From the NCBI GenBank assembly GCA_029167225.1, contig JARFNK010000007.1, positions 1 through 64,000 on the forward strand: a stretch of DNA of 64,000 nucleotides. Reading direction: 5' to 3'. This document shows, piece by piece, positions 1-64,000 of this stretch. The number at the start of each line of letters is the position of its first letter. The first letter of the stretch is position 1. Under the pieces are notes generated by a model. That model had not been told where the DNA came from. It ran no database searches and saw nothing but the letters and a program-made list of their open reading frames with translations. The translations under genes and the position numbers were made by a program. The DNA comes from Sphingobium arseniciresistens (GTDB lineage Bacteria > Pseudomonadota > Alphaproteobacteria > Sphingomonadales > Sphingomonadaceae).

Positions 1-2
1 AC

Positions 3-95
3 GCCATATGCGACGCGCTCAAAACCATCCTCGAAAAGTTCAAGCCTACCGAATACTCAAATTACCTACGACATTCCGGATATGTGCAGGCCTGA
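3..95 (+). mobile_element. C-terminal tail of an IS630-like transposase (cut by window edge)
   Basis: An open frame runs from the window edge to a TGA at 93-95 and encodes about 30 residues ending in NYLRHSGYVQA. A short '..C/EY.NYL.HAGY..' ending after an alternating basic/hydrophobic helix is typical of the C-terminus of IS630-family DDE transposases. Only the tail is visible, so intactness and the insertion-sequence ends cannot be judged; I could not find a convincing terminal inverted repeat in the next 120 bases. Family call rests on a short stretch and could be wrong. Confidence 0.5.
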
Positions 96-267
96 TCGGA
101 TATGAGTCTAACTGGCCCCCACCCGCAGCGATGCCGCTAGAGCATCGGGGCCTAAATCAGACCTGCTCGAACTGACGGGAAAGGCAATCTCGATAAAGGA
201 CCAGATCCTCTAGGGGATGCCTCCGCGCCATGCTATACTGCGTGGAAATCGCCTTGGGAGAGGTGCC

Positions 268-1221
268 GTGCGCGCAATGTGCATTTCCGCGATGATCGCG
301 CTGGCCGGCTTTGTCGCCAGTCCCGCGGCCGCGCAGCAGGAGGCCGCCGATTCTGAGTCGGCGGTCATCCAGACCATCGCGCAGGCCGACAGCCGCATCA
401 GCATTCCGGTGAAGGTCAATGGCAGCGGACCATGGCCCTTCGTCATCGACACGGGATCGGAGCGGACGGTGATCTCCCGCGCGCTCGCCAGCCAATTGGG
501 GCTGGTGGCCGGCGGCCCCGTTACCATCCTTGCCATGTCGGGGCCTGCCGAGGTGTCGACGGTGGCTGTGCCCGACATGCGCTTTGGCGCCACGCGGATG
601 CACGACACGCAGGCGCCCGTGCTGGAAGCGGCCAATCTGGGCGCGCCGGGCCTTCTGGGGCTGGACGGGATGCGCGGCAAGCGGCTGGTGATGAATTTCC
701 GTACCGGCAAGATGACGATCACCAGCAGCCTGATGCGGGATTATACGCCCGATATCGTCTCGGTCGATGCCCGGCGGCGTGACGGGCAGCTGATCCTGCT
801 CGATTGCACCGCCAATGGCCGCAAGGTGCATGTCATCCTCGACACCGGATCGGAATATAGCATCGGCAACCGCGCGCTGATGGAACAACTGGCGCGCACG
901 CGTCCTTCGGCGATGCTGGGCTCGGCGCAGATCATCAGTGTCACCGGCGAGGCGCTGGACGGGCAATGGGGGGTGCTCGACCGCATCACCATGGGCAAGG
1001 TCGCGCTGAGCAGCCTGCCGGTGATGTTCACCGATGGCGGGCCTTTTGCCGTGCTGGGGCTTGAAGATCGGCCGGCGCTGCTGCTCGGCGTCAAGGCGCT
1101 GCGCCAGTTCGATCGCGTCGCGATCGACTTCGGCCGCCGCCGCGTCGATTTCCTGCTGCCGGACCAGAGCATGTTGCAGCGCTTTCGTATCGCGTCGGCC
1201 GGGACGATCGCTGCCTTCTGA
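268..1221 (+). CDS. Periplasmic retropepsin-like aspartyl protease
   Basis: Product of about 317 residues with two aspartyl-protease-like motifs: FVIDTGSERTVIS early in the protein and VILDTGSEYSIGN about 135 residues later, each the D-T-G-S active-site signature followed by a hydrophobic strand. Two such half-domains in one chain resemble pepsin-like duplicated folds or tandem retropepsin (gag-asp-protease-like) domains. I chose the GTG at 268 because GGGAGAGG lies 6 bases upstream and it begins a clean Sec signal peptide ending ASPAAAQQ; an in-frame ATG at 217 would add 17 basic residues before it. No operon partner: the next gene is convergent. Substrate unknown. Confidence 0.75.
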   Translation: MRAMCISAMIALAGFVASPAAAQQEAADSESAVIQTIAQADSRISIPVKVNGSGPWPFVIDTGSERTVISRALASQLGLVAGGPVTILAMSGPAEVSTVAVPDMRFGATRMHDTQAPVLEAANLGAPGLLGLDGMRGKRLVMNFRTGKMTITSSLMRDYTPDIVSVDARRRDGQLILLDCTANGRKVHVILDTGSEYSIGNRALMEQLARTRPSAMLGSAQIISVTGEALDGQWGVLDRITMGKVALSSLPVMFTDGGPFAVLGLEDRPALLLGVKALRQFDRVAIDFGRRRVDFLLPDQSMLQRFRIASAGTIAAF

Positions 1222-1372
1222 ATGGGTCCAGGGCCAATCGACATTCAGCCCATACGGGCCTGCAAATGGCGATTTCCCGCGTTTCCGGTGCTCACTTGCC
1301 TTGAGCACGCTGCGCGCCGAGGCACGTCAAATCACCATTTTCGGCTCCATCTGAACTGAATGACGATCGGTC

Positions 1373-2275
1373 CTAAGGCAGGCGCCACTCGCCCGTGCCG
1401 TTGCACTGGGCGACATGGGCTTCATGTGCATCTGCGCTCACCGGCCATCCGCATGCCTGGCAGGTCACATGATCGCCCGGCTGCAAGCCATGGCCCACCG
1501 AAACCCGCTCGTCGAACACGAAGCAGCCGCCCTGCCACAGGCTCTGTTCGGCCGGCACCTGTTCCAGATAGCGCAGGATGCCGCCGTTCAGATGATGGAC
1601 ATCCTCAAAGCCCCGGCCGCGCACATAGGCGGTCGCCTTTTCGCAGCGGATGCCGCCGGTGCAGAACATGGCGATGCGCGGGGACTTGCCCTCGCGTGTC
1701 CAGCCTTCCGCCTGCGCATCGAACCAGGCGGGAAAATCGCGGAAGGTGGTGGTGGCCGGGTCGATCGCACGCGCGAAACTGCCGATCGCCACTTCATAAT
1801 TGTTGCGGGTGTCGATGACGATCGTGTCGGGATCCGCGATCAGGGCGTTCCAGTCCTCCGGCTCGACGCGAATGCCGGCGCCGGCCACCGGATCGATCTC
1901 GGGCACGCCCATGGTCACGATCTCGCGCTTCAGCCGTACCTTCATCTTGCCGAAGGGCATGGTCGCGGCCTGCGCATATTTGACGTCCATCGCCGCGCAA
2001 TCGGGCAGGGTGCGCAGATGGGCGATCACGGTTGCGATGCCCTCGGCAGGGCCTGCGATCGTGCCATTGATCCCCTCATGCGCGAGCAGCAGCGTGCCGC
2101 GAATGCCCTGCGCCGCGCACAAGGCGAGCAGGGGCGCACGCAGCGCGGCATGATCCTCCAGCGTGGTGAAGCGATAGAGGGCGGCCACCGTCAGCGGCCC
2201 TGTGTCTGCGGCTGTGTCTGCGGTTGTGTCTGCAGCGGTGTGTGCGATGGAATCATGTGGGGCAATTTCGGCCAT
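1373..2275 (-). CDS. trhO: tRNA 5-hydroxyuridine synthase TrhO (rhodanese domain)
   Basis: A 300-residue protein of the UPF0176/YceA family, now known as TrhO, which makes 5-hydroxyuridine at the wobble base U34 of some tRNAs. It has an N-terminal ferredoxin-like part, a central rhodanese domain (TIVIDTRNNYEVAIGSF), and the catalytic-loop motif MFCTGGIRCEKA with its conserved cysteine, then a Cys-rich C-terminus (CQACGWPVS). The first 25 residues are an Ala-Asp-Thr-rich extension encoded by a 12-bp tandem repeat. Divergent from pdeM; the start lies 6 bases after a -10 like hexamer, so the mRNA is probably leaderless. Confidence 0.88.
   Translation of the reverse strand: MAEIAPHDSIAHTAADTTADTAADTGPLTVAALYRFTTLEDHAALRAPLLALCAAQGIRGTLLLAHEGINGTIAGPAEGIATVIAHLRTLPDCAAMDVKYAQAATMPFGKMKVRLKREIVTMGVPEIDPVAGAGIRVEPEDWNALIADPDTIVIDTRNNYEVAIGSFARAIDPATTTFRDFPAWFDAQAEGWTREGKSPRIAMFCTGGIRCEKATAYVRGRGFEDVHHLNGGILRYLEQVPAEQSLWQGGCFVFDERVSVGHGLQPGDHVTCQACGWPVSADAHEAHVAQCNGTGEWRLP
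2201..2236 (+). repeat. 12-bp tandem repeat, three copies, inside trhO
   Basis: Three consecutive 12-base units close to TGTGTCTGCGGC (2201-2212, 2213-2224, 2225-2236) followed by a decayed fourth. Because 12 is a multiple of three, copy-number change would only lengthen or shorten the Ala-Asp-Thr-rich N-terminal extension of TrhO. Confidence 0.85.
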
Positions 2276-2281
2276 GGCGGC

Positions 2282-2333
2282 GCTATAGAAGCGTTGGCAC
2301 GCGGTTGAAAGCCCGCGCGCACCGGTGCATAGG
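2282..2333. promoter_or_regulatory. Back-to-back trhO / pdeM promoters sharing one -35 hexamer
   Basis: TTGAAA at 2305-2310 reads TTTCAA on the other strand. On the plus strand a 17-base spacer leads to CATAGG (2328-2333), and 6 bases later comes the ATG of pdeM at 2340. On the minus strand a 17-base spacer leads to TATAGC (2287-2282), and 6 bases later the ATG of trhO at 2275. The geometry is exactly symmetrical and predicts leaderless transcripts for both genes. This is read directly from spacing; transcription starts are inferred. Confidence 0.55.
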
Positions 2334-2339
2334 CAGGGG

Positions 2340-3062
2340 ATGGTTCCCCTTTCGTTCGGCCAGCATGAATTCCTCGCATATGGGCAGGCGGCGTTGTTCT
2401 GGCCCGCCCGGCGCGCGCTGCTGCTTGCCGACCTGCATTTCGAGAAGGCAAGCTGGTTCGCGCGGCTTGGCCAGCACCTGCCGCCCTATGACAGCCGGGC
2501 GACGCTGGACGCCGTCGTCGCGCTGGTGGAGCAGACGGGCGCGGGCGAGCTGTGGTGCCTGGGTGACAGCTTTCACGACATGGCGGGCGCGGCGCGCATG
2601 GACGCGGAAACGCGCGGCCGGCTGCGCGGATTGACCGATCGCCTGGACTGGCACTGGATCACGGGCAATCATGACATTGGTTTGCAGCAAGGGGGCCTGC
2701 ATGACCGCGAGATCTCTCCCGATGCACAGGCGATGATCGGCGGCACGGTGCTGCCCGAAGCGGTGGTGGAGGGCATCGTGCTGCGGCATGAGGCGGACCC
2801 GGCCGAGACGCGCCCGGAAATCTCCGGCCATTTCCATCCCAAGCTGCGCCTGTCGCTGCGGGGGCGCCATGTGTCGCGCCGCTGTTTCGTGCGGACGCCC
2901 CGGAAACTGCTGATGCCGGCCTTCGGCGCGCTGACCGGCGGGCTCGATGCGGGCGCGCCGGCGATTCGCGACGCAACCGGCGCGGGGGTAGGGGCGTTGG
3001 TGGAAGCATTGGTGCCTGTGGAAAGCCGGCTGCTGCGCTTTCCCTTAACGCCTCGCTGCTAA
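2340..3062 (+). CDS. pdeM: Metallophosphoesterase PdeM-like (ligase-associated DNA repair endonuclease family)
   Basis: A 240-residue calcineurin-like phosphoesterase with the metal-binding blocks in order: LLLADLHFEKASWFAR near the N-terminus, LGDSFHD, ITGNHD, and ISGHFHPKL. The 'LADLHFEKAS' block followed by LPPYDSRATL is characteristic of the PdeM family, often found beside DNA ligase and helicase Lhr genes; here it stands alone. I chose ATG 2340 because a -35/-10 pair places transcription start at that base; GTG 2325 is an in-frame alternative. C-terminus ends in a proline/arginine-rich tail. Function in DNA damage response is from the family name only. Confidence 0.82.
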   Translation: MVPLSFGQHEFLAYGQAALFWPARRALLLADLHFEKASWFARLGQHLPPYDSRATLDAVVALVEQTGAGELWCLGDSFHDMAGAARMDAETRGRLRGLTDRLDWHWITGNHDIGLQQGGLHDREISPDAQAMIGGTVLPEAVVEGIVLRHEADPAETRPEISGHFHPKLRLSLRGRHVSRRCFVRTPRKLLMPAFGALTGGLDAGAPAIRDATGAGVGALVEALVPVESRLLRFPLTPRC

Positions 3063-3211
3063 CAGGAAAGACGGGTCTGCCCGCCATGCCGTATCGGCAT
3101 GCTGCACCCGTCCACCATACCGATCATTGCAGAAATGTCTCTATGCCCCGCAAATTGGCGCAATGCTTGCCATACCCGAATCAAGCAGATACTGTCCGAC
3201 CCAATGAACGA

Positions 3212-3229
3212 CGCGACAAAATAGTCGCG
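3212..3229 (+). promoter_or_regulatory. Short perfect inverted repeat in TonB receptor leader
   Basis: CGCGAC-AAAATA-GTCGCG forms a 6-bp perfect dyad just upstream of the ribosome-binding site AGGAGAGG (3234-3241) of the TonB-dependent receptor. It may be an operator or a translation-modulating hairpin; there is no further evidence. Confidence 0.35.
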
Positions 3230-3249
3230 CATCAGGAGAGGACATCATC

Positions 3250-6066
3250 ATGATTCCAGGTCGCTGGCTGCTTTCCGCCTGCGTGGCCCCCCTTGCCATC
3301 GCTATCTCCTTTCACGCGCACGCCCAGGATGTCGCGCCGCCCGCCCCGGAGGCGGAGGCGTCCCAGGATGAAGGTGCAATGGGGGACATCATCGTCACCG
3401 CCACCCGGCGCGCCAGCCCTTTGTCGGACGTGCCGATCGCAGTCTCCGCCGTCACCGCCCAGTCGCTGCAGAACAGCGGCGCCAACGACATCCGCCAGCT
3501 CAACCAGCTTGCGCCCTCGCTGCTCGTCTCCTCGACCGGGACGGAGGCGAACGGATCGGCGCGCATTCGCGGCATCGGCACGGTGGGCGACAATCCGGGG
3601 CTTGAAAGCTCGGTCGCGGTGTTCATCGACGGCGTTTATCGCTCGCGCACCGGCGCGGGCCTGACCGACCTTGGCGAGATCGAGCGGGTGGAGGTGTTGC
3701 GCGGGCCGCAGGGCACGCTCTTCGGTCGCAATGCCTCGGCGGGCCTGCTCAACATCGTCAGCAGAGCGCCGGAGTTCACCTTTCACGCCAAGGGCGACGT
3801 CACCTATGGCAATTATGACGCCTGGCGTGTCGCGGGCCGCGTGACCGGTCCGATCACCGAAAGCCTGGCGCTTGCGCTCGACGGCGTATTGTCGAAGCGC
3901 GACGGTTTCTACAAGCTGATCGACGCCAGCGGCGCGAAGGTGGGCGATACCAATGATCGCGACCGCTATTTCCTGCGCGGGCAGGCGCTGTTCCAGCCCA
4001 GCGATGCGCTCTCCGTCCGCATCATCGGTGATTATACGCACCGCGACGAAAGCTGCTGCGGCGCGGCCTATATCGAAACGACGGAGCGCCGTCCCGCAAC
4101 CGGTGGCGGCTATACCACCGCGCCGTTCAACCGCATCACCACAATCTTGCAGGCGCAGGGCGGCCCGATCCCGGCCGATCCCTTCTCCCGCGATCTTTCG
4201 ATCACGCCTGGCCGCGAATATGCCAGCAAGCTCAAGGACTGGGGCGTTTCCGGTGAGATCAATTATGATTTCGGCGGCGCGAAGCTGACCAGCATCACCG
4301 CCTATCGCGACTATAAGTCCCGCGACTATGGCGATTATGACTATAACCGTGCGGACCTGCTCTATCGCGATCCGGGCACCTTCCGCCAGTTCAAGACCTT
4401 CACGCAGGAATTGCGGCTACAGGGTTCGGCCTTTGGCGACGCGCTCGACTGGCTGGTGGGCGGCTATTATGCCGATGAGAAGCTGACCTTGCGCGACAAT
4501 ATCCGCTTCGGCGCGGACTATGGCCGCTTCGCTGCCTGCCGCCTGATGGCGGGCTCCAGCGTCAACAGCAACCTCAGCCCGGCGCAGCTTGCCGCCTGCG
4601 CCAATGGCACCGCGACCGGCGCGCTCATCACCGGCACGCAGGCGCAGCTCAACGCTGGCCTCAACGCGGCCTTCCTGCAGGCGGGGCTGCCCGCCGGCAC
4701 GGCGGCGGCGCAGGCAGGCGCGATCTCGACCGGGCTCGGCAACGGGTTGCGCGCGCTGTCGGCAATCCCCTCGGGCACGGGCGACACCAATTCGCTCTAT
4801 TATCAGAAGAGCAAGAACTGGGCGCTGTTCACCCATAATATCGTGCATCTGACCAACCGGCTCGATCTGACCCTGGGCCTGCGCTACACCCATGAAAGCA
4901 AGCGCTTCTCGGCGGATCTCAACAACAACAACGCCACCTGCGCCGCGCTGCAGGCGAGCGCGCTACGCTCCATCGCGACCAATCCGGCGCTCGGCTCCGC
5001 GCAGGCGCTGGCCGGCGGCATCCTGACGCTGGGCTGTCTTGGCAACAGCAGCACCGGCCTCAACGCCCTCGACCTCAACGACAAGATCAGCAATGGTGAG
5101 TTCTCCGGCACGGCCGTCCTCTCCTGGAAGCCGGTCGACAGCCTGCTCGTCTATGGCAGCTATTCGCGCGGCTATAAGGCTGGCGGCTACAATCTCGATC
5201 GCTTCCAGCTGGGCACGACCGGGCTCAATCCGGTGCCGGCGGTGTTTTCTCCGCGCAGCGATGCCGACGTCACCTCGCTGCGCTTTGCGGCGGAAACCGT
5301 GGACGCCTTTGAAGTGGGCCTCAAATACAGCCAGCCGCATTGGGGCGCGAATGTCGCGGCCTTCCGCCAGGAGTTCACCAACTTCCAGCTCAATACCTTC
5401 AACGGCACCAGCTTCATCGTCCAGAACATCAATGGCTGCGACGGGACGCTCAGCGCCACCCGCACCTGCGCCAAGGGCGATGTTGCCCCCGGCCTCATCA
5501 CCCAGGGCGTGGAGCTGGAACTCAATGCCTCGCCGATCCGCAATGTCCGCGTGACCGGTGGCCTTACCTATACCGATGCGAAATTCGCCAACCGGCTGGT
5601 GGGCAGCAGCAACGGATCGGTGCCGCTGGACAGCGCGCTCTTCCTGCTGCCAGGCGCGACCAATTCCAACGCGCCGAAATTCGTGACGACGGCCAGCCTG
5701 TCATGGACGCCGGACATCGGCGGCAGCGGGCTTTCCGGCCTGTTCTATATCGATGGCCGCATGACCGGGGACTATAATACGGGCTCCGACCTGTTCCCGG
5801 AAAAGAAGCAGGACGGTTACGCCATCTTCAACGCCCGCATCGGCATTCGCGGGCCGCAGCAGAAATGGGCGCTGGAATTCTGGGGCCAGAACATCTTCAA
5901 CACAGACTATACGCAGGTCTCGTTCAGCGCCCCGCTGCAGTCGAGCAGCCCGTCGACATCGACCACGGGCCAGTTCGCCCTGGGCGCGCCGATGGCGAAC
6001 CAGCTCATCACATCCTACCTGGCCGAACCCCGCACCTATGGCGTGACCCTGCGCGCCGCGTTCTGA
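3250..6066 (+). CDS. TonB-dependent outer membrane receptor
   Basis: A 938-residue receptor with a Sec signal peptide ending at AHAQDVAPP, a TonB-box-like segment GDIIVTATRR, plug domain motifs (QSLQNSGANDIRQL; RIRGIG; VFIDGVYRSRTG; RVEVLRGPQGTLFGRNASAG) and a 22-stranded-type barrel that ends in the terminal phenylalanine (TLRAAF) expected for BAM recognition. The long extracellular loops carry several closely spaced cysteine pairs (for example around residues 430-450 and 560-600) likely to form disulfides. Good RBS AGGAGAGG. Substrate cannot be told; sphingomonads have many such receptors, often for plant or aromatic compounds. A strong terminator follows. Confidence 0.93.
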   Translation: MIPGRWLLSACVAPLAIAISFHAHAQDVAPPAPEAEASQDEGAMGDIIVTATRRASPLSDVPIAVSAVTAQSLQNSGANDIRQLNQLAPSLLVSSTGTEANGSARIRGIGTVGDNPGLESSVAVFIDGVYRSRTGAGLTDLGEIERVEVLRGPQGTLFGRNASAGLLNIVSRAPEFTFHAKGDVTYGNYDAWRVAGRVTGPITESLALALDGVLSKRDGFYKLIDASGAKVGDTNDRDRYFLRGQALFQPSDALSVRIIGDYTHRDESCCGAAYIETTERRPATGGGYTTAPFNRITTILQAQGGPIPADPFSRDLSITPGREYASKLKDWGVSGEINYDFGGAKLTSITAYRDYKSRDYGDYDYNRADLLYRDPGTFRQFKTFTQELRLQGSAFGDALDWLVGGYYADEKLTLRDNIRFGADYGRFAACRLMAGSSVNSNLSPAQLAACANGTATGALITGTQAQLNAGLNAAFLQAGLPAGTAAAQAGAISTGLGNGLRALSAIPSGTGDTNSLYYQKSKNWALFTHNIVHLTNRLDLTLGLRYTHESKRFSADLNNNNATCAALQASALRSIATNPALGSAQALAGGILTLGCLGNSSTGLNALDLNDKISNGEFSGTAVLSWKPVDSLLVYGSYSRGYKAGGYNLDRFQLGTTGLNPVPAVFSPRSDADVTSLRFAAETVDAFEVGLKYSQPHWGANVAAFRQEFTNFQLNTFNGTSFIVQNINGCDGTLSATRTCAKGDVAPGLITQGVELELNASPIRNVRVTGGLTYTDAKFANRLVGSSNGSVPLDSALFLLPGATNSNAPKFVTTASLSWTPDIGGSGLSGLFYIDGRMTGDYNTGSDLFPEKKQDGYAIFNARIGIRGPQQKWALEFWGQNIFNTDYTQVSFSAPLQSSSPSTSTTGQFALGAPMANQLITSYLAEPRTYGVTLRAAF

Positions 6067-6085
6067 ACGGGATAAGGGGGAGGGG

Positions 6086-6119
6086 AAAGGCCCGTTCCGG
6101 CAAGCCGGGGCGGGCCTTT
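6086..6119 (+). terminator. Terminator of TonB receptor gene
   Basis: AAAGGCCCGTTCCGG - CAAG - CCGGGGCGGGCCTTT forms a 15-bp stem with two G-U pairs and a tetraloop, starting 20 bases after the receptor stop codon. The A/T flanks give an intrinsic-terminator shape on both strands, though the T-run is short. Confidence 0.75.
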
Positions 6120-6192
6120 CACTTGTCCGGGTGCCTTTGGGAGGGACCGGCATTCGGCCCAATGGGTAAAAAGGCTTGATGCTCCCATTTTT

Positions 6193-6266
6193 GTGTTCCT
6201 GCGAAGGCAGGAACCCAGTGTGAGGGGACGCTGCGCCATCCTGGGTTCCTGCCTTCGCAGGAACAC
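6193..6266. repeat. REP-like element: perfect 26-bp inverted repeat
   Basis: The arm at 6193-6218 is the exact reverse complement of 6241-6266, separated by 22 bases. Each arm is itself a small hairpin (GTTCCTGC-GAAG-GCAGGAAC), so the element can fold as one long stem or two separate hairpins. Lies between the TonB receptor terminator and the convergent yggS. A related but distinct element is at 7692-7782. Confidence 0.85.
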
Positions 6267-6329
6267 GTGGAAGAACGATATCAACGCGTCCTAAACCTTG
6301 GCCCCATCTGGGGCGTCAGTTCCCGCCCG

Positions 6330-7028
6330 TCAATCCGCCGGCGTGAAGGCGGGGCGTGTACCGAATAGCGCCGTGCCCACGCGCACATGGGTCGCGCCGA
6401 TCATCACTGCCGTCTCATAATCGCCCGACATGCCCATGGAGAGGCCGGTCAGCCCCTCTTCCCGCGCCATCTTGGCGAGCAGCGCGAAATACGGTGCGGG
6501 CTCCACGTCGGCGGGGGGCACGCACATCAGCCCGGCGAGCGGCACATCGGCGTCGCGGGCTGAGGCGATGAGCGCGGGGACGTCTGCGATGGCGCAGCCG
6601 CCCTTCTGCTCTTCCGCGCCGATATTGACCTGGACGAAACAGGGCACGTGCCGCCCCGTTGCGTCCATCGCCTTCGCCAGCGCGGTCAGCAGCGAGGGAC
6701 GATCGAGGCTGTGGATAACGTCGAACAGCGCGACCGCCTCGGCCGCCTTGTTCGATTGCAGCTGGCCGACCAGATGCAGCGCGATATCGGGATGGGCGTC
6801 CCTGAGCGCCGGCCATTTGCCCTGCGCCTCCTGCACCCGGTTCTCGCCGAACAGCCGCTGGCCAGCGTCGATCAGCGGCGCGATGGCGGCGGCATCATGC
6901 GTTTTCGATATCGCAATCAGCGCGATGTCCTGCGGATCGCGGCCCGCCGCATCCGCGGCGCGCGCGATGCCCGATCTGATTGTCGCCAGCCGCTGGGCGG
7001 CGTCTTCTTGTTCCGTGCAGCCTGTCAT
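6330..7028 (-). CDS. YggS-family pyridoxal phosphate homeostasis protein
   Basis: A 232-residue PLP-binding TIM barrel of the YggS/PROSC family, which buffers free PLP and has no known catalytic reaction. Diagnostic segments: LIAISKTHDAAAIAPL with the PLP lysine, LFGENRVQEAQGKW, HLVGQLQSNKAAEAV, and LSMGMSGDYETAVMIGATHVRVGTALFG. I chose ATG 7028 because it matches the usual family start; the frame is open for another 64 codons upstream, but that stretch is arginine/alanine-rich shadow of the divergent gene. The start lies 7 bases after a TATAGC -10 element, so the message is probably leaderless. Confidence 0.9.
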   Translation of the reverse strand: MTGCTEQEDAAQRLATIRSGIARAADAAGRDPQDIALIAISKTHDAAAIAPLIDAGQRLFGENRVQEAQGKWPALRDAHPDIALHLVGQLQSNKAAEAVALFDVIHSLDRPSLLTALAKAMDATGRHVPCFVQVNIGAEEQKGGCAIADVPALIASARDADVPLAGLMCVPPADVEPAPYFALLAKMAREEGLTGLSMGMSGDYETAVMIGATHVRVGTALFGTRPAFTPAD

Positions 7029-7035
7029 GCGCGCT

Positions 7036-7064
7036 GCTATAGGCAGGGCGATGACGGGGTTCCA
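7036..7064. promoter_or_regulatory. Shared palindromic -10 element of yggS and thiE-like gene
   Basis: GCTATAGGC (7036-7044) reads as TATAGG on the plus strand and TATAGC on the minus strand. Each is followed by exactly 7 bases and then an ATG (7051 plus, 7028 minus). For yggS a -35 like TGGAAC lies 17 bases upstream (7064-7059); I see no good -35 for the plus direction. Confidence 0.45.
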
Positions 7065-7671
7065 CCGCAAATATGCTGCCACTGGGCATGGCCGGCGATC
7101 AGGCCGGGTGCGTGGCGCCGCGCGCGCGCTGCCGCGCCTCTGGCTGCTGACCGACGAGCGGATCGCGCAGGCGGCGCTGCTCGCGGCGGCGGCGCGCCTG
7201 CCGCGTGGTGCCGGCATCATCCTGCGGCACTATAGCCTGCCCGTGGCGGAGCGGCGAGCGCTCTTCAATGCGATGCGCGCGATTGCCCGACGGCGTGGCT
7301 TCATCCTGCTGCTGGCGGGATCGGCGCGCGATGCTGCGGCGTGGGGCGCCGATGGCTGGCATGGGCGCTCGCCGCGCCGCCGCGCATGGGCCGGCCGGAT
7401 GCCGCCCATCCACAGCGCGCCGGCACATGATGCCCGGGAACGCAATCGTGCGCGGGCGAGCGGCGCAGACATGGTGCTGGCCTCGCCCGTCTTCGCGACA
7501 CGCTCCCATCCCGGCGCACCAGCACTCGGCCGGGTCCGCTTCGCCCTGCTTGCGGGGCAAGCGAGGGGGATGGCGGTGATGGCGCTGGGCGGCATGAATG
7601 CGGCGCGGGGGAAACAATTGGAGGCGCTCGGCGCCCATGGCTGGGCCGCGATCGACGGGCTGGTGGGGTAG
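7051..7671 (+). CDS. Thiamine phosphate synthase-like protein (ThiE superfamily)
   Basis: A 206-residue arginine-rich protein with the ThiE/TenI fold landmarks: LPRLWLLTDERI at the start of the barrel, GIILRHY, DMVLASPVFATRSHPGAPALG (compare the GPVF-T-TK loop of ThiE) and MAVMALGGMNAARGKQLEALGAHGWAAIDG (phosphate-binding ALGGI-like segment). The central catalytic loops are short and divergent, so enzymatic activity is uncertain; TenI-like regulatory or orphan roles are possible. No TPP riboswitch is seen upstream. Divergent from yggS with only 22 bases between the starts. Confidence 0.7.
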   Translation: MTGFHRKYAATGHGRRSGRVRGAARALPRLWLLTDERIAQAALLAAAARLPRGAGIILRHYSLPVAERRALFNAMRAIARRRGFILLLAGSARDAAAWGADGWHGRSPRRRAWAGRMPPIHSAPAHDARERNRARASGADMVLASPVFATRSHPGAPALGRVRFALLAGQARGMAVMALGGMNAARGKQLEALGAHGWAAIDGLVG

Positions 7672-7691
7672 GATGCCGTCTCCCTCCGTTT

Positions 7692-7782
7692 CGTCATTCC
7701 CGCGAAGGCGGGGAGCCATCTCCCTCACCTTGTGCCTGAGGTGACGTCAGGAGATGGGTTCCCGCCTGCGCGGGAATGACGA
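7692..7782. repeat. REP-like palindrome (about 90 bp)
   Basis: GTCATTCCCGCG at 7693-7704 pairs with CGCGGGAATGAC at 7769-7780, and an inner arm (GCCATCTCC region, 7713-7723) pairs with GGAGATGGG around 7751-7758, giving a long imperfect hairpin with side hairpins. The 'GTCATTCCCGCGAAGGCGGG' type is common between genes in many alphaproteobacterial genomes. Lies between the thiE-like gene and the convergent LprI-like gene. Confidence 0.8.
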
Positions 7783-7855
7783 GGTGGGGTGAATAGATGC
7801 CCAGCAGCTTACAAGGCCGAAGTCGCGATTATTGGTCTCTGAGCGCTATCGAGGT

Positions 7856-8215
7856 CTAGGGCAGAATATATTCTTCCAGTTCAAGCGCGCGGCTCCGGGT
7901 GAGGTCCAACATACAATATGCGCCTTGAATGAAGTGAATGCTTCCCGGCTCACGATTGTAGAATTCGCAGGTGGCTTCGCGATAATTTTTCCACGCTCTC
8001 TGGGCACGCTTCAGTGCTGTACGCTGGGCTCCTTTAACGTGGTCGAGTGCCGTTGTATAAGCAGGGCCTAACCGCTTCTCCCACATATCTGCACGTTCCG
8101 AATAACAAGATGATAGCGCAATGGTGCCGTCTTTATCGTTACATCCTTCAGATGTGTCTTGTGGTAATCCAGTAATGGTAGCTTGAAGCATCATGGCAAC
8201 GCTGATGAATGACAT
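7856..8215 (-). CDS. Small LprI-like secreted protein (DUF1311)
   Basis: About 119 residues from the chosen ATG at 8215 (an upstream in-frame start at 8278 would add 21). The short hydrophobic N-terminus MSFISVAMMLQATITG looks like a signal peptide, and the body has the DUF1311 pattern: paired cysteines (EGCNDKD; SSCYSERADMWEKRLGPAYTTAL), the helix LKRAQRAWKNYREATCEF and a second cysteine near the C-terminus (GAYCMLDL). Related to the lysozyme inhibitor LprI N-terminal domain. The gene is visibly less GC-rich than all its neighbours, suggesting transfer. Confidence 0.72.
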   Translation of the reverse strand: MSFISVAMMLQATITGLPQDTSEGCNDKDGTIALSSCYSERADMWEKRLGPAYTTALDHVKGAQRTALKRAQRAWKNYREATCEFYNREPGSIHFIQGAYCMLDLTRSRALELEEYILP

Positions 8216-8347
8216 TTGGCCTTCCCGATTTCCAACCTGAACGGCTTGAAGGATGCCAGAGAAGCTAAGGGGCAACAAATGGTCGCTGCTCGCAACGACC
8301 CTCTGTGCGTCCCGTCGTCAGCACGAACGGCACGCCTCATTTATTCC

Positions 8348-9013
8348 TTACCGCCCCTCTACAACCGCAAATGCCCGCACCGGAAAGGTCCCCATGCCGC
8401 AGATCTTCGGCGGGGCGGCTGTAAAGCGGAAGCCGGTGTCGGGGAGGGCGGAGAGGCCGGTCATGTGCTCGCAGATGAGGATGTCGGCGCCCAGAAGGAT
8501 GCGGTGGACGGGGCGGGTGGTGCCGCGCGTGTCGTCGATATTGTGGCTGTCGATGCCGACCAGCGCCGCGCCGCGCGCGACCAGCAGTTCGGCCGCCGCC
8601 GCGGTCAGGAAGGGGTGCTCGGTCAGATAGGTGTCGGTGCCCCAGTGCCGGCTCCAGCCGGTTTCCACCAGCACGGCGCGGCCGGCGCATTCGATGTCGG
8701 CAAAGACATCGGCGTCGACCGCCAGGCCGCGATCGGGCCGGTGGCGGACGACTAGGCCGGGCAGGTCGGCGACCTGCGACAGGCGCAAGGCGGAGAGATC
8801 GTCCCCTTCGGCGAAGCGATGAAAGGGCGCGTCGAGATAGGTGCCGGTGTTCGACACCATGTCGATCCGGCCCATCTGGAAGGTGCTGCCGTCGCTGAAA
8901 TTCTGGGCGGACTGCTCGCGGGTCCAGTAATCGCAGATGGCCGGGCCAGGCAGCCCCTTATAGGTCGTCATGCCCGGAACGATAAGGTGGCTGAGATCAA
9001 TGAAACGGCTCAT
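8348..9013 (-). CDS. Cyclase-family metal hydrolase (KynB/arylformamidase superfamily)
   Basis: A 221-residue protein beginning RFIDLSHLIVPGMTTYKGLP, the classic start of the cyclase/arylformamidase-like hydrolases, with the second block VSNTGTYLDAPFHRFAEGD and the later block ALVGIDSHNIDD. In kynurenine formamidase the central block is HxGTHxDxPxH, supplying zinc ligands; here the first two histidines are Asn and Tyr, while the D..P.H part is kept. So it may bind a single or different metal, or act on another substrate. Candidate roles are cyclic amide or isatin-type hydrolysis. Separated from acnA by the acnA terminator. Confidence 0.75.
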   Translation of the reverse strand: MSRFIDLSHLIVPGMTTYKGLPGPAICDYWTREQSAQNFSDGSTFQMGRIDMVSNTGTYLDAPFHRFAEGDDLSALRLSQVADLPGLVVRHRPDRGLAVDADVFADIECAGRAVLVETGWSRHWGTDTYLTEHPFLTAAAAELLVARGAALVGIDSHNIDDTRGTTRPVHRILLGADILICEHMTGLSALPDTGFRFTAAPPKICGMGTFPVRAFAVVEGR

Positions 9014-9063
9014 GGCATTGCCTTTCCGTGCAGGGCGACGATCAAACGCGGATATTCGGGCAT

Positions 9064-9099
9064 GAAAAAGCCGGGGCGCCCGCAGTGGGCACCCCGGCT
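9064..9099 (-). terminator. Intrinsic terminator of acnA
   Basis: On the minus strand the stem AGCCGGGGTGCCC / GGGCGCCCCGGCT (plus-strand arms 9069-9080 and 9087-9099) is followed immediately by TTTTT. It begins 21 bases after the acnA stop, so it ends the aconitase transcript before the cyclase-family gene. Confidence 0.9.
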
Positions 9100-9120
9100 G
9101 TTTTCATGCCTCATCGTCGA

Positions 9121-11790
<2,670 letters not shown>

Positions 11791-12305
11791 AGGTCGTGCG
11801 TCTCCTCGCATGTGCCCCGGCCGCACGGGTGAGGAGACTACACCCTTCCCTGTCCTCCCCGGAATGGAAGGGGTATCAACCGGCGGTCAAGGCGGGTGAA
11901 TCCCGAATGAGCAGCGCCATAGCGGAAGAGGGGCCGGAGTCAAACGGGAAGGCGGCCTAGACCTTAGTCGCGAATCATTCTCATGCCGCAGTGCGAAAAT
12001 AGGAGTGGGAAAAAGCTCGACACCGACAAAAATAGAACATATTGAGAACATTAACCATGTGGTGCGGCGCGGCAAATGTCACTGAAATGGATGTAGATCA
12101 TCCGGCAGCGGCGGGGCGCAGGTGGCCGTCAAACATATAGGTCTTGTGGTTCAAAGGGCTAGCTGCGGGTAGCGTTACCGTCAGCGGTCGGGCGTGATGC
12201 CGGCGTTTGCGGCGTTCTTCCTCCATTATGGAGAAAGGTGCTGGCGACGGGCGGCGGGCAGTTAAGCATATTCACTGGAACAAATGCGGCACGGGGGCTT
12301 GGGAC
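11791..12305. other. Intergenic region between acnA and the broken regulator
   Basis: No gene is supported here; short open frames on both strands lack coding character. The middle part (about 11990-12060) is AT-richer than the surroundings and is the likely location of promoters for acnA or the rightward gene. It contains the Fur-like site at 11970-11986. Confidence 0.6.
11970..11986. promoter_or_regulatory. Possible Fur box
   Basis: GCGAATCATTCTCATGC contains the GAATCATTC core of a 7-1-7 Fur site (TGAGAAT-G-ATTCGCG on the minus strand). It is about 180-195 bases upstream of acnA. Iron control of an Fe-S aconitase would be sensible, but the match is judged by eye and could be chance. Confidence 0.3.
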
Positions 12306-13338
12306 ATGATCGAGGATATCGACACCATGGCATCATATCGTCCGGGACGGACATGGCAGGATCCCCTCGTGGCGGCGGGCTCTGTACCTGACCTGCGGCC
12401 CAGCCTGATGATCTTTGCCGGAGAACCCATGCGGAGCCGGCTTTCCGCCATGGCCGATGCGGTCGGGTTGCGGCTGCTCGGCGGCGCGCCGGTGGCCGAG
12501 GCGGAGGCGCGGCTGGAGCGCACGGTGGACGTCGATGTCGTGCTGCTGCACTGGTCGGCCCCGGCGGCGGCGCTGACCCCGCTTGCCGCCCGGCTGGACA
12601 TGATGGCGCATATGGCCGGCACGCAGCTGATCGTGGTCGCCGATATGGACAGCATCGATGCCGCCTTTGCCCAGATGCACAAGGGGCCGGTCCAGCTGTT
12701 GTGCGATCCCGGTGCTGTCGAGCTGGCGGGGGCGATGTCCATGGCGATCGCGGCGCGCGCCGTGCCGGCCGCCCTCTCCGATATCGGTCGCGAAAGCGAG
12801 GCGAGCAGGCTCCAGCGGCTGAGCGAGGAGGTCGGGCGGCTTGCGCGGCGGCTGGACGCGCTGACCCGCGATGGTGCGCGTAGCGCGCGGGCGGACGCCG
12901 CCGCGCCATGGCCGGGGCGGGCCGATTTCATCGGCTTTCCGCCGATCCTCATGGCGGCGAGGACAATGCGGGGGCGAACGGGAGCGCAGAGCTGTCGGCA
13001 ACGCAGATCCGCGACCTCATCCGTGCCCGCAGGCTGCGCGACCAGTTCATGCCGGCCGACCTGTTCGCCGATCCGGCTTGGGACATGATGCTGGACCTGA
13101 TGGCGGCGCGGCTGGGGGCGAGCAGGTCTCCGTGTCCAGCCTGTGCATCGCCGCCGCTGTGCCGCCGACGACGGCGCTGCGCTGGATCCGCCAGCTCACC
13201 GATCGCGGCATGCTGGAGCGACAGGCCGATCCGACCGATGGCCGGCGCGTGTTCATCGCCCTTTCCGACGGCGAGGCCGACGCCGTCGCGCGCTGGCACC
13301 GGGCCAGCCGCAGGAACCTGGCAGCGGCGGCGGGCTGA
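12306..13338 (+). pseudogene. Winged-helix (MarR-like) regulator gene with two frameshifts
   Basis: The N-terminal frame (from ATG 12306; other starts possible) encodes about 210 residues of the sphingomonad family that has a receiver-like domain (LMIFAGEPMRSRL, LIVVADMDSIDAAF) and a coiled segment RLSEEVGRLARRLDAL. Similarity then passes to the next frame (ELSATQIRDLIRARRLRDQF, DLFADPAWDMMLDLMAARL) and then to the third (VSVSSLCIAAAVPPTTALRW, DRGMLERQADPTDGRRVFIA), which is the winged helix. Restoring one C near 12940-12946 and one G in the run 13114-13118 rejoins everything in one frame. Either a real pseudogene or two sequencing errors. Confidence 0.8.
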
Positions 13339-13794
13339 ACTGACGGGGCTTCGGCCTGGAAGGCCGGCTGGTCCTGTGAGGGCTCCTGGCCGCTACTATC
13401 TGCTCTGACTGCTGACTGGTTACGCGGCGAATGCCGCCATCCTGGCTGACGTCCCCAGTCCGATCTTCCCGAAAATCTGTTCCAGACGGATAATCACCGT
13501 GAAAGGGCCGGCGAATATCATTGCCCTTGTCCAGTCGGTGTCGGCGTCCTATCATTTCCCGAGGCCATCAGTTTCCGCCGGATTGCGCGATGAGCGATGC
13601 CGCCCTGCGCAATGCGTCGCCTGGTTTGCGGGCTGTACGCCGACAAGGTGCAATCTGGCGTGCCAATGCTTGAACGGGATGCAGAGCCGCCGCAAAAGCG
13701 CAGCGTGTCAGATTATTCTGCTGGACAGCGATTGACGTTCGGAGAGTAATGCGGTTCGAAACGGCATAAGCTGCAAGCGGGGGGCGAGTTTTAG
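13339..13794. other. Intergenic region upstream of iorAB-like genes
   Basis: About 455 bases with no supported gene. A 78-codon frame at 13499-13735 has neither a ribosome-binding site nor recognisable features. The region presumably holds the promoter for the molybdenum hydroxylase genes; I see no clear operator. Confidence 0.6.
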
Positions 13795-14256
13795 ATGAAG
13801 ATCAACCTCAAGGTGAATGGCAAGGCACGCCAGGTCGAAGGCGACCCGGAAAAGCCTCTCCTGTGGGTGCTCCGCGAGGATCTGGACCTTGTCGGCACGA
13901 AATTCGGTTGCGGGGCAGGGCTTTGCGGTGCCTGCACCGTGCATGTGAACGGCGCGCCCGCGCGCGCATGCCAAACCCCGCTCGGCGAAGTGCAGGGCAT
14001 GGCGATCACCACGATCGAGGGCGTTGCGGCAACGGATGTCGGCAAGCGCGTCGCTGCCAGCTGGATCGCGCAGGATGTCCCCCAATGCGGCTATTGCCAG
14101 GCCGGACAGATCATGAGCGCTACCGCCTTGCTTGCGCAGACACCCAAGCCCTCCGATGACGATATCGATGCCGCCATGGCCGGCAATCTGTGCCGCTGCT
14201 CCACCTATGTCCGCATTCGCGCCGCGATCAAGGCTGCAGCGGAGGCCACGGCATGA
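13795..14256 (+). CDS. iorA: [2Fe-2S] small subunit of a molybdenum hydroxylase (isoquinoline 1-oxidoreductase alpha type)
   Basis: A 153-residue protein with both iron-sulfur domains of the xanthine dehydrogenase family: the plant-ferredoxin-like cluster [16 protein letters not shown] with a later C (ARACQTPLG), and the helical cluster QCGYCQAGQ ... NLCRCSTY. Length and sequence fit the small subunit of isoquinoline 1-oxidoreductase-like aldehyde oxidases. RBS GGGGGCGAG upstream. Its stop overlaps the start of the large subunit by 4 bases, so the two are co-translated. It transfers electrons from the molybdenum centre; no FAD subunit or cytochrome subunit is encoded next to it. Confidence 0.9.
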
Positions 14257-16451
14257 GCGCGACGACACTTTCCCGCCGGGCCTTCATCTCCGCATCGGTG
14301 CTCGCCGGCGGCGGGTTGCTGTTCGATCTCAATCTCGGCCCGGCGCAGGCCGCAGATGCGCGCCCGGGAGCGGGCGCAGTGACGATCTCGGCCTTCATCC
14401 GCATCCTGCCCGACAACCGGGTCATCATCGGCGCGAAGAATGCAGAGATCGGGCAGGGGGCCAAGACGATGCTGCCAATGCTGATCGCGGAGGAGCTGGA
14501 CGTCGACTGGGCGCAGGTGACGATCGAGCAGACCTATGCGGACCAGACGGTCTTCGGCCCGCAGACGGCAGGCGGAAGCCGCACGACCCCGCGCGAATGG
14601 CTGCCCACGCGCCGCGCCGGTGCCGGTGCCCGCGCGATGCTGGTCGCCGCCGCCGCCGGCCAATGGGGCGTTCCGGCCGAAGGGCTCGAAACCCGCAGCG
14701 GCATGGTGATCGATCCCAAGTCCGGCCGGTCCATCCCCTATGCCGGCCTGGCGCAGGCGGCGGCAAAGCTGCCCGCGCCCGACCCGGCCAAGCTGGTACT
14801 CAAGGATCCCGCGAAGTTCCGCATCATCGGCCAGTCGATCGTCGGCGTCGATACGCCCTCGATCGTGGCCGGCAAGCCGCTGTTCGGGATCGATTTCAAG
14901 CTGCCCGGCATGCTCTATGCCGTGCTCGAAACCTGCCCGGCCTTTGGCGGCACGTTCAAGTCCGCCAATCTGGACGCGGTGAAGGCGTTGCCCGGCGTGC
15001 GCCATGTCCTGACCATCAAGGGCGATGGGCAGGCGGAATCCCTCTATGACGGCGTGGCCATCCTTGCCGACAGCTGGTGGGTCGCGAACAAGGCGCGCGA
15101 GACGCTGAAGGTCGAATGGGACGACAGCGCCGTGCGCGGCTATTCGACCGAGGGCTATGAGGCGCAGGCGGCCGCGAAACGCAAGGGCAAGGCCGACGCC
15201 GACATTCTGCGCATCGGCGATGTCGATGCTGCCTTCGGCGCCGCGGCCAAGGTCGTCAGTGCCGACTATAGCTACCCCTTCCTCGCCCATGGCACGCTGG
15301 AGCCGCAGAATTGCACCGCGCTGTTCAAGGACGGCGCGATCGAGATCTGGGCGCCGACGCAGAACCCGGAGAGCGGGCGTGGGCTTGTCGCCAAGGCGCT
15401 GAACCTGCCGCCCGAGAAGATCCGCATCAATTTCTCGCGCATCGGCGGCGGCTTTGGTCGGCGGTTGATGAACGACTATATGGTGCAGGCGGCGGCGATT
15501 GCGGCGCAGCTTCCCGGCACGCCTGTCAAGCTGCTCTACAGTCGGCAGGATGATATCAGGCGCGATTTCTATCGCCCCGCCGGCTGGCATGGCTTCCGTG
15601 CGGCGCTGGATCGCAGCAACAAGCTGGTCGGCTTTCACGATCATTTCATCACCTTCGGGCGCGACGGCAAGCCCATTCGGTCGGCGGAATTGCCCGCGAC
15701 GGAATTGCCCGCCGGCCTGATCGACACCGTGCTGCTGGAACACAGCATGCTCGCCACCAACATGCCGACCGGCTGGTTGCGCGCGCCGGGCTCCAATGCG
15801 CTGGCCTTCGTTTACCAGGCGTTTCTGGATGAGGTCGCGCAGGCGGCGGGCAAGGATTTGCCCACGCTGATGCTCGAATTGCTGAGCGAGCCGCGCGAAC
15901 TCTCCCGTGGCCCCAATAGCCCGCCCTTCGTCACAACGCGCGCCTCCGGGGTCATCAGGAAGGTCTGCGACATGGCAGAATGGAAGGATCGTGGCAGCCT
16001 GCCCAAGGGCCAGGGCAAGGGCTTTGCCTTCTATTTCAGCCATATGGGCTATTTCGCCGAGGTGCTGGAAGTGGCGCTGGTCGACGGCGTGCCGAAGGTG
16101 AAGACGGTATGGGTCGCCGGCGATGTCGGCAGCCAGATCATCAATCCGATCAACGCCATGCATCAGGCGCAGGGATCGGTGATCGAGGGGCTCGGGCAGG
16201 CACTGGCCGGCCAGCGCATCACCCAGGTTGCTGGCGCGGTGGAACAGGCGAATTTCGATACCCATCCGCTGCAAAGGATCCCCGATACGCCGCAGATCAT
16301 CGTCGAGTTCCTCAAGACGGACTATCCGCCGACGGGGCTTGGCGAGCCGGCGCTGCCGCCGGTGATCCCGGCGCTGGTGAACGCGCTCCATGCGGCGACG
16401 GGCAAGCGTGTGCGGTCCCTGCCGATCGACCCGGACATGCTGTCGGCCTGA
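14253..16451 (+). CDS. iorB: Molybdopterin-binding large subunit (isoquinoline 1-oxidoreductase beta type / aldehyde oxidase)
   Basis: A 732-residue protein starting with a twin-arginine signal ([15 protein letters not shown]), so the complex acts in the periplasm. Molybdenum cofactor domain segments are visible: [50 protein letters not shown], and [13 protein letters not shown]. The family hydroxylates N-heterocycles or oxidises aldehydes. Because two amine dehydrogenases lie just downstream, oxidation of the aldehydes they release is an attractive but unproven role. Start ATG 14253 overlaps iorA (ATGA); an earlier in-frame ATG at 14190 would bury the signal peptide. Confidence 0.9.
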
Positions 16452-16782
16452 CCGCCCGGCGGGCCGGATTGCCCGGCCGGATTGACCAGGAGTGCGTGCC
16501 GGAGACGGCACAGGCACGCGCTCCCGGTGATCGCCCTATGCGTCATGTGACATGGAGGGTCGCGGTAGCTGGATCGTCATAACCGCTATTGCCCCGCGTC
16601 TCGCGGTGCCCGATCATGGGACCGGCGTCGATCCGGGCGCATGGGGACGCAGAAATGGGTTTTGCGCTGATGCGCCAGTTTGTTGCCATGTTTCGCGGTC
16701 TTGCGGCGGTATTCTATGAGGCCGGCATCACCGGCTGCTTCGGGGTGAGCGCGCGCGCCGTCGGTTTCAGGACGAGGATGGC
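16452..16782. other. Intergenic region between iorB and TPR-sulfotransferase
   Basis: About 330 bases. A 65-codon frame (16589-16786) ends in an ATGA overlap with the next gene, but its sequence has no recognisable features and I do not call it. No repeats or strong hairpins noticed. Confidence 0.55.
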
Positions 16783-18354
16783 ATGACTTTGGAAACCCGC
16801 GCGCGCATGGCGCTGGCACGCGGCGACCTGCCCGCTGCGGTGGAGGCGGCGCGGGCGATGGTGCAGGCAGAGCCGGATCGGCCGGCGGGATATTTCCTGC
16901 TCGGGATGGTGGCGGCGGAGGCTGGCCAGATCGCCAAGGCCGTGCCGATTCTGGAGGCTGCCGTCGCCCATGGGCCGGAGCCGGAGCATCTGGCGCAACT
17001 AGCCAAGCTGCTGATCCTGCTGCGCCGCGACGGAGAGGCGGGGGATGCGGCGCGCAAGGCGCTGGCGCTTGGCCCGGCCGATGCCCTGACGCAGGATACC
17101 ATCGGCTGCGTGCTGGTCCGTCTCGGCGATCATGAAGGCGCGATCGCGCCGTTCGAGGCGGCGGTTGCGGCCGAGCCCGACAATCTGGACTATCGCTATA
17201 ACCTTGCCGCCGCCTGCGGCTTTACCGCGCGGGTGGCGGATGCCCGCGCGCATTATGAGATGATCCTGCGGGCCGATCCGGGCAATGCGCGGGTGCATTA
17301 TGCGCTCTCGATCCTGTCCCGCCAGACCGCCGATGCCAATCACGTCCCCCGGCTGCGCGATGCGCTGGCGGCGGCGCGCAGGCCGGAGGACCGGCTGCGC
17401 ATTCAATATGCGCTCGCCAAGGAGCATGAGGATCTGGGTCAGTCCGCCGATGCCTTCCGCAACCTGTTGCAGGCCAACGACGCCCACAAGCGGGCCATCG
17501 GCTATGATTTCGCGCAGGATGCGGCGATCTTCGACGCCATCGAGCGCCTCTTCGGGGATGGCGTGCCCCCTGAATGGCAGCACGGCGGGGGCGTGACGGA
17601 CGGCGCGCCGATCTTCGTCGTCGGCATGCCGCGCACGGGCACGACGCTGGTCGACCGCATCCTGTCCTCGCACCGGGATGTCGGGTCGGCGGGCGAACTG
17701 CAGGCCATGCCCCTGGCGGTCAAACAGGTCGTCGGCACCCGCTCGCGGCTTGTGATCGATGCCGAGACGATCGCGGCAAGCGGGCGCGCGGACCCCGCTA
17801 CGATCGGGCAGGCCTATTTCGCCCGCGCCGATCATCACCGGCCGGCGGGCAAGGCGCGCTTCATCGACAAGCTGCCGGCGAACTTCCTCTATGTCGGCCA
17901 TATCGCCCATGCCCTGCCACAGGCCCACATCGTCTGCCTGCGCCGCAACCCGATGGACACGGTCTGGAGCAACTACAAGAATCTGTTCGCCAGCCAGTCG
18001 GCCTATTATGCCTATTCCTACGACCTGATGGACACGGCCCGTTATTATGCGCGCTTCGACCGGCTGATGGCGATGTGGGACGCGCTGCTGCCCGGCCGGG
18101 TGCTGCAGCTTTCCTATGAAGCGCTGGTGTTCGATCAGGAGGGGGAGACCCGGCGGCTGCTGGCGCATTGCGGCCTCGCATGGGATCCTGCCTGCCTGTC
18201 GTTCCATGAGAACAAGGCCGCCGTCGCGACGCCCAGCGCGGGGCAGGTGCGCCGCCCCATCAATGCCGATGCCGTGGCGCGCTGGAAGGCGCATGAAGCC
18301 GGGCTGGCGCCGGTGCGGCAATGGCTGGAAGAACAGGGAATCGTGACGGGCTGA
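16783..18354 (+). CDS. TPR-repeat sulfotransferase
   Basis: A 523-residue protein. The first half is a tetratricopeptide solenoid (repeating A..A...L...P signatures such as HGPEPEHLAQLAKLLILLRR and AVAAEPDNLDYRYNLA). The second half is a PAPS-dependent sulfotransferase: the 5'-phosphosulfate-binding loop APIFVVGMPRTGTTLVDRIL, FIDKLPANFLYVGHI, and the 3'-phosphate-binding region HIVCLRRNPMDTVWSNYKN. TPR-sulfotransferases of this kind are frequent in sphingomonads and caulobacters, usually of unknown substrate, resembling protein-tyrosine sulfotransferases. GAGG six bases upstream supports the start. Its closeness to qhpA may be incidental. Confidence 0.88.
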   Translation: MTLETRARMALARGDLPAAVEAARAMVQAEPDRPAGYFLLGMVAAEAGQIAKAVPILEAAVAHGPEPEHLAQLAKLLILLRRDGEAGDAARKALALGPADALTQDTIGCVLVRLGDHEGAIAPFEAAVAAEPDNLDYRYNLAAACGFTARVADARAHYEMILRADPGNARVHYALSILSRQTADANHVPRLRDALAAARRPEDRLRIQYALAKEHEDLGQSADAFRNLLQANDAHKRAIGYDFAQDAAIFDAIERLFGDGVPPEWQHGGGVTDGAPIFVVGMPRTGTTLVDRILSSHRDVGSAGELQAMPLAVKQVVGTRSRLVIDAETIAASGRADPATIGQAYFARADHHRPAGKARFIDKLPANFLYVGHIAHALPQAHIVCLRRNPMDTVWSNYKNLFASQSAYYAYSYDLMDTARYYARFDRLMAMWDALLPGRVLQLSYEALVFDQEGETRRLLAHCGLAWDPACLSFHENKAAVATPSAGQVRRPINADAVARWKAHEAGLAPVRQWLEEQGIVTG

Positions 18355-18650
18355 ACCCTCGGCCTGCGCGACCGCCATCCTTCCGCATGCCGAATCCCGA
18401 CGTAAATCTCGTCGTGGCCGTGCCTGTCCGGGCGGCACCGTCCTTTATGCAAAGCGCCTGAAAGCCGGGCGGTTTTTCTCCCGCTTCGGTCGAACATGGA
18501 CGGGATGATCATTTCAGCAAGAAAAATCTTGAAACCTGTCCAGTTTTATGGCGGATTTGCATGAGCCATCCGTCCTGTAGGCAAAGGCGCGCCATGCGTC
18601 GGCTTGGGCTCGGTTTCGCGCACATCATCTGCGTTGAGGGGGAAGTCAGG
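18355..18650. other. Promoter region of the qhp operon
   Basis: Almost 300 bases between the sulfotransferase gene and qhpA. The part around 18500-18560 is AT-rich and contains the inverted repeat also found upstream of the cytochrome c gene and aauB. An open frame continues through the last 90 bases but the signal peptide argues for a qhpA start at 18651. Confidence 0.6.
18529..18542 (+). promoter_or_regulatory. Shared amine-regulon operator, copy 1 (qhpA promoter)
   Basis: TTGAA-ACCT-GTCCA, preceded by AATC and followed by GTTTTATGG. It lies 109 bases upstream of the qhpA start. The matching copies are at 27474-27487 and 29604-29617, in the same orientation relative to the downstream gene. 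No sigma-70 -35 hexamer is evident here, which would fit activation. Confidence 0.55.
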
Positions 18651-20384
18651 GTGAAGCAGGTTCCTGTTACACGGTTTGCGTTGCTGGCTCTCTTTTCCGC
18701 GTCGGTGGTGTTCGCGCAGGCGGATGACAAGCCAGGCGGCGCCGATGGCATGATGAAGGAAACCGAGGAGGGCATTCCCGTCTCGGACAATCAGGTTGTC
18801 GAGAAATGCGGCACCTGCCATGCGCCTGATGCAAAGGGCAATCTGTCGCGCATCTCGTGGATCCGCACCACGCCGGAGGGCTGGGCGCAGGCGATCAAGC
18901 GCATGGTGCGGCTGAACGGCCTGCAGATAACGCCGGAGGAATCCCGTGCGGTCGTCAAGTCTCTGTCGGCATCGCATGGCCTGGCGCCCGAAGAGGCGCG
19001 GGCGGTGATGTATATCCCTGAAAAGCGGATCATCGACGAGACCAGCATCCCCAATGATGCGGTGCGCGGTGCCTGTGCCTCCTGCCATGCCTTTGGCCAG
19101 CCTTTGTCATGGCGCCGTTCCAAGCTGGAATGGAAGCAGCTGCAGGACATGCACGTCGCCCTCTATTCGCAGGCCGACGCCCAGTATCGCCGGCCGGTGG
19201 AGGAAGGCGGCGGGCCGGGGACACCGGATGCGCCGAAGAAGACGCGCGGCGAGGTCGGGCTGGAATATATGCAGAAGACCGCGCTGCTGCACACGCCCGA
19301 ATGGGCGGCGTGGAGTTCCCGCCTGCGCGCGCCGCGCCTGGCCGGGCAATGGCTGGTCATGGCGTCGGTGCCGGGGCAGGGGCGTTTCGTCGGCGAGATG
19401 ACGGTCGCGCCGGGCGCGGCGAAGGACGAGTTCCGCACCAGCGTTTCGCTGCGTTCGATCAGCACCGGCGCGACCCTCAATCGCACCGGCACGGCGCTGG
19501 TCTATGCCGGCTATTCCTGGCGCGGCACGTCGAAGGGGGCGGCGAGCCCGGCGCGACCCGACGATCTCGCCAGCACCGCGCGCGAAGCCATGTGGTTCTC
19601 GCCCGACCAGCAGGGTGCGGAGGGGCGCTGGTTCTGGGGCGATTATCAGGAATTCGGCTTCGACGTGAAACTGACGCGGGCGACGGCAGCGCCGACGATC
19701 CTCGCAGTCACGCCCGGCATGGTGAAGGCGGGCGCGAAGGCGGTCGAGGTCAGGATCCTGGGCAACAACCTGCCGGCTTCGCTGGCGGCGGCGGATATCG
19801 ATCTGGGCGCGGGCGTGGAGGTGAAGAAGGTCGTCTCCGCGAGCCCCGGGGAAGCCGTGCTGAGCGTGGACGTCGCGGCGAACGCGCCATCGGGCCAGCG
19901 CGATGTCGGCATCGCGGGCGCCGTGCTGGAAAAGGCGTTCCCGGTCTTCCACAAGGTCGATTATCTCAAGGTCACGCCCGAAACCGCCATGGCGCGGCTT
20001 GGCGGCACGAAATTCCCCAAGGGCTTCCAGCAGTTCGAGGCGATCGGCTTTGAAAACGGTCTGGACGGCAAGCCGGGCACTGCGGACGACATCGCCATCG
20101 GTCCGGTCGACGTGAACTGGACCGTCCAGGAATTCCTGTCGGTCTATGATGACGACGACAAGAAATATGTCGGCACGCTGAGCCCGACGGCCCTGTTCAC
20201 GCCGGGCCTTGAAGGCCCCAATCCCGAACGCCGCTTCGGCCGCAACAATTATGGCGAGGTGTGGGTGGTCGCCACCGCGAAGTCCGAAAAGGACAAGTTC
20301 GGCAAGCCGCTCAGCGCCCGCTCCTATCTGGTCGTCGCCGTCCCAACCTATCAACGCTGGGATCAGCCGGAGGTCTCCAAATGA
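18651..20384 (+). CDS. qhpA: Quinohemoprotein amine dehydrogenase alpha subunit (di-haem)
   Basis: A 577-residue precursor with signal peptide VKQVPVTRFALLALFSASVVFAQA. Two CXXCH haem motifs, VEKCGTCHAPDAKG and GACASCHAFGQ, lie in the N-terminal domain, followed by a lipocalin-like/Ig-like beta region (QWLVMASVPGQGRF; VTPGMVKAGAKAVEVRILGNNLP), the arrangement of the alpha subunit of QHNDH from Pseudomonas and Paracoccus. It carries electrons from the cysteine tryptophylquinone in the gamma subunit to an external cytochrome. I chose GTG 18651 because GAGGGGGAAG precedes it and the signal peptide starts there. The stop overlaps qhpD by 4 bases. Confidence 0.92.
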   Translation: MKQVPVTRFALLALFSASVVFAQADDKPGGADGMMKETEEGIPVSDNQVVEKCGTCHAPDAKGNLSRISWIRTTPEGWAQAIKRMVRLNGLQITPEESRAVVKSLSASHGLAPEEARAVMYIPEKRIIDETSIPNDAVRGACASCHAFGQPLSWRRSKLEWKQLQDMHVALYSQADAQYRRPVEEGGGPGTPDAPKKTRGEVGLEYMQKTALLHTPEWAAWSSRLRAPRLAGQWLVMASVPGQGRFVGEMTVAPGAAKDEFRTSVSLRSISTGATLNRTGTALVYAGYSWRGTSKGAASPARPDDLASTAREAMWFSPDQQGAEGRWFWGDYQEFGFDVKLTRATAAPTILAVTPGMVKAGAKAVEVRILGNNLPASLAAADIDLGAGVEVKKVVSASPGEAVLSVDVAANAPSGQRDVGIAGAVLEKAFPVFHKVDYLKVTPETAMARLGGTKFPKGFQQFEAIGFENGLDGKPGTADDIAIGPVDVNWTVQEFLSVYDDDDKKYVGTLSPTALFTPGLEGPNPERRFGRNNYGEVWVVATAKSEKDKFGKPLSARSYLVVAVPTYQRWDQPEVSK

Positions 20385-21832
20385 CCGTGATGCATGCACC
20401 CACATATCGGCAGGGGGAATATCATCCCTTCCAGGCCGCGGATCGCGACTTCATCTACCTGGTCAGTGCCGGCGCGGTGTTCGAGATCGACGATGCTGTC
20501 GGCGCTGTGCTGAAACGGCTGGAGGGACAGGAGCTGACCCACGCCGCGCTCGTCAAGGCACTGGTCGAGCAGGGGCGCGATCACGCTGATGCGGAGGAAT
20601 TGGTGCGCGAACTGCGCAACGCCCAGCTGATCCAGCTCGGCCATGCGCTGCCGGTTTCCGTACCCGAAGCGCCGCCCGCCGATTTCCCGCTGCAGGCACT
20701 GGTGCTCAACATCACCAACCAGTGCAACCTTGCCTGCACCTATTGCTATGAATTCGGCGCGGACAAGATCGCCACGCCGGCGGGCAAGCCCAAATATATG
20801 ACGCTGGAGACCGCGCGTGCCTCGGTCGACCTGCTGCTCGCCGAAGCGGTCGGCCGCAAGGCGGTGCATATCACCTTCTTCGGCGGCGAGACGCTGATGA
20901 ACTTCAAGCTGCTGCGCGACGTGGTGGGTTATGCCAATGGCGCGTCGGCGGCGCAGGGCAAGGCGATCACCTACAGCCTCACCACCAATGCGACGCTGCT
21001 GACGCCGGAGATCGTGACCTTCCTCTCGGACAACCGGATCGGTGTGACGGTCAGCATGGACGGGCCGCCGGAACTGCAGGACAAGCACCGCGTCTACAAG
21101 AACGGCAAGGGCAGCTATGCCGTGATCGAGCCCCGGTTGCGGACGCTGATCGCCAACCACAAGACTCGCGCCGTCACCGCCCGCGTCACGCTGACCGAGG
21201 GCGTGACCGACGTGATCCGCATCTTCCGCCACCTGAAGGATGATTTGGGCTTCCACGAAGTCGGCTTCGCGCCGGTGACGACGGCCGAAAAGCGCGATTA
21301 TTCCATCGACGACAGCGGCATGGACAGCGTGCTGGACCAGTTCCACCAGCTCGCCGATGAATGGCTGGAATTTGCGCTGCGTGGCGAGGTGCACGGCTTC
21401 ACCAATGTCAGCGAGACGATCAGCGAGTTGATCTCCGGCGTCAACAAGTCGCATCCCTGCGGCGCGGCGCTCGGGCTGATGGGGGTTAGCCCCTCGGGCG
21501 ATCTGTCGCCCTGCCACCGCTTCACCGATGCAGACACCCACAGCATGGGTCATGTGTCGAGCGGCATCGACCGCGAGAAGCAGAGCGACTTCCTTGCGCG
21601 CGGGCATGTCGGCGCGAAATATGACTGCCAGAGCTGCTGGGCGCGGCCGCTCTGCGCTGGCGGCTGCCATCATGAGGCCTTTGTCCGCTATGGCGACACC
21701 GGCCATGCCAACCTGCATTATTGCGACTGGATCCGGCAGTGGACGGACACCTGCCTGCGCATCTACGGCGTGCTGGCCGCGCAAAATCCCGCATTTCTGG
21801 AACGCTTTGCTGAGCGAAAGGGGCTGTCATGA
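20381..21832 (+). CDS. qhpD: Radical SAM peptide thioether synthase QhpD
   Basis: A 483-residue radical SAM/SPASM enzyme. An N-terminal peptide-binding (RRE-like) region of about 100 residues precedes the SAM cluster motif CNLACTYC (Cys115, 119, 122), followed by FFGGETLMNF. The C-terminal part has the auxiliary cluster cysteines: HPCGAALGLMG, LSPCHRF, YDCQSCWARPLCAGGCHHEAF and a later C. QhpD forms the three Cys-to-Asp/Glu thioether links in the gamma subunit before export. Start ATG 20381 overlaps the qhpA stop (ATGA), and its own stop overlaps qhpC by 4 bases, indicating tight translational coupling. Confidence 0.93.
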   Translation: MTVMHAPTYRQGEYHPFQAADRDFIYLVSAGAVFEIDDAVGAVLKRLEGQELTHAALVKALVEQGRDHADAEELVRELRNAQLIQLGHALPVSVPEAPPADFPLQALVLNITNQCNLACTYCYEFGADKIATPAGKPKYMTLETARASVDLLLAEAVGRKAVHITFFGGETLMNFKLLRDVVGYANGASAAQGKAITYSLTTNATLLTPEIVTFLSDNRIGVTVSMDGPPELQDKHRVYKNGKGSYAVIEPRLRTLIANHKTRAVTARVTLTEGVTDVIRIFRHLKDDLGFHEVGFAPVTTAEKRDYSIDDSGMDSVLDQFHQLADEWLEFALRGEVHGFTNVSETISELISGVNKSHPCGAALGLMGVSPSGDLSPCHRFTDADTHSMGHVSSGIDREKQSDFLARGHVGAKYDCQSCWARPLCAGGCHHEAFVRYGDTGHANLHYCDWIRQWTDTCLRIYGVLAAQNPAFLERFAERKGLS

Positions 21833-22188
21833 AGCATCTTCGGCCGATCAACAAAAAGGCGCAGCGCATCGACGACCTCGTCTCGGCGATGGAGCAGGAC
21901 GCGGCGGAACCGGGCATGGAAGCGGAGGATGTGGTTGCGCTCCAGCAGCAGCCGCGCCCGCATGTGCCGATGGGTTGCACCCTGTCCTTCTCGCCGGGCT
22001 GGGAAGTCGATGCGGGCGGCGGCACGGCGGGCCTGTGCCAGCCGGTCGAGCGCGACATCTATGACTGCTACGTCACCTGTTTCTGGCCGGTGCAGGTGCC
22101 CGATCACGTCAACTATTCACCCGACTGGGCCAGCAACTGCGCGACCGCGACGAAGGACTGGCGCAACCTCGATCTGGTCTTCCCATGA
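21829..22188 (+). CDS. qhpC: Quinohemoprotein amine dehydrogenase gamma subunit (CTQ precursor)
   Basis: A 119-residue precursor of the catalytic subunit. Aligning to the known mature numbering (Cys7-Glu16, Cys27-Asp33, Cys41-Asp49, and CTQ Cys37-Trp43), every partner falls at the exact spacing: Cys50-Glu59, Cys70-Asp76, Cys84-Asp92 and Cys80-Trp86. The mature part would begin near residue 44, so the leader that QhpE removes is about 43 residues (polar, helical, no signal peptide). A further cysteine, Cys104 in WASNCATAT, has no partner in that scheme. The mature protein is exported by QhpF after cross-linking, with Trp86 oxidised with help from QhpG. Confidence 0.96.
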   Translation: MKHLRPINKKAQRIDDLVSAMEQDAAEPGMEAEDVVALQQQPRPHVPMGCTLSFSPGWEVDAGGGTAGLCQPVERDIYDCYVTCFWPVQVPDHVNYSPDWASNCATATKDWRNLDLVFP

Positions 22189-22243
22189 TCGGTCCGGCTG
22201 CCCCCTTCCCCTTTCCCCCAACAGTGCAGGAAGAGCCCGCCGC

Positions 22244-23335
22244 ATGAAGACGCTGTGCCTCACGCTCGCCGCCGGCCTTGCCATGCTCGGCAGCGCCGTT
22301 TCCTCCCAGGCGGCGACGCTGTTCATGGGCTCCTATCCCGATACGCTGCTGGTGTTCGACGAGGCGAAGGGCGCGGTGACGGACCGCATCAAGCTGGACA
22401 CCGGGCTGCCCACCAGCATGCAGCTGTCGGATGATGCCAAGCGCATCTACGTCACCACGATCACGACCAGCGGGGTCGAGGTGATCGACGTCGCCACGCA
22501 CAAGGTCATCAATAAGTTCAGCCTGAACGACGGCCCCCGGCGCTATCGCTTCTATGGTGGCGCTCCTGACCCCACGGGCCGCTTTTTCTACACGGTCATC
22601 ACCCAGATCGACAAGGAGATCGACCGCTACAAGGTGAGCAAGCCGCTCTATGCGGTCATCGACCTCAAACTGCAGAAGGTCGTGAAGACGGCGGAGATCG
22701 ACAAGGAAGACGAGAAGTCGGGCGGCTTCCGCGCGGGCTACAAGGTGTCGGGCGATGGCAAGTTCCTCTATGTCTTCGGTGAAAAGGTGGTCATCGTCGA
22801 CACCGCGACGCTCAAGGCGATCGACCATATCGACCTTGCCAAGCCGGAAGGGACGGGGTTGGAGAATGTCGGCTTCGGCGGCACGCTGGATAATATCCGC
22901 ACGCCGGGCCAATATGTCTCGCTGTTCAACGCGTCCGACCCCTATATCCACAACAAGATGTTCGGGGTTGCCCGCTTCGACCTCAACACCCGCCAGTTCG
23001 ATTTCACCCCGGTCGGCCCGGCGCCGGCCGCGATGGCGGGCCTGCAGATGTCGCCCGACGGCAAGGAGGCCTATACCGTCGTCACCAACGGCACGCTCGG
23101 CAACAAGCGCTGCGAATTCTGGCGCTTCGACATGACGACGAACGCGGTGCTCGACAAGGCGGAGTTCCAGTGCCGCTCGCGCTTCCGCTTCGGCCTGTCG
23201 AACGATGGCGCCAAGTTCTACATCTATGGTGCCAGCTACGATATCGAGGTTTATGACGCCAAGACGCTGAAATATGAAAGCACCTGGGATCTGGGATACG
23301 ACACCACCGGCGCGGGCATGGTCGCGGTGCAGTGA
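22244..23335 (+). CDS. qhpB: Quinohemoprotein amine dehydrogenase beta subunit
   Basis: A 363-residue secreted seven-bladed beta-propeller. Signal peptide MKTLCLTLAAGLAMLGSAVSSQA; propeller repeats such as TLLVFDEAKGAVTDRIKL, GVEVIDVATHKVINKF, KVVIVDTATLKAIDHI and YDIEVYDAKTLKYESTW show the YVTN-like blade pattern. In QHNDH this subunit surrounds the gamma subunit and shapes the substrate channel. It follows qhpC by 55 bases and completes the A-D-C-B order seen in known clusters. The frame is open upstream but the signal peptide fixes the start. Confidence 0.93.
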   Translation: MKTLCLTLAAGLAMLGSAVSSQAATLFMGSYPDTLLVFDEAKGAVTDRIKLDTGLPTSMQLSDDAKRIYVTTITTSGVEVIDVATHKVINKFSLNDGPRRYRFYGGAPDPTGRFFYTVITQIDKEIDRYKVSKPLYAVIDLKLQKVVKTAEIDKEDEKSGGFRAGYKVSGDGKFLYVFGEKVVIVDTATLKAIDHIDLAKPEGTGLENVGFGGTLDNIRTPGQYVSLFNASDPYIHNKMFGVARFDLNTRQFDFTPVGPAPAAMAGLQMSPDGKEAYTVVTNGTLGNKRCEFWRFDMTTNAVLDKAEFQCRSRFRFGLSNDGAKFYIYGASYDIEVYDAKTLKYESTWDLGYDTTGAGMVAVQ

Positions 23336-23366
23336 CGGGCTGTAGCGCTCCCGGAGCCTCCCGCCG

Positions 23367-24410
23367 ATGATCGTCGGCATAAGGGGCAGCGGCATTGCCG
23401 CGACCGGATGCGCGCATCTGTTGCGAGGGGCGGGCCTTCGGGTCGCACACGCGCCCGCTCCTCGCGCTACCGTGCCGACCGTGATGCTGAGCGACGCGGC
23501 GTTGTCCCTGCTGCGCGGCGTGTTCGATCGGCCCGGCCTGTTCGCCGGCCGCCCGCGCATCAAGCGCCGCGTGATCGCCTGGAGCAGCGCCGTGCCGGTC
23601 GTGGTCCCGCATGAGGCGGTTCTGCTGTCCGAAGCGGAGGTCCAGGCGGAACTGGCGGGATCGGGACCGTCGGTGCCGGAAGATCGGGTCGTGTCGGAGC
23701 AAGGGGATGACGGCATCGGGCAGACCGATTTCACCATCTTCGCCGCGCCGCCGATGCCCGAAGGCGGGATGCGGATCTTTGGCGAGCGCCATGCCGTCGC
23801 AGCCAGGGTCCGCCTGCGCGATCAGGCCTGCGCGGAGGAATGCCGGATCGAGGCGGTCGATGCCGGCTGGCTGTTCCTGGTGCCAGCCTCCCCCGACGAG
23901 GGCCGGTTGCGTGGCTGGCTGATGGGAGTGGGCGGCGCGCTCGACGATCTGCTCGCCGACAGCCGCCTGATCGCGCCGCTGGTCGAACCACTGGGCACCT
24001 CGTCCATTCCATTCCTGGCCGCGCCGCGCCTCGCCATGCCATTGATCGGCACCGACTGGCTGGCCTGTGGCAGCGCGGCGCTGGGCTTCGATCCGATCTG
24101 CGGCGATGGCACGGCGCAGTCGGTGCGCGAGGCGATCCTGGCCGCGGCGGTGCTGACGGAGATGGCGGACGGCGGTGATCCGCAGGCACTGCAGACCCAT
24201 TATCGATCCATGCTGATCGCGGCCATGCGCCGGCACCTGTCGCTCTGCGCGAACTTCTATCGCAATGGAGGGCGCAGCGACTGGTGGCGCGGGCAGTTCG
24301 ATGCGCTGATGCAGGGCTATGGCTGGTGTACGCAGCTGCTAGCCGACATGCCCGAGCCGCGCTTCATGCTGCAGGATTTCCGCCTCGTGCCCCGGCAGGA
24401 CGCGGCGTGA
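23367..24410 (+). CDS. qhpG: QhpG-like flavin-dependent monooxygenase for CTQ biogenesis
   Basis: A 347-residue flavoprotein. The N-terminus MIVGIRGSGIAATGCAHLLRGAGLRV is a variant FAD-binding GxGxxG fold, and a second FAD contact, LACGSAALGFDPICGDGTAQSV, lies near residue 235. The family inserts oxygen into the future quinone tryptophan of the cross-linked gamma subunit. In the clusters described for Paracoccus the order is B-E-F-G; here G comes first. Spacing from qhpB is 31 bases, and the stop overlaps the next start. Confidence 0.88.
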   Translation: MIVGIRGSGIAATGCAHLLRGAGLRVAHAPAPRATVPTVMLSDAALSLLRGVFDRPGLFAGRPRIKRRVIAWSSAVPVVVPHEAVLLSEAEVQAELAGSGPSVPEDRVVSEQGDDGIGQTDFTIFAAPPMPEGGMRIFGERHAVAARVRLRDQACAEECRIEAVDAGWLFLVPASPDEGRLRGWLMGVGGALDDLLADSRLIAPLVEPLGTSSIPFLAAPRLAMPLIGTDWLACGSAALGFDPICGDGTAQSVREAILAAAVLTEMADGGDPQALQTHYRSMLIAAMRRHLSLCANFYRNGGRSDWWRGQFDALMQGYGWCTQLLADMPEPRFMLQDFRLVPRQDAA

Positions 24411-26128
24411 GCGATCCGCGCCCCACCATGCCGCCCGGTGCGCCCGTGGCCGACTGGGGCAGCTATCGCCGGCTTGGCCCCTATCTCCGTCCCTATTGGC
24501 GGCCGCTGCTGCTGGTGCTGGCGATCAGTCTGCTCTCGACCGCGCTGGGGCTGGCGCAGCCCTATCTGTCCAAGCTGATGATCGACCAGGCGCTGCTGCG
24601 GCGGGACATGGATGCGCTCATCCGCATCGCGGCGATCATGATCGCGGTCACGCTGGCAGGCTTCGGCGTCAACATCCTTGCCAGCTACCGCTATGTCGCG
24701 CTCTCCGCCGCGATGCTCTACGATATTCGCGCGGCGCTGCTGCGCCACCTGCAATCGCTCTCGCCACGCTTCTATGGCAGCTTCCGGCTGGGCGACCTGA
24801 TTTCCCGGATGAACAGCGATGTGAGCGACGTGCAGCGGATCGCATCCGACACGCTGCTTTCGGTGGTCAGCAACCTCCTGTTCTTCGTCGGCTGCGTGGC
24901 GATGATGCTGTGGCTGGACTGGCGGCTGTTCCTGGTCAGCGTCGTGCTGGTTCCTGCAAGCCTGCTGACCTTTGCCTATTACCAGCGCCGCCTGACCGCG
25001 CTGACGCGGGACATGCGGGAGAAGGGCGCGGACCTTGGCAGCCTGCTCGTCGATACCGTCATGGGCATGCGGGTCGTCGCCTCGCTGCGCGCGGGCGAGC
25101 ATGAGGTGCAGCGTTTTCGTGCCCGCAACGACGCCTTTGTCGGGTCGATGCTGAAGATGCAGGTGGCGTCCTTCATGACCGGGGCGTTGCCCGGCACGCT
25201 GATGACGGCAGCGACATCCGCGGTGATCCTCTATGGCGGCGCGATGATCATCGACGGGCGGATGAGCATTGGCACGCTGGTCGCCTTCATGACCTATCAT
25301 ATGCGACTGCTCTCGCCCATCCAGACGCTGATGGGGCTGACATCGGGGCTGGCCTCCGCTCGTGTCTCGCTCGGTCGGATCTTCGAGCTGTTCGATACGC
25401 CAGCGGACGTCGTCGAGCGGCCCGGCGCGCTGCCGCTTGCAAAGGTGACGGGAGCGATCCGCTTCGATCATGTGTCGATGCGCTATGATCGTGACGCGGT
25501 GCTGAGCGATGTCGACGTGGAGATCGCGCCGGGCAGCCTCTGCGCGATCCTTGGCCCCAGCGGCGTCGGCAAGTCGACCATGGCGGACCTGCTGGTGCGC
25601 TATCTCGATCCCGATGCGGGCGTCATCCGCATTGATGGCCAGGATATTCGCGACTATCGGCTCGACGACCTGCGGCGCGAGATCATCCTCGTCGATCAGG
25701 CACCCTATCTGTTCAACGATACGATCGCGGCGAACATCGCCTTCGCCATGCCGCAGGTGGACCAGGCGGCGATCGCGGCGGCCGCCCATGCGGCGGGGCT
25801 CGACGCATTCATTGCCTGCCTGCCGGAAGGCTACGCCACGCGCACCGGCGAGCGCGGCCTGGCGCTGTCGGCCGGCGAACGGCAGCGGGTCGTACTCGCC
25901 CGCGCGCTGCTGCGCCGCCCGAGCGTCCTCATCCTCGACGAGCCGACATCGGCGCTCGACGGCGAGACCGAGCAGCGGATCGCCCATCGGCTGCGCGGCG
26001 CACTGCCTGATGCTACGATCGTTGTCATCACCCACAAGCCGGCGCTCGCCCGGATGGCCGATGCGATCATCACGCTGGAGGACGGACGCGCCCTGATGAC
26101 GCGGCACGAGGCGCCCGTTGATGCCTGA
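24407..26128 (+). CDS. qhpF: ABC exporter QhpF
   Basis: A 573-residue half-transporter with six membrane helices (LLLVLAISLLSTALGLA, LLFFVGCVAMMLWLDW and others in residues 20-310) fused to an ATPase: Walker A GPSGVGKST near residue 383, signature ALSAGERQRVVLA, Walker B VLILDEPTSALDG. QhpF moves the cross-linked gamma subunit across the inner membrane, since QhpC has no Sec or Tat signal. GTG 24407 overlaps the qhpG stop (GTGA); ATG 24428 is an alternative start. Confidence 0.88.
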   Translation: MSDPRPTMPPGAPVADWGSYRRLGPYLRPYWRPLLLVLAISLLSTALGLAQPYLSKLMIDQALLRRDMDALIRIAAIMIAVTLAGFGVNILASYRYVALSAAMLYDIRAALLRHLQSLSPRFYGSFRLGDLISRMNSDVSDVQRIASDTLLSVVSNLLFFVGCVAMMLWLDWRLFLVSVVLVPASLLTFAYYQRRLTALTRDMREKGADLGSLLVDTVMGMRVVASLRAGEHEVQRFRARNDAFVGSMLKMQVASFMTGALPGTLMTAATSAVILYGGAMIIDGRMSIGTLVAFMTYHMRLLSPIQTLMGLTSGLASARVSLGRIFELFDTPADVVERPGALPLAKVTGAIRFDHVSMRYDRDAVLSDVDVEIAPGSLCAILGPSGVGKSTMADLLVRYLDPDAGVIRIDGQDIRDYRLDDLRREIILVDQAPYLFNDTIAANIAFAMPQVDQAAIAAAAHAAGLDAFIACLPEGYATRTGERGLALSAGERQRVVLARALLRRPSVLILDEPTSALDGETEQRIAHRLRGALPDATIVVITHKPALARMADAIITLEDGRALMTRHEAPVDA

Positions 26129-26864
26129 GCTCTTCGCGGGCCTGAGCGGGCAGGGTATCCGCATCGCCGTGGTCGACAGTGGCGTGCATTCCGATCATCC
26201 GCACATCGCCGCCGGGCAGCTTCTTGAAGGCGTGGCGATCTCGTCGCAGGGTGCGGTTGCGGGCGACGATGCCGATGCCACGCTCGACCGTCTCGGCCAT
26301 GGCACCGCCGTTATCGCTGCGATACAGGAAAAGGCACCCGCAGCCCTCTGCCTGCCCATCAGGGTCTTTCATGAGAAATTACAGACGACGGCTACGGCGC
26401 TGGTCGCCGCGATCGACTGGTGCATCGCGGCGCGGGTGGATGTCATCAATCTCAGCCTCGGGACGGTCAACGAGGCCCATCGACCGGCCTTCGAAGGGGT
26501 AGCCGAACGCGCGCTGGATGCCGGGATTCTGCTGGTCGCCGCCCGCGCGGCGAATGACAGGCTCTGCTTTCCCGGCAGCCTGCCGCAGGCGATCAGCGTC
26601 GGCCTCGACTGGGATTGCCCGCGCGAGGCATATCGCATGCAGGCGGAGGGGGAGGAAAGGGTCTTCCTTGCCTCTGGCCACCCCCGCCCGATCCCTGGCG
26701 TGCCGCAGCGCCGCAACCTCTACGGGATCAGCTTCGCCGTCGCCAACATGACCGGCTTCGCCGCGCGCGCGTGCGAGCAACTCGGGCGATCGGCAGAGGG
26801 GCGCGAGCGCGTATCGGCTGCGGGCGCCCTGCTGGAACAGCGCATGTCGGTTGCCGCCGTTTAG
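26121..26864 (+). CDS. qhpE: Subtilisin-like leader protease QhpE
   Basis: A 247-residue subtilase without signal peptide, so cytoplasmic. Catalytic triad candidates: Asp19 (IAVVDSGV), His60 (GHGTAV) and Ser204 (LYGISFAVANMTGF, where the family usually has GTS); the oxyanion Asn is probably Asn145 (ARAANDR). QhpE cleaves the leader from the gamma subunit after QhpD cross-linking. The start overlaps the qhpF stop by 8 bases. It is the last gene of the operon, with the cytochrome c gene converging only 7 bases away. Confidence 0.9.
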   Translation: MPELFAGLSGQGIRIAVVDSGVHSDHPHIAAGQLLEGVAISSQGAVAGDDADATLDRLGHGTAVIAAIQEKAPAALCLPIRVFHEKLQTTATALVAAIDWCIAARVDVINLSLGTVNEAHRPAFEGVAERALDAGILLVAARAANDRLCFPGSLPQAISVGLDWDCPREAYRMQAEGEERVFLASGHPRPIPGVPQRRNLYGISFAVANMTGFAARACEQLGRSAEGRERVSAAGALLEQRMSVAAV

Positions 26865-26871
26865 GCGCGCG

Positions 26872-27351
26872 CTATGAGGGAATAAGGCCCTTGGCGGCAA
26901 GGCGCCCACGCTCCGCCGCGACTTCGGCCGATGTCTTCCGGCCTTCCGCGCGGATCTTGGCGATTTCCGCGGCGGAGAAGGCAGGCACGGGCTTTCCGGG
27001 CTTTTGCAGGGCGACTGCGTGGTTCAGCACATCGGCAATATCCTGATCCTTGAGCGTTCCCATGCCGGGCATCAGGCCGGTGATCGGTTTCCCGTCGACC
27101 TTGATCGGTCCATAGATGCCGTAGAGCAGCACGGAGGCGAGATAATGCCGCCCGTCGGGCGAAGCGGCGATCTGTGACACCCGTCCGCTGAGCCGGGGGA
27201 ATTGCCCTGGCAGCCCAGCGCCGGAAGGCTGGTGACACATGGAGCAACGGCTGCTGAATGTCTGGAGCCCGGTTGCCGATGCGGGGCTCATAAGCGCCGC
27301 CATCATCATGGCCGACAATGCTATTCCAAATTCCCGGAAACCCTGTGTCAT
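26872..27351 (-). CDS. Periplasmic mono-haem cytochrome c, probable electron acceptor of the amine dehydrogenase
   Basis: A 159-residue protein with signal peptide (FREFGIALSAMMMAALMSPASA), a single haem motif CSMCH at residues 36-40, and a probable distal Met in LMPGMGTLKDQDIADVLNH. After the cytochrome domain there is a charged C-terminal helix (FSAAEIAKIRAEGRK). Convergent with qhpE and preceded by the same operator as qhpA and aauB (27474-27487), which argues that it serves the amine dehydrogenases. ATG 27351 chosen so that the signal peptide is N-terminal; the frame extends 19 codons further upstream. Confidence 0.85.
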   Translation of the reverse strand: MTQGFREFGIALSAMMMAALMSPASATGLQTFSSRCSMCHQPSGAGLPGQFPRLSGRVSQIAASPDGRHYLASVLLYGIYGPIKVDGKPITGLMPGMGTLKDQDIADVLNHAVALQKPGKPVPAFSAAEIAKIRAEGRKTSAEVAAERGRLAAKGLIPS

Positions 27352-27473
27352 GATGTGGCGCGTCCCCTTTGAAACCCTGCGATTGAGCAACGACGTCGGC
27401 CAGCACATGGGGCGGTCGACGGCATCCCGCGACCGCCCGATGAACGGGCTGCGTTGCTGGAATGCATAAATAT

Positions 27474-27487
27474 TGGACAGTCTTCAA
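27474..27487 (-). promoter_or_regulatory. Shared amine-regulon operator, copy 2 (cytochrome c / tetR intergenic)
   Basis: On the minus strand: TTGAA-GACT-GTCCA. A -35 like TTGACG (27498-27493) and a -10 like AATATT (27474-27469) flank it with an 18-base spacer in the direction of the cytochrome c gene. Over 37 bases around this site, 29 are identical to the aauB copy read in the corresponding orientation. It is 123 bases from the cytochrome start and 93 from the tetR start, so either gene could be controlled. Confidence 0.6.
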
Positions 27488-27513
27488 GAATGCGTCAAGC
27501 ATCTTGCCCGAAG

Positions 27514-27537
27514 CGGAGCCAAAGGGTGGCGGCTCCG
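27514..27537. promoter_or_regulatory. Dyad upstream of tetR
   Basis: CGGAGCC - 10 bases - GGCTCCG is a perfect 7-bp inverted repeat 43 bases before the TetR gene, a plausible autoregulatory operator for the TetR protein. Read by eye only. Confidence 0.35.
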
Positions 27538-27579
27538 CCATTTGAGTGGTAGGAGGCTGGCCCCAAGGCAGAGACGCAT

Positions 27580-28233
27580 ATGATCATCGCTCCACCCCGT
27601 CCCGGCATCTACGCCCGTGGCACTGAAACTGTCGATTCCATCCTGAAGGCGGCGCTCGCAGTGCTGATCGAAGAGGGCTCCGATGCCTTCACGATCCGCC
27701 GGATCGCCGCGCGATGCGGGATGAAGGTCGGGAATGTCAGCTATCATTTTCCCCGCAAGGAAATGCTGATCCAGGTGCTGCTGGACGAGCTGGTCGAATC
27801 CTATGACAAGGTACTCGAAGAGGTTGTCCGCAAGCCGGGCCTGACCGCCGAGGAGCGGCTGAAGCTGGTCATCATCATGTGCCTGGATGATATCCAGTCC
27901 AAGCGCACGACGCGGCTGTTCACGGAATTATGGGCGCTCGCCAACCATAATGACTTCGTGGCCGAGCGGGTCCATGCCTTCTACCAGAAAGCGCATGGCA
28001 TCATCGGCGAATATGTCGCCGTGCTCAATCCCGCGCTGTCGGCCGACGAGGTTCTTACGGTGGCGCTCTTCATCAGCGCGTCGATGGAAGGATCGACGCC
28101 GTTCCTGGGTTACGAGAAGCCCTGGGCCCACAAGATGCCCGCCTTCACGACACTTGCGGTGAAGTCGCTGGTCAATCTTGCCAAAACGGCAACTTCGCGC
28201 GACATTGCCGGATTGGCAATGGCGACGGCGTAA
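27580..28233 (+). CDS. TetR-family transcriptional regulator
   Basis: A 217-residue protein with an N-terminal TetR helix-turn-helix (TIRRIAARCGMKVGNVSYHFPRKEMLIQVLLDEL, residues about 35-68) and a helical ligand-binding C-terminus. It stands between the two amine dehydrogenase operons and divergent to the cytochrome c gene. Described QHNDH clusters use an AraC-type regulator (QhpR); none is in this window, so this TetR protein is the best local candidate for controlling the shared operator or the downstream transporter. That assignment is inference. Confidence 0.88.
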   Translation: MIIAPPRPGIYARGTETVDSILKAALAVLIEEGSDAFTIRRIAARCGMKVGNVSYHFPRKEMLIQVLLDELVESYDKVLEEVVRKPGLTAEERLKLVIIMCLDDIQSKRTTRLFTELWALANHNDFVAERVHAFYQKAHGIIGEYVAVLNPALSADEVLTVALFISASMEGSTPFLGYEKPWAHKMPAFTTLAVKSLVNLAKTATSRDIAGLAMATA

Positions 28234-28307
28234 CGCTGCGCCCTCTGTGGGGGATGTTCTGAACGGCCCGTGCGCCATCGGCGTATCGTCATGCTGTGGG
28301 GAACGTC

Positions 28308-29525
28308 ATGGGGGCTGGCCGGAACTTTCACGCTTCGTACATCGCGATGATTCTTCTCGCGGCGCTCGCCCTGCTGCAGCCGGGCATCGATCCGGTCTTT
28401 CTCACGCTGCTGTCGTCCGCCAACGGCGTCGACCCGGTTGATCATGGTTGGATCGTCGGTGCCGCGCAGATCGGCATGGCGTTGGGATCGCTCTGTGTCT
28501 GGCTGGCGGGATCGCGACTGCCGCGTCATGCGCTGACCCTCGCCGCCGTCAGCGCGCTGGCCGCCAGCCTCGTGACGGCGAGGCTTGGGGGGCTAGGCGC
28601 GCTTGTCCTGGTGCGCGGTGGCTTCGGGCTCGCCATGGGCATGATCTATACCCATGCGGTGAGCAGCGCTGCGGCGCGGCGTCCATCAGGGGCCTATGGT
28701 GCGGTCTTCCTGGTTCAGCTGCTCCTGTCGACGGCGGCGGCGCTGTTGCTGCCCCTCGTTGCGGCTGCGTCCGGCCCGGCGCTGGCGCTGTGCGCGCTCG
28801 CGGTCGTGCCGCTGGCGGCGACGGGGATGACCCTGTTGCCTGGCAATGCGGCTGTCGATCGCGCTGCTGAGTCTTATGGACGTGACCTGTCGGACCGGCC
28901 CGTCGCCTCTGTAACCACGCCGCCCGCCACGCCCCCGGCCGCTTGGGCGTTGGCGATCGCGACCTTCTGTTTCGTGGCGACCAGCATGATGGTGTGGAGC
29001 TTCGCCGGCGCCATGGCGACACATGCCGGCATTGATGAAGGCAGCATCGGCTGGGCGGTGGCGGTCGGCTCCGTCGCCGGCGCCATCACCGCGCTGGCGG
29101 TGATGCGCGAGGAGACCCTGGTGCCGTTGCCGGTGACGGGCATATTATGCGGCCTGTGCCTGCTCTCACCCGTGCTGCTGACACCGGGCGGAGACGAAAA
29201 CCTGTTCACGCTGTCGGTCATCCTGCTCAACATCGGATCGACGGCCATCATCATTCGCTGTTCTGGCCTTGCCTCCGCCGCCAGCGATGATCCGCTGTTC
29301 CGAAGGTTCGTTGCCTGCACGCATGGTCTGGGCGGTATTGCCGGGCCGCTGATCGGTTCGCTTGTTTCCCTTGCCATGGGCATGGAGCATCTGGGTGGCG
29401 GCGCGATGGTCATGATGGCGGGCGGCTGCCTTGCGCTTTTCTATGCGGCGGCGAAGGACAGGGAGGGCGCGCTGCTCCCAGCCATGCGCGAAGAGCCGGA
29501 GCGGAGAAGCGAGGTTGCGGCCTGA
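28308..29525 (+). CDS. MFS transporter
   Basis: A 405-residue membrane protein with about twelve hydrophobic segments (AMILLAALALLQPGIDPVF; IVGAAQIGMALGSLCVWLAG; VLVRGGFGLAMGMIYTHAV; AVFLVQLLLSTAAALLLPLV and more after a central loop near residue 200), typical of the major facilitator superfamily. The ATG at 28308 has GGGGAA eight bases upstream; GTG 28296 is an alternative. It follows tetR in the same direction and precedes the aauB promoter. It may import or export amines or their products, but nothing in the sequence shows the substrate. Confidence 0.78.
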   Translation: MGAGRNFHASYIAMILLAALALLQPGIDPVFLTLLSSANGVDPVDHGWIVGAAQIGMALGSLCVWLAGSRLPRHALTLAAVSALAASLVTARLGGLGALVLVRGGFGLAMGMIYTHAVSSAAARRPSGAYGAVFLVQLLLSTAAALLLPLVAAASGPALALCALAVVPLAATGMTLLPGNAAVDRAAESYGRDLSDRPVASVTTPPATPPAAWALAIATFCFVATSMMVWSFAGAMATHAGIDEGSIGWAVAVGSVAGAITALAVMREETLVPLPVTGILCGLCLLSPVLLTPGGDENLFTLSVILLNIGSTAIIIRCSGLASAASDDPLFRRFVACTHGLGGIAGPLIGSLVSLAMGMEHLGGGAMVMMAGGCLALFYAAAKDREGALLPAMREEPERRSEVAA

Positions 29526-29603
29526 CCGGACCATGACCGCCACTAGGCTTGCTGGCGGCGCGCAAGAATTTTTGCAAGTCCGCGTAAAATGCTTGACCAA
29601 TTC

Positions 29604-29617
29604 TGGACGTGTGTCCA
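29604..29617 (+). promoter_or_regulatory. Shared amine-regulon operator, copy 3 (aauB promoter)
   Basis: TGGAC-GTGT-GTCCA, a perfect 5-bp dyad and the best of the three copies. It sits in the 18-base spacer between TTGACC (29593-29598) and AATCTT (29617-29622), 82 bases before the aauB start. A factor bound here would either block or reshape this promoter. Confidence 0.6.
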
Positions 29618-29699
29618 ATCTTCATTTCAGCGCCGGTTTCGGTCAGGTGGACGACGAGTCCTGCGGGCCGGCCGGAAGGATCAAGGGGGATCACGCCAA

Positions 29700-30872
29700 A
29701 TGACGAGGGCCGTCGCCAAGGGCATTTTCGCAGCAACCGGGCTCGCATGGGCACTCATCGCGACGGCATCTGCCGGGCACGCCGCACCGGCCGCCGTGCT
29801 GGAGCCGGAAACATCCGATACGATGACGATCGATCCGCCCAAGACGACATGGTTCTATGTTGATGGCGGATGGGATTCTCCCGGTACGAACATCTTCGAC
29901 GCGGAAAGCGGCAAGATGAAGGGCATGGTCGAAACCCGCAGGCTGGCCGACTTCGCCATCGATCCGGCGGGCAAATATTATTATGTGTCGGAAACCATCT
30001 GGTCGAAGGGGGATAGGGGCACACGGCAGGATATGGTCTCCGTCTACGACACGACAGAGATGAAGCTGCTGACGGAAGTGGCCATTCCCGGCCGTATCCT
30101 CATCGGCGCCCGCAAGAATAATTTCATCATCAGCGACGATGGCAAGACCGGCTATGTCTATAATCTCAGCCCGGCCTCGTCGGTCAATGTCGTGGATCTG
30201 GCGAAGCGCAAGTTCGTGAAGACGATCGAACTGCCCGGCTGCGCGAGTATGATGCCCAATCCGGGCGTGGGCTTTTCCGCGCTTTGCTCCGATGGTTCGC
30301 TCGCCACCGTTGCGATCAGCGGCGCAAAGGCGGAGATCACGCACAGCGCGCCCTTCTTCTCCGCCACGGACGATCCGATTTTCGACAATTTCGCCTATGA
30401 CAAGCGAAAGAAGGAAACGACGTTCCTGAGCTATACCGGCCTGATCTACACGGCCACGCTCGGCCCGTCGCCTACGCTGTCGCAGCCTTTCTCTATCCAG
30501 GCGGCCGCGGGCATCCGCCCCGGCGAAACCAAGCCGCTCGATCTCAACTGGTATCCTGGCGGCCGACAGCCAATGGCGCTGCACCGGCCTTCCGGTCATC
30601 TCTTCGTGCTGATGCACATGGGCGAATATTGGTCGCACAAGGCATCGGGATCGGAAGTGTGGGAGGTTGACCTGGCGACCAAAAAGGTCGTCAAGCGGCA
30701 TCCGCTCGAGGAAGAGATGAACAATATCGAGGTGTCGCAGGACGCCAAGCCGATGCTCTACATGAATGGCGAAAAGGGCACCGCCATCGTCGTCGATGTC
30801 GCCAGCTGGGAAGAAAAGCACAAGATCGAGCATGCCGGCGGTGGCATCATCACGGTCGTGGACCCCAACTGA
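29700..30872 (+). CDS. aauB: Aromatic/methylamine dehydrogenase large subunit
   Basis: A 390-residue secreted beta-propeller with signal peptide ending SAGHAAPAAV. Family segments of the amine dehydrogenase heavy chain are clear: TTWFYVDGGWDSPGTNIFD, FAIDPAGKYYYVSETIWSKGDRGTRQD, ARKNNFIISDDGKTGYVYNLSPASSV, RQPMALHRPSGHLFVLMHMGEYWSHKASGSEVWE, and NNIEVSQDAKPMLYMNGEKG. It packs against the TTQ small subunit and forms the substrate channel. RBS AAGGGGGA. First gene of the aauB-mauE-mauD-aauA operon. I favour aromatic amine over methylamine dehydrogenase because of the small subunit residues. Confidence 0.92.
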   Translation: MTRAVAKGIFAATGLAWALIATASAGHAAPAAVLEPETSDTMTIDPPKTTWFYVDGGWDSPGTNIFDAESGKMKGMVETRRLADFAIDPAGKYYYVSETIWSKGDRGTRQDMVSVYDTTEMKLLTEVAIPGRILIGARKNNFIISDDGKTGYVYNLSPASSVNVVDLAKRKFVKTIELPGCASMMPNPGVGFSALCSDGSLATVAISGAKAEITHSAPFFSATDDPIFDNFAYDKRKKETTFLSYTGLIYTATLGPSPTLSQPFSIQAAAGIRPGETKPLDLNWYPGGRQPMALHRPSGHLFVLMHMGEYWSHKASGSEVWEVDLATKKVVKRHPLEEEMNNIEVSQDAKPMLYMNGEKGTAIVVDVASWEEKHKIEHAGGGIITVVDPN

Positions 30873-30874
30873 CG

Positions 30875-31426
30875 ATGGTGCACTCGCTCGGCCTTGCTGT
30901 CGTCGCGCTTTCGGGCGCGACCGGCGTTGGCCTTGTTTTCCTGACCGCCGGGCTTTCGAAATTCCGGCATAGCGCGCTGTTGCCGGGTGTGGTCGCCAAT
31001 TACCGCCTGCTGCCGCCGTCACTGGTGGCGCCGGTGGCCGCCATTTTGCCCATCGCCGAAATCCTGATCGGCGCCGCCCTGATCCTGGGGATCGGCCCGC
31101 TGTCGCTGGCGCTGCCTGCTGTGCTGGCGATGCTGCTCCTCGGCCTGTTCGCGGCCGCTATGGCGATCAATATCGGGCGTGGCCGCACGCAGATCGATTG
31201 CGGGTGCGGACGGTCCCAGCTTCGCCATCCCATCGGTTGGGGGCTGGTCGCGCGCAACATGGTGCTGATGGGCTTGCTCGCGCCGCGGCTGCTGCCGGCG
31301 CCTGTCCTGTCGCCCATCGATCTCGCCGCCGGGATCGCCGGTGGCCTCGCCATTTTCCTGGCCTACGTCCTGTTCAATTCCATCGGGGCGCTGATCGCGT
31401 CGCCGGCGGCCGCACTCCGGAGATAA
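30875..31426 (+). CDS. mauE: MauE-like membrane protein for amine dehydrogenase maturation
   Basis: A 183-residue integral membrane protein of the MauE/DoxX-like family with about five helices (LGLAVVALSGATGVGLVFLTAGLSKF; LIGAALILGIGPLSLALPAVLAMLLLGLFAA; LSPIDLAAGIAGGLAIFLAYVLF). The loop motif IDCGCGRSQ is the conserved cysteine pair that is thought to relay disulfides. MauE and MauD are both needed for stable production of the disulfide-rich small subunit in methylotrophs. It starts 2 bases after the aauB stop. Confidence 0.9.
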   Translation: MVHSLGLAVVALSGATGVGLVFLTAGLSKFRHSALLPGVVANYRLLPPSLVAPVAAILPIAEILIGAALILGIGPLSLALPAVLAMLLLGLFAAAMAINIGRGRTQIDCGCGRSQLRHPIGWGLVARNMVLMGLLAPRLLPAPVLSPIDLAAGIAGGLAIFLAYVLFNSIGALIASPAAALRR

Positions 31427-31432
31427 GCGCTT

Positions 31433-32035
31433 ATGCTGACATCGTTGATCGTCTCCCAAATCATTTCCTGGATCATGATCCTGGGCCTCGGCGTGGCGCT
31501 GCTGGCGGTCGCGCGGCAAGTGGGCGTGCTTCACATCCGCGTGGCACCCGCCGGCGCGCTGACCACGGCTGGCGGAATCGGCGTGGGCGAGGGCATCGCG
31601 CCGATCGAGGCGCACACGCTGGATGGCAAGGCTGTGTCGATCGGCGGCCCGGCGGCGGGCGTTCCGCTGCGGCTGCTGATGTTCGTCTCGGCCCAGTGCC
31701 CGCTGTGCAAGATGGTCATTCCGATGGCCAAGTCCTTCGCGCGGGACGAGCGTGTCGCGCTGACCTTCGTCGGCGACGATGACGTCGGCGCCCAGCGCGC
31801 GATGATCGCGCAGCACGGGCTGGACGGCTATGCGTTCGTCAACGGTCCCGAGGTCGGCCAGGCGCTGGCGGTCAGCAAGCTGCCCTTTGCCGTGCTGCTG
31901 GATGCCGAGGGCGTGATCCTCTCCAAGGGGCTGGTGAACAGCCGCGAGCATCTCGAAAGCCTGGTCGTCGCTCATGAAATGGGCATCCGGTCGGTGCAGG
32001 ACTATATTTCGACATTGAAGGCCGAGGCGGCCTGA
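31433..32035 (+). CDS. mauD: MauD-like thioredoxin-fold protein
   Basis: A 200-residue membrane-anchored thioredoxin-like protein: one N-terminal helix (SQIISWIMILGLGVALLAV), then the periplasmic domain with the redox motif SAQCPLCKM (Cys89 and Cys92) and the cis-proline region SKLPFAVLLDAEG. It most likely introduces or shuffles the disulfides of AauA together with MauE. Position between mauE and aauA is the standard order of methylamine and aromatic amine dehydrogenase clusters. Confidence 0.92.
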   Translation: MLTSLIVSQIISWIMILGLGVALLAVARQVGVLHIRVAPAGALTTAGGIGVGEGIAPIEAHTLDGKAVSIGGPAAGVPLRLLMFVSAQCPLCKMVIPMAKSFARDERVALTFVGDDDVGAQRAMIAQHGLDGYAFVNGPEVGQALAVSKLPFAVLLDAEGVILSKGLVNSREHLESLVVAHEMGIRSVQDYISTLKAEAA

Positions 32036-32058
32036 GCCATCGGCAAGAGGGGGCAGAC

Positions 32059-32604
32059 ATGAAGAGATTTGACGCCGACGCCATGGGCGAGAGGCTGCTG
32101 CGAAGGCTGGCCGGCGGGACATCCCGGCGCAGCATGATATCGCGGCTGGGCGCCGTGCTGGTGGCCGCACCCGCATTCCCGCTGCTGCCCGTTAGCCGCG
32201 CGGAGGCGGCAAAGCCGGACCGCTCGCCGGAAGCGAAGACCAGCTTCGCCCGCAATGCGCAGACGAAGGACGACACCAAGTGCACCTATTGGCGTTATTG
32301 CGCCATCGACGGCGCGCTGTGCACCTGTTGCGGCGGCGGCATCCACAGCTGCCCGGCGGGCGCCGAGCCCTCGCCGGTGTCCTGGGTCGGCACCTGCATC
32401 AACCCGGACGACGGCAAGGCCTATCTGATCGCCTATCGCGACTGCTGCGGCAAGCCGGCCTGCGGCCAGTGCAATTGCGATAATACCGACCGCGAGACGC
32501 AGCTCTACATGCCGCAGCTCAACAATGACGTGATCTGGTGCTTCGGGACGAGCAGCATGGAATATCATTGCTCGACCGCGGTGCTCGTCGGCGCGGCAAG
32601 CTGA
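32059..32604 (+). CDS. aauA: Aromatic amine dehydrogenase small subunit (TTQ precursor)
   Basis: A 181-residue precursor with a long twin-arginine-like leader (TSRRSMISRLGAVLVAAPAF). The mature part is very cysteine-rich (14 Cys) and has the family block CTYWRYCAIDGALCTCCGGG. Trp109 (SWVGTC) and Trp160 (VIWCFG) are at the same precursor numbers as the TTQ-forming tryptophans of Alcaligenes faecalis aromatic amine dehydrogenase, and Asp84 and Asp128, the residues for TTQ formation and proton abstraction there, are also present at those numbers. RBS AGAGGGGG. The substrate is likely an aromatic or phenylalkyl amine (inference). Confidence 0.94.
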   Translation: MKRFDADAMGERLLRRLAGGTSRRSMISRLGAVLVAAPAFPLLPVSRAEAAKPDRSPEAKTSFARNAQTKDDTKCTYWRYCAIDGALCTCCGGGIHSCPAGAEPSPVSWVGTCINPDDGKAYLIAYRDCCGKPACGQCNCDNTDRETQLYMPQLNNDVIWCFGTSSMEYHCSTAVLVGAAS

Positions 32605-32673
32605 AAGGACAGCGCCGCGAGCGATGATTGGCTTGCGGCGCGGATGGGGAAGCGTGACAACGGGGCCATGGCC

Positions 32674-33198
32674 ATGAGCCGATATCTTCTGGGCATGGCG
32701 TTCGCTCTTGCCACCCTGTCGGTCTATCATTCCGGGGCATTGAGGGCCGCTTCCGCGGCGCCGCGCCCATTGCCGGCGGCCATTTCCGACCCGGACCTGG
32801 CGCGATCGGATTATGTCGAGAATTGCGGTGGCTGCCATGGGGTGCAGGGCCTTTCGGCGCCCGCCGAGCTGCCCGAGCTGCGCGACCGTGTCGGCTATTT
32901 CATGTGTACGCCGGAAAGTCGCGCCTATCTCATCCGCCTACCCAATGTGGCGCACAGCCGGATCACGGACAATCAGCAGCTTGCCGACATGGTGAACTTC
33001 GTCGTCTTCGGGCTGGGCGGCGCGAGCGTGCCGGCCGGGGCCAGCCCCTTCACGGCGGACGAGGTGACGCGGGAGCGCAAGTTCGCGCTGTCGTCCGCCT
33101 CCCTGACTGCCGAGCGCGCCAGGCATGTGGAATCGGCGATCAGGAAGTGCCACGCGCCAGCCTCCCTCCGGCAGTTCTATCCCGGCCGGAAGCACTGA
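32674..33198 (+). CDS. Cytochrome c following the aau genes
   Basis: About 174 residues from ATG 32674 (earlier in-frame starts at 32668 and 32644). Signal peptide YLLGMAFALATLSVYHSGALRAASA, then a single haem motif CGGCH (residues 51-55). Downstream cysteines in YFMCTPES and IRKCHAPAS are not haem motifs. A small cytochrome c gene also follows aauA in other clusters as I recall. It is the natural electron acceptor of the TTQ enzyme, and, in the absence of a MauG homologue, also the only haem protein here that could take part in TTQ maturation. Confidence 0.82.
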   Translation: MSRYLLGMAFALATLSVYHSGALRAASAAPRPLPAAISDPDLARSDYVENCGGCHGVQGLSAPAELPELRDRVGYFMCTPESRAYLIRLPNVAHSRITDNQQLADMVNFVVFGLGGASVPAGASPFTADEVTRERKFALSSASLTAERARHVESAIRKCHAPASLRQFYPGRKH

Positions 33199-33379
33199 AC
33201 GCCGACGCTCCGGCATCGAGGGCGCAAGGATGGCGCAGCATCTGACCATATTTGCATGTGGGTTCGTCGGGCCGTTGTGGTGGCTGGGTCCGCAGCGCGC
33301 GTGGCGTTTCCCCGACCTTCCTTCAAACCCGGCTTGACCAAATGGCAAAAACGCCTAGAAGCCGCAGAAACCCGCACGG

Positions 33380-33455
33380 GGGCGATTAGCTCAGTTGGTA
33401 GAGCGCCTCGTTTACACCGAGGATGTCGGCAGTTCGAGCCTGTCATCGCCCACCA
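33380..33455 (+). tRNA. tRNA-Val (anticodon TAC)
   Basis: A 76-base cloverleaf: acceptor GGGCGAT pairs with ATCGCCC, D-arm TAGCTCAGTTGGTAGAGC, anticodon stem CCTCG/CGAGG with loop TTTACAC giving anticodon TAC (valine), T-arm with GTTCGAGCC, discriminator A and encoded CCA. Confidence 0.97.
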
Positions 33456-33753
33456 TCGCTTCTGGTTTGAGATCCTTCTCCTAGACGCTTCGCTTTTTCG
33501 GTGGTCCGGATCGTGCCGGATGATGTCGCCAAGTCAATGAAGGCGCGAATCGGCGCCATGAGCCGGAAGTCGTTGGCGCGCTGTTCGTATCGAAAGCGTG
33601 ATGACAGCGATGACATTTCAGTGACTTGGTCGTTTTTGGCCGAAAAACGACGTTCCGGTCCCGTTACAAAAACCGCAGGAAAGTAGGCCCCGCGCCCATT
33701 TCGCCAAGGCCGCCCTCTATAATTCACCTGTATGGTAATTTGTGGAGTCTAGC
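33456..33753. other. Intergenic region between tRNA-Val and chemoreceptor
   Basis: Nearly 300 bases without a supported gene. It contains the hairpin at 33629-33651 and presumably the promoter of the chemoreceptor; the last 50 bases are AT-rich. Confidence 0.55.
33629..33651. promoter_or_regulatory. Perfect stem-loop upstream of chemoreceptor
   Basis: GTCGTTTTT-GGCCG-AAAAACGAC is a perfect 9-bp stem with a 5-base loop, with A/T-rich arms. It could be an operator or a weak terminator; it is about 100 bases before the receptor start. Confidence 0.4.
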
Positions 33754-35622
33754 ATGCGGTTCTTAGCGAGGATAAATATCGGCAAACGCCTCTTGGCCAT
33801 AGGCGCGGCGTCGCTTCTGGGTTTGATGCTTGTGCTTTACTTGTCGGTGGGCCAGCTCGGAACCGCCCTGCGGGGGAGCTTCAACGAGCGCACCAAGCAG
33901 ACGATCGAGGTGGCCTACAGCCAGCTCGAGCATTTTAACGGAGAAGAGAAAGCCGGGCGGATGACGCGCGAGCAGGCGCAGGCCGCCGCGCAGAAGGTGA
34001 TCGGCACGATGCGCTTCGGGGACAACAACTACTTCTTCATCCTCGACAATGACCACAACATGCTGATGCACCCGGTGAAGCCCGACAAGGTCGGCAAGAG
34101 CGTCTACAACGACACCGACGCCGACGGGAAATATCATTATCGCGAGATGGTGTCGGAAGTGAAGAAGTCCGGTGCCGGCTTCGTGATGTATAACTACAAG
34201 ATGCCCGACGGCAGCGGTGCGAAGCAAAAGGTCTCCTATGTTCGCGGCTTCCAGCCCTGGGGCTGGGTCATCGCCACCGGTGTGTTCGATTCTGAAATCC
34301 AGGCGGCCGTCAACGCGGCAAGAACGCGCCTTGCGATCGTCGTGGCAGGAGTGCTTGTCGCACTGGCCGCCCTGATCCTGATCATCAGCCGCTCGATCAC
34401 CGCGCCGATCCAGCAGATCACCGTCCGCATGCGCAGCCTGGCAGGCGGCGATACCCATGCCGAAATTCCCGGCACCGATCGCGGTGACGAGATTGGCGGA
34501 ATGGCGGCCGCGCTGCAGGTGTTCCGTGACAATGCCATTGCCAAGGAAGCCGCGGAAGTCGCCAAGGCCAAGGCCGATGCCGACCAGAAGCATATCGTTT
34601 TGCTGCTGTCGGAGAAGCTGCAGGCATTGTCCGAAGGCGACCTGACCAGCACGATCGACGGTAATGTCCCTCCGTCCTACGTGACGCTGAGCGAGAACTT
34701 CAACACCGCGCTGGAGAACCTGCGCGATCTGATCGGCGCGCTGGCCGAGGCTTCGAAGAGCATCGAGACGGGGTCGAGCGAAATCGCCTCTGCCTCCGAC
34801 GACCTGGCTCGCCGTACCGAGACCAACGCCGCCAGCCTGGAAGAGACATCGGCGGCGCTGTCGCAGATGAACGAACGCCTCAAGTCGAGCGCGCAGGCCG
34901 CCGACCGTACCGTCGGCTCAGCGCAGGAAGCGATCGGCATTGTCGAATCGGGCCGCTCGACCGCCGAACAGGCAACCTCTGCGATGAGCCGCGTGTCCGA
35001 AAGCGCGCAGGGCATCGACAGCGTGATCGAGGGGCTGGACAAGATCGCCTTCCAGACCCGCGTTCTCGCGATGAACGCCGCAGTCGAGGCCGGTCGTGCC
35101 GGTGAGGCTGGACGGGGCTTCGCGGTGGTCGCCGACCTGGTTTCGGCGCTCGCCATGCGATCGGAAGAGGAAGCCAAGCGCGCCCGTGAACAGCTCACGG
35201 CGACGCAGACCGACATCGGCATGGCCGTGGAAGCGGTAAAGAAGGTCGACGTCGCTCTGGCGCAGATCACCGAAAGCGTCGAGCAGGTCCATACCTTTGT
35301 CGAGACCATGGCCGGTGACAACCGCGCCCAATCCTCCACCATCAGCGAGATCGCGACGGCTGTGACGGTCATGGACCAGTCCACCCAGCAGAACGCCGCC
35401 ATGGTGGAGCAGACATCGGCCGCAGCCCGCAATCTGGCCGGCGAAGTCGGTACGCTGACCCGTCAGTCCGCACGGTTCAACGTCGGCTCGGTATCGACAA
35501 AGCGTCAGTCCAGGCCGGCACCGACCCCGGCTGCCGCGCCCCGGGCGGCAGCGCCCAGGAAGCAGGCTGCACCCATCAGCGCTCCGCAGATGGCGGACGC
35601 CGACGACTGGTCAAGCTTCTAG
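33754..35622 (+). CDS. Methyl-accepting chemotaxis protein with single Cache domain
   Basis: A 622-residue receptor. Helix LLAIGAASLLGLMLVLYLSV, periplasmic sCache domain (RFGDNNYFFILDNDHNMLMHPVKPDKVGKSVYN ... GWVIATGVFDSEI), second helix LAIVVAGVLVALAALILIIS, HAMP (ITAPIQQITVRMRSLAGG), a second HAMP-like segment, then the methyl-accepting signalling coil. The hairpin tip differs from the common E-E-V-R-x-L-A-x-R-S form: it reads GRGFAVVADLVSALAMRSEEEAKRAR, as often in sphingomonads. Ends with a proline/alanine linker and short tail WSSF. ATG 33754 has GGAG eight bases upstream. The ligand is unknown; small organic acids are typical for Cache receptors. Confidence 0.88.
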   Translation: MRFLARINIGKRLLAIGAASLLGLMLVLYLSVGQLGTALRGSFNERTKQTIEVAYSQLEHFNGEEKAGRMTREQAQAAAQKVIGTMRFGDNNYFFILDNDHNMLMHPVKPDKVGKSVYNDTDADGKYHYREMVSEVKKSGAGFVMYNYKMPDGSGAKQKVSYVRGFQPWGWVIATGVFDSEIQAAVNAARTRLAIVVAGVLVALAALILIISRSITAPIQQITVRMRSLAGGDTHAEIPGTDRGDEIGGMAAALQVFRDNAIAKEAAEVAKAKADADQKHIVLLLSEKLQALSEGDLTSTIDGNVPPSYVTLSENFNTALENLRDLIGALAEASKSIETGSSEIASASDDLARRTETNAASLEETSAALSQMNERLKSSAQAADRTVGSAQEAIGIVESGRSTAEQATSAMSRVSESAQGIDSVIEGLDKIAFQTRVLAMNAAVEAGRAGEAGRGFAVVADLVSALAMRSEEEAKRAREQLTATQTDIGMAVEAVKKVDVALAQITESVEQVHTFVETMAGDNRAQSSTISEIATAVTVMDQSTQQNAAMVEQTSAAARNLAGEVGTLTRQSARFNVGSVSTKRQSRPAPTPAAAPRAAAPRKQAAPISAPQMADADDWSSF

Positions 35623-35738
35623 GACCGACCCCAAAACCGGGGCGCAGGATGACCCTGCGCCCCCCTCCATCCCGAATGGCTGCACCGACCCCGCGTGGCG
35701 CCGGACGGCCCCCTGTTGCCTCTTGATCGAGAAATCCC

Positions 35739-37346
35739 ATGCGCCACCCACCGCACATTGCCGTTGGCCTTTCCGCCCTTTCCATCGCCGGCGCTTCGGG
35801 CGTCGCCCATGCCCAGGCGTCTCCGGCGCCGGCAGGGGTTCGCAGCCCCACCGAGGGCGAACTCATCATCATCGGCATTGCCGCGGCCGCGCAGGAAGGC
35901 TTTGCGCGGCAGCCCGCCGAGCCATCCGCGCAGCCTTCGACCCCGCCAAGCGAAGCGGTGACGGAGCGTGCGCCGGCCAACCCTGCGGTGCGCACCTATC
36001 CGCGGCAGGCGGACGGCCATGGCATCAAGCTGGGCGGCTACAACGTCTCGCGATGGGCCGAAGACTGGCGGATCATGCGCGATCCCGCCAAGCGGGACGA
36101 TCCGCTCGACCGGCTGAAATATCTGCCGCTTGACGACAGCGGCAACATGTATGTCACCTTGTCGGGCGAAGTGCGGTTGCGCAGCAACCTGACGACCAAT
36201 CCCGGCCTTGTCGATTCGGAATACCGCCGCGAGAACCTGCTGCGCATGTTCGGCGGCGCCGATGTTCACCTTGGCCCGGTCCGCTTTTTCGGCGAGCTGG
36301 CCCATGGTGGACTGGACGGCCACAATATCGGAACCCCTGCGGCCAACCGCCGCAACCAGCTGTTCGTGCAGCAGGCCTTTGGCGAACTGAGCGGCGACGT
36401 TGCGGGTTATACGCTGGGGATCCGCTATGGTCGCCAGGAATTTACGGACGGTACGGCCGGGCTCGTCTCCCAGAAGGAAGACAACACCATCCGCACGTCC
36501 ATGAGCGGCGCGCGCGGCTGGCTCCAGGCCGGCCAGTTCCGCGCGGACGTCTTCGATTTCAAGCAGATCAGGCTCGGCCTTGAAGGAACGGGCGATGACG
36601 TTGCCGATGATGCAACGCGCTTTTCCGGCGTTACGTTGGGCGTGGTGCTGGCGAACACGAAGTCGCGCAAGATCTTCCTTGATCCGTTCGCCTGGCGTGA
36701 GCGCAACGATAGTTTGCGATGGGGCGCCGTCAGCGGCCGCGAGGTCCGCTATTATTACGGCGCACGACTTTGGGGCAGCATCGATCGCCTGACGCTGGAC
36801 TGGGTCTTCGATCATCAGGATGGCGATTTTAGGGGCCGCAACATCAGCGCCTGGCAGGCCGCCGTGGCCCAGACCTATGTGATCAATCCCAAGGGCTGGT
36901 CGCCGAAGATCGGCATCCATTTCGACTATGGCAGTGGCGGCGGATCCTATGGCACCGGCACCATCCATGCGATGAAGACGCCGTCGGCGGGCATGATCCC
37001 CTACAGCTATCAGGGCGCGCTCAACATCACGAACCTGTTCCAGGCCTCGCCGAACATCACGGTCTCGCCGCTCAAGGTGCTCGACCTGACCACTGAGTTC
37101 CAGCACAGCTGGCGCGCGAACAGCAGCGATGCCGTTTATCGCAGTGCGGGCACCGCCTATGCCGGCAGCCAGAACATCCATGGCAGCCATGTCGGCGATG
37201 CCATCCGGGTACAGGCGACGCTTAAGGTCACGCCGCGCCTGTCAGTGATCGGCCGTTATGAATATTTCATGCCTGGCGCGATCCTCGATCACCTGGGTTA
37301 TGCCAATTCGCACTATATGGCGACCTGGGCGAGCTTCCGCTTCTGA
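35739..37346 (+). CDS. Alginate-export-type outer membrane porin
   Basis: A 535-residue outer membrane protein with signal peptide ending GVAHAQASP, a low-complexity proline/alanine stretch, and a beta-barrel in the second part ending in aromatic F (ATWASFRF). Segments such as GGYNVSRWAEDWRIMRDPAKRDDPLDRLKYLPL, GRQEFTDGTAGLVS and NIHGSHVGDAIRVQATLKVTPRLSVIGRYEYF match the 'alginate export' family related to AlgE, found in many bacteria without alginate. Probably a porin for anionic solutes. Not clearly in an operon. Confidence 0.8.
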   Translation: MRHPPHIAVGLSALSIAGASGVAHAQASPAPAGVRSPTEGELIIIGIAAAAQEGFARQPAEPSAQPSTPPSEAVTERAPANPAVRTYPRQADGHGIKLGGYNVSRWAEDWRIMRDPAKRDDPLDRLKYLPLDDSGNMYVTLSGEVRLRSNLTTNPGLVDSEYRRENLLRMFGGADVHLGPVRFFGELAHGGLDGHNIGTPAANRRNQLFVQQAFGELSGDVAGYTLGIRYGRQEFTDGTAGLVSQKEDNTIRTSMSGARGWLQAGQFRADVFDFKQIRLGLEGTGDDVADDATRFSGVTLGVVLANTKSRKIFLDPFAWRERNDSLRWGAVSGREVRYYYGARLWGSIDRLTLDWVFDHQDGDFRGRNISAWQAAVAQTYVINPKGWSPKIGIHFDYGSGGGSYGTGTIHAMKTPSAGMIPYSYQGALNITNLFQASPNITVSPLKVLDLTTEFQHSWRANSSDAVYRSAGTAYAGSQNIHGSHVGDAIRVQATLKVTPRLSVIGRYEYFMPGAILDHLGYANSHYMATWASFRF

Positions 37347-37398
37347 CGGCGGACTGGGAAACGGCGCCTGCAAGATGGCGTCGTCCGAACGATGGAAC

Positions 37399-37430
37399 AT
37401 AGGATCCGATCCGGCGGGATCGGATCCTAT
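37399..37430 (+). terminator. Hairpin downstream of the porin gene
   Basis: ATAGGATCCGATCC-GGCG-GGATCGGATCCTAT is a perfect 14-bp stem with a 4-base loop, 52 bases after the porin stop. No T-run follows, so termination is probable but not certain. Confidence 0.6.
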
Positions 37431-37583
37431 GCCGAAAACCGGGGCTTGATCCGCAGTTGAGCGCGGGGCGATGATGTCGCGCCGTTCCATCGCATGAGCC
37501 GGAGGGTTTACGCACGGCGGCGAGAGGGGCATAGGGTCTGGACGTTTCCCCTCTTCCTCTGTGACGAATTGCTGTTTTCGATT

Positions 37584-38066
37584 ATGCGCTATTTTTTGGA
37601 TACCGAGTTCAATGGTTTCGGGGGGGAGCTGATCAGTCTGGCGCTGGTGCCGGAGCATGATGATCAGGAATTCTACGTCTCATTGCCGTTGCCGGAGAAG
37701 ATCCATCCGTGGGTCGAGCTGCATGTCATTCCCTATCTGCGCTTCGTTCCGCCGGGCGTGGACCATCAGCTCAGCCGGGAACAGGCAGCGCAGCATCTCG
37801 AAGCCTATCTGATCCACGATCCCGATCCGGTGATCGTCGCCGATTGGCCCGATGATCTTGGCTATTTCTGCCACCTGCTGGTGACGGGGCCGGGGATGAT
37901 GATCGGCATCAACGGGCTGCGGCTGGAACTGATCAATGCAGCGGGGTTCAGCTCCGCGGCCAACAGCCGGACACCCCATAATGCCCTGCATGATGCCCGT
38001 GCATTGAAGGATTTCTGCGCGGGCGATTCGGTACGCAGGGCAGGATTGCTGCGCACCCAGCCGTGA
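37584..38066 (+). CDS. 3'-5' exoribonuclease (Rv2179c/DEDDh-like)
   Basis: A 160-residue protein that begins MRYFLDTEFNGFGGELISLALV, the DEDD exonuclease ExoI-like motif with catalytic Asp and Glu, continues with IVADWPDDLGYFCHLL (ExoII region) and ends with PHNALHDARALKDF (ExoIII H...D). This matches the small 3'-5' exoribonuclease family represented by Rv2179c. ATG 37584 is the natural start; the frame is open for 30 codons upstream but without motif. Confidence 0.82.
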   Translation: MRYFLDTEFNGFGGELISLALVPEHDDQEFYVSLPLPEKIHPWVELHVIPYLRFVPPGVDHQLSREQAAQHLEAYLIHDPDPVIVADWPDDLGYFCHLLVTGPGMMIGINGLRLELINAAGFSSAANSRTPHNALHDARALKDFCAGDSVRRAGLLRTQP

Positions 38067-38454
38067 AATGGCGGAGGTTTCGGATCGCGTGCCCGTCGCG
38101 CTGTCGATGCCCGACTGCGCGGCTGCGCTGCGGGAACCGACGCGCTCCCGTCTCGGACCGGTAGGACAACGGACAGGTCCGGTCGGCCCGAACGCGCCCA
38201 TCGCCGCGCAGATTATTTGCTAGGTTCCGCCAGGGCCGCCGGATAGCGTGCCGCTGTCGGCTGCGTATCGGCGAGCGTGACCATGCTGCCCTTGCCTGCA
38301 TCCTGCTCGGCAAAGGCGCGCAATTCATCCTGGATTCAGGTCGTGCCCGCCACCGGGGCACCCGTCTGCGGATATCCACGCAAACGGGGGACGGGATATC
38401 AAAAATCTTGGGCGGTTAGCCGAATCTTATCCTTGGCCGCGGATAGTGCCCCCT
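38067..38454. other. Gene-poor stretch with a possible pseudogene remnant
   Basis: No intact gene. The minus strand from about 38390 to the TAA at 38215-38213 has coding-like codons interrupted by one in-frame TGA (see findings). The last 20 bases hold a -10 like GATAGT (38442-38447), 7 bases before the LapG ATG. Confidence 0.5.
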
Positions 38455-39363
38455 ATGTGGCATGCAGCGGTTCCCCGATCCTTTCTGTCCAGGCACGGAT
38501 ACGCCGCCCTTTTCGCGTTCGTCCTTGGCGTGATCGCCATGGTCCCGGCGTCCGCCCGTGCGGAGCAGGCGGCCGGGATGCGCTGTTCGGGATATGCGGC
38601 GGGACAGGCGCGGGGCATTGGCGACGCATTGCTTGGCGGCGTGCCGAGCCGGCTCGGGCAGGTCAGTGCGACGCAGACCGGCGCCACGTCACCGCGCGTT
38701 TCTCCGCTGATCGCGGTCGACTGCCTCGCATGGATGAGCCGTCATGACCTTGGCCGCATGGGCGCCCATCGCATGGCGCCAGCGGTGATTGCCGGCCCGG
38801 TCGATTTCTTCGGCAGCACCGCCCTCGCGGTCGCCCGCACGCCGCTCGACCATAAATGGGCGAGTGTCGCGGCCGGGTTGCCGCGCGAGGGCGCGTGGCG
38901 GGCGCTGGTCGAGAATGGCAGGAGCCTTCCGCCTTCCGGGCAGGTGGATGCCGTCAATCGCTGGGTCAATGGGCGGCTTCGCTTCGTCGACGATCTGGGC
39001 GCATCCGGGCAGGTCGATCAATGGTCGCCTGCCGCGCGCACGCTGGACCGTGGCACTGGCGATTGCGAGGATTATGCCATCGCCAAGATGCGCCTGCTTG
39101 AAGCCATGGGGTTCGATCGACGGTCGCTTTTCCTGGTGATCGCGCGCGATCTGGTGCGCCGCGCCGACCATGCGGTGCTGGTTGCCCGGATCGGCGACGA
39201 CGCGGTGGTGCTGGACAATATGACCAGCCGGCTTGTCCAGGCCATGGATGCTTCCGATTACCGCCCGATCATCACCTTCGGCTCGGAGGGTCGATGGACC
39301 CACGGTTATCGCGTCGCCGGCGCCGGTCAGCCTGCACCCCGGTTGCTCGCATCGCTGCATTGA
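38455..39363 (+). CDS. lapG: LapG-like periplasmic cysteine protease (transglutaminase-like)
   Basis: A 302-residue bacterial transglutaminase-like cysteine proteinase (BTLCP) with signal peptide FAFVLGVIAMVPASARAEQ. Catalytic triad candidates: Cys204 (GTGDCEDYAIAKM), His239 (RADHAVLVAR) and Asp254 (VVLDNM). LapG cleaves a di-alanine site in the N-terminal retention domain of LapA-type adhesins, releasing them from the cell surface. The adhesin operon runs towards it on the other strand and has such a site, which supports the assignment. A predicted -10 places the message start at the ATG, so probably leaderless; GTG 38446 is an alternative. Confidence 0.88.
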   Translation: MWHAAVPRSFLSRHGYAALFAFVLGVIAMVPASARAEQAAGMRCSGYAAGQARGIGDALLGGVPSRLGQVSATQTGATSPRVSPLIAVDCLAWMSRHDLGRMGAHRMAPAVIAGPVDFFGSTALAVARTPLDHKWASVAAGLPREGAWRALVENGRSLPPSGQVDAVNRWVNGRLRFVDDLGASGQVDQWSPAARTLDRGTGDCEDYAIAKMRLLEAMGFDRRSLFLVIARDLVRRADHAVLVARIGDDAVVLDNMTSRLVQAMDASDYRPIITFGSEGRWTHGYRVAGAGQPAPRLLASLH

Positions 39364-39388
39364 TGCCGGTCCGCGCCGGATCGGTCCG

Positions 39389-40678
39389 TCACCGTTCGCG
39401 CAATGCATCCGACCGGGCCTTGAGGACGGGCTTGAGCAGATAGGCGAGGATGGTCTTGCGCCCCGTCAGCACCTCGACGTCGCAGACCATGCCTGGGGTG
39501 ATCGGCAGGCGGCGCCCGCCCGACATCAGATAGGACCGGTCGGTCTCGACGACGACGGTGAAATAGGCTTCCTTGGTCGCCTCGTCATAGACGCTGTCGG
39601 CGGAGATTTGCTGCACCGTGCCCGACAGCCCGCCATAGATGGAGAAGTCATAGGCGGTGACTTTCACCACCGCATGGTCGCCGGCCTTGATGAAGGCGAT
39701 GTCGCTCGGCCGCACGCGCGCTTCCACCAGCAGCTTCTCGCCCAACGGCACCACCTGCATGATCTTCTGTCCTGGGCTGACGAAGCCGCCGATGGTCGTC
39801 ACCTGCACATCGTTGACGACGCCCTCCACCGGCGAGCGGATCTCCGCCCGTTCGGCACGCCCCCTGGCGCCGCGCAGGGATTCGCTGTTGACCGCGATCT
39901 TGGCCTGCAACTCGCTGCGTTCGTTGAGTGCGTCCTGCCGGAACTGGAAGCCTGCCTCCGACTGCTGCGCCTGGGCCTCCCTGATCGCGGCGGCCGCGCG
40001 CGAGGCCTGCTGGCGGGCCGCCGCCAGACGCCCCTGCGTGTCGACCAGTTCGCGCCGGGCGCTGAGCAGGTCGGTCTGCGGCACGACGGACTTGGCGGCG
40101 AGCGGCTCCAGCATGTCGACCTGACGCTGGGCAAGCTGCACGCTGCCCTCCAGGCTCTGGATTGTCGCCTGCGCCTCGGCCAGGTCGCGGCTGCGCTGCT
40201 CGACGGCGGCGGCCAAAGCTGCCTGGCGACTGCGCAGCGCGGATTCGCGTACCTGTGCCAGTGCCTGCTCCTGTCGGCATTCCGGCGCGACCGTGCCATC
40301 GGGGGTGGCGGCGCAGATCGTGCCCGATCCGGTGCCCTCCATGCCCAGCCGCCCGGCGCGCGCGGAGAGCGAGCGCGTTTCGGCCCGGAGCTGACCGAGT
40401 TCGGAACCGAGGATGGCGTCGTCCAGCCGGACCAGCAGCTGGTCCTTGCGCACCTTCTGCCCGGAGCGGACGAGGATTTCCTTGATCGTCGTCGGTTCCG
40501 CGCTCTGGATGACCTGCGCCTTGCTGGAGGGGATGACACGCCCCTGTCCATGCGTCACCTCGTCCACCGTCGCGAGCCCCGCCCAGAGCAGGAAGAGCAG
40601 CATGCCGCCCGCGCTGAACAGGATGATCTGCCGGCTGCCGGACTGCCTGCGCACCCAATCGATCCAGCGGCGTGTCAT
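39389..40678 (-). CDS. lapC: Type I secretion membrane fusion protein (HlyD/LapC)
   Basis: A 429-residue adaptor: one N-terminal membrane helix (IILFSAGGMLLFLLWAGL), a biotinyl-lipoyl-like half (GRVIPSSKAQVIQSAEPTTIKEILVRSGQKVRKDQLLVRLD), a long coiled coil with alpha-helical hairpins (AALAAAVEQRSRDLAEAQATIQSLEGSV) and a second lipoyl half followed by a barrel (SPVEGVVNDVQVTTIGGFVSPGQKIMQVVPLG). It joins the inner membrane ABC transporter to TolC. The start overlaps the sleB stop by 4 bases; last gene of the adhesin export operon. Confidence 0.9.
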   Translation of the reverse strand: MTRRWIDWVRRQSGSRQIILFSAGGMLLFLLWAGLATVDEVTHGQGRVIPSSKAQVIQSAEPTTIKEILVRSGQKVRKDQLLVRLDDAILGSELGQLRAETRSLSARAGRLGMEGTGSGTICAATPDGTVAPECRQEQALAQVRESALRSRQAALAAAVEQRSRDLAEAQATIQSLEGSVQLAQRQVDMLEPLAAKSVVPQTDLLSARRELVDTQGRLAAARQQASRAAAAIREAQAQQSEAGFQFRQDALNERSELQAKIAVNSESLRGARGRAERAEIRSPVEGVVNDVQVTTIGGFVSPGQKIMQVVPLGEKLLVEARVRPSDIAFIKAGDHAVVKVTAYDFSIYGGLSGTVQQISADSVYDEATKEAYFTVVVETDRSYLMSGGRRLPITPGMVCDVEVLTGRKTILAYLLKPVLKARSDALRER

Positions 40679-41736
40679 GGATGTTTCTCCTCATTATGCG
40701 TGTCGTCCGCCGATGCGAGGCGCGGCGTCGCTGAGATTCCGGCGGGGGCCGCAGCGCCGGGTGCGCCAGCCTGCCGCGCAAGCATGCTGCGCATCGCCCC
40801 TTGGGTTTGTGCGGGATCGGGGATGGCGAGAGTCCAGCCCCGGCTCGGGTCCAGCCTGCCGCCAAGGTCGTTGTCCGCCCGCCGTTCGGGCAGCGCGGCG
40901 ATCGCGGGATAGACGATCCGGGGTGTCGGGGCGGAGGCGAAGTGCGAGAAATCGACGGCCGGCACATATTCCCCGCCGACATAGCGTGCGAGGAAGGCGT
41001 TGGGCCTGCCCCAGCTGCCCGGCCAGCGATAGAAGATATGGTCGCCGATCCGGGTCAGCTTGGCGAGATGCGGGGCCCAGCGCGGAAAGACATAATCGGC
41101 GTGATAATGGGTCGCCATGCCGACCGGGGCATAGACCGCGCCGGCCAGCGCCTCCGCCGCGATCCGCCGTGCCTGTGCCCAGGCTTGCGGTGCCGGGCGA
41201 TGGGCGAGCGCGCCGTCGCAGGTGAAGCTGAACTGGCAGCCGGGCGCCTGGAACCCCTGATAGACGACGCCGCAGACCGATTTCGCGAAGGCGGGATGGC
41301 GGACCCGGTTGAGCACGACCTGCGCGACCGCGCGCCGTCCCGCCTCCGGTTCGAAGCCTGCCTCATAATAGACCGCCTGTGTCAGGCATTGCAGCGCGCG
41401 ATCATGATCCGATCCCTTGGGCCCGAGGATGATGAAGGGCTTTGCCGCCGCGCTCCCGCCGTGGACGAAGGGCAAGGCGTCATTCTCTTTCCGGGCGGTC
41501 GCGTCATCTGGTGCCGGCCGGTCGTCGGCCATGGTCGTCAGGGCAACGAGCGCGCGGAATTGCGGCGGAATGGCGGGCGTGTCGGGTTTTTCCCGGCCGA
41601 GGGGGAGGGTGGCCGGGGGCTTGGCCGGCCGGCCGGCGTCCACCATGATCAGCGCCACCGACAGGGCCGTGAGGCAGGACAGGGCCGCAAATGCATGAAG
41701 AGGCCTGCGCCACGAGGAGGAAGCGCGGGGTGTCAT
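40675..41736 (-). CDS. Cell wall hydrolase SleB-type inside the secretion operon
   Basis: A 353-residue protein with an N-terminal signal-anchor (AFAALSCLTALSVALIM) and a Hydrolase_2/SleB domain: DRALQCLTQAVYYEAGFEPEAGRRAVAQVVLNRVRHPAFAKSVCGVVYQG, with the catalytic Glu in YYEAG. Such lytic enzymes open peptidoglycan. It overlaps lapB upstream and lapC downstream by 4 bases each, so it is co-translated with them; it probably clears a path for the envelope-spanning exporter or for the OmpA-like protein, by inference. Confidence 0.87.
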   Translation of the reverse strand: MTPRASSSWRRPLHAFAALSCLTALSVALIMVDAGRPAKPPATLPLGREKPDTPAIPPQFRALVALTTMADDRPAPDDATARKENDALPFVHGGSAAAKPFIILGPKGSDHDRALQCLTQAVYYEAGFEPEAGRRAVAQVVLNRVRHPAFAKSVCGVVYQGFQAPGCQFSFTCDGALAHRPAPQAWAQARRIAAEALAGAVYAPVGMATHYHADYVFPRWAPHLAKLTRIGDHIFYRWPGSWGRPNAFLARYVGGEYVPAVDFSHFASAPTPRIVYPAIAALPERRADNDLGGRLDPSRGWTLAIPDPAQTQGAMRSMLARQAGAPGAAAPAGISATPRLASADDTHNEEKHP

Positions 41737-43958
41737 CCCACCGGCTCTCCCACCCTGACCTTCTGCGCGGCCTGCTGCTGCAACAGGCCCAATACGGCAT
41801 CACGCGGGCCATCGGCGATGATCCGGCCCTGGTCGATCACGATGACGCGGTCCACCAGCGTCAACAGCGCATGGCGATGGGTGGAAACGATCAGGGTCTG
41901 GTCCGGCGCCAGCGCGCTGCCCAGATGGTCGATGAACATCGCTTCGGTCTGTCCGTCCATGGCGCCGGTGGGCTCGTCCAGGAAAAGCAGGCGGCAGGGT
42001 TCGACCAGCGCGCGGGCGAGCACTAGGAAGCTGCGCTGCCCGCCCGACAGCCGGCTGCCGCGCTCGCCGATATGAAGGTCGAAGCCGGCGGCGTCGCGCC
42101 CGAACATCCGGTCCGCGCCCGATCGGCGCAGCGCCTCGATCAGTCGCGCATCATCGGCCTCGCGCGCGCCGATCAGCAGGTTCTCGCGGATCGATCCGCT
42201 GAACAGCTGCGCATCCTGCCCGACATAGCGGAAGGCGGAACGCAGCTCGTGCGGGTGATGCTGGCGGCTGTCGATATCGTCCACCAGCATCGCGCCGCCG
42301 GTGGGCGCATAGAGGCCGCACAGCACCCGGCCCAGCGTCGACTTGCCCGACGCGACCCGGCCGATGATGCCGATCCGCTCGCCCGGCGCGATGCGCAGGG
42401 TCATGTCCTGCAGGGAGGGCTGGCTGCTGCCGGGATAGCTGAAGAACAGCGCCTGCGCGGCGATGGCGCCGGTGCGGATCTGTGGCACGATGCTGCGCAC
42501 GCCGTCATGCCGTTCGTCGGGCCGGTCGATCAGGGTCTGGAGGCTCTCCAGCGTGGTTATCGCCTGCCGCGCCCGCACGATCACGAAGGCGAGCTGGCCC
42601 ACCGGCGCGAGCGAGCGACCCGCCAGCATGACGATGGCGATGATCGCGCCCATGGTGATCTGCCCGGCGGCAAACATGTAGAACCCGCCGATCACCAGGC
42701 TGATGCTCGTCACCTGCTGGCACAGGGCGGCAAGGGTGACGCTGGTGGCGCTCAGCCGGCGGAGCTTCTCCTGCGTGGCGGCGCTCATCTGCGCATAGCG
42801 GCGCCAGCGCGCCAGCATCCGTCCCTCGCCCCGGCATGCCTTGAGCGTTTCCATGCCGCCGATCGCCTCGACCAGCACCGAACTCTGCAGGCTGGCGTCC
42901 GCCTGCGCATCGCGGGAGACCTGCGCCATCGCGCGCTGCAGCACATGGCCGGCCGTAGCCATCACTGCCATCGCCGCGACCGGCACCAGCGCGAGCCAGC
43001 CACCCAGATAGGTGATGAGCGCGACGAACAGCACCAGAAAGGCCATGTCGACCATCAGGACCACGGTGGTCGAGGTGAAGAACTCCCGTACCGTCTCGAA
43101 TTCCGATACGCGGCGCGCGAGCGCGCCGGTGCTGCCCTCGCGGTGGGAGAGCGGCACGTTCATCACCTTCTCGAACAATCGCTGGGACAGGCGTTCGTCC
43201 ACCTGGCGGCCGGATTCGTCGATCAGCCGCGCCCGAGCCAGCCGCAGCGCGAAGTCGAGCAGGAAGGCGAGCAGCACGCCGATTGCGAGCACCCACAGGC
43301 TCGCCGCCGCCTTGTTGGGGATGATCCGGTCATAGACGTTCATCGTGAACAGCGGTAGCGCGAAGGCGAGCAGGTTGATGATCCCCGCGGCCAGCACGAC
43401 GAAGCCGAAGGCCCGGCGCATCCGCCAGATCTCGCGCCAGAACCAGTGGCGGCGCGCCTGCTCGTCCCATGGACGCTCCTCGGCGCGCTCGCGGCCATGG
43501 TCGGCCATGACGACCAGCGCCTCGCCGGTGAAACGGTCGGAAAATGCACTGCTGGGCATCCAGGTCGGCGGGACCATGCCGGGCATGTGGATCAGCAGGT
43601 CGTCGCCATTCACGTCGATCAGCAGCACATGGCGTCCGCCACGCAAGGGCAGGATCGCGGGCAGATCCTGCCGCCGCCACGACCGGAGCTTGCCGCGCAC
43701 ATGATCGGTCAGCAGGCCCAGCTGGTCGAGCGCGGATTCGGCCTGATGGAAGGGCAGGTGGCCGCATTCGTCCAGCGCCAGCCCGGCGCGCAGGCCGACG
43801 ATGCCGGCGGACTTGTCGAAATAGCGGGCAAGCATTTCGATGCAGTCGAGAAGCTCGTCCGTCATGGCGCTTGGCGGCATCGGTCCATCGCCACCGAGCC
43901 ATTCCTCCAGGCTCGTCATTTTCCCCCGGTCGAGCATGTCATTCACCTCGCGAACCAT
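41733..43958 (-). CDS. lapB: Type I secretion ABC transporter (LapB-like)
   Basis: A 741-residue transporter with a degenerate C39-like N-terminal domain (no catalytic Cys seen; LPAILPLRGGRHVLLIDVNGDD), six membrane helices (FVVLAAGIINLLAFALPLF, LWVLAIGVLLAFLLDFAL and others), and an ATPase: Walker A GRVASGKST, signature LSGGQRSFLVLARALVEP, Walker B LLFLDEPTGAMDG. The degenerate C39 domain is the hallmark of transporters for large RTX/LapA adhesins rather than for bacteriocins. Start may be 43958, 43937 or 43919; the last two have better upstream GAGG/GGGG sequences. Confidence 0.9.
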   Translation of the reverse strand: MVREVNDMLDRGKMTSLEEWLGGDGPMPPSAMTDELLDCIEMLARYFDKSAGIVGLRAGLALDECGHLPFHQAESALDQLGLLTDHVRGKLRSWRRQDLPAILPLRGGRHVLLIDVNGDDLLIHMPGMVPPTWMPSSAFSDRFTGEALVVMADHGRERAEERPWDEQARRHWFWREIWRMRRAFGFVVLAAGIINLLAFALPLFTMNVYDRIIPNKAAASLWVLAIGVLLAFLLDFALRLARARLIDESGRQVDERLSQRLFEKVMNVPLSHREGSTGALARRVSEFETVREFFTSTTVVLMVDMAFLVLFVALITYLGGWLALVPVAAMAVMATAGHVLQRAMAQVSRDAQADASLQSSVLVEAIGGMETLKACRGEGRMLARWRRYAQMSAATQEKLRRLSATSVTLAALCQQVTSISLVIGGFYMFAAGQITMGAIIAIVMLAGRSLAPVGQLAFVIVRARQAITTLESLQTLIDRPDERHDGVRSIVPQIRTGAIAAQALFFSYPGSSQPSLQDMTLRIAPGERIGIIGRVASGKSTLGRVLCGLYAPTGGAMLVDDIDSRQHHPHELRSAFRYVGQDAQLFSGSIRENLLIGAREADDARLIEALRRSGADRMFGRDAAGFDLHIGERGSRLSGGQRSFLVLARALVEPCRLLFLDEPTGAMDGQTEAMFIDHLGSALAPDQTLIVSTHRHALLTLVDRVIVIDQGRIIADGPRDAVLGLLQQQAAQKVRVGEPVG

Positions 43959-43985
43959 GTGTCCAAGCGTCAGGATGCCGCCACG

Positions 43986-45377
43986 TCACTGCGGATTGCG
44001 CCGCCGCATCAGTTCGGCCGGCGGCAGGGCGGAGACCTTGAACCGCTCGCGGGCATTGGCCTCGCTCGCCGAGGGCGGCGCGATACCGAGCGTGTCGAGC
44101 AGCTTGTTGGTCGCCGCAAGAATCTGATATTGCGCGAACATCTCGGAGAAGCGCGCCGTCTCGCTGCGGATCTGGGTGTTGTAGCGGGTGTTCTGGGAAT
44201 CGAGCACGTCGAGCAGCGAGCGCCGGCCGACATTGAACTGCTCGCGATAGGAGACGAGCAGCGCGTCCGACACCTGGCCCTGCCGTTCCAGATCGGTCAG
44301 GCGCTTCTTTTCCGTGTCCCAGCGGTTCCAGGCGGTGCGGACATCATCCTCGGCCTCGCGCTGGCGCTGGCTCAGGCGAAAGCGTGCCTCGCTGGCGCGG
44401 CGGTTCATTTCCTGCACCTTGGCGCGGTTGATGCCCCCGTCGAACAGCTGCCAGCGCACGACCACCCGGCCCTGCACGTCGTTGGTGCTGCCCCGGAAGC
44501 CATCGACATCATCACCGATGCGCCCGCGCCCCTCCAGCGTCACCTTGGGGCCAAGGTCCGACTTGGCCTCGCCCACCTCGGCATAGGCGGTCTGGATATC
44601 CGCCTCGGCTTCCCGCACCTTGGGATTGCTGAGCCGGGCGGATGCGATCGCGTCGTCCAGTGTCGGCGGGACGGCGGCGGTCACGGGCGGGGGCATCTGT
44701 ACCTGGTCGATGGAAAGCCCGGTCAGCGTGCGGAAGGCGATGGACGCGCCGGTCATGTCCTGCTCCGCCTCCGTCTTGCGGATGCGGGCCGCCTGTAGCC
44801 GTTCCTCGGCCTGCTGCTGGTCGGCGATGCTGATCGATCCCTGCCGCACGCCTTCGCCCAGGTCGTTCAGGAGCTTCTGGTGGAAGGCGATATTGTCTTC
44901 CGACGCGGCGACGATCCGCTGCTGTAGCATGTAATCAAGATATTGCCGGGTGACGTTGAGCGCGACGAACTCTGACCGTTCCTCGACCCGCAGGGCGGCC
45001 CCGTCGGTGCGCGATGCCTGCCGCTGCTTCTCGGCGCTGCGATAGCCGGAATCGAACAGCGTCTGCTCGATCACCGCGCTAGCTTCCAGCGGATAGAGCG
45101 TCTGGTCGCTGATCCCCAGCGTCCGGCGAGTGTTGTTCTCCAGCCGCCGGACGCCCGCCGATCCCTCCACGCTGACGCGCGGCAGATACAGCCCCTGCGC
45201 CTGCTCGCGCTCGAACTCGATCGCCTGCTTGTTCTGGATCGCCTGGTTGATCTCCGGGTGGGTGTCGATCGCGGCCACGATGGCGCTGTGCAGATCGGTG
45301 GTCTGCGCGTGCGCGCCGGTCATCATCCCGGCGGTCGCCAGTGCGATCAGGCTGACGCATGTCTTGCGCATGTTCAT
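43986..45377 (-). CDS. TolC-family outer membrane channel (LapE-like)
   Basis: A 463-residue outer membrane efflux protein. Signal peptide ends AGMMTGAHAQT; two repeated halves of coiled helix and strand (AIVAAIDTHPEINQAIQNKQAIEFEREQAQGLYLPRVSVEG; FNVGRRSLLDVLDSQNTRYNTQIRSETARFSEMFAQYQILAATNKLLDTLGI) match the AggA/LapE subtype. It follows the ompA gene by 22 bases and precedes lapB by 27 bases in the operon and provides the outer membrane pore for the adhesin. Confidence 0.92.
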   Translation of the reverse strand: MNMRKTCVSLIALATAGMMTGAHAQTTDLHSAIVAAIDTHPEINQAIQNKQAIEFEREQAQGLYLPRVSVEGSAGVRRLENNTRRTLGISDQTLYPLEASAVIEQTLFDSGYRSAEKQRQASRTDGAALRVEERSEFVALNVTRQYLDYMLQQRIVAASEDNIAFHQKLLNDLGEGVRQGSISIADQQQAEERLQAARIRKTEAEQDMTGASIAFRTLTGLSIDQVQMPPPVTAAVPPTLDDAIASARLSNPKVREAEADIQTAYAEVGEAKSDLGPKVTLEGRGRIGDDVDGFRGSTNDVQGRVVVRWQLFDGGINRAKVQEMNRRASEARFRLSQRQREAEDDVRTAWNRWDTEKKRLTDLERQGQVSDALLVSYREQFNVGRRSLLDVLDSQNTRYNTQIRSETARFSEMFAQYQILAATNKLLDTLGIAPPSASEANARERFKVSALPPAELMRRRNPQ

Positions 45378-45399
45378 GATCCTGTCCTCTCCTGTTATC

Positions 45400-46107
45400 T
45401 CATTGACCGCCCGTGGCGGTGACTTCGACGCGGCGGTTCATGGGTTCGCGCACGCCGTCCTGCGTCTCGATCTTGAGCTGGGATTCGCCGCGCCCCTCGA
45501 CGGTGATGGCGGCGGCGCTGAGGCCACCCTGTTCCAGCTGGCTGGCGACATTGCGGGCGCGGCGGACGGACAGGCCGTCATTGTAGATGTTGGTGCCGGA
45601 CGTGTCGGTGAAGCCGACGACGGTGAAGCGCGTCCATCCGCAGGATGCTGCGTCCTTCGCGACCGTGTTGATCGTGTCGATGCCCTCGGGCAGCGGCGTG
45701 TCCACGTTCCAGTCGAAGAAGATCGATACCGTCGCCGCCGCCATGCAGCCGGCGGACGGTGCGGTCGTGGGCGGATGCGGCGGTTGCGGCGCGGCGGTAA
45801 GACGCGCAAAGGCGGCGTCGCACTTGTTGATGCTGTCGGCGTCCCGCGTGTGCGACTTGAGGAAGCCCAGCGCGATCCCGCACTGGTTCTTGGCCTCCGT
45901 TGCCCAGGTGAACCTGCTGTCGCTCGCCGCCTGGACGCTGCGATCGGCGACAGCGGTCGCGGCGACATCATAGCGCTTCTGCAATTCCCCCTGCAGCGCG
46001 CCCTGGTCCATGCCGATCAGCGAAGAGACCGGTGCTGCCATCGCCGGCACGGCTGCCATGGATGACAGCAGGCAGGCCGCCGCTGTGACTGCATATTGGA
46101 TGTTCAT
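45400..46107 (-). CDS. OmpA-family protein
   Basis: A 235-residue protein with signal peptide ending MAAVPAMAAP, a small linker domain with cysteines (KNQCGIALGFLKSH) and a C-terminal OmpA domain: VSIFFDWNVDTPLPEGIDTINTVAKDA, FTVVGFTDTSGTNIYNDGLSVRRARNVASQL, VEGRGESQL, EPMNRRVEVTATGG. The domain probably binds peptidoglycan. It is encoded directly after the adhesin gene (57 bases), a known order in sphingomonad-type adhesin operons, and may support anchoring or export. Confidence 0.88.
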   Translation of the reverse strand: MNIQYAVTAAACLLSSMAAVPAMAAPVSSLIGMDQGALQGELQKRYDVAATAVADRSVQAASDSRFTWATEAKNQCGIALGFLKSHTRDADSINKCDAAFARLTAAPQPPHPPTTAPSAGCMAAATVSIFFDWNVDTPLPEGIDTINTVAKDAASCGWTRFTVVGFTDTSGTNIYNDGLSVRRARNVASQLEQGGLSAAAITVEGRGESQLKIETQDGVREPMNRRVEVTATGGQ

Positions 46108-46164
46108 TCCTGCTCTCCCTGTTCCGCACCTTTTCTTGCGGTGTCTGTGGGTGTCGCTGCCGGC

Positions 46165-49100
46165 TCAGCCATGGGCGACCGCCATGGCGTCATGGGCGGC
46201 CATCGCCATGTCGAAGCCGTGAGTTGCGCCCATGGCGGCGGCGAAATGGCCACTATCGCCGGATGCGAAGTTCGGATTGCCCTCGCCGGCGGCGGGCGCG
46301 TTCGTTTCGATCTGGGCGATGGCCACGTCCTTGCCGTGGGGCAGGGCGTCGAGCAGCGCCGTCAGGTCGGGGCCGTCCTGGTGACCCAGCGCGTCCGCGA
46401 TCAGCTTGCCGAGCTGTTCGGGGGGCGTCGCCCCGGCCGCTTGCTGCGCCATGCCGGCGGCGAGCATCGCCGCTGCCCCATCCACCGAAGGCGCCGGGGC
46501 GCTCTGCGCGAGCAGGGAGGGCTGTGTGTCATACATGTCTGGTGCGATCGGGGCAGGGGCGGCGGGCGCAGGGTCCGCCTCGAGCGCATGGGGCGACGCA
46601 TTGGCCGCGTCCTCGCCAAAGCCATGATGCGGGTCCGGGGCCTTCGTCGCGCCATGGTCGGGCTCCGACAGGTTCGACCGGTCATCGAGCGTGCGCGTTT
46701 CGGCGGCGGGAAGCGGCTGGAACAGGGGCGAGGCGTCGCTCGCCCATTGCGAAGGGTCGCTTGCGGACGAGATGCTGCCCTGATCGCCGCCGGGCGCTTG
46801 GGATGCGGCCACCGGGATCGTCACCGCTGCGATGAGCCCTGCCGCGACCAGTGCCTGGTTGAACCCGGCAAGAGCGTTGCCGGCGGTCCGATCGTCATTG
46901 GCGGCGGCCTTGGCGACGTTGAAGACGACATCGCCGGTCACGCCGCTCGTTCCATCGGCGCGGGTGTAGCTGCCGCTGCCAAGGATCAGCGTGTCGCCGC
47001 TGGCATCGACATAGGCGGCGGCATCCGTGGTCAGCGCGACGGCGACAATGCCGGCATCGGCCAGGCTCTGGAACTCGCCGGCATCGACGACGCCGTTGCT
47101 GTTGGCATCCTGCCAGACGCCGAAGCTCTGATAGGCCGTATCATCGGCGGTGAGCGCGCCATCGCCGTCGCTGTCATAGGCGAGGGCGATCCCCTGGAGG
47201 TCGCTGGTCGCGCCCGCCGCATCATCGGTGAAGGCGATGTCATAGCCATCGGCGGTCCGATGCGCGATCAGGCCATCGTCGGGCGCGATCCAGCCGGTCG
47301 AAACCAGCCCGGCGCCATAATCATGGGTCACGCCGGCCGAAAGGCCAAGGAACTCCAGCCCGTCGCCATCCAGGTCGATCGCGACCGGCGGCGCGACGGG
47401 GGTGAGCGTCAGGTTGATCGCATCGTTGACAGTGACGCTGTCGTTGTCGGCATCGCTGCCGATCACGTCATAGCTGAGGTTGATCGGATCGCCCGAGTTG
47501 ATCGTCACGACCGAGAAGATGCCGAGATCGAAATTGTTCGCGCTGGCCAGCGCCTCGACCAGCACCGCGTCAAAGGGCGCAGCGCCGGAAATCTCGTAGC
47601 TGTCGTTGACCGCAAGGCCGGTGATGGTGGCGCTGCCCGCCGTGAAGGTCACGGTGAAGCCGGCCTGCGTGCCATTGCCGGTGAAGGTGTAGACAAGGCC
47701 GCTGCTGGCGTCGGTCACGATCACCTTGTTGATCGCGACGAAGGTCTCGCCGGCTTCGGCGCTGGTGGACGAGAAGCCGAAATCCTGGTCGTTGTCGGCG
47801 TTGATCGCCGTCACCTTGATCGCGGCGGTATTGCCCGGCGCGCCGCCGACCTGCGCGATGATCTGCTCGAAGCTCACCACTTCCTGATGGTCGGTATAGG
47901 CAAAGCCGGTCGGCTGGCCGGCGTTGCTGGTCAGGGTCTTGACCAGGTCGATGCGGACGGCCTCGTTCGGGTTCACCGACTGGTTGTTGATGCCGATGGA
48001 ATCGCTGTCGGTGTTCACCGATCCGCGCACCCCGGTATCGCCCCGGCCCGACAGCAGCACGTCGATCGCGTCCGCCGTATTGACGCCGATGCCGCGATAG
48101 TCGGTGTTGCCGGCCGCCGCGCTCGTCAGGTTGCTGACCGAAATCTCGCTGCCGTTGGTGATCGTGCCATAGAGGTCGACGACGTAGGTGTCGGCACCCG
48201 GATTGATGGTGATGGTATAGCCGATGTCACCGTCCGCGGTCCTTGCGGTCAGGACATTGGTGCCGTTGCCGAACAGGAAGAGCTGTTCGCCCGCCAGCCG
48301 CAGGGTCGCGCCGCCATTGTCGAGCGCCAGCGCGCCATCGGTGATGCTGAAGACGGCATTGCCCAGCCCGTCGGCGCCCACCGCATTCGCATAGTTGAGG
48401 GCGAAGGGCGTTGCCGGACTGTTGGTGTTCGCCACCGATCCGGCCTGCGGCGAAAAGGCGCTGGGCATGTCGTCATCGAAGGTGATGGTGAGCGTGCCGC
48501 CTGCCGCCGATCCCGGATTGGTGGTTGCGTCATAGTCGCTGTCCGTCACCAGATAGGCGAGGTTGACCGACAGTTCGTTCTCGCTGCCGCCGGTCGCGTG
48601 GAGCACATTGTCCAGCAGCGTCACGGTATACTGGCCGGTGAGCGGATTGACGACGACCTTGAACAGGTCGGTGCCGCGTCCGCCGACGGTAATGATGGTG
48701 GCGGTGAGTGTGCTGGTTGCGCCGTCCCAGGTGTAGCGCACCGTGTCTGCGCCGACGCTGGCCGCCTGGTTATGGAGCGCGGCGAAGCTGACGCTGCCGG
48801 CACCGTCCAGGCCGAAGTCGCGCGGAAGCGTGCCGGTGAAGCTCGCCTCGCTCGAGAGCAGGCCGTCGGCATCGCCGGTATTGGCATTGAGGTCGCCGCT
48901 GCTACTCGCGGCGTTGCCGCCCGAGAGGCCGTCGTCGTCCACCGCGGCCGTGGCGGTTCCTGCCGTGGGCTTGTTGGCATCGCCGGCAAAGGTGAACTTC
49001 AGCGTCGATGTCGCAGTGTCATTGTCTGCGTCGCGCATGACATAGGTGAAGCTGTCGACCGTTCCCGCCGGCACGGATGCCTTGGGGGTGTAGCTATAGC

Positions 49101-52100
49101 TGCCGTCGGAAAAGATCTGCAGCGTCCCGGCGCTGCTGACCAGCGTCTGGCTACCGCCCGCCGCGATCGCCGCGCCGTTGATGGAAATGACCGCTCCGGG
49201 CGTGTCGGCGCCGACCATGTCGTTGCCCAGCACATTGCCGTTCAGGGCAGCGCTATTCTCGCCGGTCGTGCGATTGTCGGCCACGGCGATGGGGCTGTCA
49301 TCCTCGATGGTCACGGCGATGCTGGTGCCCACGCTCGTCGTGCCGTCGCTGACGTTTACCGGAATGGAGAAGCTCGTCAGATCCTCGGCATTGATCGTGG
49401 GATGGTCGATCGACTGCAGCAGCGTCACGGTGAAGGCGCCGCCATTGGTGATGGTCACGCTGATGACGGGGATCGCACCGACCGATCCGGTGAGCGTCTG
49501 GGTGCCCACGCCGCTCCAGGCGACGGGCAGGCCGTCGGCGGTCAGCACGGCGCCGGGATTGCCGAGCGTCACGGAGACCGCGTCGCCATCGACATCGGCG
49601 ATGCTGATGGTGCCGCCGCCGCTCGCCAGATTGGTGGTGTCGCTCGGCGTGCCGCTGGTATCGGCATTGGCGTTCGCCAGCCCTTCCTCCGAAACGACCA
49701 CGCTGCCGCTGCCGACCTGCGGCGCGTCGTTCGTGCCGTTGATGGTGATGGTCAGCGTCGCGCTACTCGTGTCGCCATCCCGGTCGCTGATCGTGTAGGT
49801 GAAGATGTCGAACAGCGTTTCGCCGTCATCGAGCTGCTGCACGGCGGGCAGGGCGTTGTTCAGCGCATAGCTGTAGCTGCCGTCCGCATTGAGAGTGAGC
49901 GTGCCGTAGCTGCCCGGACGGGCAAGGCCGATCGTGCCGCCGGCGATCGCGGTAACGGCGCCGCCCAGGGCAGGGCCGTCCGCGCCCAGGGAATCCAGCC
50001 CGGCCGGATTGCCGTCATCGCCTGCGCCGGTCAGCACATTGCCACTGGCGCTGGTCGGCCCATCCTCCGTCACCCGATCGGTATCAGGCGCGGCGAGCGG
50101 CGTATCGTCGTCGACGCTGATCGACAGCGTGCCGGTGGCCGCGTCGCCGTCTCCGTCCGTCACCCGATAGGCGATGGTGAAGTCCTGGTTGTTCTCGTCC
50201 TGGCCCGCTGCGTGGCTGATCGGGGCGTTCTGGAAGACGGTATAGGTGCCGGCGCTCGCGTCCGTCAGCGTGATGGTAAGGACTGTCGTAGCCCCCTGCT
50301 GCACGGTGAGGACCGTACCGGAGCTTTGATAGGTGAAGCCTGCGGGCGCGCCGGTGCCGAGCAGGGTGATGCCGCCCGCGCCATCCGCGCGATAATCATG
50401 CTGCAAGGTGCCGGTGACGTTGAGGGCGTTTACATCGTCATCCGTGCCGCCCGGATTGCCCCCCGCCAGCGCATCGTCGTCCAGCCGGACGAGCGCATTG
50501 GCGCTGACCGACGGGCCGTCGTCGAGGAAGGCGATGGCGCCGCCGATCGCGGTGGTCGCCGATGCGCTGTCGAAATCGCCGTCCGTCACCGTCACCGTCG
50601 CGGTGACGAGGCCGGTCAGGTCGAGCGCGTCGTTGAAATCCGCCGGGGTCGGCCCGTCCTGCAGATGTTCCAGCGCCACCATCTGGGTCACGGTCATCGT
50701 GCCATCGCCATGGATGACGAGGGTGAAGGCGGTCTTGCCGCCATCATAGGTGCCGGTGATCGTCGTCGGGCTGGTCTGCGACAGGCTGATCGGGAAGTCG
50801 CCCTGCGCGGTCTGGAGGCTGGTGGTGCCGTCGCCCGTGCGGGTGATCGTGTAGGCGAGGGCGCCGGGACCGTCGGCGCCGAAGGAACTGGTGGCGGTGA
50901 CCACTGGCGTCAGGCTGGTGGCGGAGATCGGGAAGCCGCCTGGGACGGCATTGCTTTCGTCCAGCGTCATGCCGCCGGTGATCGCCGGCGTGCCGACGGC
51001 GGGGCCGTCATCGGCGAAGCGGATATTGCCGCCCAGGTCGAAGGACTGGGTGGCGGAGGCGCTGTCGCCATCCTTGTCGGTGATCGTCGCCGTGCCACGC
51101 AGCAGCACCAGGTCATTGGCGAGGCTGGCGAGCTGGCTGTCATAATTGCCGGTCGCGCCTGGCGCGGCATGGTCGATCTCCGCGAACTGGGTAAGGGTCA
51201 CGATGCCCGATCCACTGCCCACGGCGATGGAGAAGATGGTGTTCCCCGCATTCACCCCGGCCAGCGACCCGGCGGTCGATCCCTTGATGACCCCGGCGTC
51301 GAGGAACAGGTTGATGGGCACGCCATTGCTGGCAAGCCCGGACGGTGTGCCATTGGCGAGGCTGCCGGCGAAGGCGAGCGCATAGCTCCAGACGGTGGTG
51401 CCGGCGCCGTCCGCGCGATAGCTGGACGTCGCGACCGAGAAGGCGCCGCTGAAGTTTGCGCTGTCGCTGTCGCTCGCGGCGCCGATGGTGTCGGCATCCT
51501 GCGTCGTCACCAGGATATTGGCGTCAGGGTTGCTCGCGGCGGTGATCGCGGGCGCATCATCCTCGAAGCGCAGGGTACCGCCGATGTCGATGCTGGCCTT
51601 CGCGCTGTCGCCGTCGACATCCGTGATCGTCGCGGTCAGGGTGATGAGGTCGGCGCCCGCGAGGAAGGCCGGCTGGTCAGGCCCCGTGTCGGGGGTGTGG
51701 GCGATGGCACGCAACTGGTCGAGCGTCACCGTGCCGCCTGCGTCCACGGAAAGGGTGAAGGCGAGCGTCGCCGGCTGCGACTGGAGATAGCCCTCCACCA
51801 CGGCGCCATTGACGCGCAGCAGGATGGCGCTGCCCGTCACCGTGTCGAACAGGCCGGATGGGACGGCGGCGGACTTGACGCCAAGGGCATAGCTCACCGG
51901 CATGGCCGCCGATGGGCCGTCCGCGCGATAGTCGGGCGTGAAGAGCCCGCTGAAATCAGCCTGCGCATTGGTGGCAAGGGTGCTCTCATCGACCGTCAGC
52001 GCAACGGCGGCGGGCGAAGTGACCGTCACCACCGGCAGGTCGTCCGACACGGAGATGCTGGCGGTTCCCGTCGCCGTGTCGCCGTCCGTGTCGGTGCCGA

Positions 52101-55100
52101 TGACGCTTACCGAGCCGAGCGCGGCAAGGTCGTCGGCATTGACGCCGGGATGTGTGTCGTAATTGTCGTTGAGCGTGGCGGTGACGGTCGCGACCGTGCC
52201 CGTGACCGAGAGATCGAGCGTCACGACGCCGCCGCGCTCATCCGATCCGGTGATCTGCGTATCCGACACCCGGAGCCAACTGAGTCCGCCGCCAAGGCCG
52301 CTGGTGTCGCCGAACAGGATGGAGGCGATCGCGTCCGAACCGGGCGTAAAGGCGATGCTCGCGCTGGCGGAATCGGGATTGGCGGCGCTAGTGCCGCCGG
52401 CCAGATTCTGGTCGTCCAGCGTCAGCGCGACGGGTTCGCCGGCCACCGGACCGGCGCCGTCCGTCACCATGATCGGCTGGCGCGCCGCCGACATGTCGCC
52501 ATCGCCATCGGTGATGACATAGCGGAAGCTCGCGTCCACGCCGTCCGCGTTGGCGAGGTCCAGTGACGGGGTGAAGGTCCATGCCCCAGCGGCGGTGAAA
52601 CTGTAGCTGCCATAGGCGCCGGAAATGAGGGTCGTGCCGGACGGCGCGATGGCGGTGGTGGTCTCGCCGATCGTGACGGAGGTCAGCGTCGCACCGTCGG
52701 CGCCCTGTGTGTCGTTGGCCAGCACATTGCCGTTGATCGGCGCGGCATCCTCGGCCAGCGACCGGGGCGTGTCGTCGCGCGCCGTGGGCACGTCGTCGAG
52801 GATGTCGATGGTGATCGTGCCCAGCACCGTGTTGCCGATCGCGTCGACGGCCTGATAGGTGAAGACATCCGCCGCGGCTTCCACCTGCGCGCCGTCATTG
52901 GCATCCGGGCTGCTGTCGAAGGGGCTCGTCAGCGTATAGACATAGGCGCCGGTGGCACTGTCGAGCGACAGCACGCCATGGGTGCCGGTCGCCGACCCGA
53001 CCAGCATATAGCCGACCGCATCGACCACCATGACCGTTCCGGTCGCGGTCTCGGTCTTGAGGTCCGGGTCGCTGCCCGTCACGCTGCCGGCCGCGATGTC
53101 GCTGTCGGCGATCACCGTATCGAGCGCCGCCTCGTTGACCGTGCGGGTCTGGTTGTCGGCGTTCAGCACGACATTGGCGACGTCTATGGTCAGCGTGCTG
53201 GTGGACAGGTCGCCATCGCCATCGCGGATCGTATAGGCGAACACGTCCTGCGCATCGGCGGTGATGGCATTGGCGGTCGCGACATAGCGATAGCTGCCGT
53301 CCGCATTGAGCGTGAGCGTGCCGTGATCCCCAGCGATGGCGACGCCGACATTCCCGTTGACCGGACCGTTATCGGCCGGACTGTCGGCGTCGCCTCCCCC
53401 CGCTGCCCCCACCCCTACGACGCCGGGCGCAAAGCCGTCGGCGCCGCTCTTGTCATTGGCGAGCACCCCGTCCGCAGCCGTCACGATCAAGGTTGCGCCC
53501 TCGGTCACGGACCCGCTGTCCGGCGCGGCGATGGGCGCGTCGTCCTGTATCGTCACGTCGATGCTGTCGGCGGGCGAGACATCGCCGTCGCTGTCCGTGA
53601 CGCGGACGGCGAAGCTGTCGCCTGGAAGCGTGTCCGCCGCGCCGCTGATCCCGTCGCCCTCCGCCGGATCATTGTCCGTGTGGGTGGGGTCGTTGGCGAC
53701 CAGCGCGTAGGTGTAGCTATAATGGCCGAGGCCGTCCGAAATGACGGAAAGCTGGCCTGCTGCCCCGGCGACGATGACGGGAGATCCGGCGGTGGCCGCG
53801 GTCACGTCGATCCAGCTGCCCTCGCGATCCTGCACCTCCACCTTCGCCAGCATGTCGCCGCCGGTGGTGATGGTCATCGCGGCGCTGTTGCGCTCGGCGT
53901 TCGATGCCGGGTCCGTGCCGGCAGGCAGCGCAGCCTCCGACACGGTGAGGTCGGTGACGCGCACCGTCGGCGTCGAATCCGCGAGCAGGCTGATCGTCAC
54001 CGTGGCGGTGGCGCTGTCGCCGTCATTGTCGATAATCGTATAGGTGAAGCTGTCCTGCCCCTGCGCACCGGGCGCGGGCGTGTAGAGAAAGACGCCGCCA
54101 CCCTGATAGGAAACGGTGCCCTTTTCCGGCGGGGACAGGAGGCTGACGCCGGTGGCAGGATCGACGCCGTCGGCGCCCGGCACGTCATTGGCCAGCACGA
54201 CGATGCTGATCGGCGCATTCTCGACCGTCTGCGTGCCGCTGTCGTCATTGGCGACCGGCACATCATCGACGATCTGGATGTCCAGGCTGGCGCCGGCGGA
54301 CGATCCGTCCGTGTCGGTGATGGTGACTGGGAAGCTGTCGATCAGGCTTTCGGCATTGGCGCCGACATGCAGCAGGGTATTGTCGTTCAGCGTATAGCTG
54401 TAGGTGACGATGCCGCCCGTCACCTGTCCATCGGCATCGACCGTGGGGGTGAAACCGGTGATCGTCAGCGTACCATAGGGGTTCGCGATCGTGACATTGG
54501 GCGCGAAGGCGTTGCCCGTGAAGATCAACTGCCCGCCGACGGTCACGGTGGCGATGCCGTCCACGGCGGAGAGCTGGAAGCTGCCGCTTTTCGAAAGCGC
54601 GCTCGCGTCCGGCTGGCTACCGTCGGTCAGGTCGTCTTCGAACAGTGTCTGTTCCGGCATGTCCGCGTCGAGGCCGGTGATGGTGGCAGGATCGTCGCTG
54701 CCCCGCACGGTGATGGTCAGTGTCGCGGTCGCACTGTCGCCGTCGCCGTCCGTGATCGTATAGGTAAAGACTTCGGTGGGGGCCTCGGTGCCGTTCAGGC
54801 CCTGAACCCGGCTGCTGTCATTGTTCAGCGCATAGCTGTAGCTGCCGTCCGCGTTCAGGATCAGCGTGCCGTAGCTGCCCTGCAATGCGGTGCCGAGCGT
54901 GCCGGCGACGCCGCCAAAGGCGATGCCGGTGACGCGCGCCCCATCGGCACCCTGAATATCCGCCACGCCATCGGTTACGTTGGCGTCGCCCCCGCCACTG
55001 CCGGTCAGCACATTACCGTCGGCGAGCACCGGGCCGTCCTCGGTCACGCCGTCGGCATCGTTGATCGCGCTCGGGGCGTCGTCTGTGATGGCGATGGTGA

Positions 55101-55968
55101 GCGTGGCGGTGGCGACATCGCCATTATTGTCCGTCACCGTCACGGTGAACAGGTCCGGTGTCGCAGGCCCGACGATATTGTCGGTCAGCAGATAGGTATA
55201 GCCGATGCTCCCGTCGCCGATCGCGGTGATGGTGAGCACGCCCTTGTCGGTCGTCAGCGTCTGGCCGACGGCGGTGATGGCGGTGCCGTTGATCGCGACG
55301 ACGGCGGGTGTGTCGCCGGCGACGAAGGCGATGGTGCCGCTGACGGCCTCTGCGTTCGAGGCCGGATTCGATCCGGCGGGCTCATTGCCGCGTGCGGGCA
55401 GCGCCGCCTCGGCGACATCGGCGGTCGCATCGGTGGCGCCTGCTGGCTGGTTTGGCGTGACGATGAGGACGCTGGGCTTCTCGTCCGGCGCGACCGGCAG
55501 GATTTCGCGCGCCTCCGGCTGGGTGAAGGCCAGCGCCGTGGGCGGCAGCAAGTCGCCGAGCGCGAAGGGATCGCCAATGTCGCCATCGGCCGCCGCAAAG
55601 TTGCCCCCCGAACTTTGCGGCGGCCCGGCGGCGGGCTGCGGCTCCTCGCCGACCAGCAGCGCGGCGAGGTTGAGCGGCGGCACCGCGACATCGCCCACCA
55701 CGATCTGCGGCATGAAGACCGCGCCGTCGACGATCAGCAGCTTCTCGCCATCGGGCAGGGTGACGACCAGATTGCGTCCCGCGACCTGGATCAGGTCGAT
55801 GTCGGTGCCGGCCGGCAGGATGACCTGCCCGTTGGCATCCGGCGCGATCGTTCGGGTGGTGGGGGGAGAGGATGGCGATCGCTTGCCCGGATCAGTGGAC
55901 GCTTCGCCCGCGATGAACTGTTGAAGATCGGTGAATGCCTCTGATCCGGCCTTGTTTTCGAAGTCCAT
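46165..55968 (-). CDS. Giant LapA/BapA-type surface adhesin (type I secreted)
   Basis: A 3267-residue acidic repeat protein; I noticed no cysteine while reading. The first 110 residues form the retention domain (TIAPDANGQVILPAGTDIDLIQVAGRNLVVTLPDGEKLLIVDGAVFMP), then Pro112-Ala113-Ala114-Gly115, the expected LapG di-alanine cleavage motif, then a linker. The bulk is VCBS/T1SS-143-like immunoglobulin repeats with recurring YGTLTLNADGSYSYALNN and FTYTITDGDGDSATATLTI. Near 2920-2970 are EF-hand-like calcium loops (DSDGDGALTADD; DANSNGVVDAGE). The Ala/Pro/His-rich end is the type I secretion signal. It presumably tethers through the TolC channel and mediates attachment and biofilm formation. Confidence 0.93.
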   Translation of the reverse strand: MDFENKAGSEAFTDLQQFIAGEASTDPGKRSPSSPPTTRTIAPDANGQVILPAGTDIDLIQVAGRNLVVTLPDGEKLLIVDGAVFMPQIVVGDVAVPPLNLAALLVGEEPQPAAGPPQSSGGNFAAADGDIGDPFALGDLLPPTALAFTQPEAREILPVAPDEKPSVLIVTPNQPAGATDATADVAEAALPARGNEPAGSNPASNAEAVSGTIAFVAGDTPAVVAINGTAITAVGQTLTTDKGVLTITAIGDGSIGYTYLLTDNIVGPATPDLFTVTVTDNNGDVATATLTIAITDDAPSAINDADGVTEDGPVLADGNVLTGSGGGDANVTDGVADIQGADGARVTGIAFGGVAGTLGTALQGSYGTLILNADGSYSYALNNDSSRVQGLNGTEAPTEVFTYTITDGDGDSATATLTITVRGSDDPATITGLDADMPEQTLFEDDLTDGSQPDASALSKSGSFQLSAVDGIATVTVGGQLIFTGNAFAPNVTIANPYGTLTITGFTPTVDADGQVTGGIVTYSYTLNDNTLLHVGANAESLIDSFPVTITDTDGSSAGASLDIQIVDDVPVANDDSGTQTVENAPISIVVLANDVPGADGVDPATGVSLLSPPEKGTVSYQGGGVFLYTPAPGAQGQDSFTYTIIDNDGDSATATVTISLLADSTPTVRVTDLTVSEAALPAGTDPASNAERNSAAMTITTGGDMLAKVEVQDREGSWIDVTAATAGSPVIVAGAAGQLSVISDGLGHYSYTYALVANDPTHTDNDPAEGDGISGAADTLPGDSFAVRVTDSDGDVSPADSIDVTIQDDAPIAAPDSGSVTEGATLIVTAADGVLANDKSGADGFAPGVVGVGAAGGGDADSPADNGPVNGNVGVAIAGDHGTLTLNADGSYRYVATANAITADAQDVFAYTIRDGDGDLSTSTLTIDVANVVLNADNQTRTVNEAALDTVIADSDIAAGSVTGSDPDLKTETATGTVMVVDAVGYMLVGSATGTHGVLSLDSATGAYVYTLTSPFDSSPDANDGAQVEAAADVFTYQAVDAIGNTVLGTITIDILDDVPTARDDTPRSLAEDAAPINGNVLANDTQGADGATLTSVTIGETTTAIAPSGTTLISGAYGSYSFTAAGAWTFTPSLDLANADGVDASFRYVITDGDGDMSAARQPIMVTDGAGPVAGEPVALTLDDQNLAGGTSAANPDSASASIAFTPGSDAIASILFGDTSGLGGGLSWLRVSDTQITGSDERGGVVTLDLSVTGTVATVTATLNDNYDTHPGVNADDLAALGSVSVIGTDTDGDTATGTASISVSDDLPVVTVTSPAAVALTVDESTLATNAQADFSGLFTPDYRADGPSAAMPVSYALGVKSAAVPSGLFDTVTGSAILLRVNGAVVEGYLQSQPATLAFTLSVDAGGTVTLDQLRAIAHTPDTGPDQPAFLAGADLITLTATITDVDGDSAKASIDIGGTLRFEDDAPAITAASNPDANILVTTQDADTIGAASDSDSANFSGAFSVATSSYRADGAGTTVWSYALAFAGSLANGTPSGLASNGVPINLFLDAGVIKGSTAGSLAGVNAGNTIFSIAVGSGSGIVTLTQFAEIDHAAPGATGNYDSQLASLANDLVLLRGTATITDKDGDSASATQSFDLGGNIRFADDGPAVGTPAITGGMTLDESNAVPGGFPISATSLTPVVTATSSFGADGPGALAYTITRTGDGTTSLQTAQGDFPISLSQTSPTTITGTYDGGKTAFTLVIHGDGTMTVTQMVALEHLQDGPTPADFNDALDLTGLVTATVTVTDGDFDSASATTAIGGAIAFLDDGPSVSANALVRLDDDALAGGNPGGTDDDVNALNVTGTLQHDYRADGAGGITLLGTGAPAGFTYQSSGTVLTVQQGATTVLTITLTDASAGTYTVFQNAPISHAAGQDENNQDFTIAYRVTDGDGDAATGTLSISVDDDTPLAAPDTDRVTEDGPTSASGNVLTGAGDDGNPAGLDSLGADGPALGGAVTAIAGGTIGLARPGSYGTLTLNADGSYSYALNNALPAVQQLDDGETLFDIFTYTISDRDGDTSSATLTITINGTNDAPQVGSGSVVVSEEGLANANADTSGTPSDTTNLASGGGTISIADVDGDAVSVTLGNPGAVLTADGLPVAWSGVGTQTLTGSVGAIPVISVTITNGGAFTVTLLQSIDHPTINAEDLTSFSIPVNVSDGTTSVGTSIAVTIEDDSPIAVADNRTTGENSAALNGNVLGNDMVGADTPGAVISINGAAIAAGGSQTLVSSAGTLQIFSDGSYSYTPKASVPAGTVDSFTYVMRDADNDTATSTLKFTFAGDANKPTAGTATAAVDDDGLSGGNAASSSGDLNANTGDADGLLSSEASFTGTLPRDFGLDGAGSVSFAALHNQAASVGADTVRYTWDGATSTLTATIITVGGRGTDLFKVVVNPLTGQYTVTLLDNVLHATGGSENELSVNLAYLVTDSDYDATTNPGSAAGGTLTITFDDDMPSAFSPQAGSVANTNSPATPFALNYANAVGADGLGNAVFSITDGALALDNGGATLRLAGEQLFLFGNGTNVLTARTADGDIGYTITINPGADTYVVDLYGTITNGSEISVSNLTSAAAGNTDYRGIGVNTADAIDVLLSGRGDTGVRGSVNTDSDSIGINNQSVNPNEAVRIDLVKTLTSNAGQPTGFAYTDHQEVVSFEQIIAQVGGAPGNTAAIKVTAINADNDQDFGFSSTSAEAGETFVAINKVIVTDASSGLVYTFTGNGTQAGFTVTFTAGSATITGLAVNDSYEISGAAPFDAVLVEALASANNFDLGIFSVVTINSGDPINLSYDVIGSDADNDSVTVNDAINLTLTPVAPPVAIDLDGDGLEFLGLSAGVTHDYGAGLVSTGWIAPDDGLIAHRTADGYDIAFTDDAAGATSDLQGIALAYDSDGDGALTADDTAYQSFGVWQDANSNGVVDAGEFQSLADAGIVAVALTTDAAAYVDASGDTLILGSGSYTRADGTSGVTGDVVFNVAKAAANDDRTAGNALAGFNQALVAAGLIAAVTIPVAASQAPGGDQGSISSASDPSQWASDASPLFQPLPAAETRTLDDRSNLSEPDHGATKAPDPHHGFGEDAANASPHALEADPAPAAPAPIAPDMYDTQPSLLAQSAPAPSVDGAAAMLAAGMAQQAAGATPPEQLGKLIADALGHQDGPDLTALLDALPHGKDVAIAQIETNAPAAGEGNPNFASGDSGHFAAAMGATHGFDMAMAAHDAMAVAHG

Positions 55969-56380
55969 CGTTCATCCCCATCAGCGGTGGAGAGAAGACG
56001 GCGCGCAAAAATGCCTGCCCGGAACGCCGCGAAGCGCACGGATGAACATCTCTGGATCGACGGGTCGCAGCTAAATGGTCAGGATCGACCCCGGAAACGC
56101 AGTCTTCTGCTGGAGAATATCAAAACATCCCCTATGCCACCAAATATCTGTGACGACTTGTTTCTTTGTTGTTCGCCACGGTTCTGATCCTATTCCTCAA
56201 CTTTCTGCAAGTCATGTAGATTCAAGGTTTGTTAACCATCTTGATGGCTTGGCCAGGGTTAATGCTCTCTTGATATATATCCAAAGATTAAGAGCGAATT
56301 GGAGTGTTATATCTTTTGAATTATTCTTGGCTGATAGTGTGGTTAAGATAGCGGACTGCAACAAAAGCGACTCGGGGCAT
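55969..56380. other. AT-rich divergent promoter region, adhesin versus two-component system
   Basis: About 410 bases between the adhesin start (minus) and the kinase start (plus). Bases 56100-56360 are markedly AT-rich with several TATAT and TTAA stretches, unlike anything else in the window. GGTT-TGTT-AACC (56226-56237) is a small dyad. The plus-strand frame stays open across the region, but codon use there is not that of the genome, so I take it as noncoding regulatory DNA. Confidence 0.6.
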
Positions 56381-58105
56381 ATGATCGCGAAGCAGGCAGG
56401 GATGGGGATGGTCACGCTGCTCGGCGACATTGCCGACAGGCTCGGTCGTTCGCCGATGGCGATCCTCGCCATGGCGCGCATCGTTGTGGGTTTGCTCGTC
56501 ATCAACTGCCTGATGCTGGCGGCGCAGCAAATTCCCGAGCTTGGCCGGGCACCGGCTGTCGGCCAGTGGCTGGTGCTGGCGTGGATCATCGTGTTCCCGG
56601 CGACCAAAATGCTGTCCGCCCGCATGGAGATGGGGCTGAGGCCGGCGCTGCTGCTCATTGATTTCCACGTGCTGATGGTCATCATCGCCTTGCTGCGCCA
56701 GCTGGAACTTCCGGCGCTCTGCTGCGCGCTCCTCCTGCTCTGGGCCATCCACGAACGCTTCGGCCGCGCGATCACGGCACTGGCTGCCGTCGGCATCATC
56801 CTGACGCTGCTCGTGCGCCACAATTATGGTCCTTGGGACGAGGTTCTGGTCAAGGCCATGGATCTGTCGCTGATCGACAGCGCAACGGTGGTGATCGGCT
56901 GCCTTGCCAGTGTCGCGGTCATCGGCGCGGGGCTGCGCCGATCCAACCTCAAGCTCTGGGTGGATCAGTTGCAGGCGGTCGGGGGCAATGTGAGCGAGCT
57001 GCCGGTCGCGTTGCTGCTCGGCGAACTCGGGAGCATCTGCGATGCGCGCCGATGCGGGCTCATATGGCGCAACCTGGTGACTGACGAGGTGGTTTGCCTG
57101 CGCTGGGAAGACGGCACGGTCGAGGAACTGACCCTGACGCCGCAGCTGGCAACCGCGCTACTGCATCCACGGATTCCAGAAACGCCCTTTCTCTTTGCGC
57201 GCGGGTCGGACGAGGTTTTGCTGCGCAACACGATTGGCTCGCTCCGCCTGCGCGGCGCACCCGATCTGGTGGATGCCATCATGCAGGCCTATGGGCTCGG
57301 GCTGGGCGCGGGCTTCCCGGTCGTGGCGGGAGATATTGCCGGCATGGGCTTCGTCGAGCTGCGCCATGGCTGGGCGGCGGGCGCGCTTGACCAGCTGACC
57401 CGGATCCAGGAAGGGGTCGAGACCTTTTTCGAACGCTATTATTTCCTGGTGGCCTGGCGCGAGCGTTCCTTTGTCGAGGCGCGCCAGGCGATGAGCCGCG
57501 ACCTGCACGACAGCGTGCTCCAGACGCTCGCCGCGCTTCGCATCCGTCTGGCGACGATACAGGGCGGGCTGGACAAGGCGGCCGAAACGGCGCTGGTCGA
57601 CGAGGTGGAGCGGCTGCAGCAACTCATCATCGCGGAGCAGAAGAACCTGCGGCAATTGCTGGACCAGAGCGCCCGTGACGCCGATCTGGAAGAGGATCTG
57701 GCTGCCTGCCTCAAGCGCTGCGCCGCGCTCGCCGCGGCCCAGTGGAATGTCGAATGCCTGCCGATTTTCGCGCAGGACGACATCTTCGTTCCTCGCACGG
57801 TCGCCATCCAGGTGGAGTTTCTTGTGCGCGAAATGGTCGCGAACGCCGTGCAGCATGCCCATGCGCGAAAGGTCATGGTCGCCGTCTCGGTCCATGCGGA
57901 TCAGCTTGTACTGGCTTTTCGGGACGATTCCGGTTGGAACGCCAGTAAAACAGTTGGCGATGATGATGGAAAGGAGATAATGGTACAATCCAGGTCACTG
58001 AAACAAAGGCTGAGTTCAATCGGCGGCAGGGCCTATTTTGACAGATTAGATAAAAGTTCAATCATGTCTGTTCAAATACCGATTAGGATGAGGATCCACA
58101 AATAA
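56381..58105 (+). CDS. Membrane sensor histidine kinase (HisKA_3, NarX/DesK-like)
   Basis: About 574 residues from ATG 56381 (56402 and 56408 are alternatives; the frame extends upstream into AT-rich DNA). A membrane region of five or six helices (MARIVVGLLVINCLMLAAQ; WLVLAWIIVFPATKML; LLLIDFHVLMVIIALLRQL) is followed by a GAF-like domain and the dimerisation box SRDLHDSVLQTLAALRIRLA with His376, then an ATPase domain (EFLVREMVANAVQHAHARKV with the N-box Asn). The G-boxes at the end are degenerate and short. The stop overlaps the response regulator start by one base. Divergent from the adhesin gene. Confidence 0.85.
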   Translation: MIAKQAGMGMVTLLGDIADRLGRSPMAILAMARIVVGLLVINCLMLAAQQIPELGRAPAVGQWLVLAWIIVFPATKMLSARMEMGLRPALLLIDFHVLMVIIALLRQLELPALCCALLLLWAIHERFGRAITALAAVGIILTLLVRHNYGPWDEVLVKAMDLSLIDSATVVIGCLASVAVIGAGLRRSNLKLWVDQLQAVGGNVSELPVALLLGELGSICDARRCGLIWRNLVTDEVVCLRWEDGTVEELTLTPQLATALLHPRIPETPFLFARGSDEVLLRNTIGSLRLRGAPDLVDAIMQAYGLGLGAGFPVVAGDIAGMGFVELRHGWAAGALDQLTRIQEGVETFFERYYFLVAWRERSFVEARQAMSRDLHDSVLQTLAALRIRLATIQGGLDKAAETALVDEVERLQQLIIAEQKNLRQLLDQSARDADLEEDLAACLKRCAALAAAQWNVECLPIFAQDDIFVPRTVAIQVEFLVREMVANAVQHAHARKVMVAVSVHADQLVLAFRDDSGWNASKTVGDDDGKEIMVQSRSLKQRLSSIGGRAYFDRLDKSSIMSVQIPIRMRIHK

Positions 58106-58737
58106 TGTCAAAGCTCGTCATCGTTGACGATCATCCAATATTTCTTGATGGTCTGGCGCATTTCCTGCAATCAAATGGTCATGAAATCCTCGGGTTTGCG
58201 CGCAACATTGAAGATGCGATTGCGCTTATCAATCGCGTTTCGCCGGAAATTGTCGTCCTTGACGTCAGCATGAAGGACGGTGGCGGGCCACGGATATTGT
58301 CGGAACTTCGCGCGGCTGGAAATACAGTGCCCGCGATCTTCCTGACGGTCAGTATCCGGCCCGACCAGACCCTTGCGGCGATCGAGATGGGCGTCAACGG
58401 GATCGTCCTGAAGGAACGGGATCCCGAGGAACTGCTGGCGTGCATCGCCAAGGTCGAGGCCGGCGAGAATTCGGTCGATCCCGACATCATGAACGAGGCG
58501 CTGCGGTTCAGCATCATGGTGCGGAACAACCGGCCGCCGCCGGTGGATCATCTGACTGAGCGCGAGCGCGAGATTTCCAAGCTCATCCGCGCCGGCCTGC
58601 GCAATCGGGTCATCGCCGAAAAATGCGGGCTGACCGAGGGGACGGTGAAGGTCCATCTGCACAGCATCTTCCAGAAGCTGGGCGTGAAGTCGCGCGCCGA
58701 ACTGATCGTATCGATGATGCCTGCGCAGGCGGAATAA
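58105..58737 (+). CDS. NarL/LuxR-type response regulator
   Basis: A 210-residue regulator: receiver domain with acidic pair Asp8/Asp9 (KLVIVDDHPIFLDGL), phospho-acceptor Asp53 (IVVLDVSMKDGG) and the conserved Lys (GIVLKERDPEELL), and a C-terminal LuxR helix-turn-helix (LTEREREISKLIRAGLRNRVIAEKCGLTEGTVKVHLHSIFQKLGVKSRAEL). It is co-translated with the kinase. Given the divergent adhesin promoter next to the kinase gene, control of the adhesin is a natural guess. Confidence 0.93.
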   Translation: MSKLVIVDDHPIFLDGLAHFLQSNGHEILGFARNIEDAIALINRVSPEIVVLDVSMKDGGGPRILSELRAAGNTVPAIFLTVSIRPDQTLAAIEMGVNGIVLKERDPEELLACIAKVEAGENSVDPDIMNEALRFSIMVRNNRPPPVDHLTEREREISKLIRAGLRNRVIAEKCGLTEGTVKVHLHSIFQKLGVKSRAELIVSMMPAQAE

Positions 58738-58743
58738 GGGCGC

Positions 58744-58768
58744 GGGTCGGCTCTTTCCGAGCCGTCCC
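58744..58768 (+). terminator. Possible terminator of the two-component operon
   Basis: GGGTCGGCTC-TTTCC-GAGCCGTCCC forms a 10-bp stem with one T-T mismatch right after the response regulator stop. No T-run follows. Confidence 0.45.
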
Positions 58769-58871
58769 ATACCGGGTGCTGCCAGCTGTCCGGTCCTGGC
58801 GCCGAGACTTTTGCGCCGACAGCTGCGTCGCAGTAGGGAAAGGATTAACCAACGGGCGCTAACGTCGCGTC

Positions 58872-60665
58872 ATGTCGGGCCTTCAGGACGATCGCCGCCG
58901 CGCGGTCGACTTAGAAAATTTGATACCAATGCTGACCGCTGCGCTGGGCTATCTGTTCCTTGCCGGCGGAACCATTGCGCTGACCAGCAACGGTCGCGAT
59001 CATGCGACCATCTGGCCGGCCGATGCCGTCATCCTTGCGCTGCTGCTCCCCCGGCCGCGATCACACTGGCCCGCCATCCTGCTTTCGGGCTGGGCGGCCA
59101 ATCTTATGGCGAACATCCTGACGCGGGGCTGGGCGCCCGGCATCGTGCTTTATGGCGCGATCAACATGGGTCAGGTGCTGTTTGCCGCCCATATGCTGAA
59201 GCCACGGTTCAGGTCGCAGGGCATACTCGCCGACGTTCCCGCACTGGCGCGCTTCGTGCTCTGGGCCGGGTTGGTCGCGCCGGGGTTCGGGGCGGCGCTG
59301 GGCGCTGGCGTGACATGGCTCAACTACGGCCAGGCTTTTGGCCAGTCCTTCCTGCTCTGGTTTTCCAGCAACGCGCTGGGACTGCTGATCTGCACACCTT
59401 TTCTCACCGCCCTTTTCGGTGGGGACTATGTTCGCAGCTTCAGGGCGAAGAGCATGGGAGGAAAGGTCGAGACCCTGTTGCTGCTGCTGGTCGTCGTCGC
59501 GACCTCGCTGATCATTTTCTGCACGACCCGGCTTCCAGTGCTTTTCGTGCCGCTGGTGGTGGTTGTCCTCACGACCTTTCGCCTGGGTCGGCTGGAAGCC
59601 AAGGCGGGGGTTATGGCGGTCGCCGTCATCGGGATGATCGCCAGCCTGAACGGTCTTGGCCCGATCGCCGCCATCGAGGGAGCGCGCGCCTTTCAGGCCG
59701 TCTTCCTCCAGCTTTATCTCGTCACGCTTCTGCTCGCGACCTTGCCCATCGCGACGATCATGGCGTCGCGAAAGGAGGCCTTGCTGCGGCTGCGCGAGAA
59801 GGAAGAAAGCCTGCGTCTGGTGATGGCGCACTCCGCCAACGCGCTGCTCAGCTTCGACCCGCAGGGGGTGTGCAGGTTCGCCGAAGGCCCCGTCGCTCAG
59901 GTTCTGGGGGTCTCGGCAGAGAGCATGAACGGCACCTCCATCGCAGCGCTCGGCGATATGAGCGGGGCCGTATTGCAGGCTTATTCGACCGCGCTCCGCG
60001 CGCCGGGCGAGGAAGCGCGCGCAGAGTTCATTCCGCTGGCGCGACCGGGCATGACCATCGAGGTGTCCTTCAAGGCGATGATGGTCGGGGATGCGCTCCT
60101 CGGCACGGTCGCCAATGTCTGCGATGTCAGCAAGCGCAAGGCGCAGGAGGCCGCGTTGATGCGTGCGGCAGACGCCGACGGCCTGACCGGGCTGCTCAAC
60201 CGGTCCGGCTTCATGAAGCGCCTGCGCCATCGGCTGTCGACCTATCCCGAACCCACGGCGCTGGCGCTGATCGACGTGGATCGCTTCAAGCGGGTGAATG
60301 ACGAGCATGGGCATCAGGTCGGCGACGAAATCCTGATAGAGATTGCCGCCGCGCTGAAATCGGGCGCGCGGACGAACGACTATGTCGGGCGGCTTGGCGG
60401 CGACGAGTTCGTCATCATGTTCGCCTCGGGATGTGCAGAGGCGGAGCGGGCCTGCAATCGCATCGCGCGCAACATCATCTCGGCGCCGCACCAGGCGCCC
60501 GGCGGACAGACCATCCATTCGTCGATCAGCTGCGGCCTGGCGGAGTTCCATGTCGGCATGAGCGCCGAGCAACTCATGCACGCGGCCGACATGGCGCTCT
60601 ATGAGGCAAAGCGCGGCGGCCGCAATCAGGTGCGGTCGGCGTCCAGCCTGGGCAATGCCGCCTGA
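58872..60665 (+). CDS. Diguanylate cyclase with MASE1 sensor and PAS domain
   Basis: A 597-residue protein. MASE1 membrane sensor of about eight helices (residues about 20-300; WPADAVILALLLPRP is typical), a PAS domain (about 315-425; LRLVMAHSANALLSFDPQGVCRF), and a GGDEF domain (about 435-590) with ALIDVDRFKRVNDEHGHQVGDEIL and an intact active site GGDEF at 509-513. An inhibitory I-site RxxD (Arg500-Asp503) lies five residues before it, so product inhibition by c-di-GMP is expected. It makes c-di-GMP, the signal that in Lap systems keeps the adhesin on the surface. Confidence 0.93.
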   Translation: MSGLQDDRRRAVDLENLIPMLTAALGYLFLAGGTIALTSNGRDHATIWPADAVILALLLPRPRSHWPAILLSGWAANLMANILTRGWAPGIVLYGAINMGQVLFAAHMLKPRFRSQGILADVPALARFVLWAGLVAPGFGAALGAGVTWLNYGQAFGQSFLLWFSSNALGLLICTPFLTALFGGDYVRSFRAKSMGGKVETLLLLLVVVATSLIIFCTTRLPVLFVPLVVVVLTTFRLGRLEAKAGVMAVAVIGMIASLNGLGPIAAIEGARAFQAVFLQLYLVTLLLATLPIATIMASRKEALLRLREKEESLRLVMAHSANALLSFDPQGVCRFAEGPVAQVLGVSAESMNGTSIAALGDMSGAVLQAYSTALRAPGEEARAEFIPLARPGMTIEVSFKAMMVGDALLGTVANVCDVSKRKAQEAALMRAADADGLTGLLNRSGFMKRLRHRLSTYPEPTALALIDVDRFKRVNDEHGHQVGDEILIEIAAALKSGARTNDYVGRLGGDEFVIMFASGCAEAERACNRIARNIISAPHQAPGGQTIHSSISCGLAEFHVGMSAEQLMHAADMALYEAKRGGRNQVRSASSLGNAA

Positions 60666-60732
60666 GGCGTGGAAGACGCATCTGATCGCGGGCGAAGGAA
60701 GGGTAAGCGTGCGTCGGTCGTCGGCTGCGCTT

Positions 60733-61506
60733 TCAGTTCGCCGGGTGCATGTCCCAGAAAAAGGGCAGGGCGGTTTCCCCCGTCTGCGCGCCGCTGGGGT
60801 CGAACCGCCGCTCGATCGCCAGCCCCTTGCCGCTACTGTCGACCGCGATGACGGTGCTGCATCGGGTGCCATAGACCGGATCGTTGATGAAGATCGGAGA
60901 GGCCGGCGCCTCCAGCGGCGCATCGGAGGGCTCGCTGGGCGAAATCCCGAAATCCGCTAGCGCCTCGCTGCGCAGCGCGTCGAACAGGGCGGCGGGCTCG
61001 TCGACGTCCGCGACGATCCATTCCAGCAGTCTGGCCTTCAACTGCAAGGTCTTGGGCCAGGGCTCGTCCAGCGCGCCGTTGGACAGGCCATAGATACCGG
61101 GCGCAAGGATCGAATGGACCGGCGTCGGCCGATTGGAAAGGAAGCGGGCCTGTTCCCGATCGGCCAGGATGAGGTTGAAGGGGTTGAAATCGTCGAGTGG
61201 CGCAAGATCGGGGTCGGCGTAGCGGCCCTCGCCAGTCAACAGGTCAGTGACCAGCGCACCCCGCGATGCGCGGTCCGGGTGCGGCCCGCCATGTCCGCGC
61301 AGGTTGGTGACGATCGCGGCGCGGCCCTGTTCCGAAACGCCCAGCCAGGTGCCCCCCGATTGCAGGTCGCGTCCGGCGATCAGGTGATCGGGCTGGTCCC
61401 ACCGCGCCATCGGGGCGGCCGGACGGGCATGCAGCTCGTCCCGGTTCCCCGCCATCACCAGATGCCAGCGCGGATGCGCGCGCCATGCCATCGCCAGAAT
61501 GCACAT
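60733..61506 (-). CDS. NRDE-domain protein (TANGO2-like)
   Basis: A 257-residue protein starting MCILAMAWRAHPRWHLVMAGNRDELHARP, the N-R-D-E signature of the TANGO2 family with its invariant Cys2, followed by LIAGRDLQSGGTWLGVSEQGRAAIVTNLRG and, near the end, YGTRCSTVIAVD. The family has been tied to haem trafficking or lipid/Golgi functions in eukaryotes; bacterial roles are undefined. GGAG lies upstream of the ATG. Stands alone between the cyclase and Tad genes. Confidence 0.9.
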   Translation of the reverse strand: MCILAMAWRAHPRWHLVMAGNRDELHARPAAPMARWDQPDHLIAGRDLQSGGTWLGVSEQGRAAIVTNLRGHGGPHPDRASRGALVTDLLTGEGRYADPDLAPLDDFNPFNLILADREQARFLSNRPTPVHSILAPGIYGLSNGALDEPWPKTLQLKARLLEWIVADVDEPAALFDALRSEALADFGISPSEPSDAPLEAPASPIFINDPVYGTRCSTVIAVDSSGKGLAIERRFDPSGAQTGETALPFFWDMHPAN

Positions 61507-61694
61507 GCCTGCTCCTATGGCCCGTTCTATGGTCCACCCTATGGCGGAGTCATGCCTTCAGGCGAAGCGGAAAACATCATGTTTCTTCGGGTCGCCGGTG
61601 TGGCGCGATGGGCGGAAACCCATGGCGCATGTTCCCGTTTTCTGATGCCGCATTTCTGAACCGATGACCGCCAAGGATCAGCATTGAAAATGCG

Positions 61695-62228
61695 CTAGCC
61701 CATCGGGCCGGATGCCGTGCGCAGGAAGGCCGGTTTGCGCGAGATGCCGTCGGGATTGGGGCCCTGAAGGAACAGGCAGGCGATCGCGCCGATGGCGATG
61801 GCCACGCCATAGGGGATCGGCCCCTTCGGCTTCAGCACCGGATTGCGCACCCGCTCGGCATTGGCCGGCATCGCGAGGCGGCGCACGGCGATGAGCACCA
61901 GCGTCAGCAGCCCGCCTACCATCGTCACATAGGCGAACAGCGCCGGCAGCCCGGTAATCGGGAACCACAGCGCCGTGGCGGCCAGCAGCTTGACGTCGCC
62001 GCCTCCCAGCCATCCACGGCCGAACATCAGGATGCCGAGGCCCAGCATGGCGAGGAAGGACGCGGCGTTCATCCAGATGGAAACATTCCACCCGACCGCC
62101 GCGACCCAGCAGACATAGAGGATGACCATCAGCACCGGAAACAGGTTGGCGATCCGCAGTGAGGCGATATCCTGCAGGGCAGCGAGTGCCAGCACCAGGG
62201 CTGCGGCGAGCGGTATCAGCTGGATCAT
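61695..62228 (-). CDS. cpaA: Prepilin peptidase (CpaA/TadV, A24 family)
   Basis: A 177-residue membrane peptidase with about five or six helices. The two catalytic aspartates are Asp20 in ALQDIASLRIANLFP and Asp78 in GWLGGGDVKLLAA. It trims the Flp pilin of Tad pili. The start overlaps the stop of the TPR gene by 4 bases. Lying at the end of the Tad operon is common. Confidence 0.92.
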   Translation of the reverse strand: MIQLIPLAAALVLALAALQDIASLRIANLFPVLMVILYVCWVAAVGWNVSIWMNAASFLAMLGLGILMFGRGWLGGGDVKLLAATALWFPITGLPALFAYVTMVGGLLTLVLIAVRRLAMPANAERVRNPVLKPKGPIPYGVAIAIGAIACLFLQGPNPDGISRKPAFLRTASGPMG

Positions 62229-63097
62229 CGGGAACCATCCTTCGCGAGCAAGTCGAGCCCGTCGGTTGCGCCATAATATTCGGCGGTGGTGAGCGCCTGG
62301 GCGGAGAGCAGGCGGGCCTCGGCGTCCTGCCCTGCCTGCCGGGCGGCACGCGAGGCATTGGCGAGCCGGCTCGCGGTCACGGCCGAAGTCTCGTTCTCGC
62401 CAAGATCACGCAGGGGCAGGCCGGCGACCGTGCGGGCGGCGTCTTCGTTGATGCGATAGCGCGGATTGGTGCCGTCCAGGCGGGCGGCCTCGGCAAACAG
62501 GTTCGCCGCTTCTGTTGCGCGGTTCTGGTGCAGCAGGGACATGCCATAATTATTGGCGACCCGCGCCGGGCGGTCGGTCAGCCGAAAGGCGGTCTCGAAG
62601 GCCGCCGCGCTTTCCTTCCATGCGGCTTGGCGATCATGCGCCATGCCCAGTGCCTCCCATGCCTGCCACTGGTTGGGGCAAGCCGCCACCGCGCGTTCGA
62701 GGGCGGCGAGGGCATCGGTATCGCGCCCGGTGCGCAGATAGCCGCTGCCCAATGTCTGGAGCAGCCGGCAGGATGTGTCGCCGGACGCCAGCAGCGGTTC
62801 GAGGCGCGCGACCACTTCCGGCGCCTGGTCCTCGCCTAGAGCCAGTTGCGCGCTGGCGACCTGATAGCGCGGGCTCTGGCGCACGGTCATGTCGGCGCCG
62901 ATGCGCGAGAGCAGCAGGCTTGCCTGAACCATGCGCCCGGCATCGATGGCCTCTTCCGCCGCCGTGATGTCATCCTGCGCGTGCGTCACGGAGACCGGCG
63001 CCGGGGCCTCGGCTGCTGTCGGCTCTGTCGCCAGCGCCAGGGCAGCCATGAAGCCGGGCAGGGCGGCAAGCGCCAGCGCGGCAACCCGCCAGCGCAT
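62225..63097 (-). CDS. TPR protein of the Tad cluster
   Basis: A 290-residue secreted TPR protein: signal peptide ALALAALPGFMAALALATEP, then tetratricopeptide helices (RYQVASAQLALGEDQAPEVVARLEPLLASGDTSC; LGSGYLRTGRDTDALAALERAVAACPNQWQAWEALGMAHDR; VANNYGMSLLHQNRATEAANLFAEAARLDG). Probably a periplasmic TadD-like assembly factor for Flp/Tad pili. Its start overlaps the stop of the upstream TPR lipoprotein by one base. Confidence 0.82.
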   Translation of the reverse strand: MRWRVAALALAALPGFMAALALATEPTAAEAPAPVSVTHAQDDITAAEEAIDAGRMVQASLLLSRIGADMTVRQSPRYQVASAQLALGEDQAPEVVARLEPLLASGDTSCRLLQTLGSGYLRTGRDTDALAALERAVAACPNQWQAWEALGMAHDRQAAWKESAAAFETAFRLTDRPARVANNYGMSLLHQNRATEAANLFAEAARLDGTNPRYRINEDAARTVAGLPLRDLGENETSAVTASRLANASRAARQAGQDAEARLLSAQALTTAEYYGATDGLDLLAKDGSR

Positions 63098-63879
63098 CAG
63101 GATTGCTCCTTCGCGTCGGGCACCTGTCGCCGCTGATGAAGGACGGGGGTGAGGAAGGGCGCTGCATTGCCCCCGCGCAGATGGTTGGCCGCGACATGCG
63201 GGGGCTGATCGGCCGGCGCTGCGATATCGGCCTGCTCGGCCGCTGCGTCCTTTTCTGCGCCCCGGTTGAGGATGGTGACGGTGATCTGCGGCGTGAACCG
63301 GCCCAGATTTTCGCCTTGGTCGAGCGCGAGCGTATCCAGCCTCACTTCGGTAAGCGACTGGCGGACAAGGAAGGCGGGCGCGGGCGCGCCATTGCTCCGG
63401 GCCGCTGCGACGGGCCGTGCGGCAATCTGCGCCAGGGTCGTGCGTGGCGTCGCGGGCAGTGTGCCGGGCGCGGCAAGGCTGGCGAGCAGCGCACGGCTCT
63501 CGTCATGCCGGCCCTGCTGCTCCAGGCAGCGCGCGAAATTGCGCCGGACCTTGGTGTCGGCCGGCGCGAAGGACAAAGCGAGCTGGAAGAAGCGGTCGGC
63601 AATGTCATAGCGGCCCATCGCCGCATAGCTGATGGCAAGGCCGTTATAGGCGTCGGCATCGCCCGGATCATGGCGCAGCACCTGGCGATAGGCATCCATC
63701 GCCAGCGCATATTCGCCACGCTGGAACAGCGCATGGCCGGCGGCGATCCCCGCCGACTGGACGCCACCCTGCCGGGGCGAAAGCGGACGGATCTCCAGTT
63801 GCGCCTTGTGCAGGCCGGTGCAGCCGGCCGCCCCGGCCAGTGCCAGTGCGCCGAGCAGCAGGACTGTGCTCTTCATCAT
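63097..63879 (-). CDS. tadD: TadD-like TPR lipoprotein
   Basis: A 260-residue protein with a lipobox signal (LLLGALALAGAAGC), so likely a lipoprotein anchored in a membrane, then two or three TPR units (GHALFQRGEYALAMDAYRQVLRHDPGDADAYNGLAISYAAMGRYDIADRFFQLALSFAPAD). The C-terminal third is low-complexity. TadD lipoproteins of this kind are pilotins for the Tad secretin. ATG 63879 overlaps the stop of the partial upstream gene; GTG 63882 is possible too. RBS GGGAGGGGGG. Confidence 0.85.
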   Translation of the reverse strand: MMKSTVLLLGALALAGAAGCTGLHKAQLEIRPLSPRQGGVQSAGIAAGHALFQRGEYALAMDAYRQVLRHDPGDADAYNGLAISYAAMGRYDIADRFFQLALSFAPADTKVRRNFARCLEQQGRHDESRALLASLAAPGTLPATPRTTLAQIAARPVAAARSNGAPAPAFLVRQSLTEVRLDTLALDQGENLGRFTPQITVTILNRGAEKDAAAEQADIAAPADQPPHVAANHLRGGNAAPFLTPVLHQRRQVPDAKEQS

Positions 63880-64000
63880 CACGACCCCCCTCCCATGGCT
63901 GGCAGCAATGTCCGCACGACGCGGATCATTGCCGGCAGCATCAACACGCCGATCATCACCGGCAGCATGCAGGCGACCAGCGGGATGGAAAGCAGGACCG
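63879..64000 (-). CDS. tadC: C-terminal end of a type II secretion F-family protein (TadC-like, partial)
   Basis: Only the last 40 residues are in the window: LLSIPLVACMLPVMIGVLMLPAMIRVVRTLLPAMGGGS. A hydrophobic helix with an internal P-L-V and L-P-A-M-I-R end is the usual C-terminus of TadC/T2SSF inner-membrane proteins. Position immediately upstream of the TadD-like gene in the same operon supports it. Confidence 0.7.
   Translation of the reverse strand, partial: VLLSIPLVACMLPVMIGVLMLPAMIRVVRTLLPAMGGGS

Follow-up and report, generated by a model that had tools for sequence, protein, structure and literature searches.

In some soil and water bacteria, two amine-deaminating enzymes with their own cofactors are encoded next to each other and probably form one amine-using system. 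In a Sphingobium-like genome, a quinohemoprotein cluster (qhpADCBGFE) and a TTQ amine dehydrogenase operon in the order heavy chain, mauE, mauD, light chain and cytochrome c are located at 18.6-33.2 kb of the window, the term used here for the whole stretch of 64,000 nucleotides that was analyzed. The gene content, the cofactor residues, the recurrent pairing and the common promoter sites are read directly from the sequences; taken together, they suggest that the locus is probably one sphingomonad amine-oxidation regulon under TetR control, comprising two alternative dehydrogenases and an aldehyde dehydrogenase. Two protein-derived cofactors, TTQ and CTQ, are thereby tied to one predicted regulon, so that a single host could reveal why a cell keeps both. 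The palindrome TGGAC-N4-GTCCA, which is common to TTQ and qhp promoters, is new here. A specialized amine-oxidation island, as the preliminary description of this DNA proposed, is supported by the recurrent pairing, by the operator-like site common to both operons and by a molybdenum aldehyde dehydrogenase that is frequent in the flank.

Gene organization of the locus

The preliminary description had placed the qhp and TTQ operons side by side, with cytochrome c, TetR and MFS genes between them. Every gene of the two operons was found where it had been placed, and so were the three intervening genes, the cytochrome c gene lying on the minus strand. The features of the locus are as follows.

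13795..14256, +, [2Fe-2S] subunit of a molybdenum aldehyde dehydrogenase (here iorA); Pfam Fer2/Fer2_2
14190..16451, +, molybdopterin subunit (here iorB); MoCoBD domains, best solved relative 8gy3_C
16783..18354, +, TPR-sulfotransferase, 3' of the aldehyde dehydrogenase genes and 5' of the qhp genes; Pfam
18529..18542, +, operator-like palindrome 5' of qhpA; 2 mismatches to TGGACNNNNGTCCA
18651..20384, +, qhpA, QHNDH alpha subunit with two CxxCH heme motifs; TIGR03908, 588 bits
20381..21832, +, qhpD, radical SAM thioether synthase; TIGR03906, 653 bits
21829..22188, +, qhpC, gamma subunit with CTQ precursor; NF037958, PF08992, alignment to 1jmx_G
22244..23335, +, qhpB, beta-propeller subunit; TIGR03907, 70 bits (cut-off 223), operon position
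23367..24410, +, qhpG, shortened and divergent flavin Trp dihydroxylase; NF049967, 45.9 bits (below cut-off), fold match 7ctq
24428..26128, +, qhpF, ABC exporter; PF00664, PF00005
26121..26864, +, qhpE, subtilisin-like leader protease; NF049966, 193 bits
26872..27408, -, cytc1, monoheme cytochrome c; PF00034
27474..27487, +, operator-like palindrome between cytc1 and tetR; 2 mismatches
27580..28233, +, TetR/BetI-type regulator; PF00440, PF13977
28296..29525, +, MFS-like transporter; PF07690, weak, below cut-off
29604..29617, +, operator-like palindrome 5' of the TTQ heavy-chain gene; perfect match
29700..30872, +, TTQ amine dehydrogenase heavy chain (aauB/mauB-like); PF06433, 160 bits
30875..31426, +, mauE; PF07291
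31433..32035, +, mauD; TIGR02661, 160.7 bits (cut-off 188.6)
32059..32604, +, TTQ light chain (aauA/mauA-like), Trp109/Trp160; PF02975, 183 bits; TIGR02659, 193.1 (cut-off 196.85)
32644..33198, +, cytc2, monoheme cytochrome c; additional invariant pair of cysteines (Cys88, Cys169)

Position 29700 is the better choice of start for the heavy chain, because a longer ORF from 29589 traverses the operator-like site. A generic promoter/terminator scan added no information, and a search for tandem repeats gave nothing useful. Location of the island at a tRNA integration site was considered and rejected, as a search of the window at up to 3 mismatches gave no second copy of the tRNA-Val tail.

The quinohemoprotein cluster

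QhpA (TIGR03908, 588 bits vs a cut-off of 274), QhpC (NF037958, 139.5 vs 50), QhpD (TIGR03906, 653 vs a curated 453) and QhpE (NF049966, 193 vs a curated 165) all exceed their cut-offs, and the two CxxCH motifs in the translation of QhpA correspond to two heme c sites. QhpB falls short of its curated cut-off (TIGR03907, 70 bits vs 223) and sits at the expected place in the operon. QhpG scores 45.9 bits with NF049967, for which the curated cut-off is 240; the best fold match of its AlphaFold model (pLDDT 87) is the solved QhpG 7ctq (E 6.7e-13), with other flavin monooxygenases nearly as good. The catalytic residues of the CTQ enzyme are in place, as the preliminary description had claimed: on an alignment to 1jmx_G, on which positions were counted by hand, QhpC retains all eight crosslink and CTQ residues (Cys50-Glu59, Cys70-Asp76, Cys84-Asp92 and Cys80-Trp86, precursor numbering). 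PMC7876137 gives Cys37/Trp43 as the CTQ residues and Cys41-Asp49 as a crosslink of QhpC. The crosslink pattern is present in 41/41 rows compared, which represent 38 distinct genes, three genes from other lineages being present twice. The remaining Cys-Asp/Glu crosslink pairs are taken by us to be known sites as well.

Like the known qhp operon of Pseudomonas putida and Paracoccus denitrificans, the window cluster contains qhpA, B, C, D, E, F and G with intact CTQ and thioether residues. It differs in the TetR gene and the shared palindrome, with no qhpR recognized among the locus genes; in QhpG, which is divergent and shortened (347 aa, vs 432 in the solved chain); and in QhpC, where Phe stands in place of Trp42. 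This Phe is found in 30/30 sphingomonad rows, and Trp in all 11 other rows (8 distinct genes).

Co-occurrence and linkage of the two systems

The co-occurrence search suggested in the preliminary description was carried out, and the pairing recurs. qhpC is present in 52 of the 78 genomes with a window-type TTQ light chain, and 26/78 show none. The two genes share a contig, at most 25 kb apart, in 21/52 genomes (4 to 21 kb between light chain and qhpC, computed by script from match coordinates), and on different contigs in 31/52. Linkage within 25 kb would be expected by chance at about 1% for a 4.5 Mb genome, in contrast to the observed 21/52. The 26 genomes without qhpC and the 31 with different contigs indicate that adjacency is not required. 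Of the 267 family genomes that lack a TTQ light chain, 2 contain qhpC, the 78 genomes having been picked by likeness to the window's gene and the 267 drawn differently, from a family sample. In that sample of 298 genomes, a TTQ light chain occurs in 31 and qhpC in 5; three have both, each about 4 to 10 kb apart, and 28 of the 31 TTQ genomes are without qhpC (Fisher p for co-presence 0.009, or 0.052 without the window's own genome). The linked loci show four arrangements, and on a heavy-chain tree the linked/unlinked label switches 10 times, at least 7 of them on starred branches; this is a quick tree of 78 heavy chains, in which the label "none" includes short contigs on which linkage would not be visible. 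The preliminary description knew of no described locus with both systems, and a literature search, with most subscription journals outside it, likewise found none.

Neighboring genes were counted in the 62 loci of at least 18 kb among the best 80 of 90 matches in a related-locus scan. Molybdenum aldehyde dehydrogenase genes occur in the flanks of 27 of these 62 loci, and are about as common beside TTQ operons without qhp (17/42) as with qhp (10/20); they also lie beside 3/16 unlinked qhp clusters. The best solved relative of iorB is 8gy3_C, the large subunit of an aldehyde dehydrogenase (248.6 bits; next 97.6), which we take to belong to the membrane aldehyde dehydrogenase of an acetic acid bacterium. 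The window resembles this enzyme in its molybdenum subunit, to which the [2Fe-2S] subunit gene adjoins, and differs in the location of these genes beside amine dehydrogenases and in that no third cytochrome subunit was identified. Relatives of the TPR-sulfotransferase (30-51% identity) occur near other loci; it is not a conserved neighbor of qhpA, and its membership in the system is doubtful. TonB receptor genes are among the neighbors of the locus as well.

An operator-like palindrome

The palindrome was counted at up to 2 mismatches within 260 bp upstream of genes whose match was at least 45% identical and at least 50% covered and whose 260 bp of upstream DNA was present; L112, which coincides with L043, was left out. 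It precedes the heavy-chain gene in 74/75 loci (8.8 expected from shuffles) and qhpA in 17/17 linked loci (2.4 expected from shuffles). As the motif was derived from these two promoter sets, and its exact form was picked by eye from motif-discovery output, only the other gene sets and the unlinked or other-lineage qhpA genes are independent tests. Among these, the site is found 5' of cytc1 in 16/19 cases (2.5 expected), of tetR in 35/72 (7.8 expected) and of the [2Fe-2S] gene in 13/35 (4.3 expected); 5' of the MFS gene it is found in 0/20 (2.6 expected). The unlinked qhp set consists of G288, which has no TTQ light chain, and 15 of the 31 genomes in which qhpC and the light-chain gene are on different contigs. 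In this set, qhpA is preceded by the palindrome in 10/16 cases, one of them (L127) at an unusual position, and the other six have 3 mismatches. In qhp clusters of other lineages, the count is 0/4. Across the whole window, the motif shows no enrichment (14 matches vs 25 expected), and two of the three island sites in the window are imperfect.

The TetR gene adjoins the palindrome, and TetR is found in 69 of the 81 loci clustered. In the sole locus whose heavy-chain gene is without a site (L065), the 7.5 kb upstream revealed no tetR. The site does occur in two loci where no tetR is visible, and there the contig starts at most 1.2 kb from the heavy chain. In the divergent relatives L072, L074 and L081, which are outside the limit, the best sites have 2, 4 and 4 mismatches, respectively, and no tetR was found in the flanks. 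L113 has qhp genes and no TTQ light chain; here, tetR-MFS stands directly before qhpA, site included.

A predicted amine-oxidation regulon and alternative explanations

In the predicted regulon, primary amines would be oxidized in the periplasm by the CTQ quinohemoprotein and the TTQ enzyme as alternatives, ammonia would be released, and the aldehyde would be converted to the acid via the molybdenum aldehyde dehydrogenase, while electrons may exit through the alpha-subunit hemes and the two monoheme cytochromes. TetR would bind TGGAC-N4-GTCCA before tetR/cytc1, the TTQ heavy-chain gene and qhpA, and would leave these sites when an amine or an amine product is present. CTQ would be built by QhpD, QhpG and QhpE with export via QhpF, and TTQ with MauE and MauD, without a MauG-class enzyme. 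We infer TetR as the binder, the inducer, the substrates, the electron path, the aldehyde step and the actual formation of both cofactors from the sequences.

It is rather unlikely that the locus is mere neighborhood, in which two independent catabolic operons, with separate regulation and separate substrates, drifted together within a catabolic region. The variable arrangements, the 31 both-gene genomes with different contigs and the 26 genomes without qhpC would suit such a history, whereas repeated joining in four orientations, linkage far above the chance expectation and an operator-like site common even to unlinked qhp clusters argue against it. The single site common to both operons is also consistent with a role in amine sparing or detoxification instead of growth, in which one toxic amine would be met by two enzymes with overlapping substrates for different conditions (e.g., oxygen or copper supply). 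Likewise, Novosphingobium KN65.2 carries a mauBEDA operon, possibly of another lineage than the window's, and does not grow on methylamine according to a review (PMC8292978). This explanation appears distinctly improbable, however, as no oxygen- or metal-responsive regulator was recognized among the locus genes, and aldehyde dehydrogenase and TonB receptor neighbors suit nutrient use. A single TetR-controlled regulon is thus preferred.

Lineage of the TTQ enzyme

In agreement with the preliminary description, the catalytic residues of the TTQ enzyme are in place: Asp84, Trp109, Asp128 and Trp160 of the light chain align with identical residues in the chains of A. faecalis and P. versutus. Its designation as an aromatic amine dehydrogenase (AADH) is not supported. 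In a tree of 34 chosen light chains, a 100/96 branch divides the window chain and MADH from AADH, and the window chain's membership in AADH was rejected on this tree, although the AU test nearly, not quite, rejected a joint clade (p-AU 0.058). In a tree of 26 chosen heavy chains, the window chain belongs to a separate 100/100 lineage. The light chain is just short of the curated MADH cut-off (TIGR02659, 193.1 vs 196.85), and the heavy chain far short of it (163.8 bits vs 454.45). At the position preceding the second TTQ Trp, the light chain has the Ile of MADH instead of the Asn of AADH, and a heavy-chain Phe common to AADH and two MADHs is replaced by Arg in the window and in 39/76 relatives. 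A canonical AADH is therefore unlikely. In its favor are the order B-E-D-A plus cytochrome without mauG, which we take to be that of Alcaligenes aau and to define aau, the not quite rejected joint clade, and the mature-core light chain, which scores 146.8 bits to AADH vs about 132 to most MADH chains; yet the best match overall is an MADH chain, 3c75_L (full-length with presequence, 179 bits).

The window operon thus resembles AADH of Alcaligenes faecalis in gene order and TTQ residues, and differs from it in the separate lineage of both chains and in the active-site neighbors. With MADH (mau of Paracoccus and Methylobacterium), it shares the side of the light-chain tree and the YRDCCG and IWCFG motifs; unlike in those operons, where all are annotated, no mauF, mauJ, mauG, amicyanin or napGH was recognized in the window locus on comparison by eye. 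The TTQ enzyme would therefore represent an uncharacterized lineage outside AADH and MADH, and its substrate may be new. The variable Phe position, which we assume to govern substrate choice, was rejected as a substrate predictor; a literature search on this residue and substrate choice gave nothing useful, and one on aauA gave only unrelated papers. The two enzyme classes had been called unrelated, but both large subunits are beta-propellers, and the QHNDH beta model matches the TTQ heavy chain (8.9e-7).

Possible TTQ formation without MauG

MauG carries out the oxidation step in TTQ formation of methylamine dehydrogenase. The preliminary description assumed heme-dependent oxidation here, and in the MauG sense this is not borne out: no mauG was recognized in the locus, the one CCP_MauG (MauG-superfamily) protein of the window's own genome is closer to 6e1c, which we take to be MbnH, than to MauG (229.8 vs 87.9 bits), and 49 of the 78 genomes carrying the light chain have no CCP_MauG match. 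Maturation of the TTQ enzyme by the qhp genes was rejected as a rule, since 26/78 light-chain genomes show no qhpC (the gene searched, rather than qhpG or qhpD). We tentatively consider it possible that one TetR regulon holds two unlike self-made quinone cofactors and that TTQ is made from a five-gene operon without any MauG-class enzyme. If so, the two conserved monoheme cytochromes, or the MauE/MauD pair, would need to replace the MauG oxidation. With a compact TTQ operon in genomes without a detected MauG-class enzyme, TTQ formation without MauG would be directly testable by heterologous expression. Cytc2 homologs keep both Cys88 and Cys169 in 68/68 cases; as a diheme stand-in for MauG, cytc2 was rejected, because all 68 contain a single CxxCH. 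In several other TTQ operons, homologs of cytc1 directly follow the light-chain gene.

Locus content and catalytic residues

The genome carrying the window is 6.6 Mb in size, and the species closest to it at this locus belong to Sphingobium. The coordinates and gene list of the preliminary description were borne out by gene calling and by scans for protein families. The left part comprises, in order, the [2Fe-2S] and molybdopterin subunits of an aldehyde-dehydrogenase-type enzyme, a TPR-sulfotransferase and qhpA-D-C-B-G-F-E for a CTQ quinohemoprotein amine dehydrogenase. The right part comprises a minus-strand monohaem cytochrome c (cytc1, 26872-27408), a TetR regulator (27580..28233), an MFS-like protein and the TTQ operon, ordered heavy chain, mauE, mauD, light chain and a second monohaem cytochrome c (cytc2, 32644-33198). 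Downstream of this island are:

33380-33455, tRNA-Val
33742-35622, Cache-domain chemoreceptor
35739-37346, alginate-export-type outer membrane protein

The chemoreceptor could be an amine sensor; it is not a conserved neighbour. At 46096-55968, very long reading frames overlap on opposite strands (plus, 2156 aa; minus, 3267 aa).

The catalytic residues of both enzymes, said earlier to occupy their expected places, do so in alignments: Asp84, Trp109, Asp128 and Trp160 are intact in the TTQ light chain, as are all QhpC residues needed to build CTQ and the three thioether bridges. Among the latter residues, Cys37/Trp43 and Cys41-Asp49 are identified as such in PMC7876137. Cytc2 and its homologues carry two extra invariant cysteines, Cys88 and Cys169 (68/68), which perhaps form a disulfide.

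Recurrence and arrangement of the paired operons

The pairing of qhp genes with a TTQ operon is real and recurrent. In a light-chain scan of named genomes, the best 80 of 90 matches were taken as loci, most of them from genomes carrying sphingomonad names. Among these best 80, qhp genes (exporter excluded) occur within flanks of up to 10 kb at 21; the flank end cuts the qhp genes at most of these, and qhpA, D, C and B are found together at nine. The 78 genomes behind the best 80 matches include 52 with qhpC (34/39 and 18/39 in the two halves of the set). The preliminary description had proposed looking for qhpC near light-chain homologues elsewhere, and both lie on one contig, 4.2 to 20.7 kb apart, in 21 of the 52 genomes, and on different contigs in 31. 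In an even draw of 298 genomes of the family, a TTQ light chain is present in 31, qhpC in five and both in three, always about 4 to 10 kb apart (Fisher p = 0.009, rising to 0.052 when the genome of the window is left out). Of 398 genomes drawn from the phylum, 13 have a TTQ match (12 over the cut-off) and seven have qhpC; apart from the window's genome, two carry both genes. One of these two has them on different contigs, and in the other 350 kb separates them.

The qhp cluster lies upstream on the same strand in the window and L010, downstream on the same strand in L023, L025, L029, L030, L035, L047, L073 and L114, downstream and convergent in L003, L008, L009 and L079, and upstream and divergent in L037, L040, L042, L043, L044, L046, L049, L050 and L056. 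On a quick heavy-chain tree (78 rows), the unlinked label switches 10 times, at least seven of the switches being forced by starred branches.

Two loci look decayed. In L113 (G164:C1:3245000-3262000), tetR and the MFS gene directly precede qhpADCBGFE, an order that would result from loss of a TTQ operon between the MFS gene and qhpA; a search of this genome for the TTQ light chain found none. L112 (G339:C8:60000-79900; 17.0-19.9 kb), the same place as L043, retains qhpG and qhpF, a portion of qhpB and, by eye, an apparent start of qhpA beside a TTQ operon with all its genes; qhpD and qhpC were not found at the locus, nor a qhpC match in the genome. An assembly error is a possible cause of this apparent internal loss.

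No description of the paired locus was found in literature on both enzymes together, each in sphingomonads, and TTQ formation, a scope outside which most subscription papers fell (cf. PMC7876137, PMC8292978 and PMC7699789). The components themselves are of familiar types, and the novelty lies in how they are combined, in the TTQ lineage being a separate one and in the absence of MauG.

A predicted shared control site

In a search for exact palindromes, forms of TGGAC-N4-GTCCA were the commonest in both the heavy-chain and qhpA promoter sets. The window has three operator-like palindromes:

18529-18542, before qhpA, 2 mismatches
27474-27487, between cytc1 and tetR, 2 mismatches
29604-29617, before the TTQ heavy chain, perfect match

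Allowing up to two mismatches within 260 bp upstream, and counting the doubled locus L112/L043 once, the site precedes the heavy chain at 74/75 loci (8.8 expected from shuffles) and qhpA at 17/17 (2.4 expected). As the motif was derived from these two sets, the independent tests are the remaining genes and the unlinked qhp clusters. The site precedes cytc1 at 16/19 (2.5 expected), tetR at 35/72 (7.8) and the [2Fe-2S] gene at 13/35 (4.3), and the MFS gene at 0/20 (2.6); the whole window is not enriched (14 matches, 25 expected). The unlinked sphingomonad qhp clusters numbered 16, including one whose genome lacks any TTQ light chain. The site occurs in 10 of them, where chance would give about 1.8; in one of the 10 its position is unusual. 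Among the remaining six, five show a weaker palindrome at a distance of 125 to 136 bp upstream, with the core TGAC-N4-GTCA or, in one cluster, TGAT-N4-GTCA. The site is absent from four qhp clusters of other lineages (3 or 4 mismatches). Among 12 other-lineage TTQ operons it is present, with 2 mismatches, in L106, the others showing 3 or 4.

L065, the sole tested heavy-chain locus without the site, shows no tetR in the 7.5 kb preceding the heavy chain; L048 and L078 have the site and no visible tetR, their contigs beginning within 1.2 kb. Judged from sequence, the adjacent TetR is the likeliest protein to bind the predicted site and control both operons. Since this candidate site is common to both, a single regulon is the best explanation.

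Class and maturation of the TTQ enzyme

The TTQ enzyme had been called an aromatic amine dehydrogenase (AADH), a name that phylogeny does not justify. Light-chain trees place the window lineage on the methylamine dehydrogenase (MADH) side, parted from AADH by a branch supported at 99/95 or 100/96, and the heavy chain forms its own lineage (100/100); forcing the light chain into a joint clade with AADH was 25 log units worse (p-AU 0.058). Fetched MADH operons contain mauF, amicyanin, mauJ, mauG and napGH, whereas none was recognised at the window's locus. Because of these trees and unrecognised genes, the MADH name is likewise not earned. PMC8292978 describes a mauBEDA operon in Novosphingobium KN65.2, which did not grow on methylamine.

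Maturation of TTQ by haem-dependent oxidation, also proposed earlier, is not supported in its MauG form. A CCP_MauG match is absent from 49 of 78 genomes with a window-type light chain, many of them drafts or metagenome bins. The single CCP_MauG protein found in the window's genome, on another contig (L082, G000:C99:220465-220923), is an MbnH-like diheme protein, closest to the MbnH entry 6e1c (229.8 bits) and far from MauG (87.9). TTQ formation in this lineage, if it occurs, would probably need no MauG-class enzyme. The Alcaligenes aau cluster is likewise not known to contain mauG.

Other TTQ genes were also observed. One family genome (G201) has three TTQ operons of different lineages (L105, L106 and L107), the L107 light chain with an unusual motif ahead of the second Trp, and a light-chain paralogue at G357:C9:27294-27620 contains an in-frame TAG. 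On plasmid pNL2 of Novosphingobium aromaticivorans (L118), an other-lineage TTQ operon lies between ring-hydroxylating dioxygenase and catechol/beta-ketoadipate genes, neighbours hinting that it may serve to break down aromatic amines.

Divergence of QhpG and QhpC

QhpA, QhpD, QhpC and QhpE score above their curated cut-offs, QhpF is an ABC exporter, and QhpB and QhpG fall under their cut-offs. QhpG is shorter than the chain of known structure (347 and 432 residues, respectively); its AlphaFold model (15 homologues, pLDDT 87) best matches the fold of solved QhpG (7ctq, E 6.7e-13), other flavin monooxygenases being nearly as good. The QhpC Trp42 position is Phe in 30/30 sphingomonad rows and Trp in 11/11 rows (eight distinct genes) of other lineages. 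Since Trp42 sits in a pocket of QhpG, according to PMC7876137, this Phe and the divergent QhpG look like a matched change of enzyme and substrate.

A possible aldehyde step

The aldehyde-dehydrogenase gene pair flanks 27 of 62 full-length loci (10/20 with qhp, 17/42 without), and 3 of 16 unlinked qhp clusters have at least one of the two genes as a neighbour. The closest solved relative of the molybdenum subunit is 8gy3_C, an aldehyde dehydrogenase large subunit (248.6 bits; next, 97.6). These neighbours would fit a route from amine to aldehyde to acid, with the molybdenum aldehyde dehydrogenase as the probable catalyst of the last step. Molybdenum cofactor genes (XdhC, 25/62; MobA-like, 24/62) and a TonB receptor (33/62) also occur in the flanks of full-length loci.
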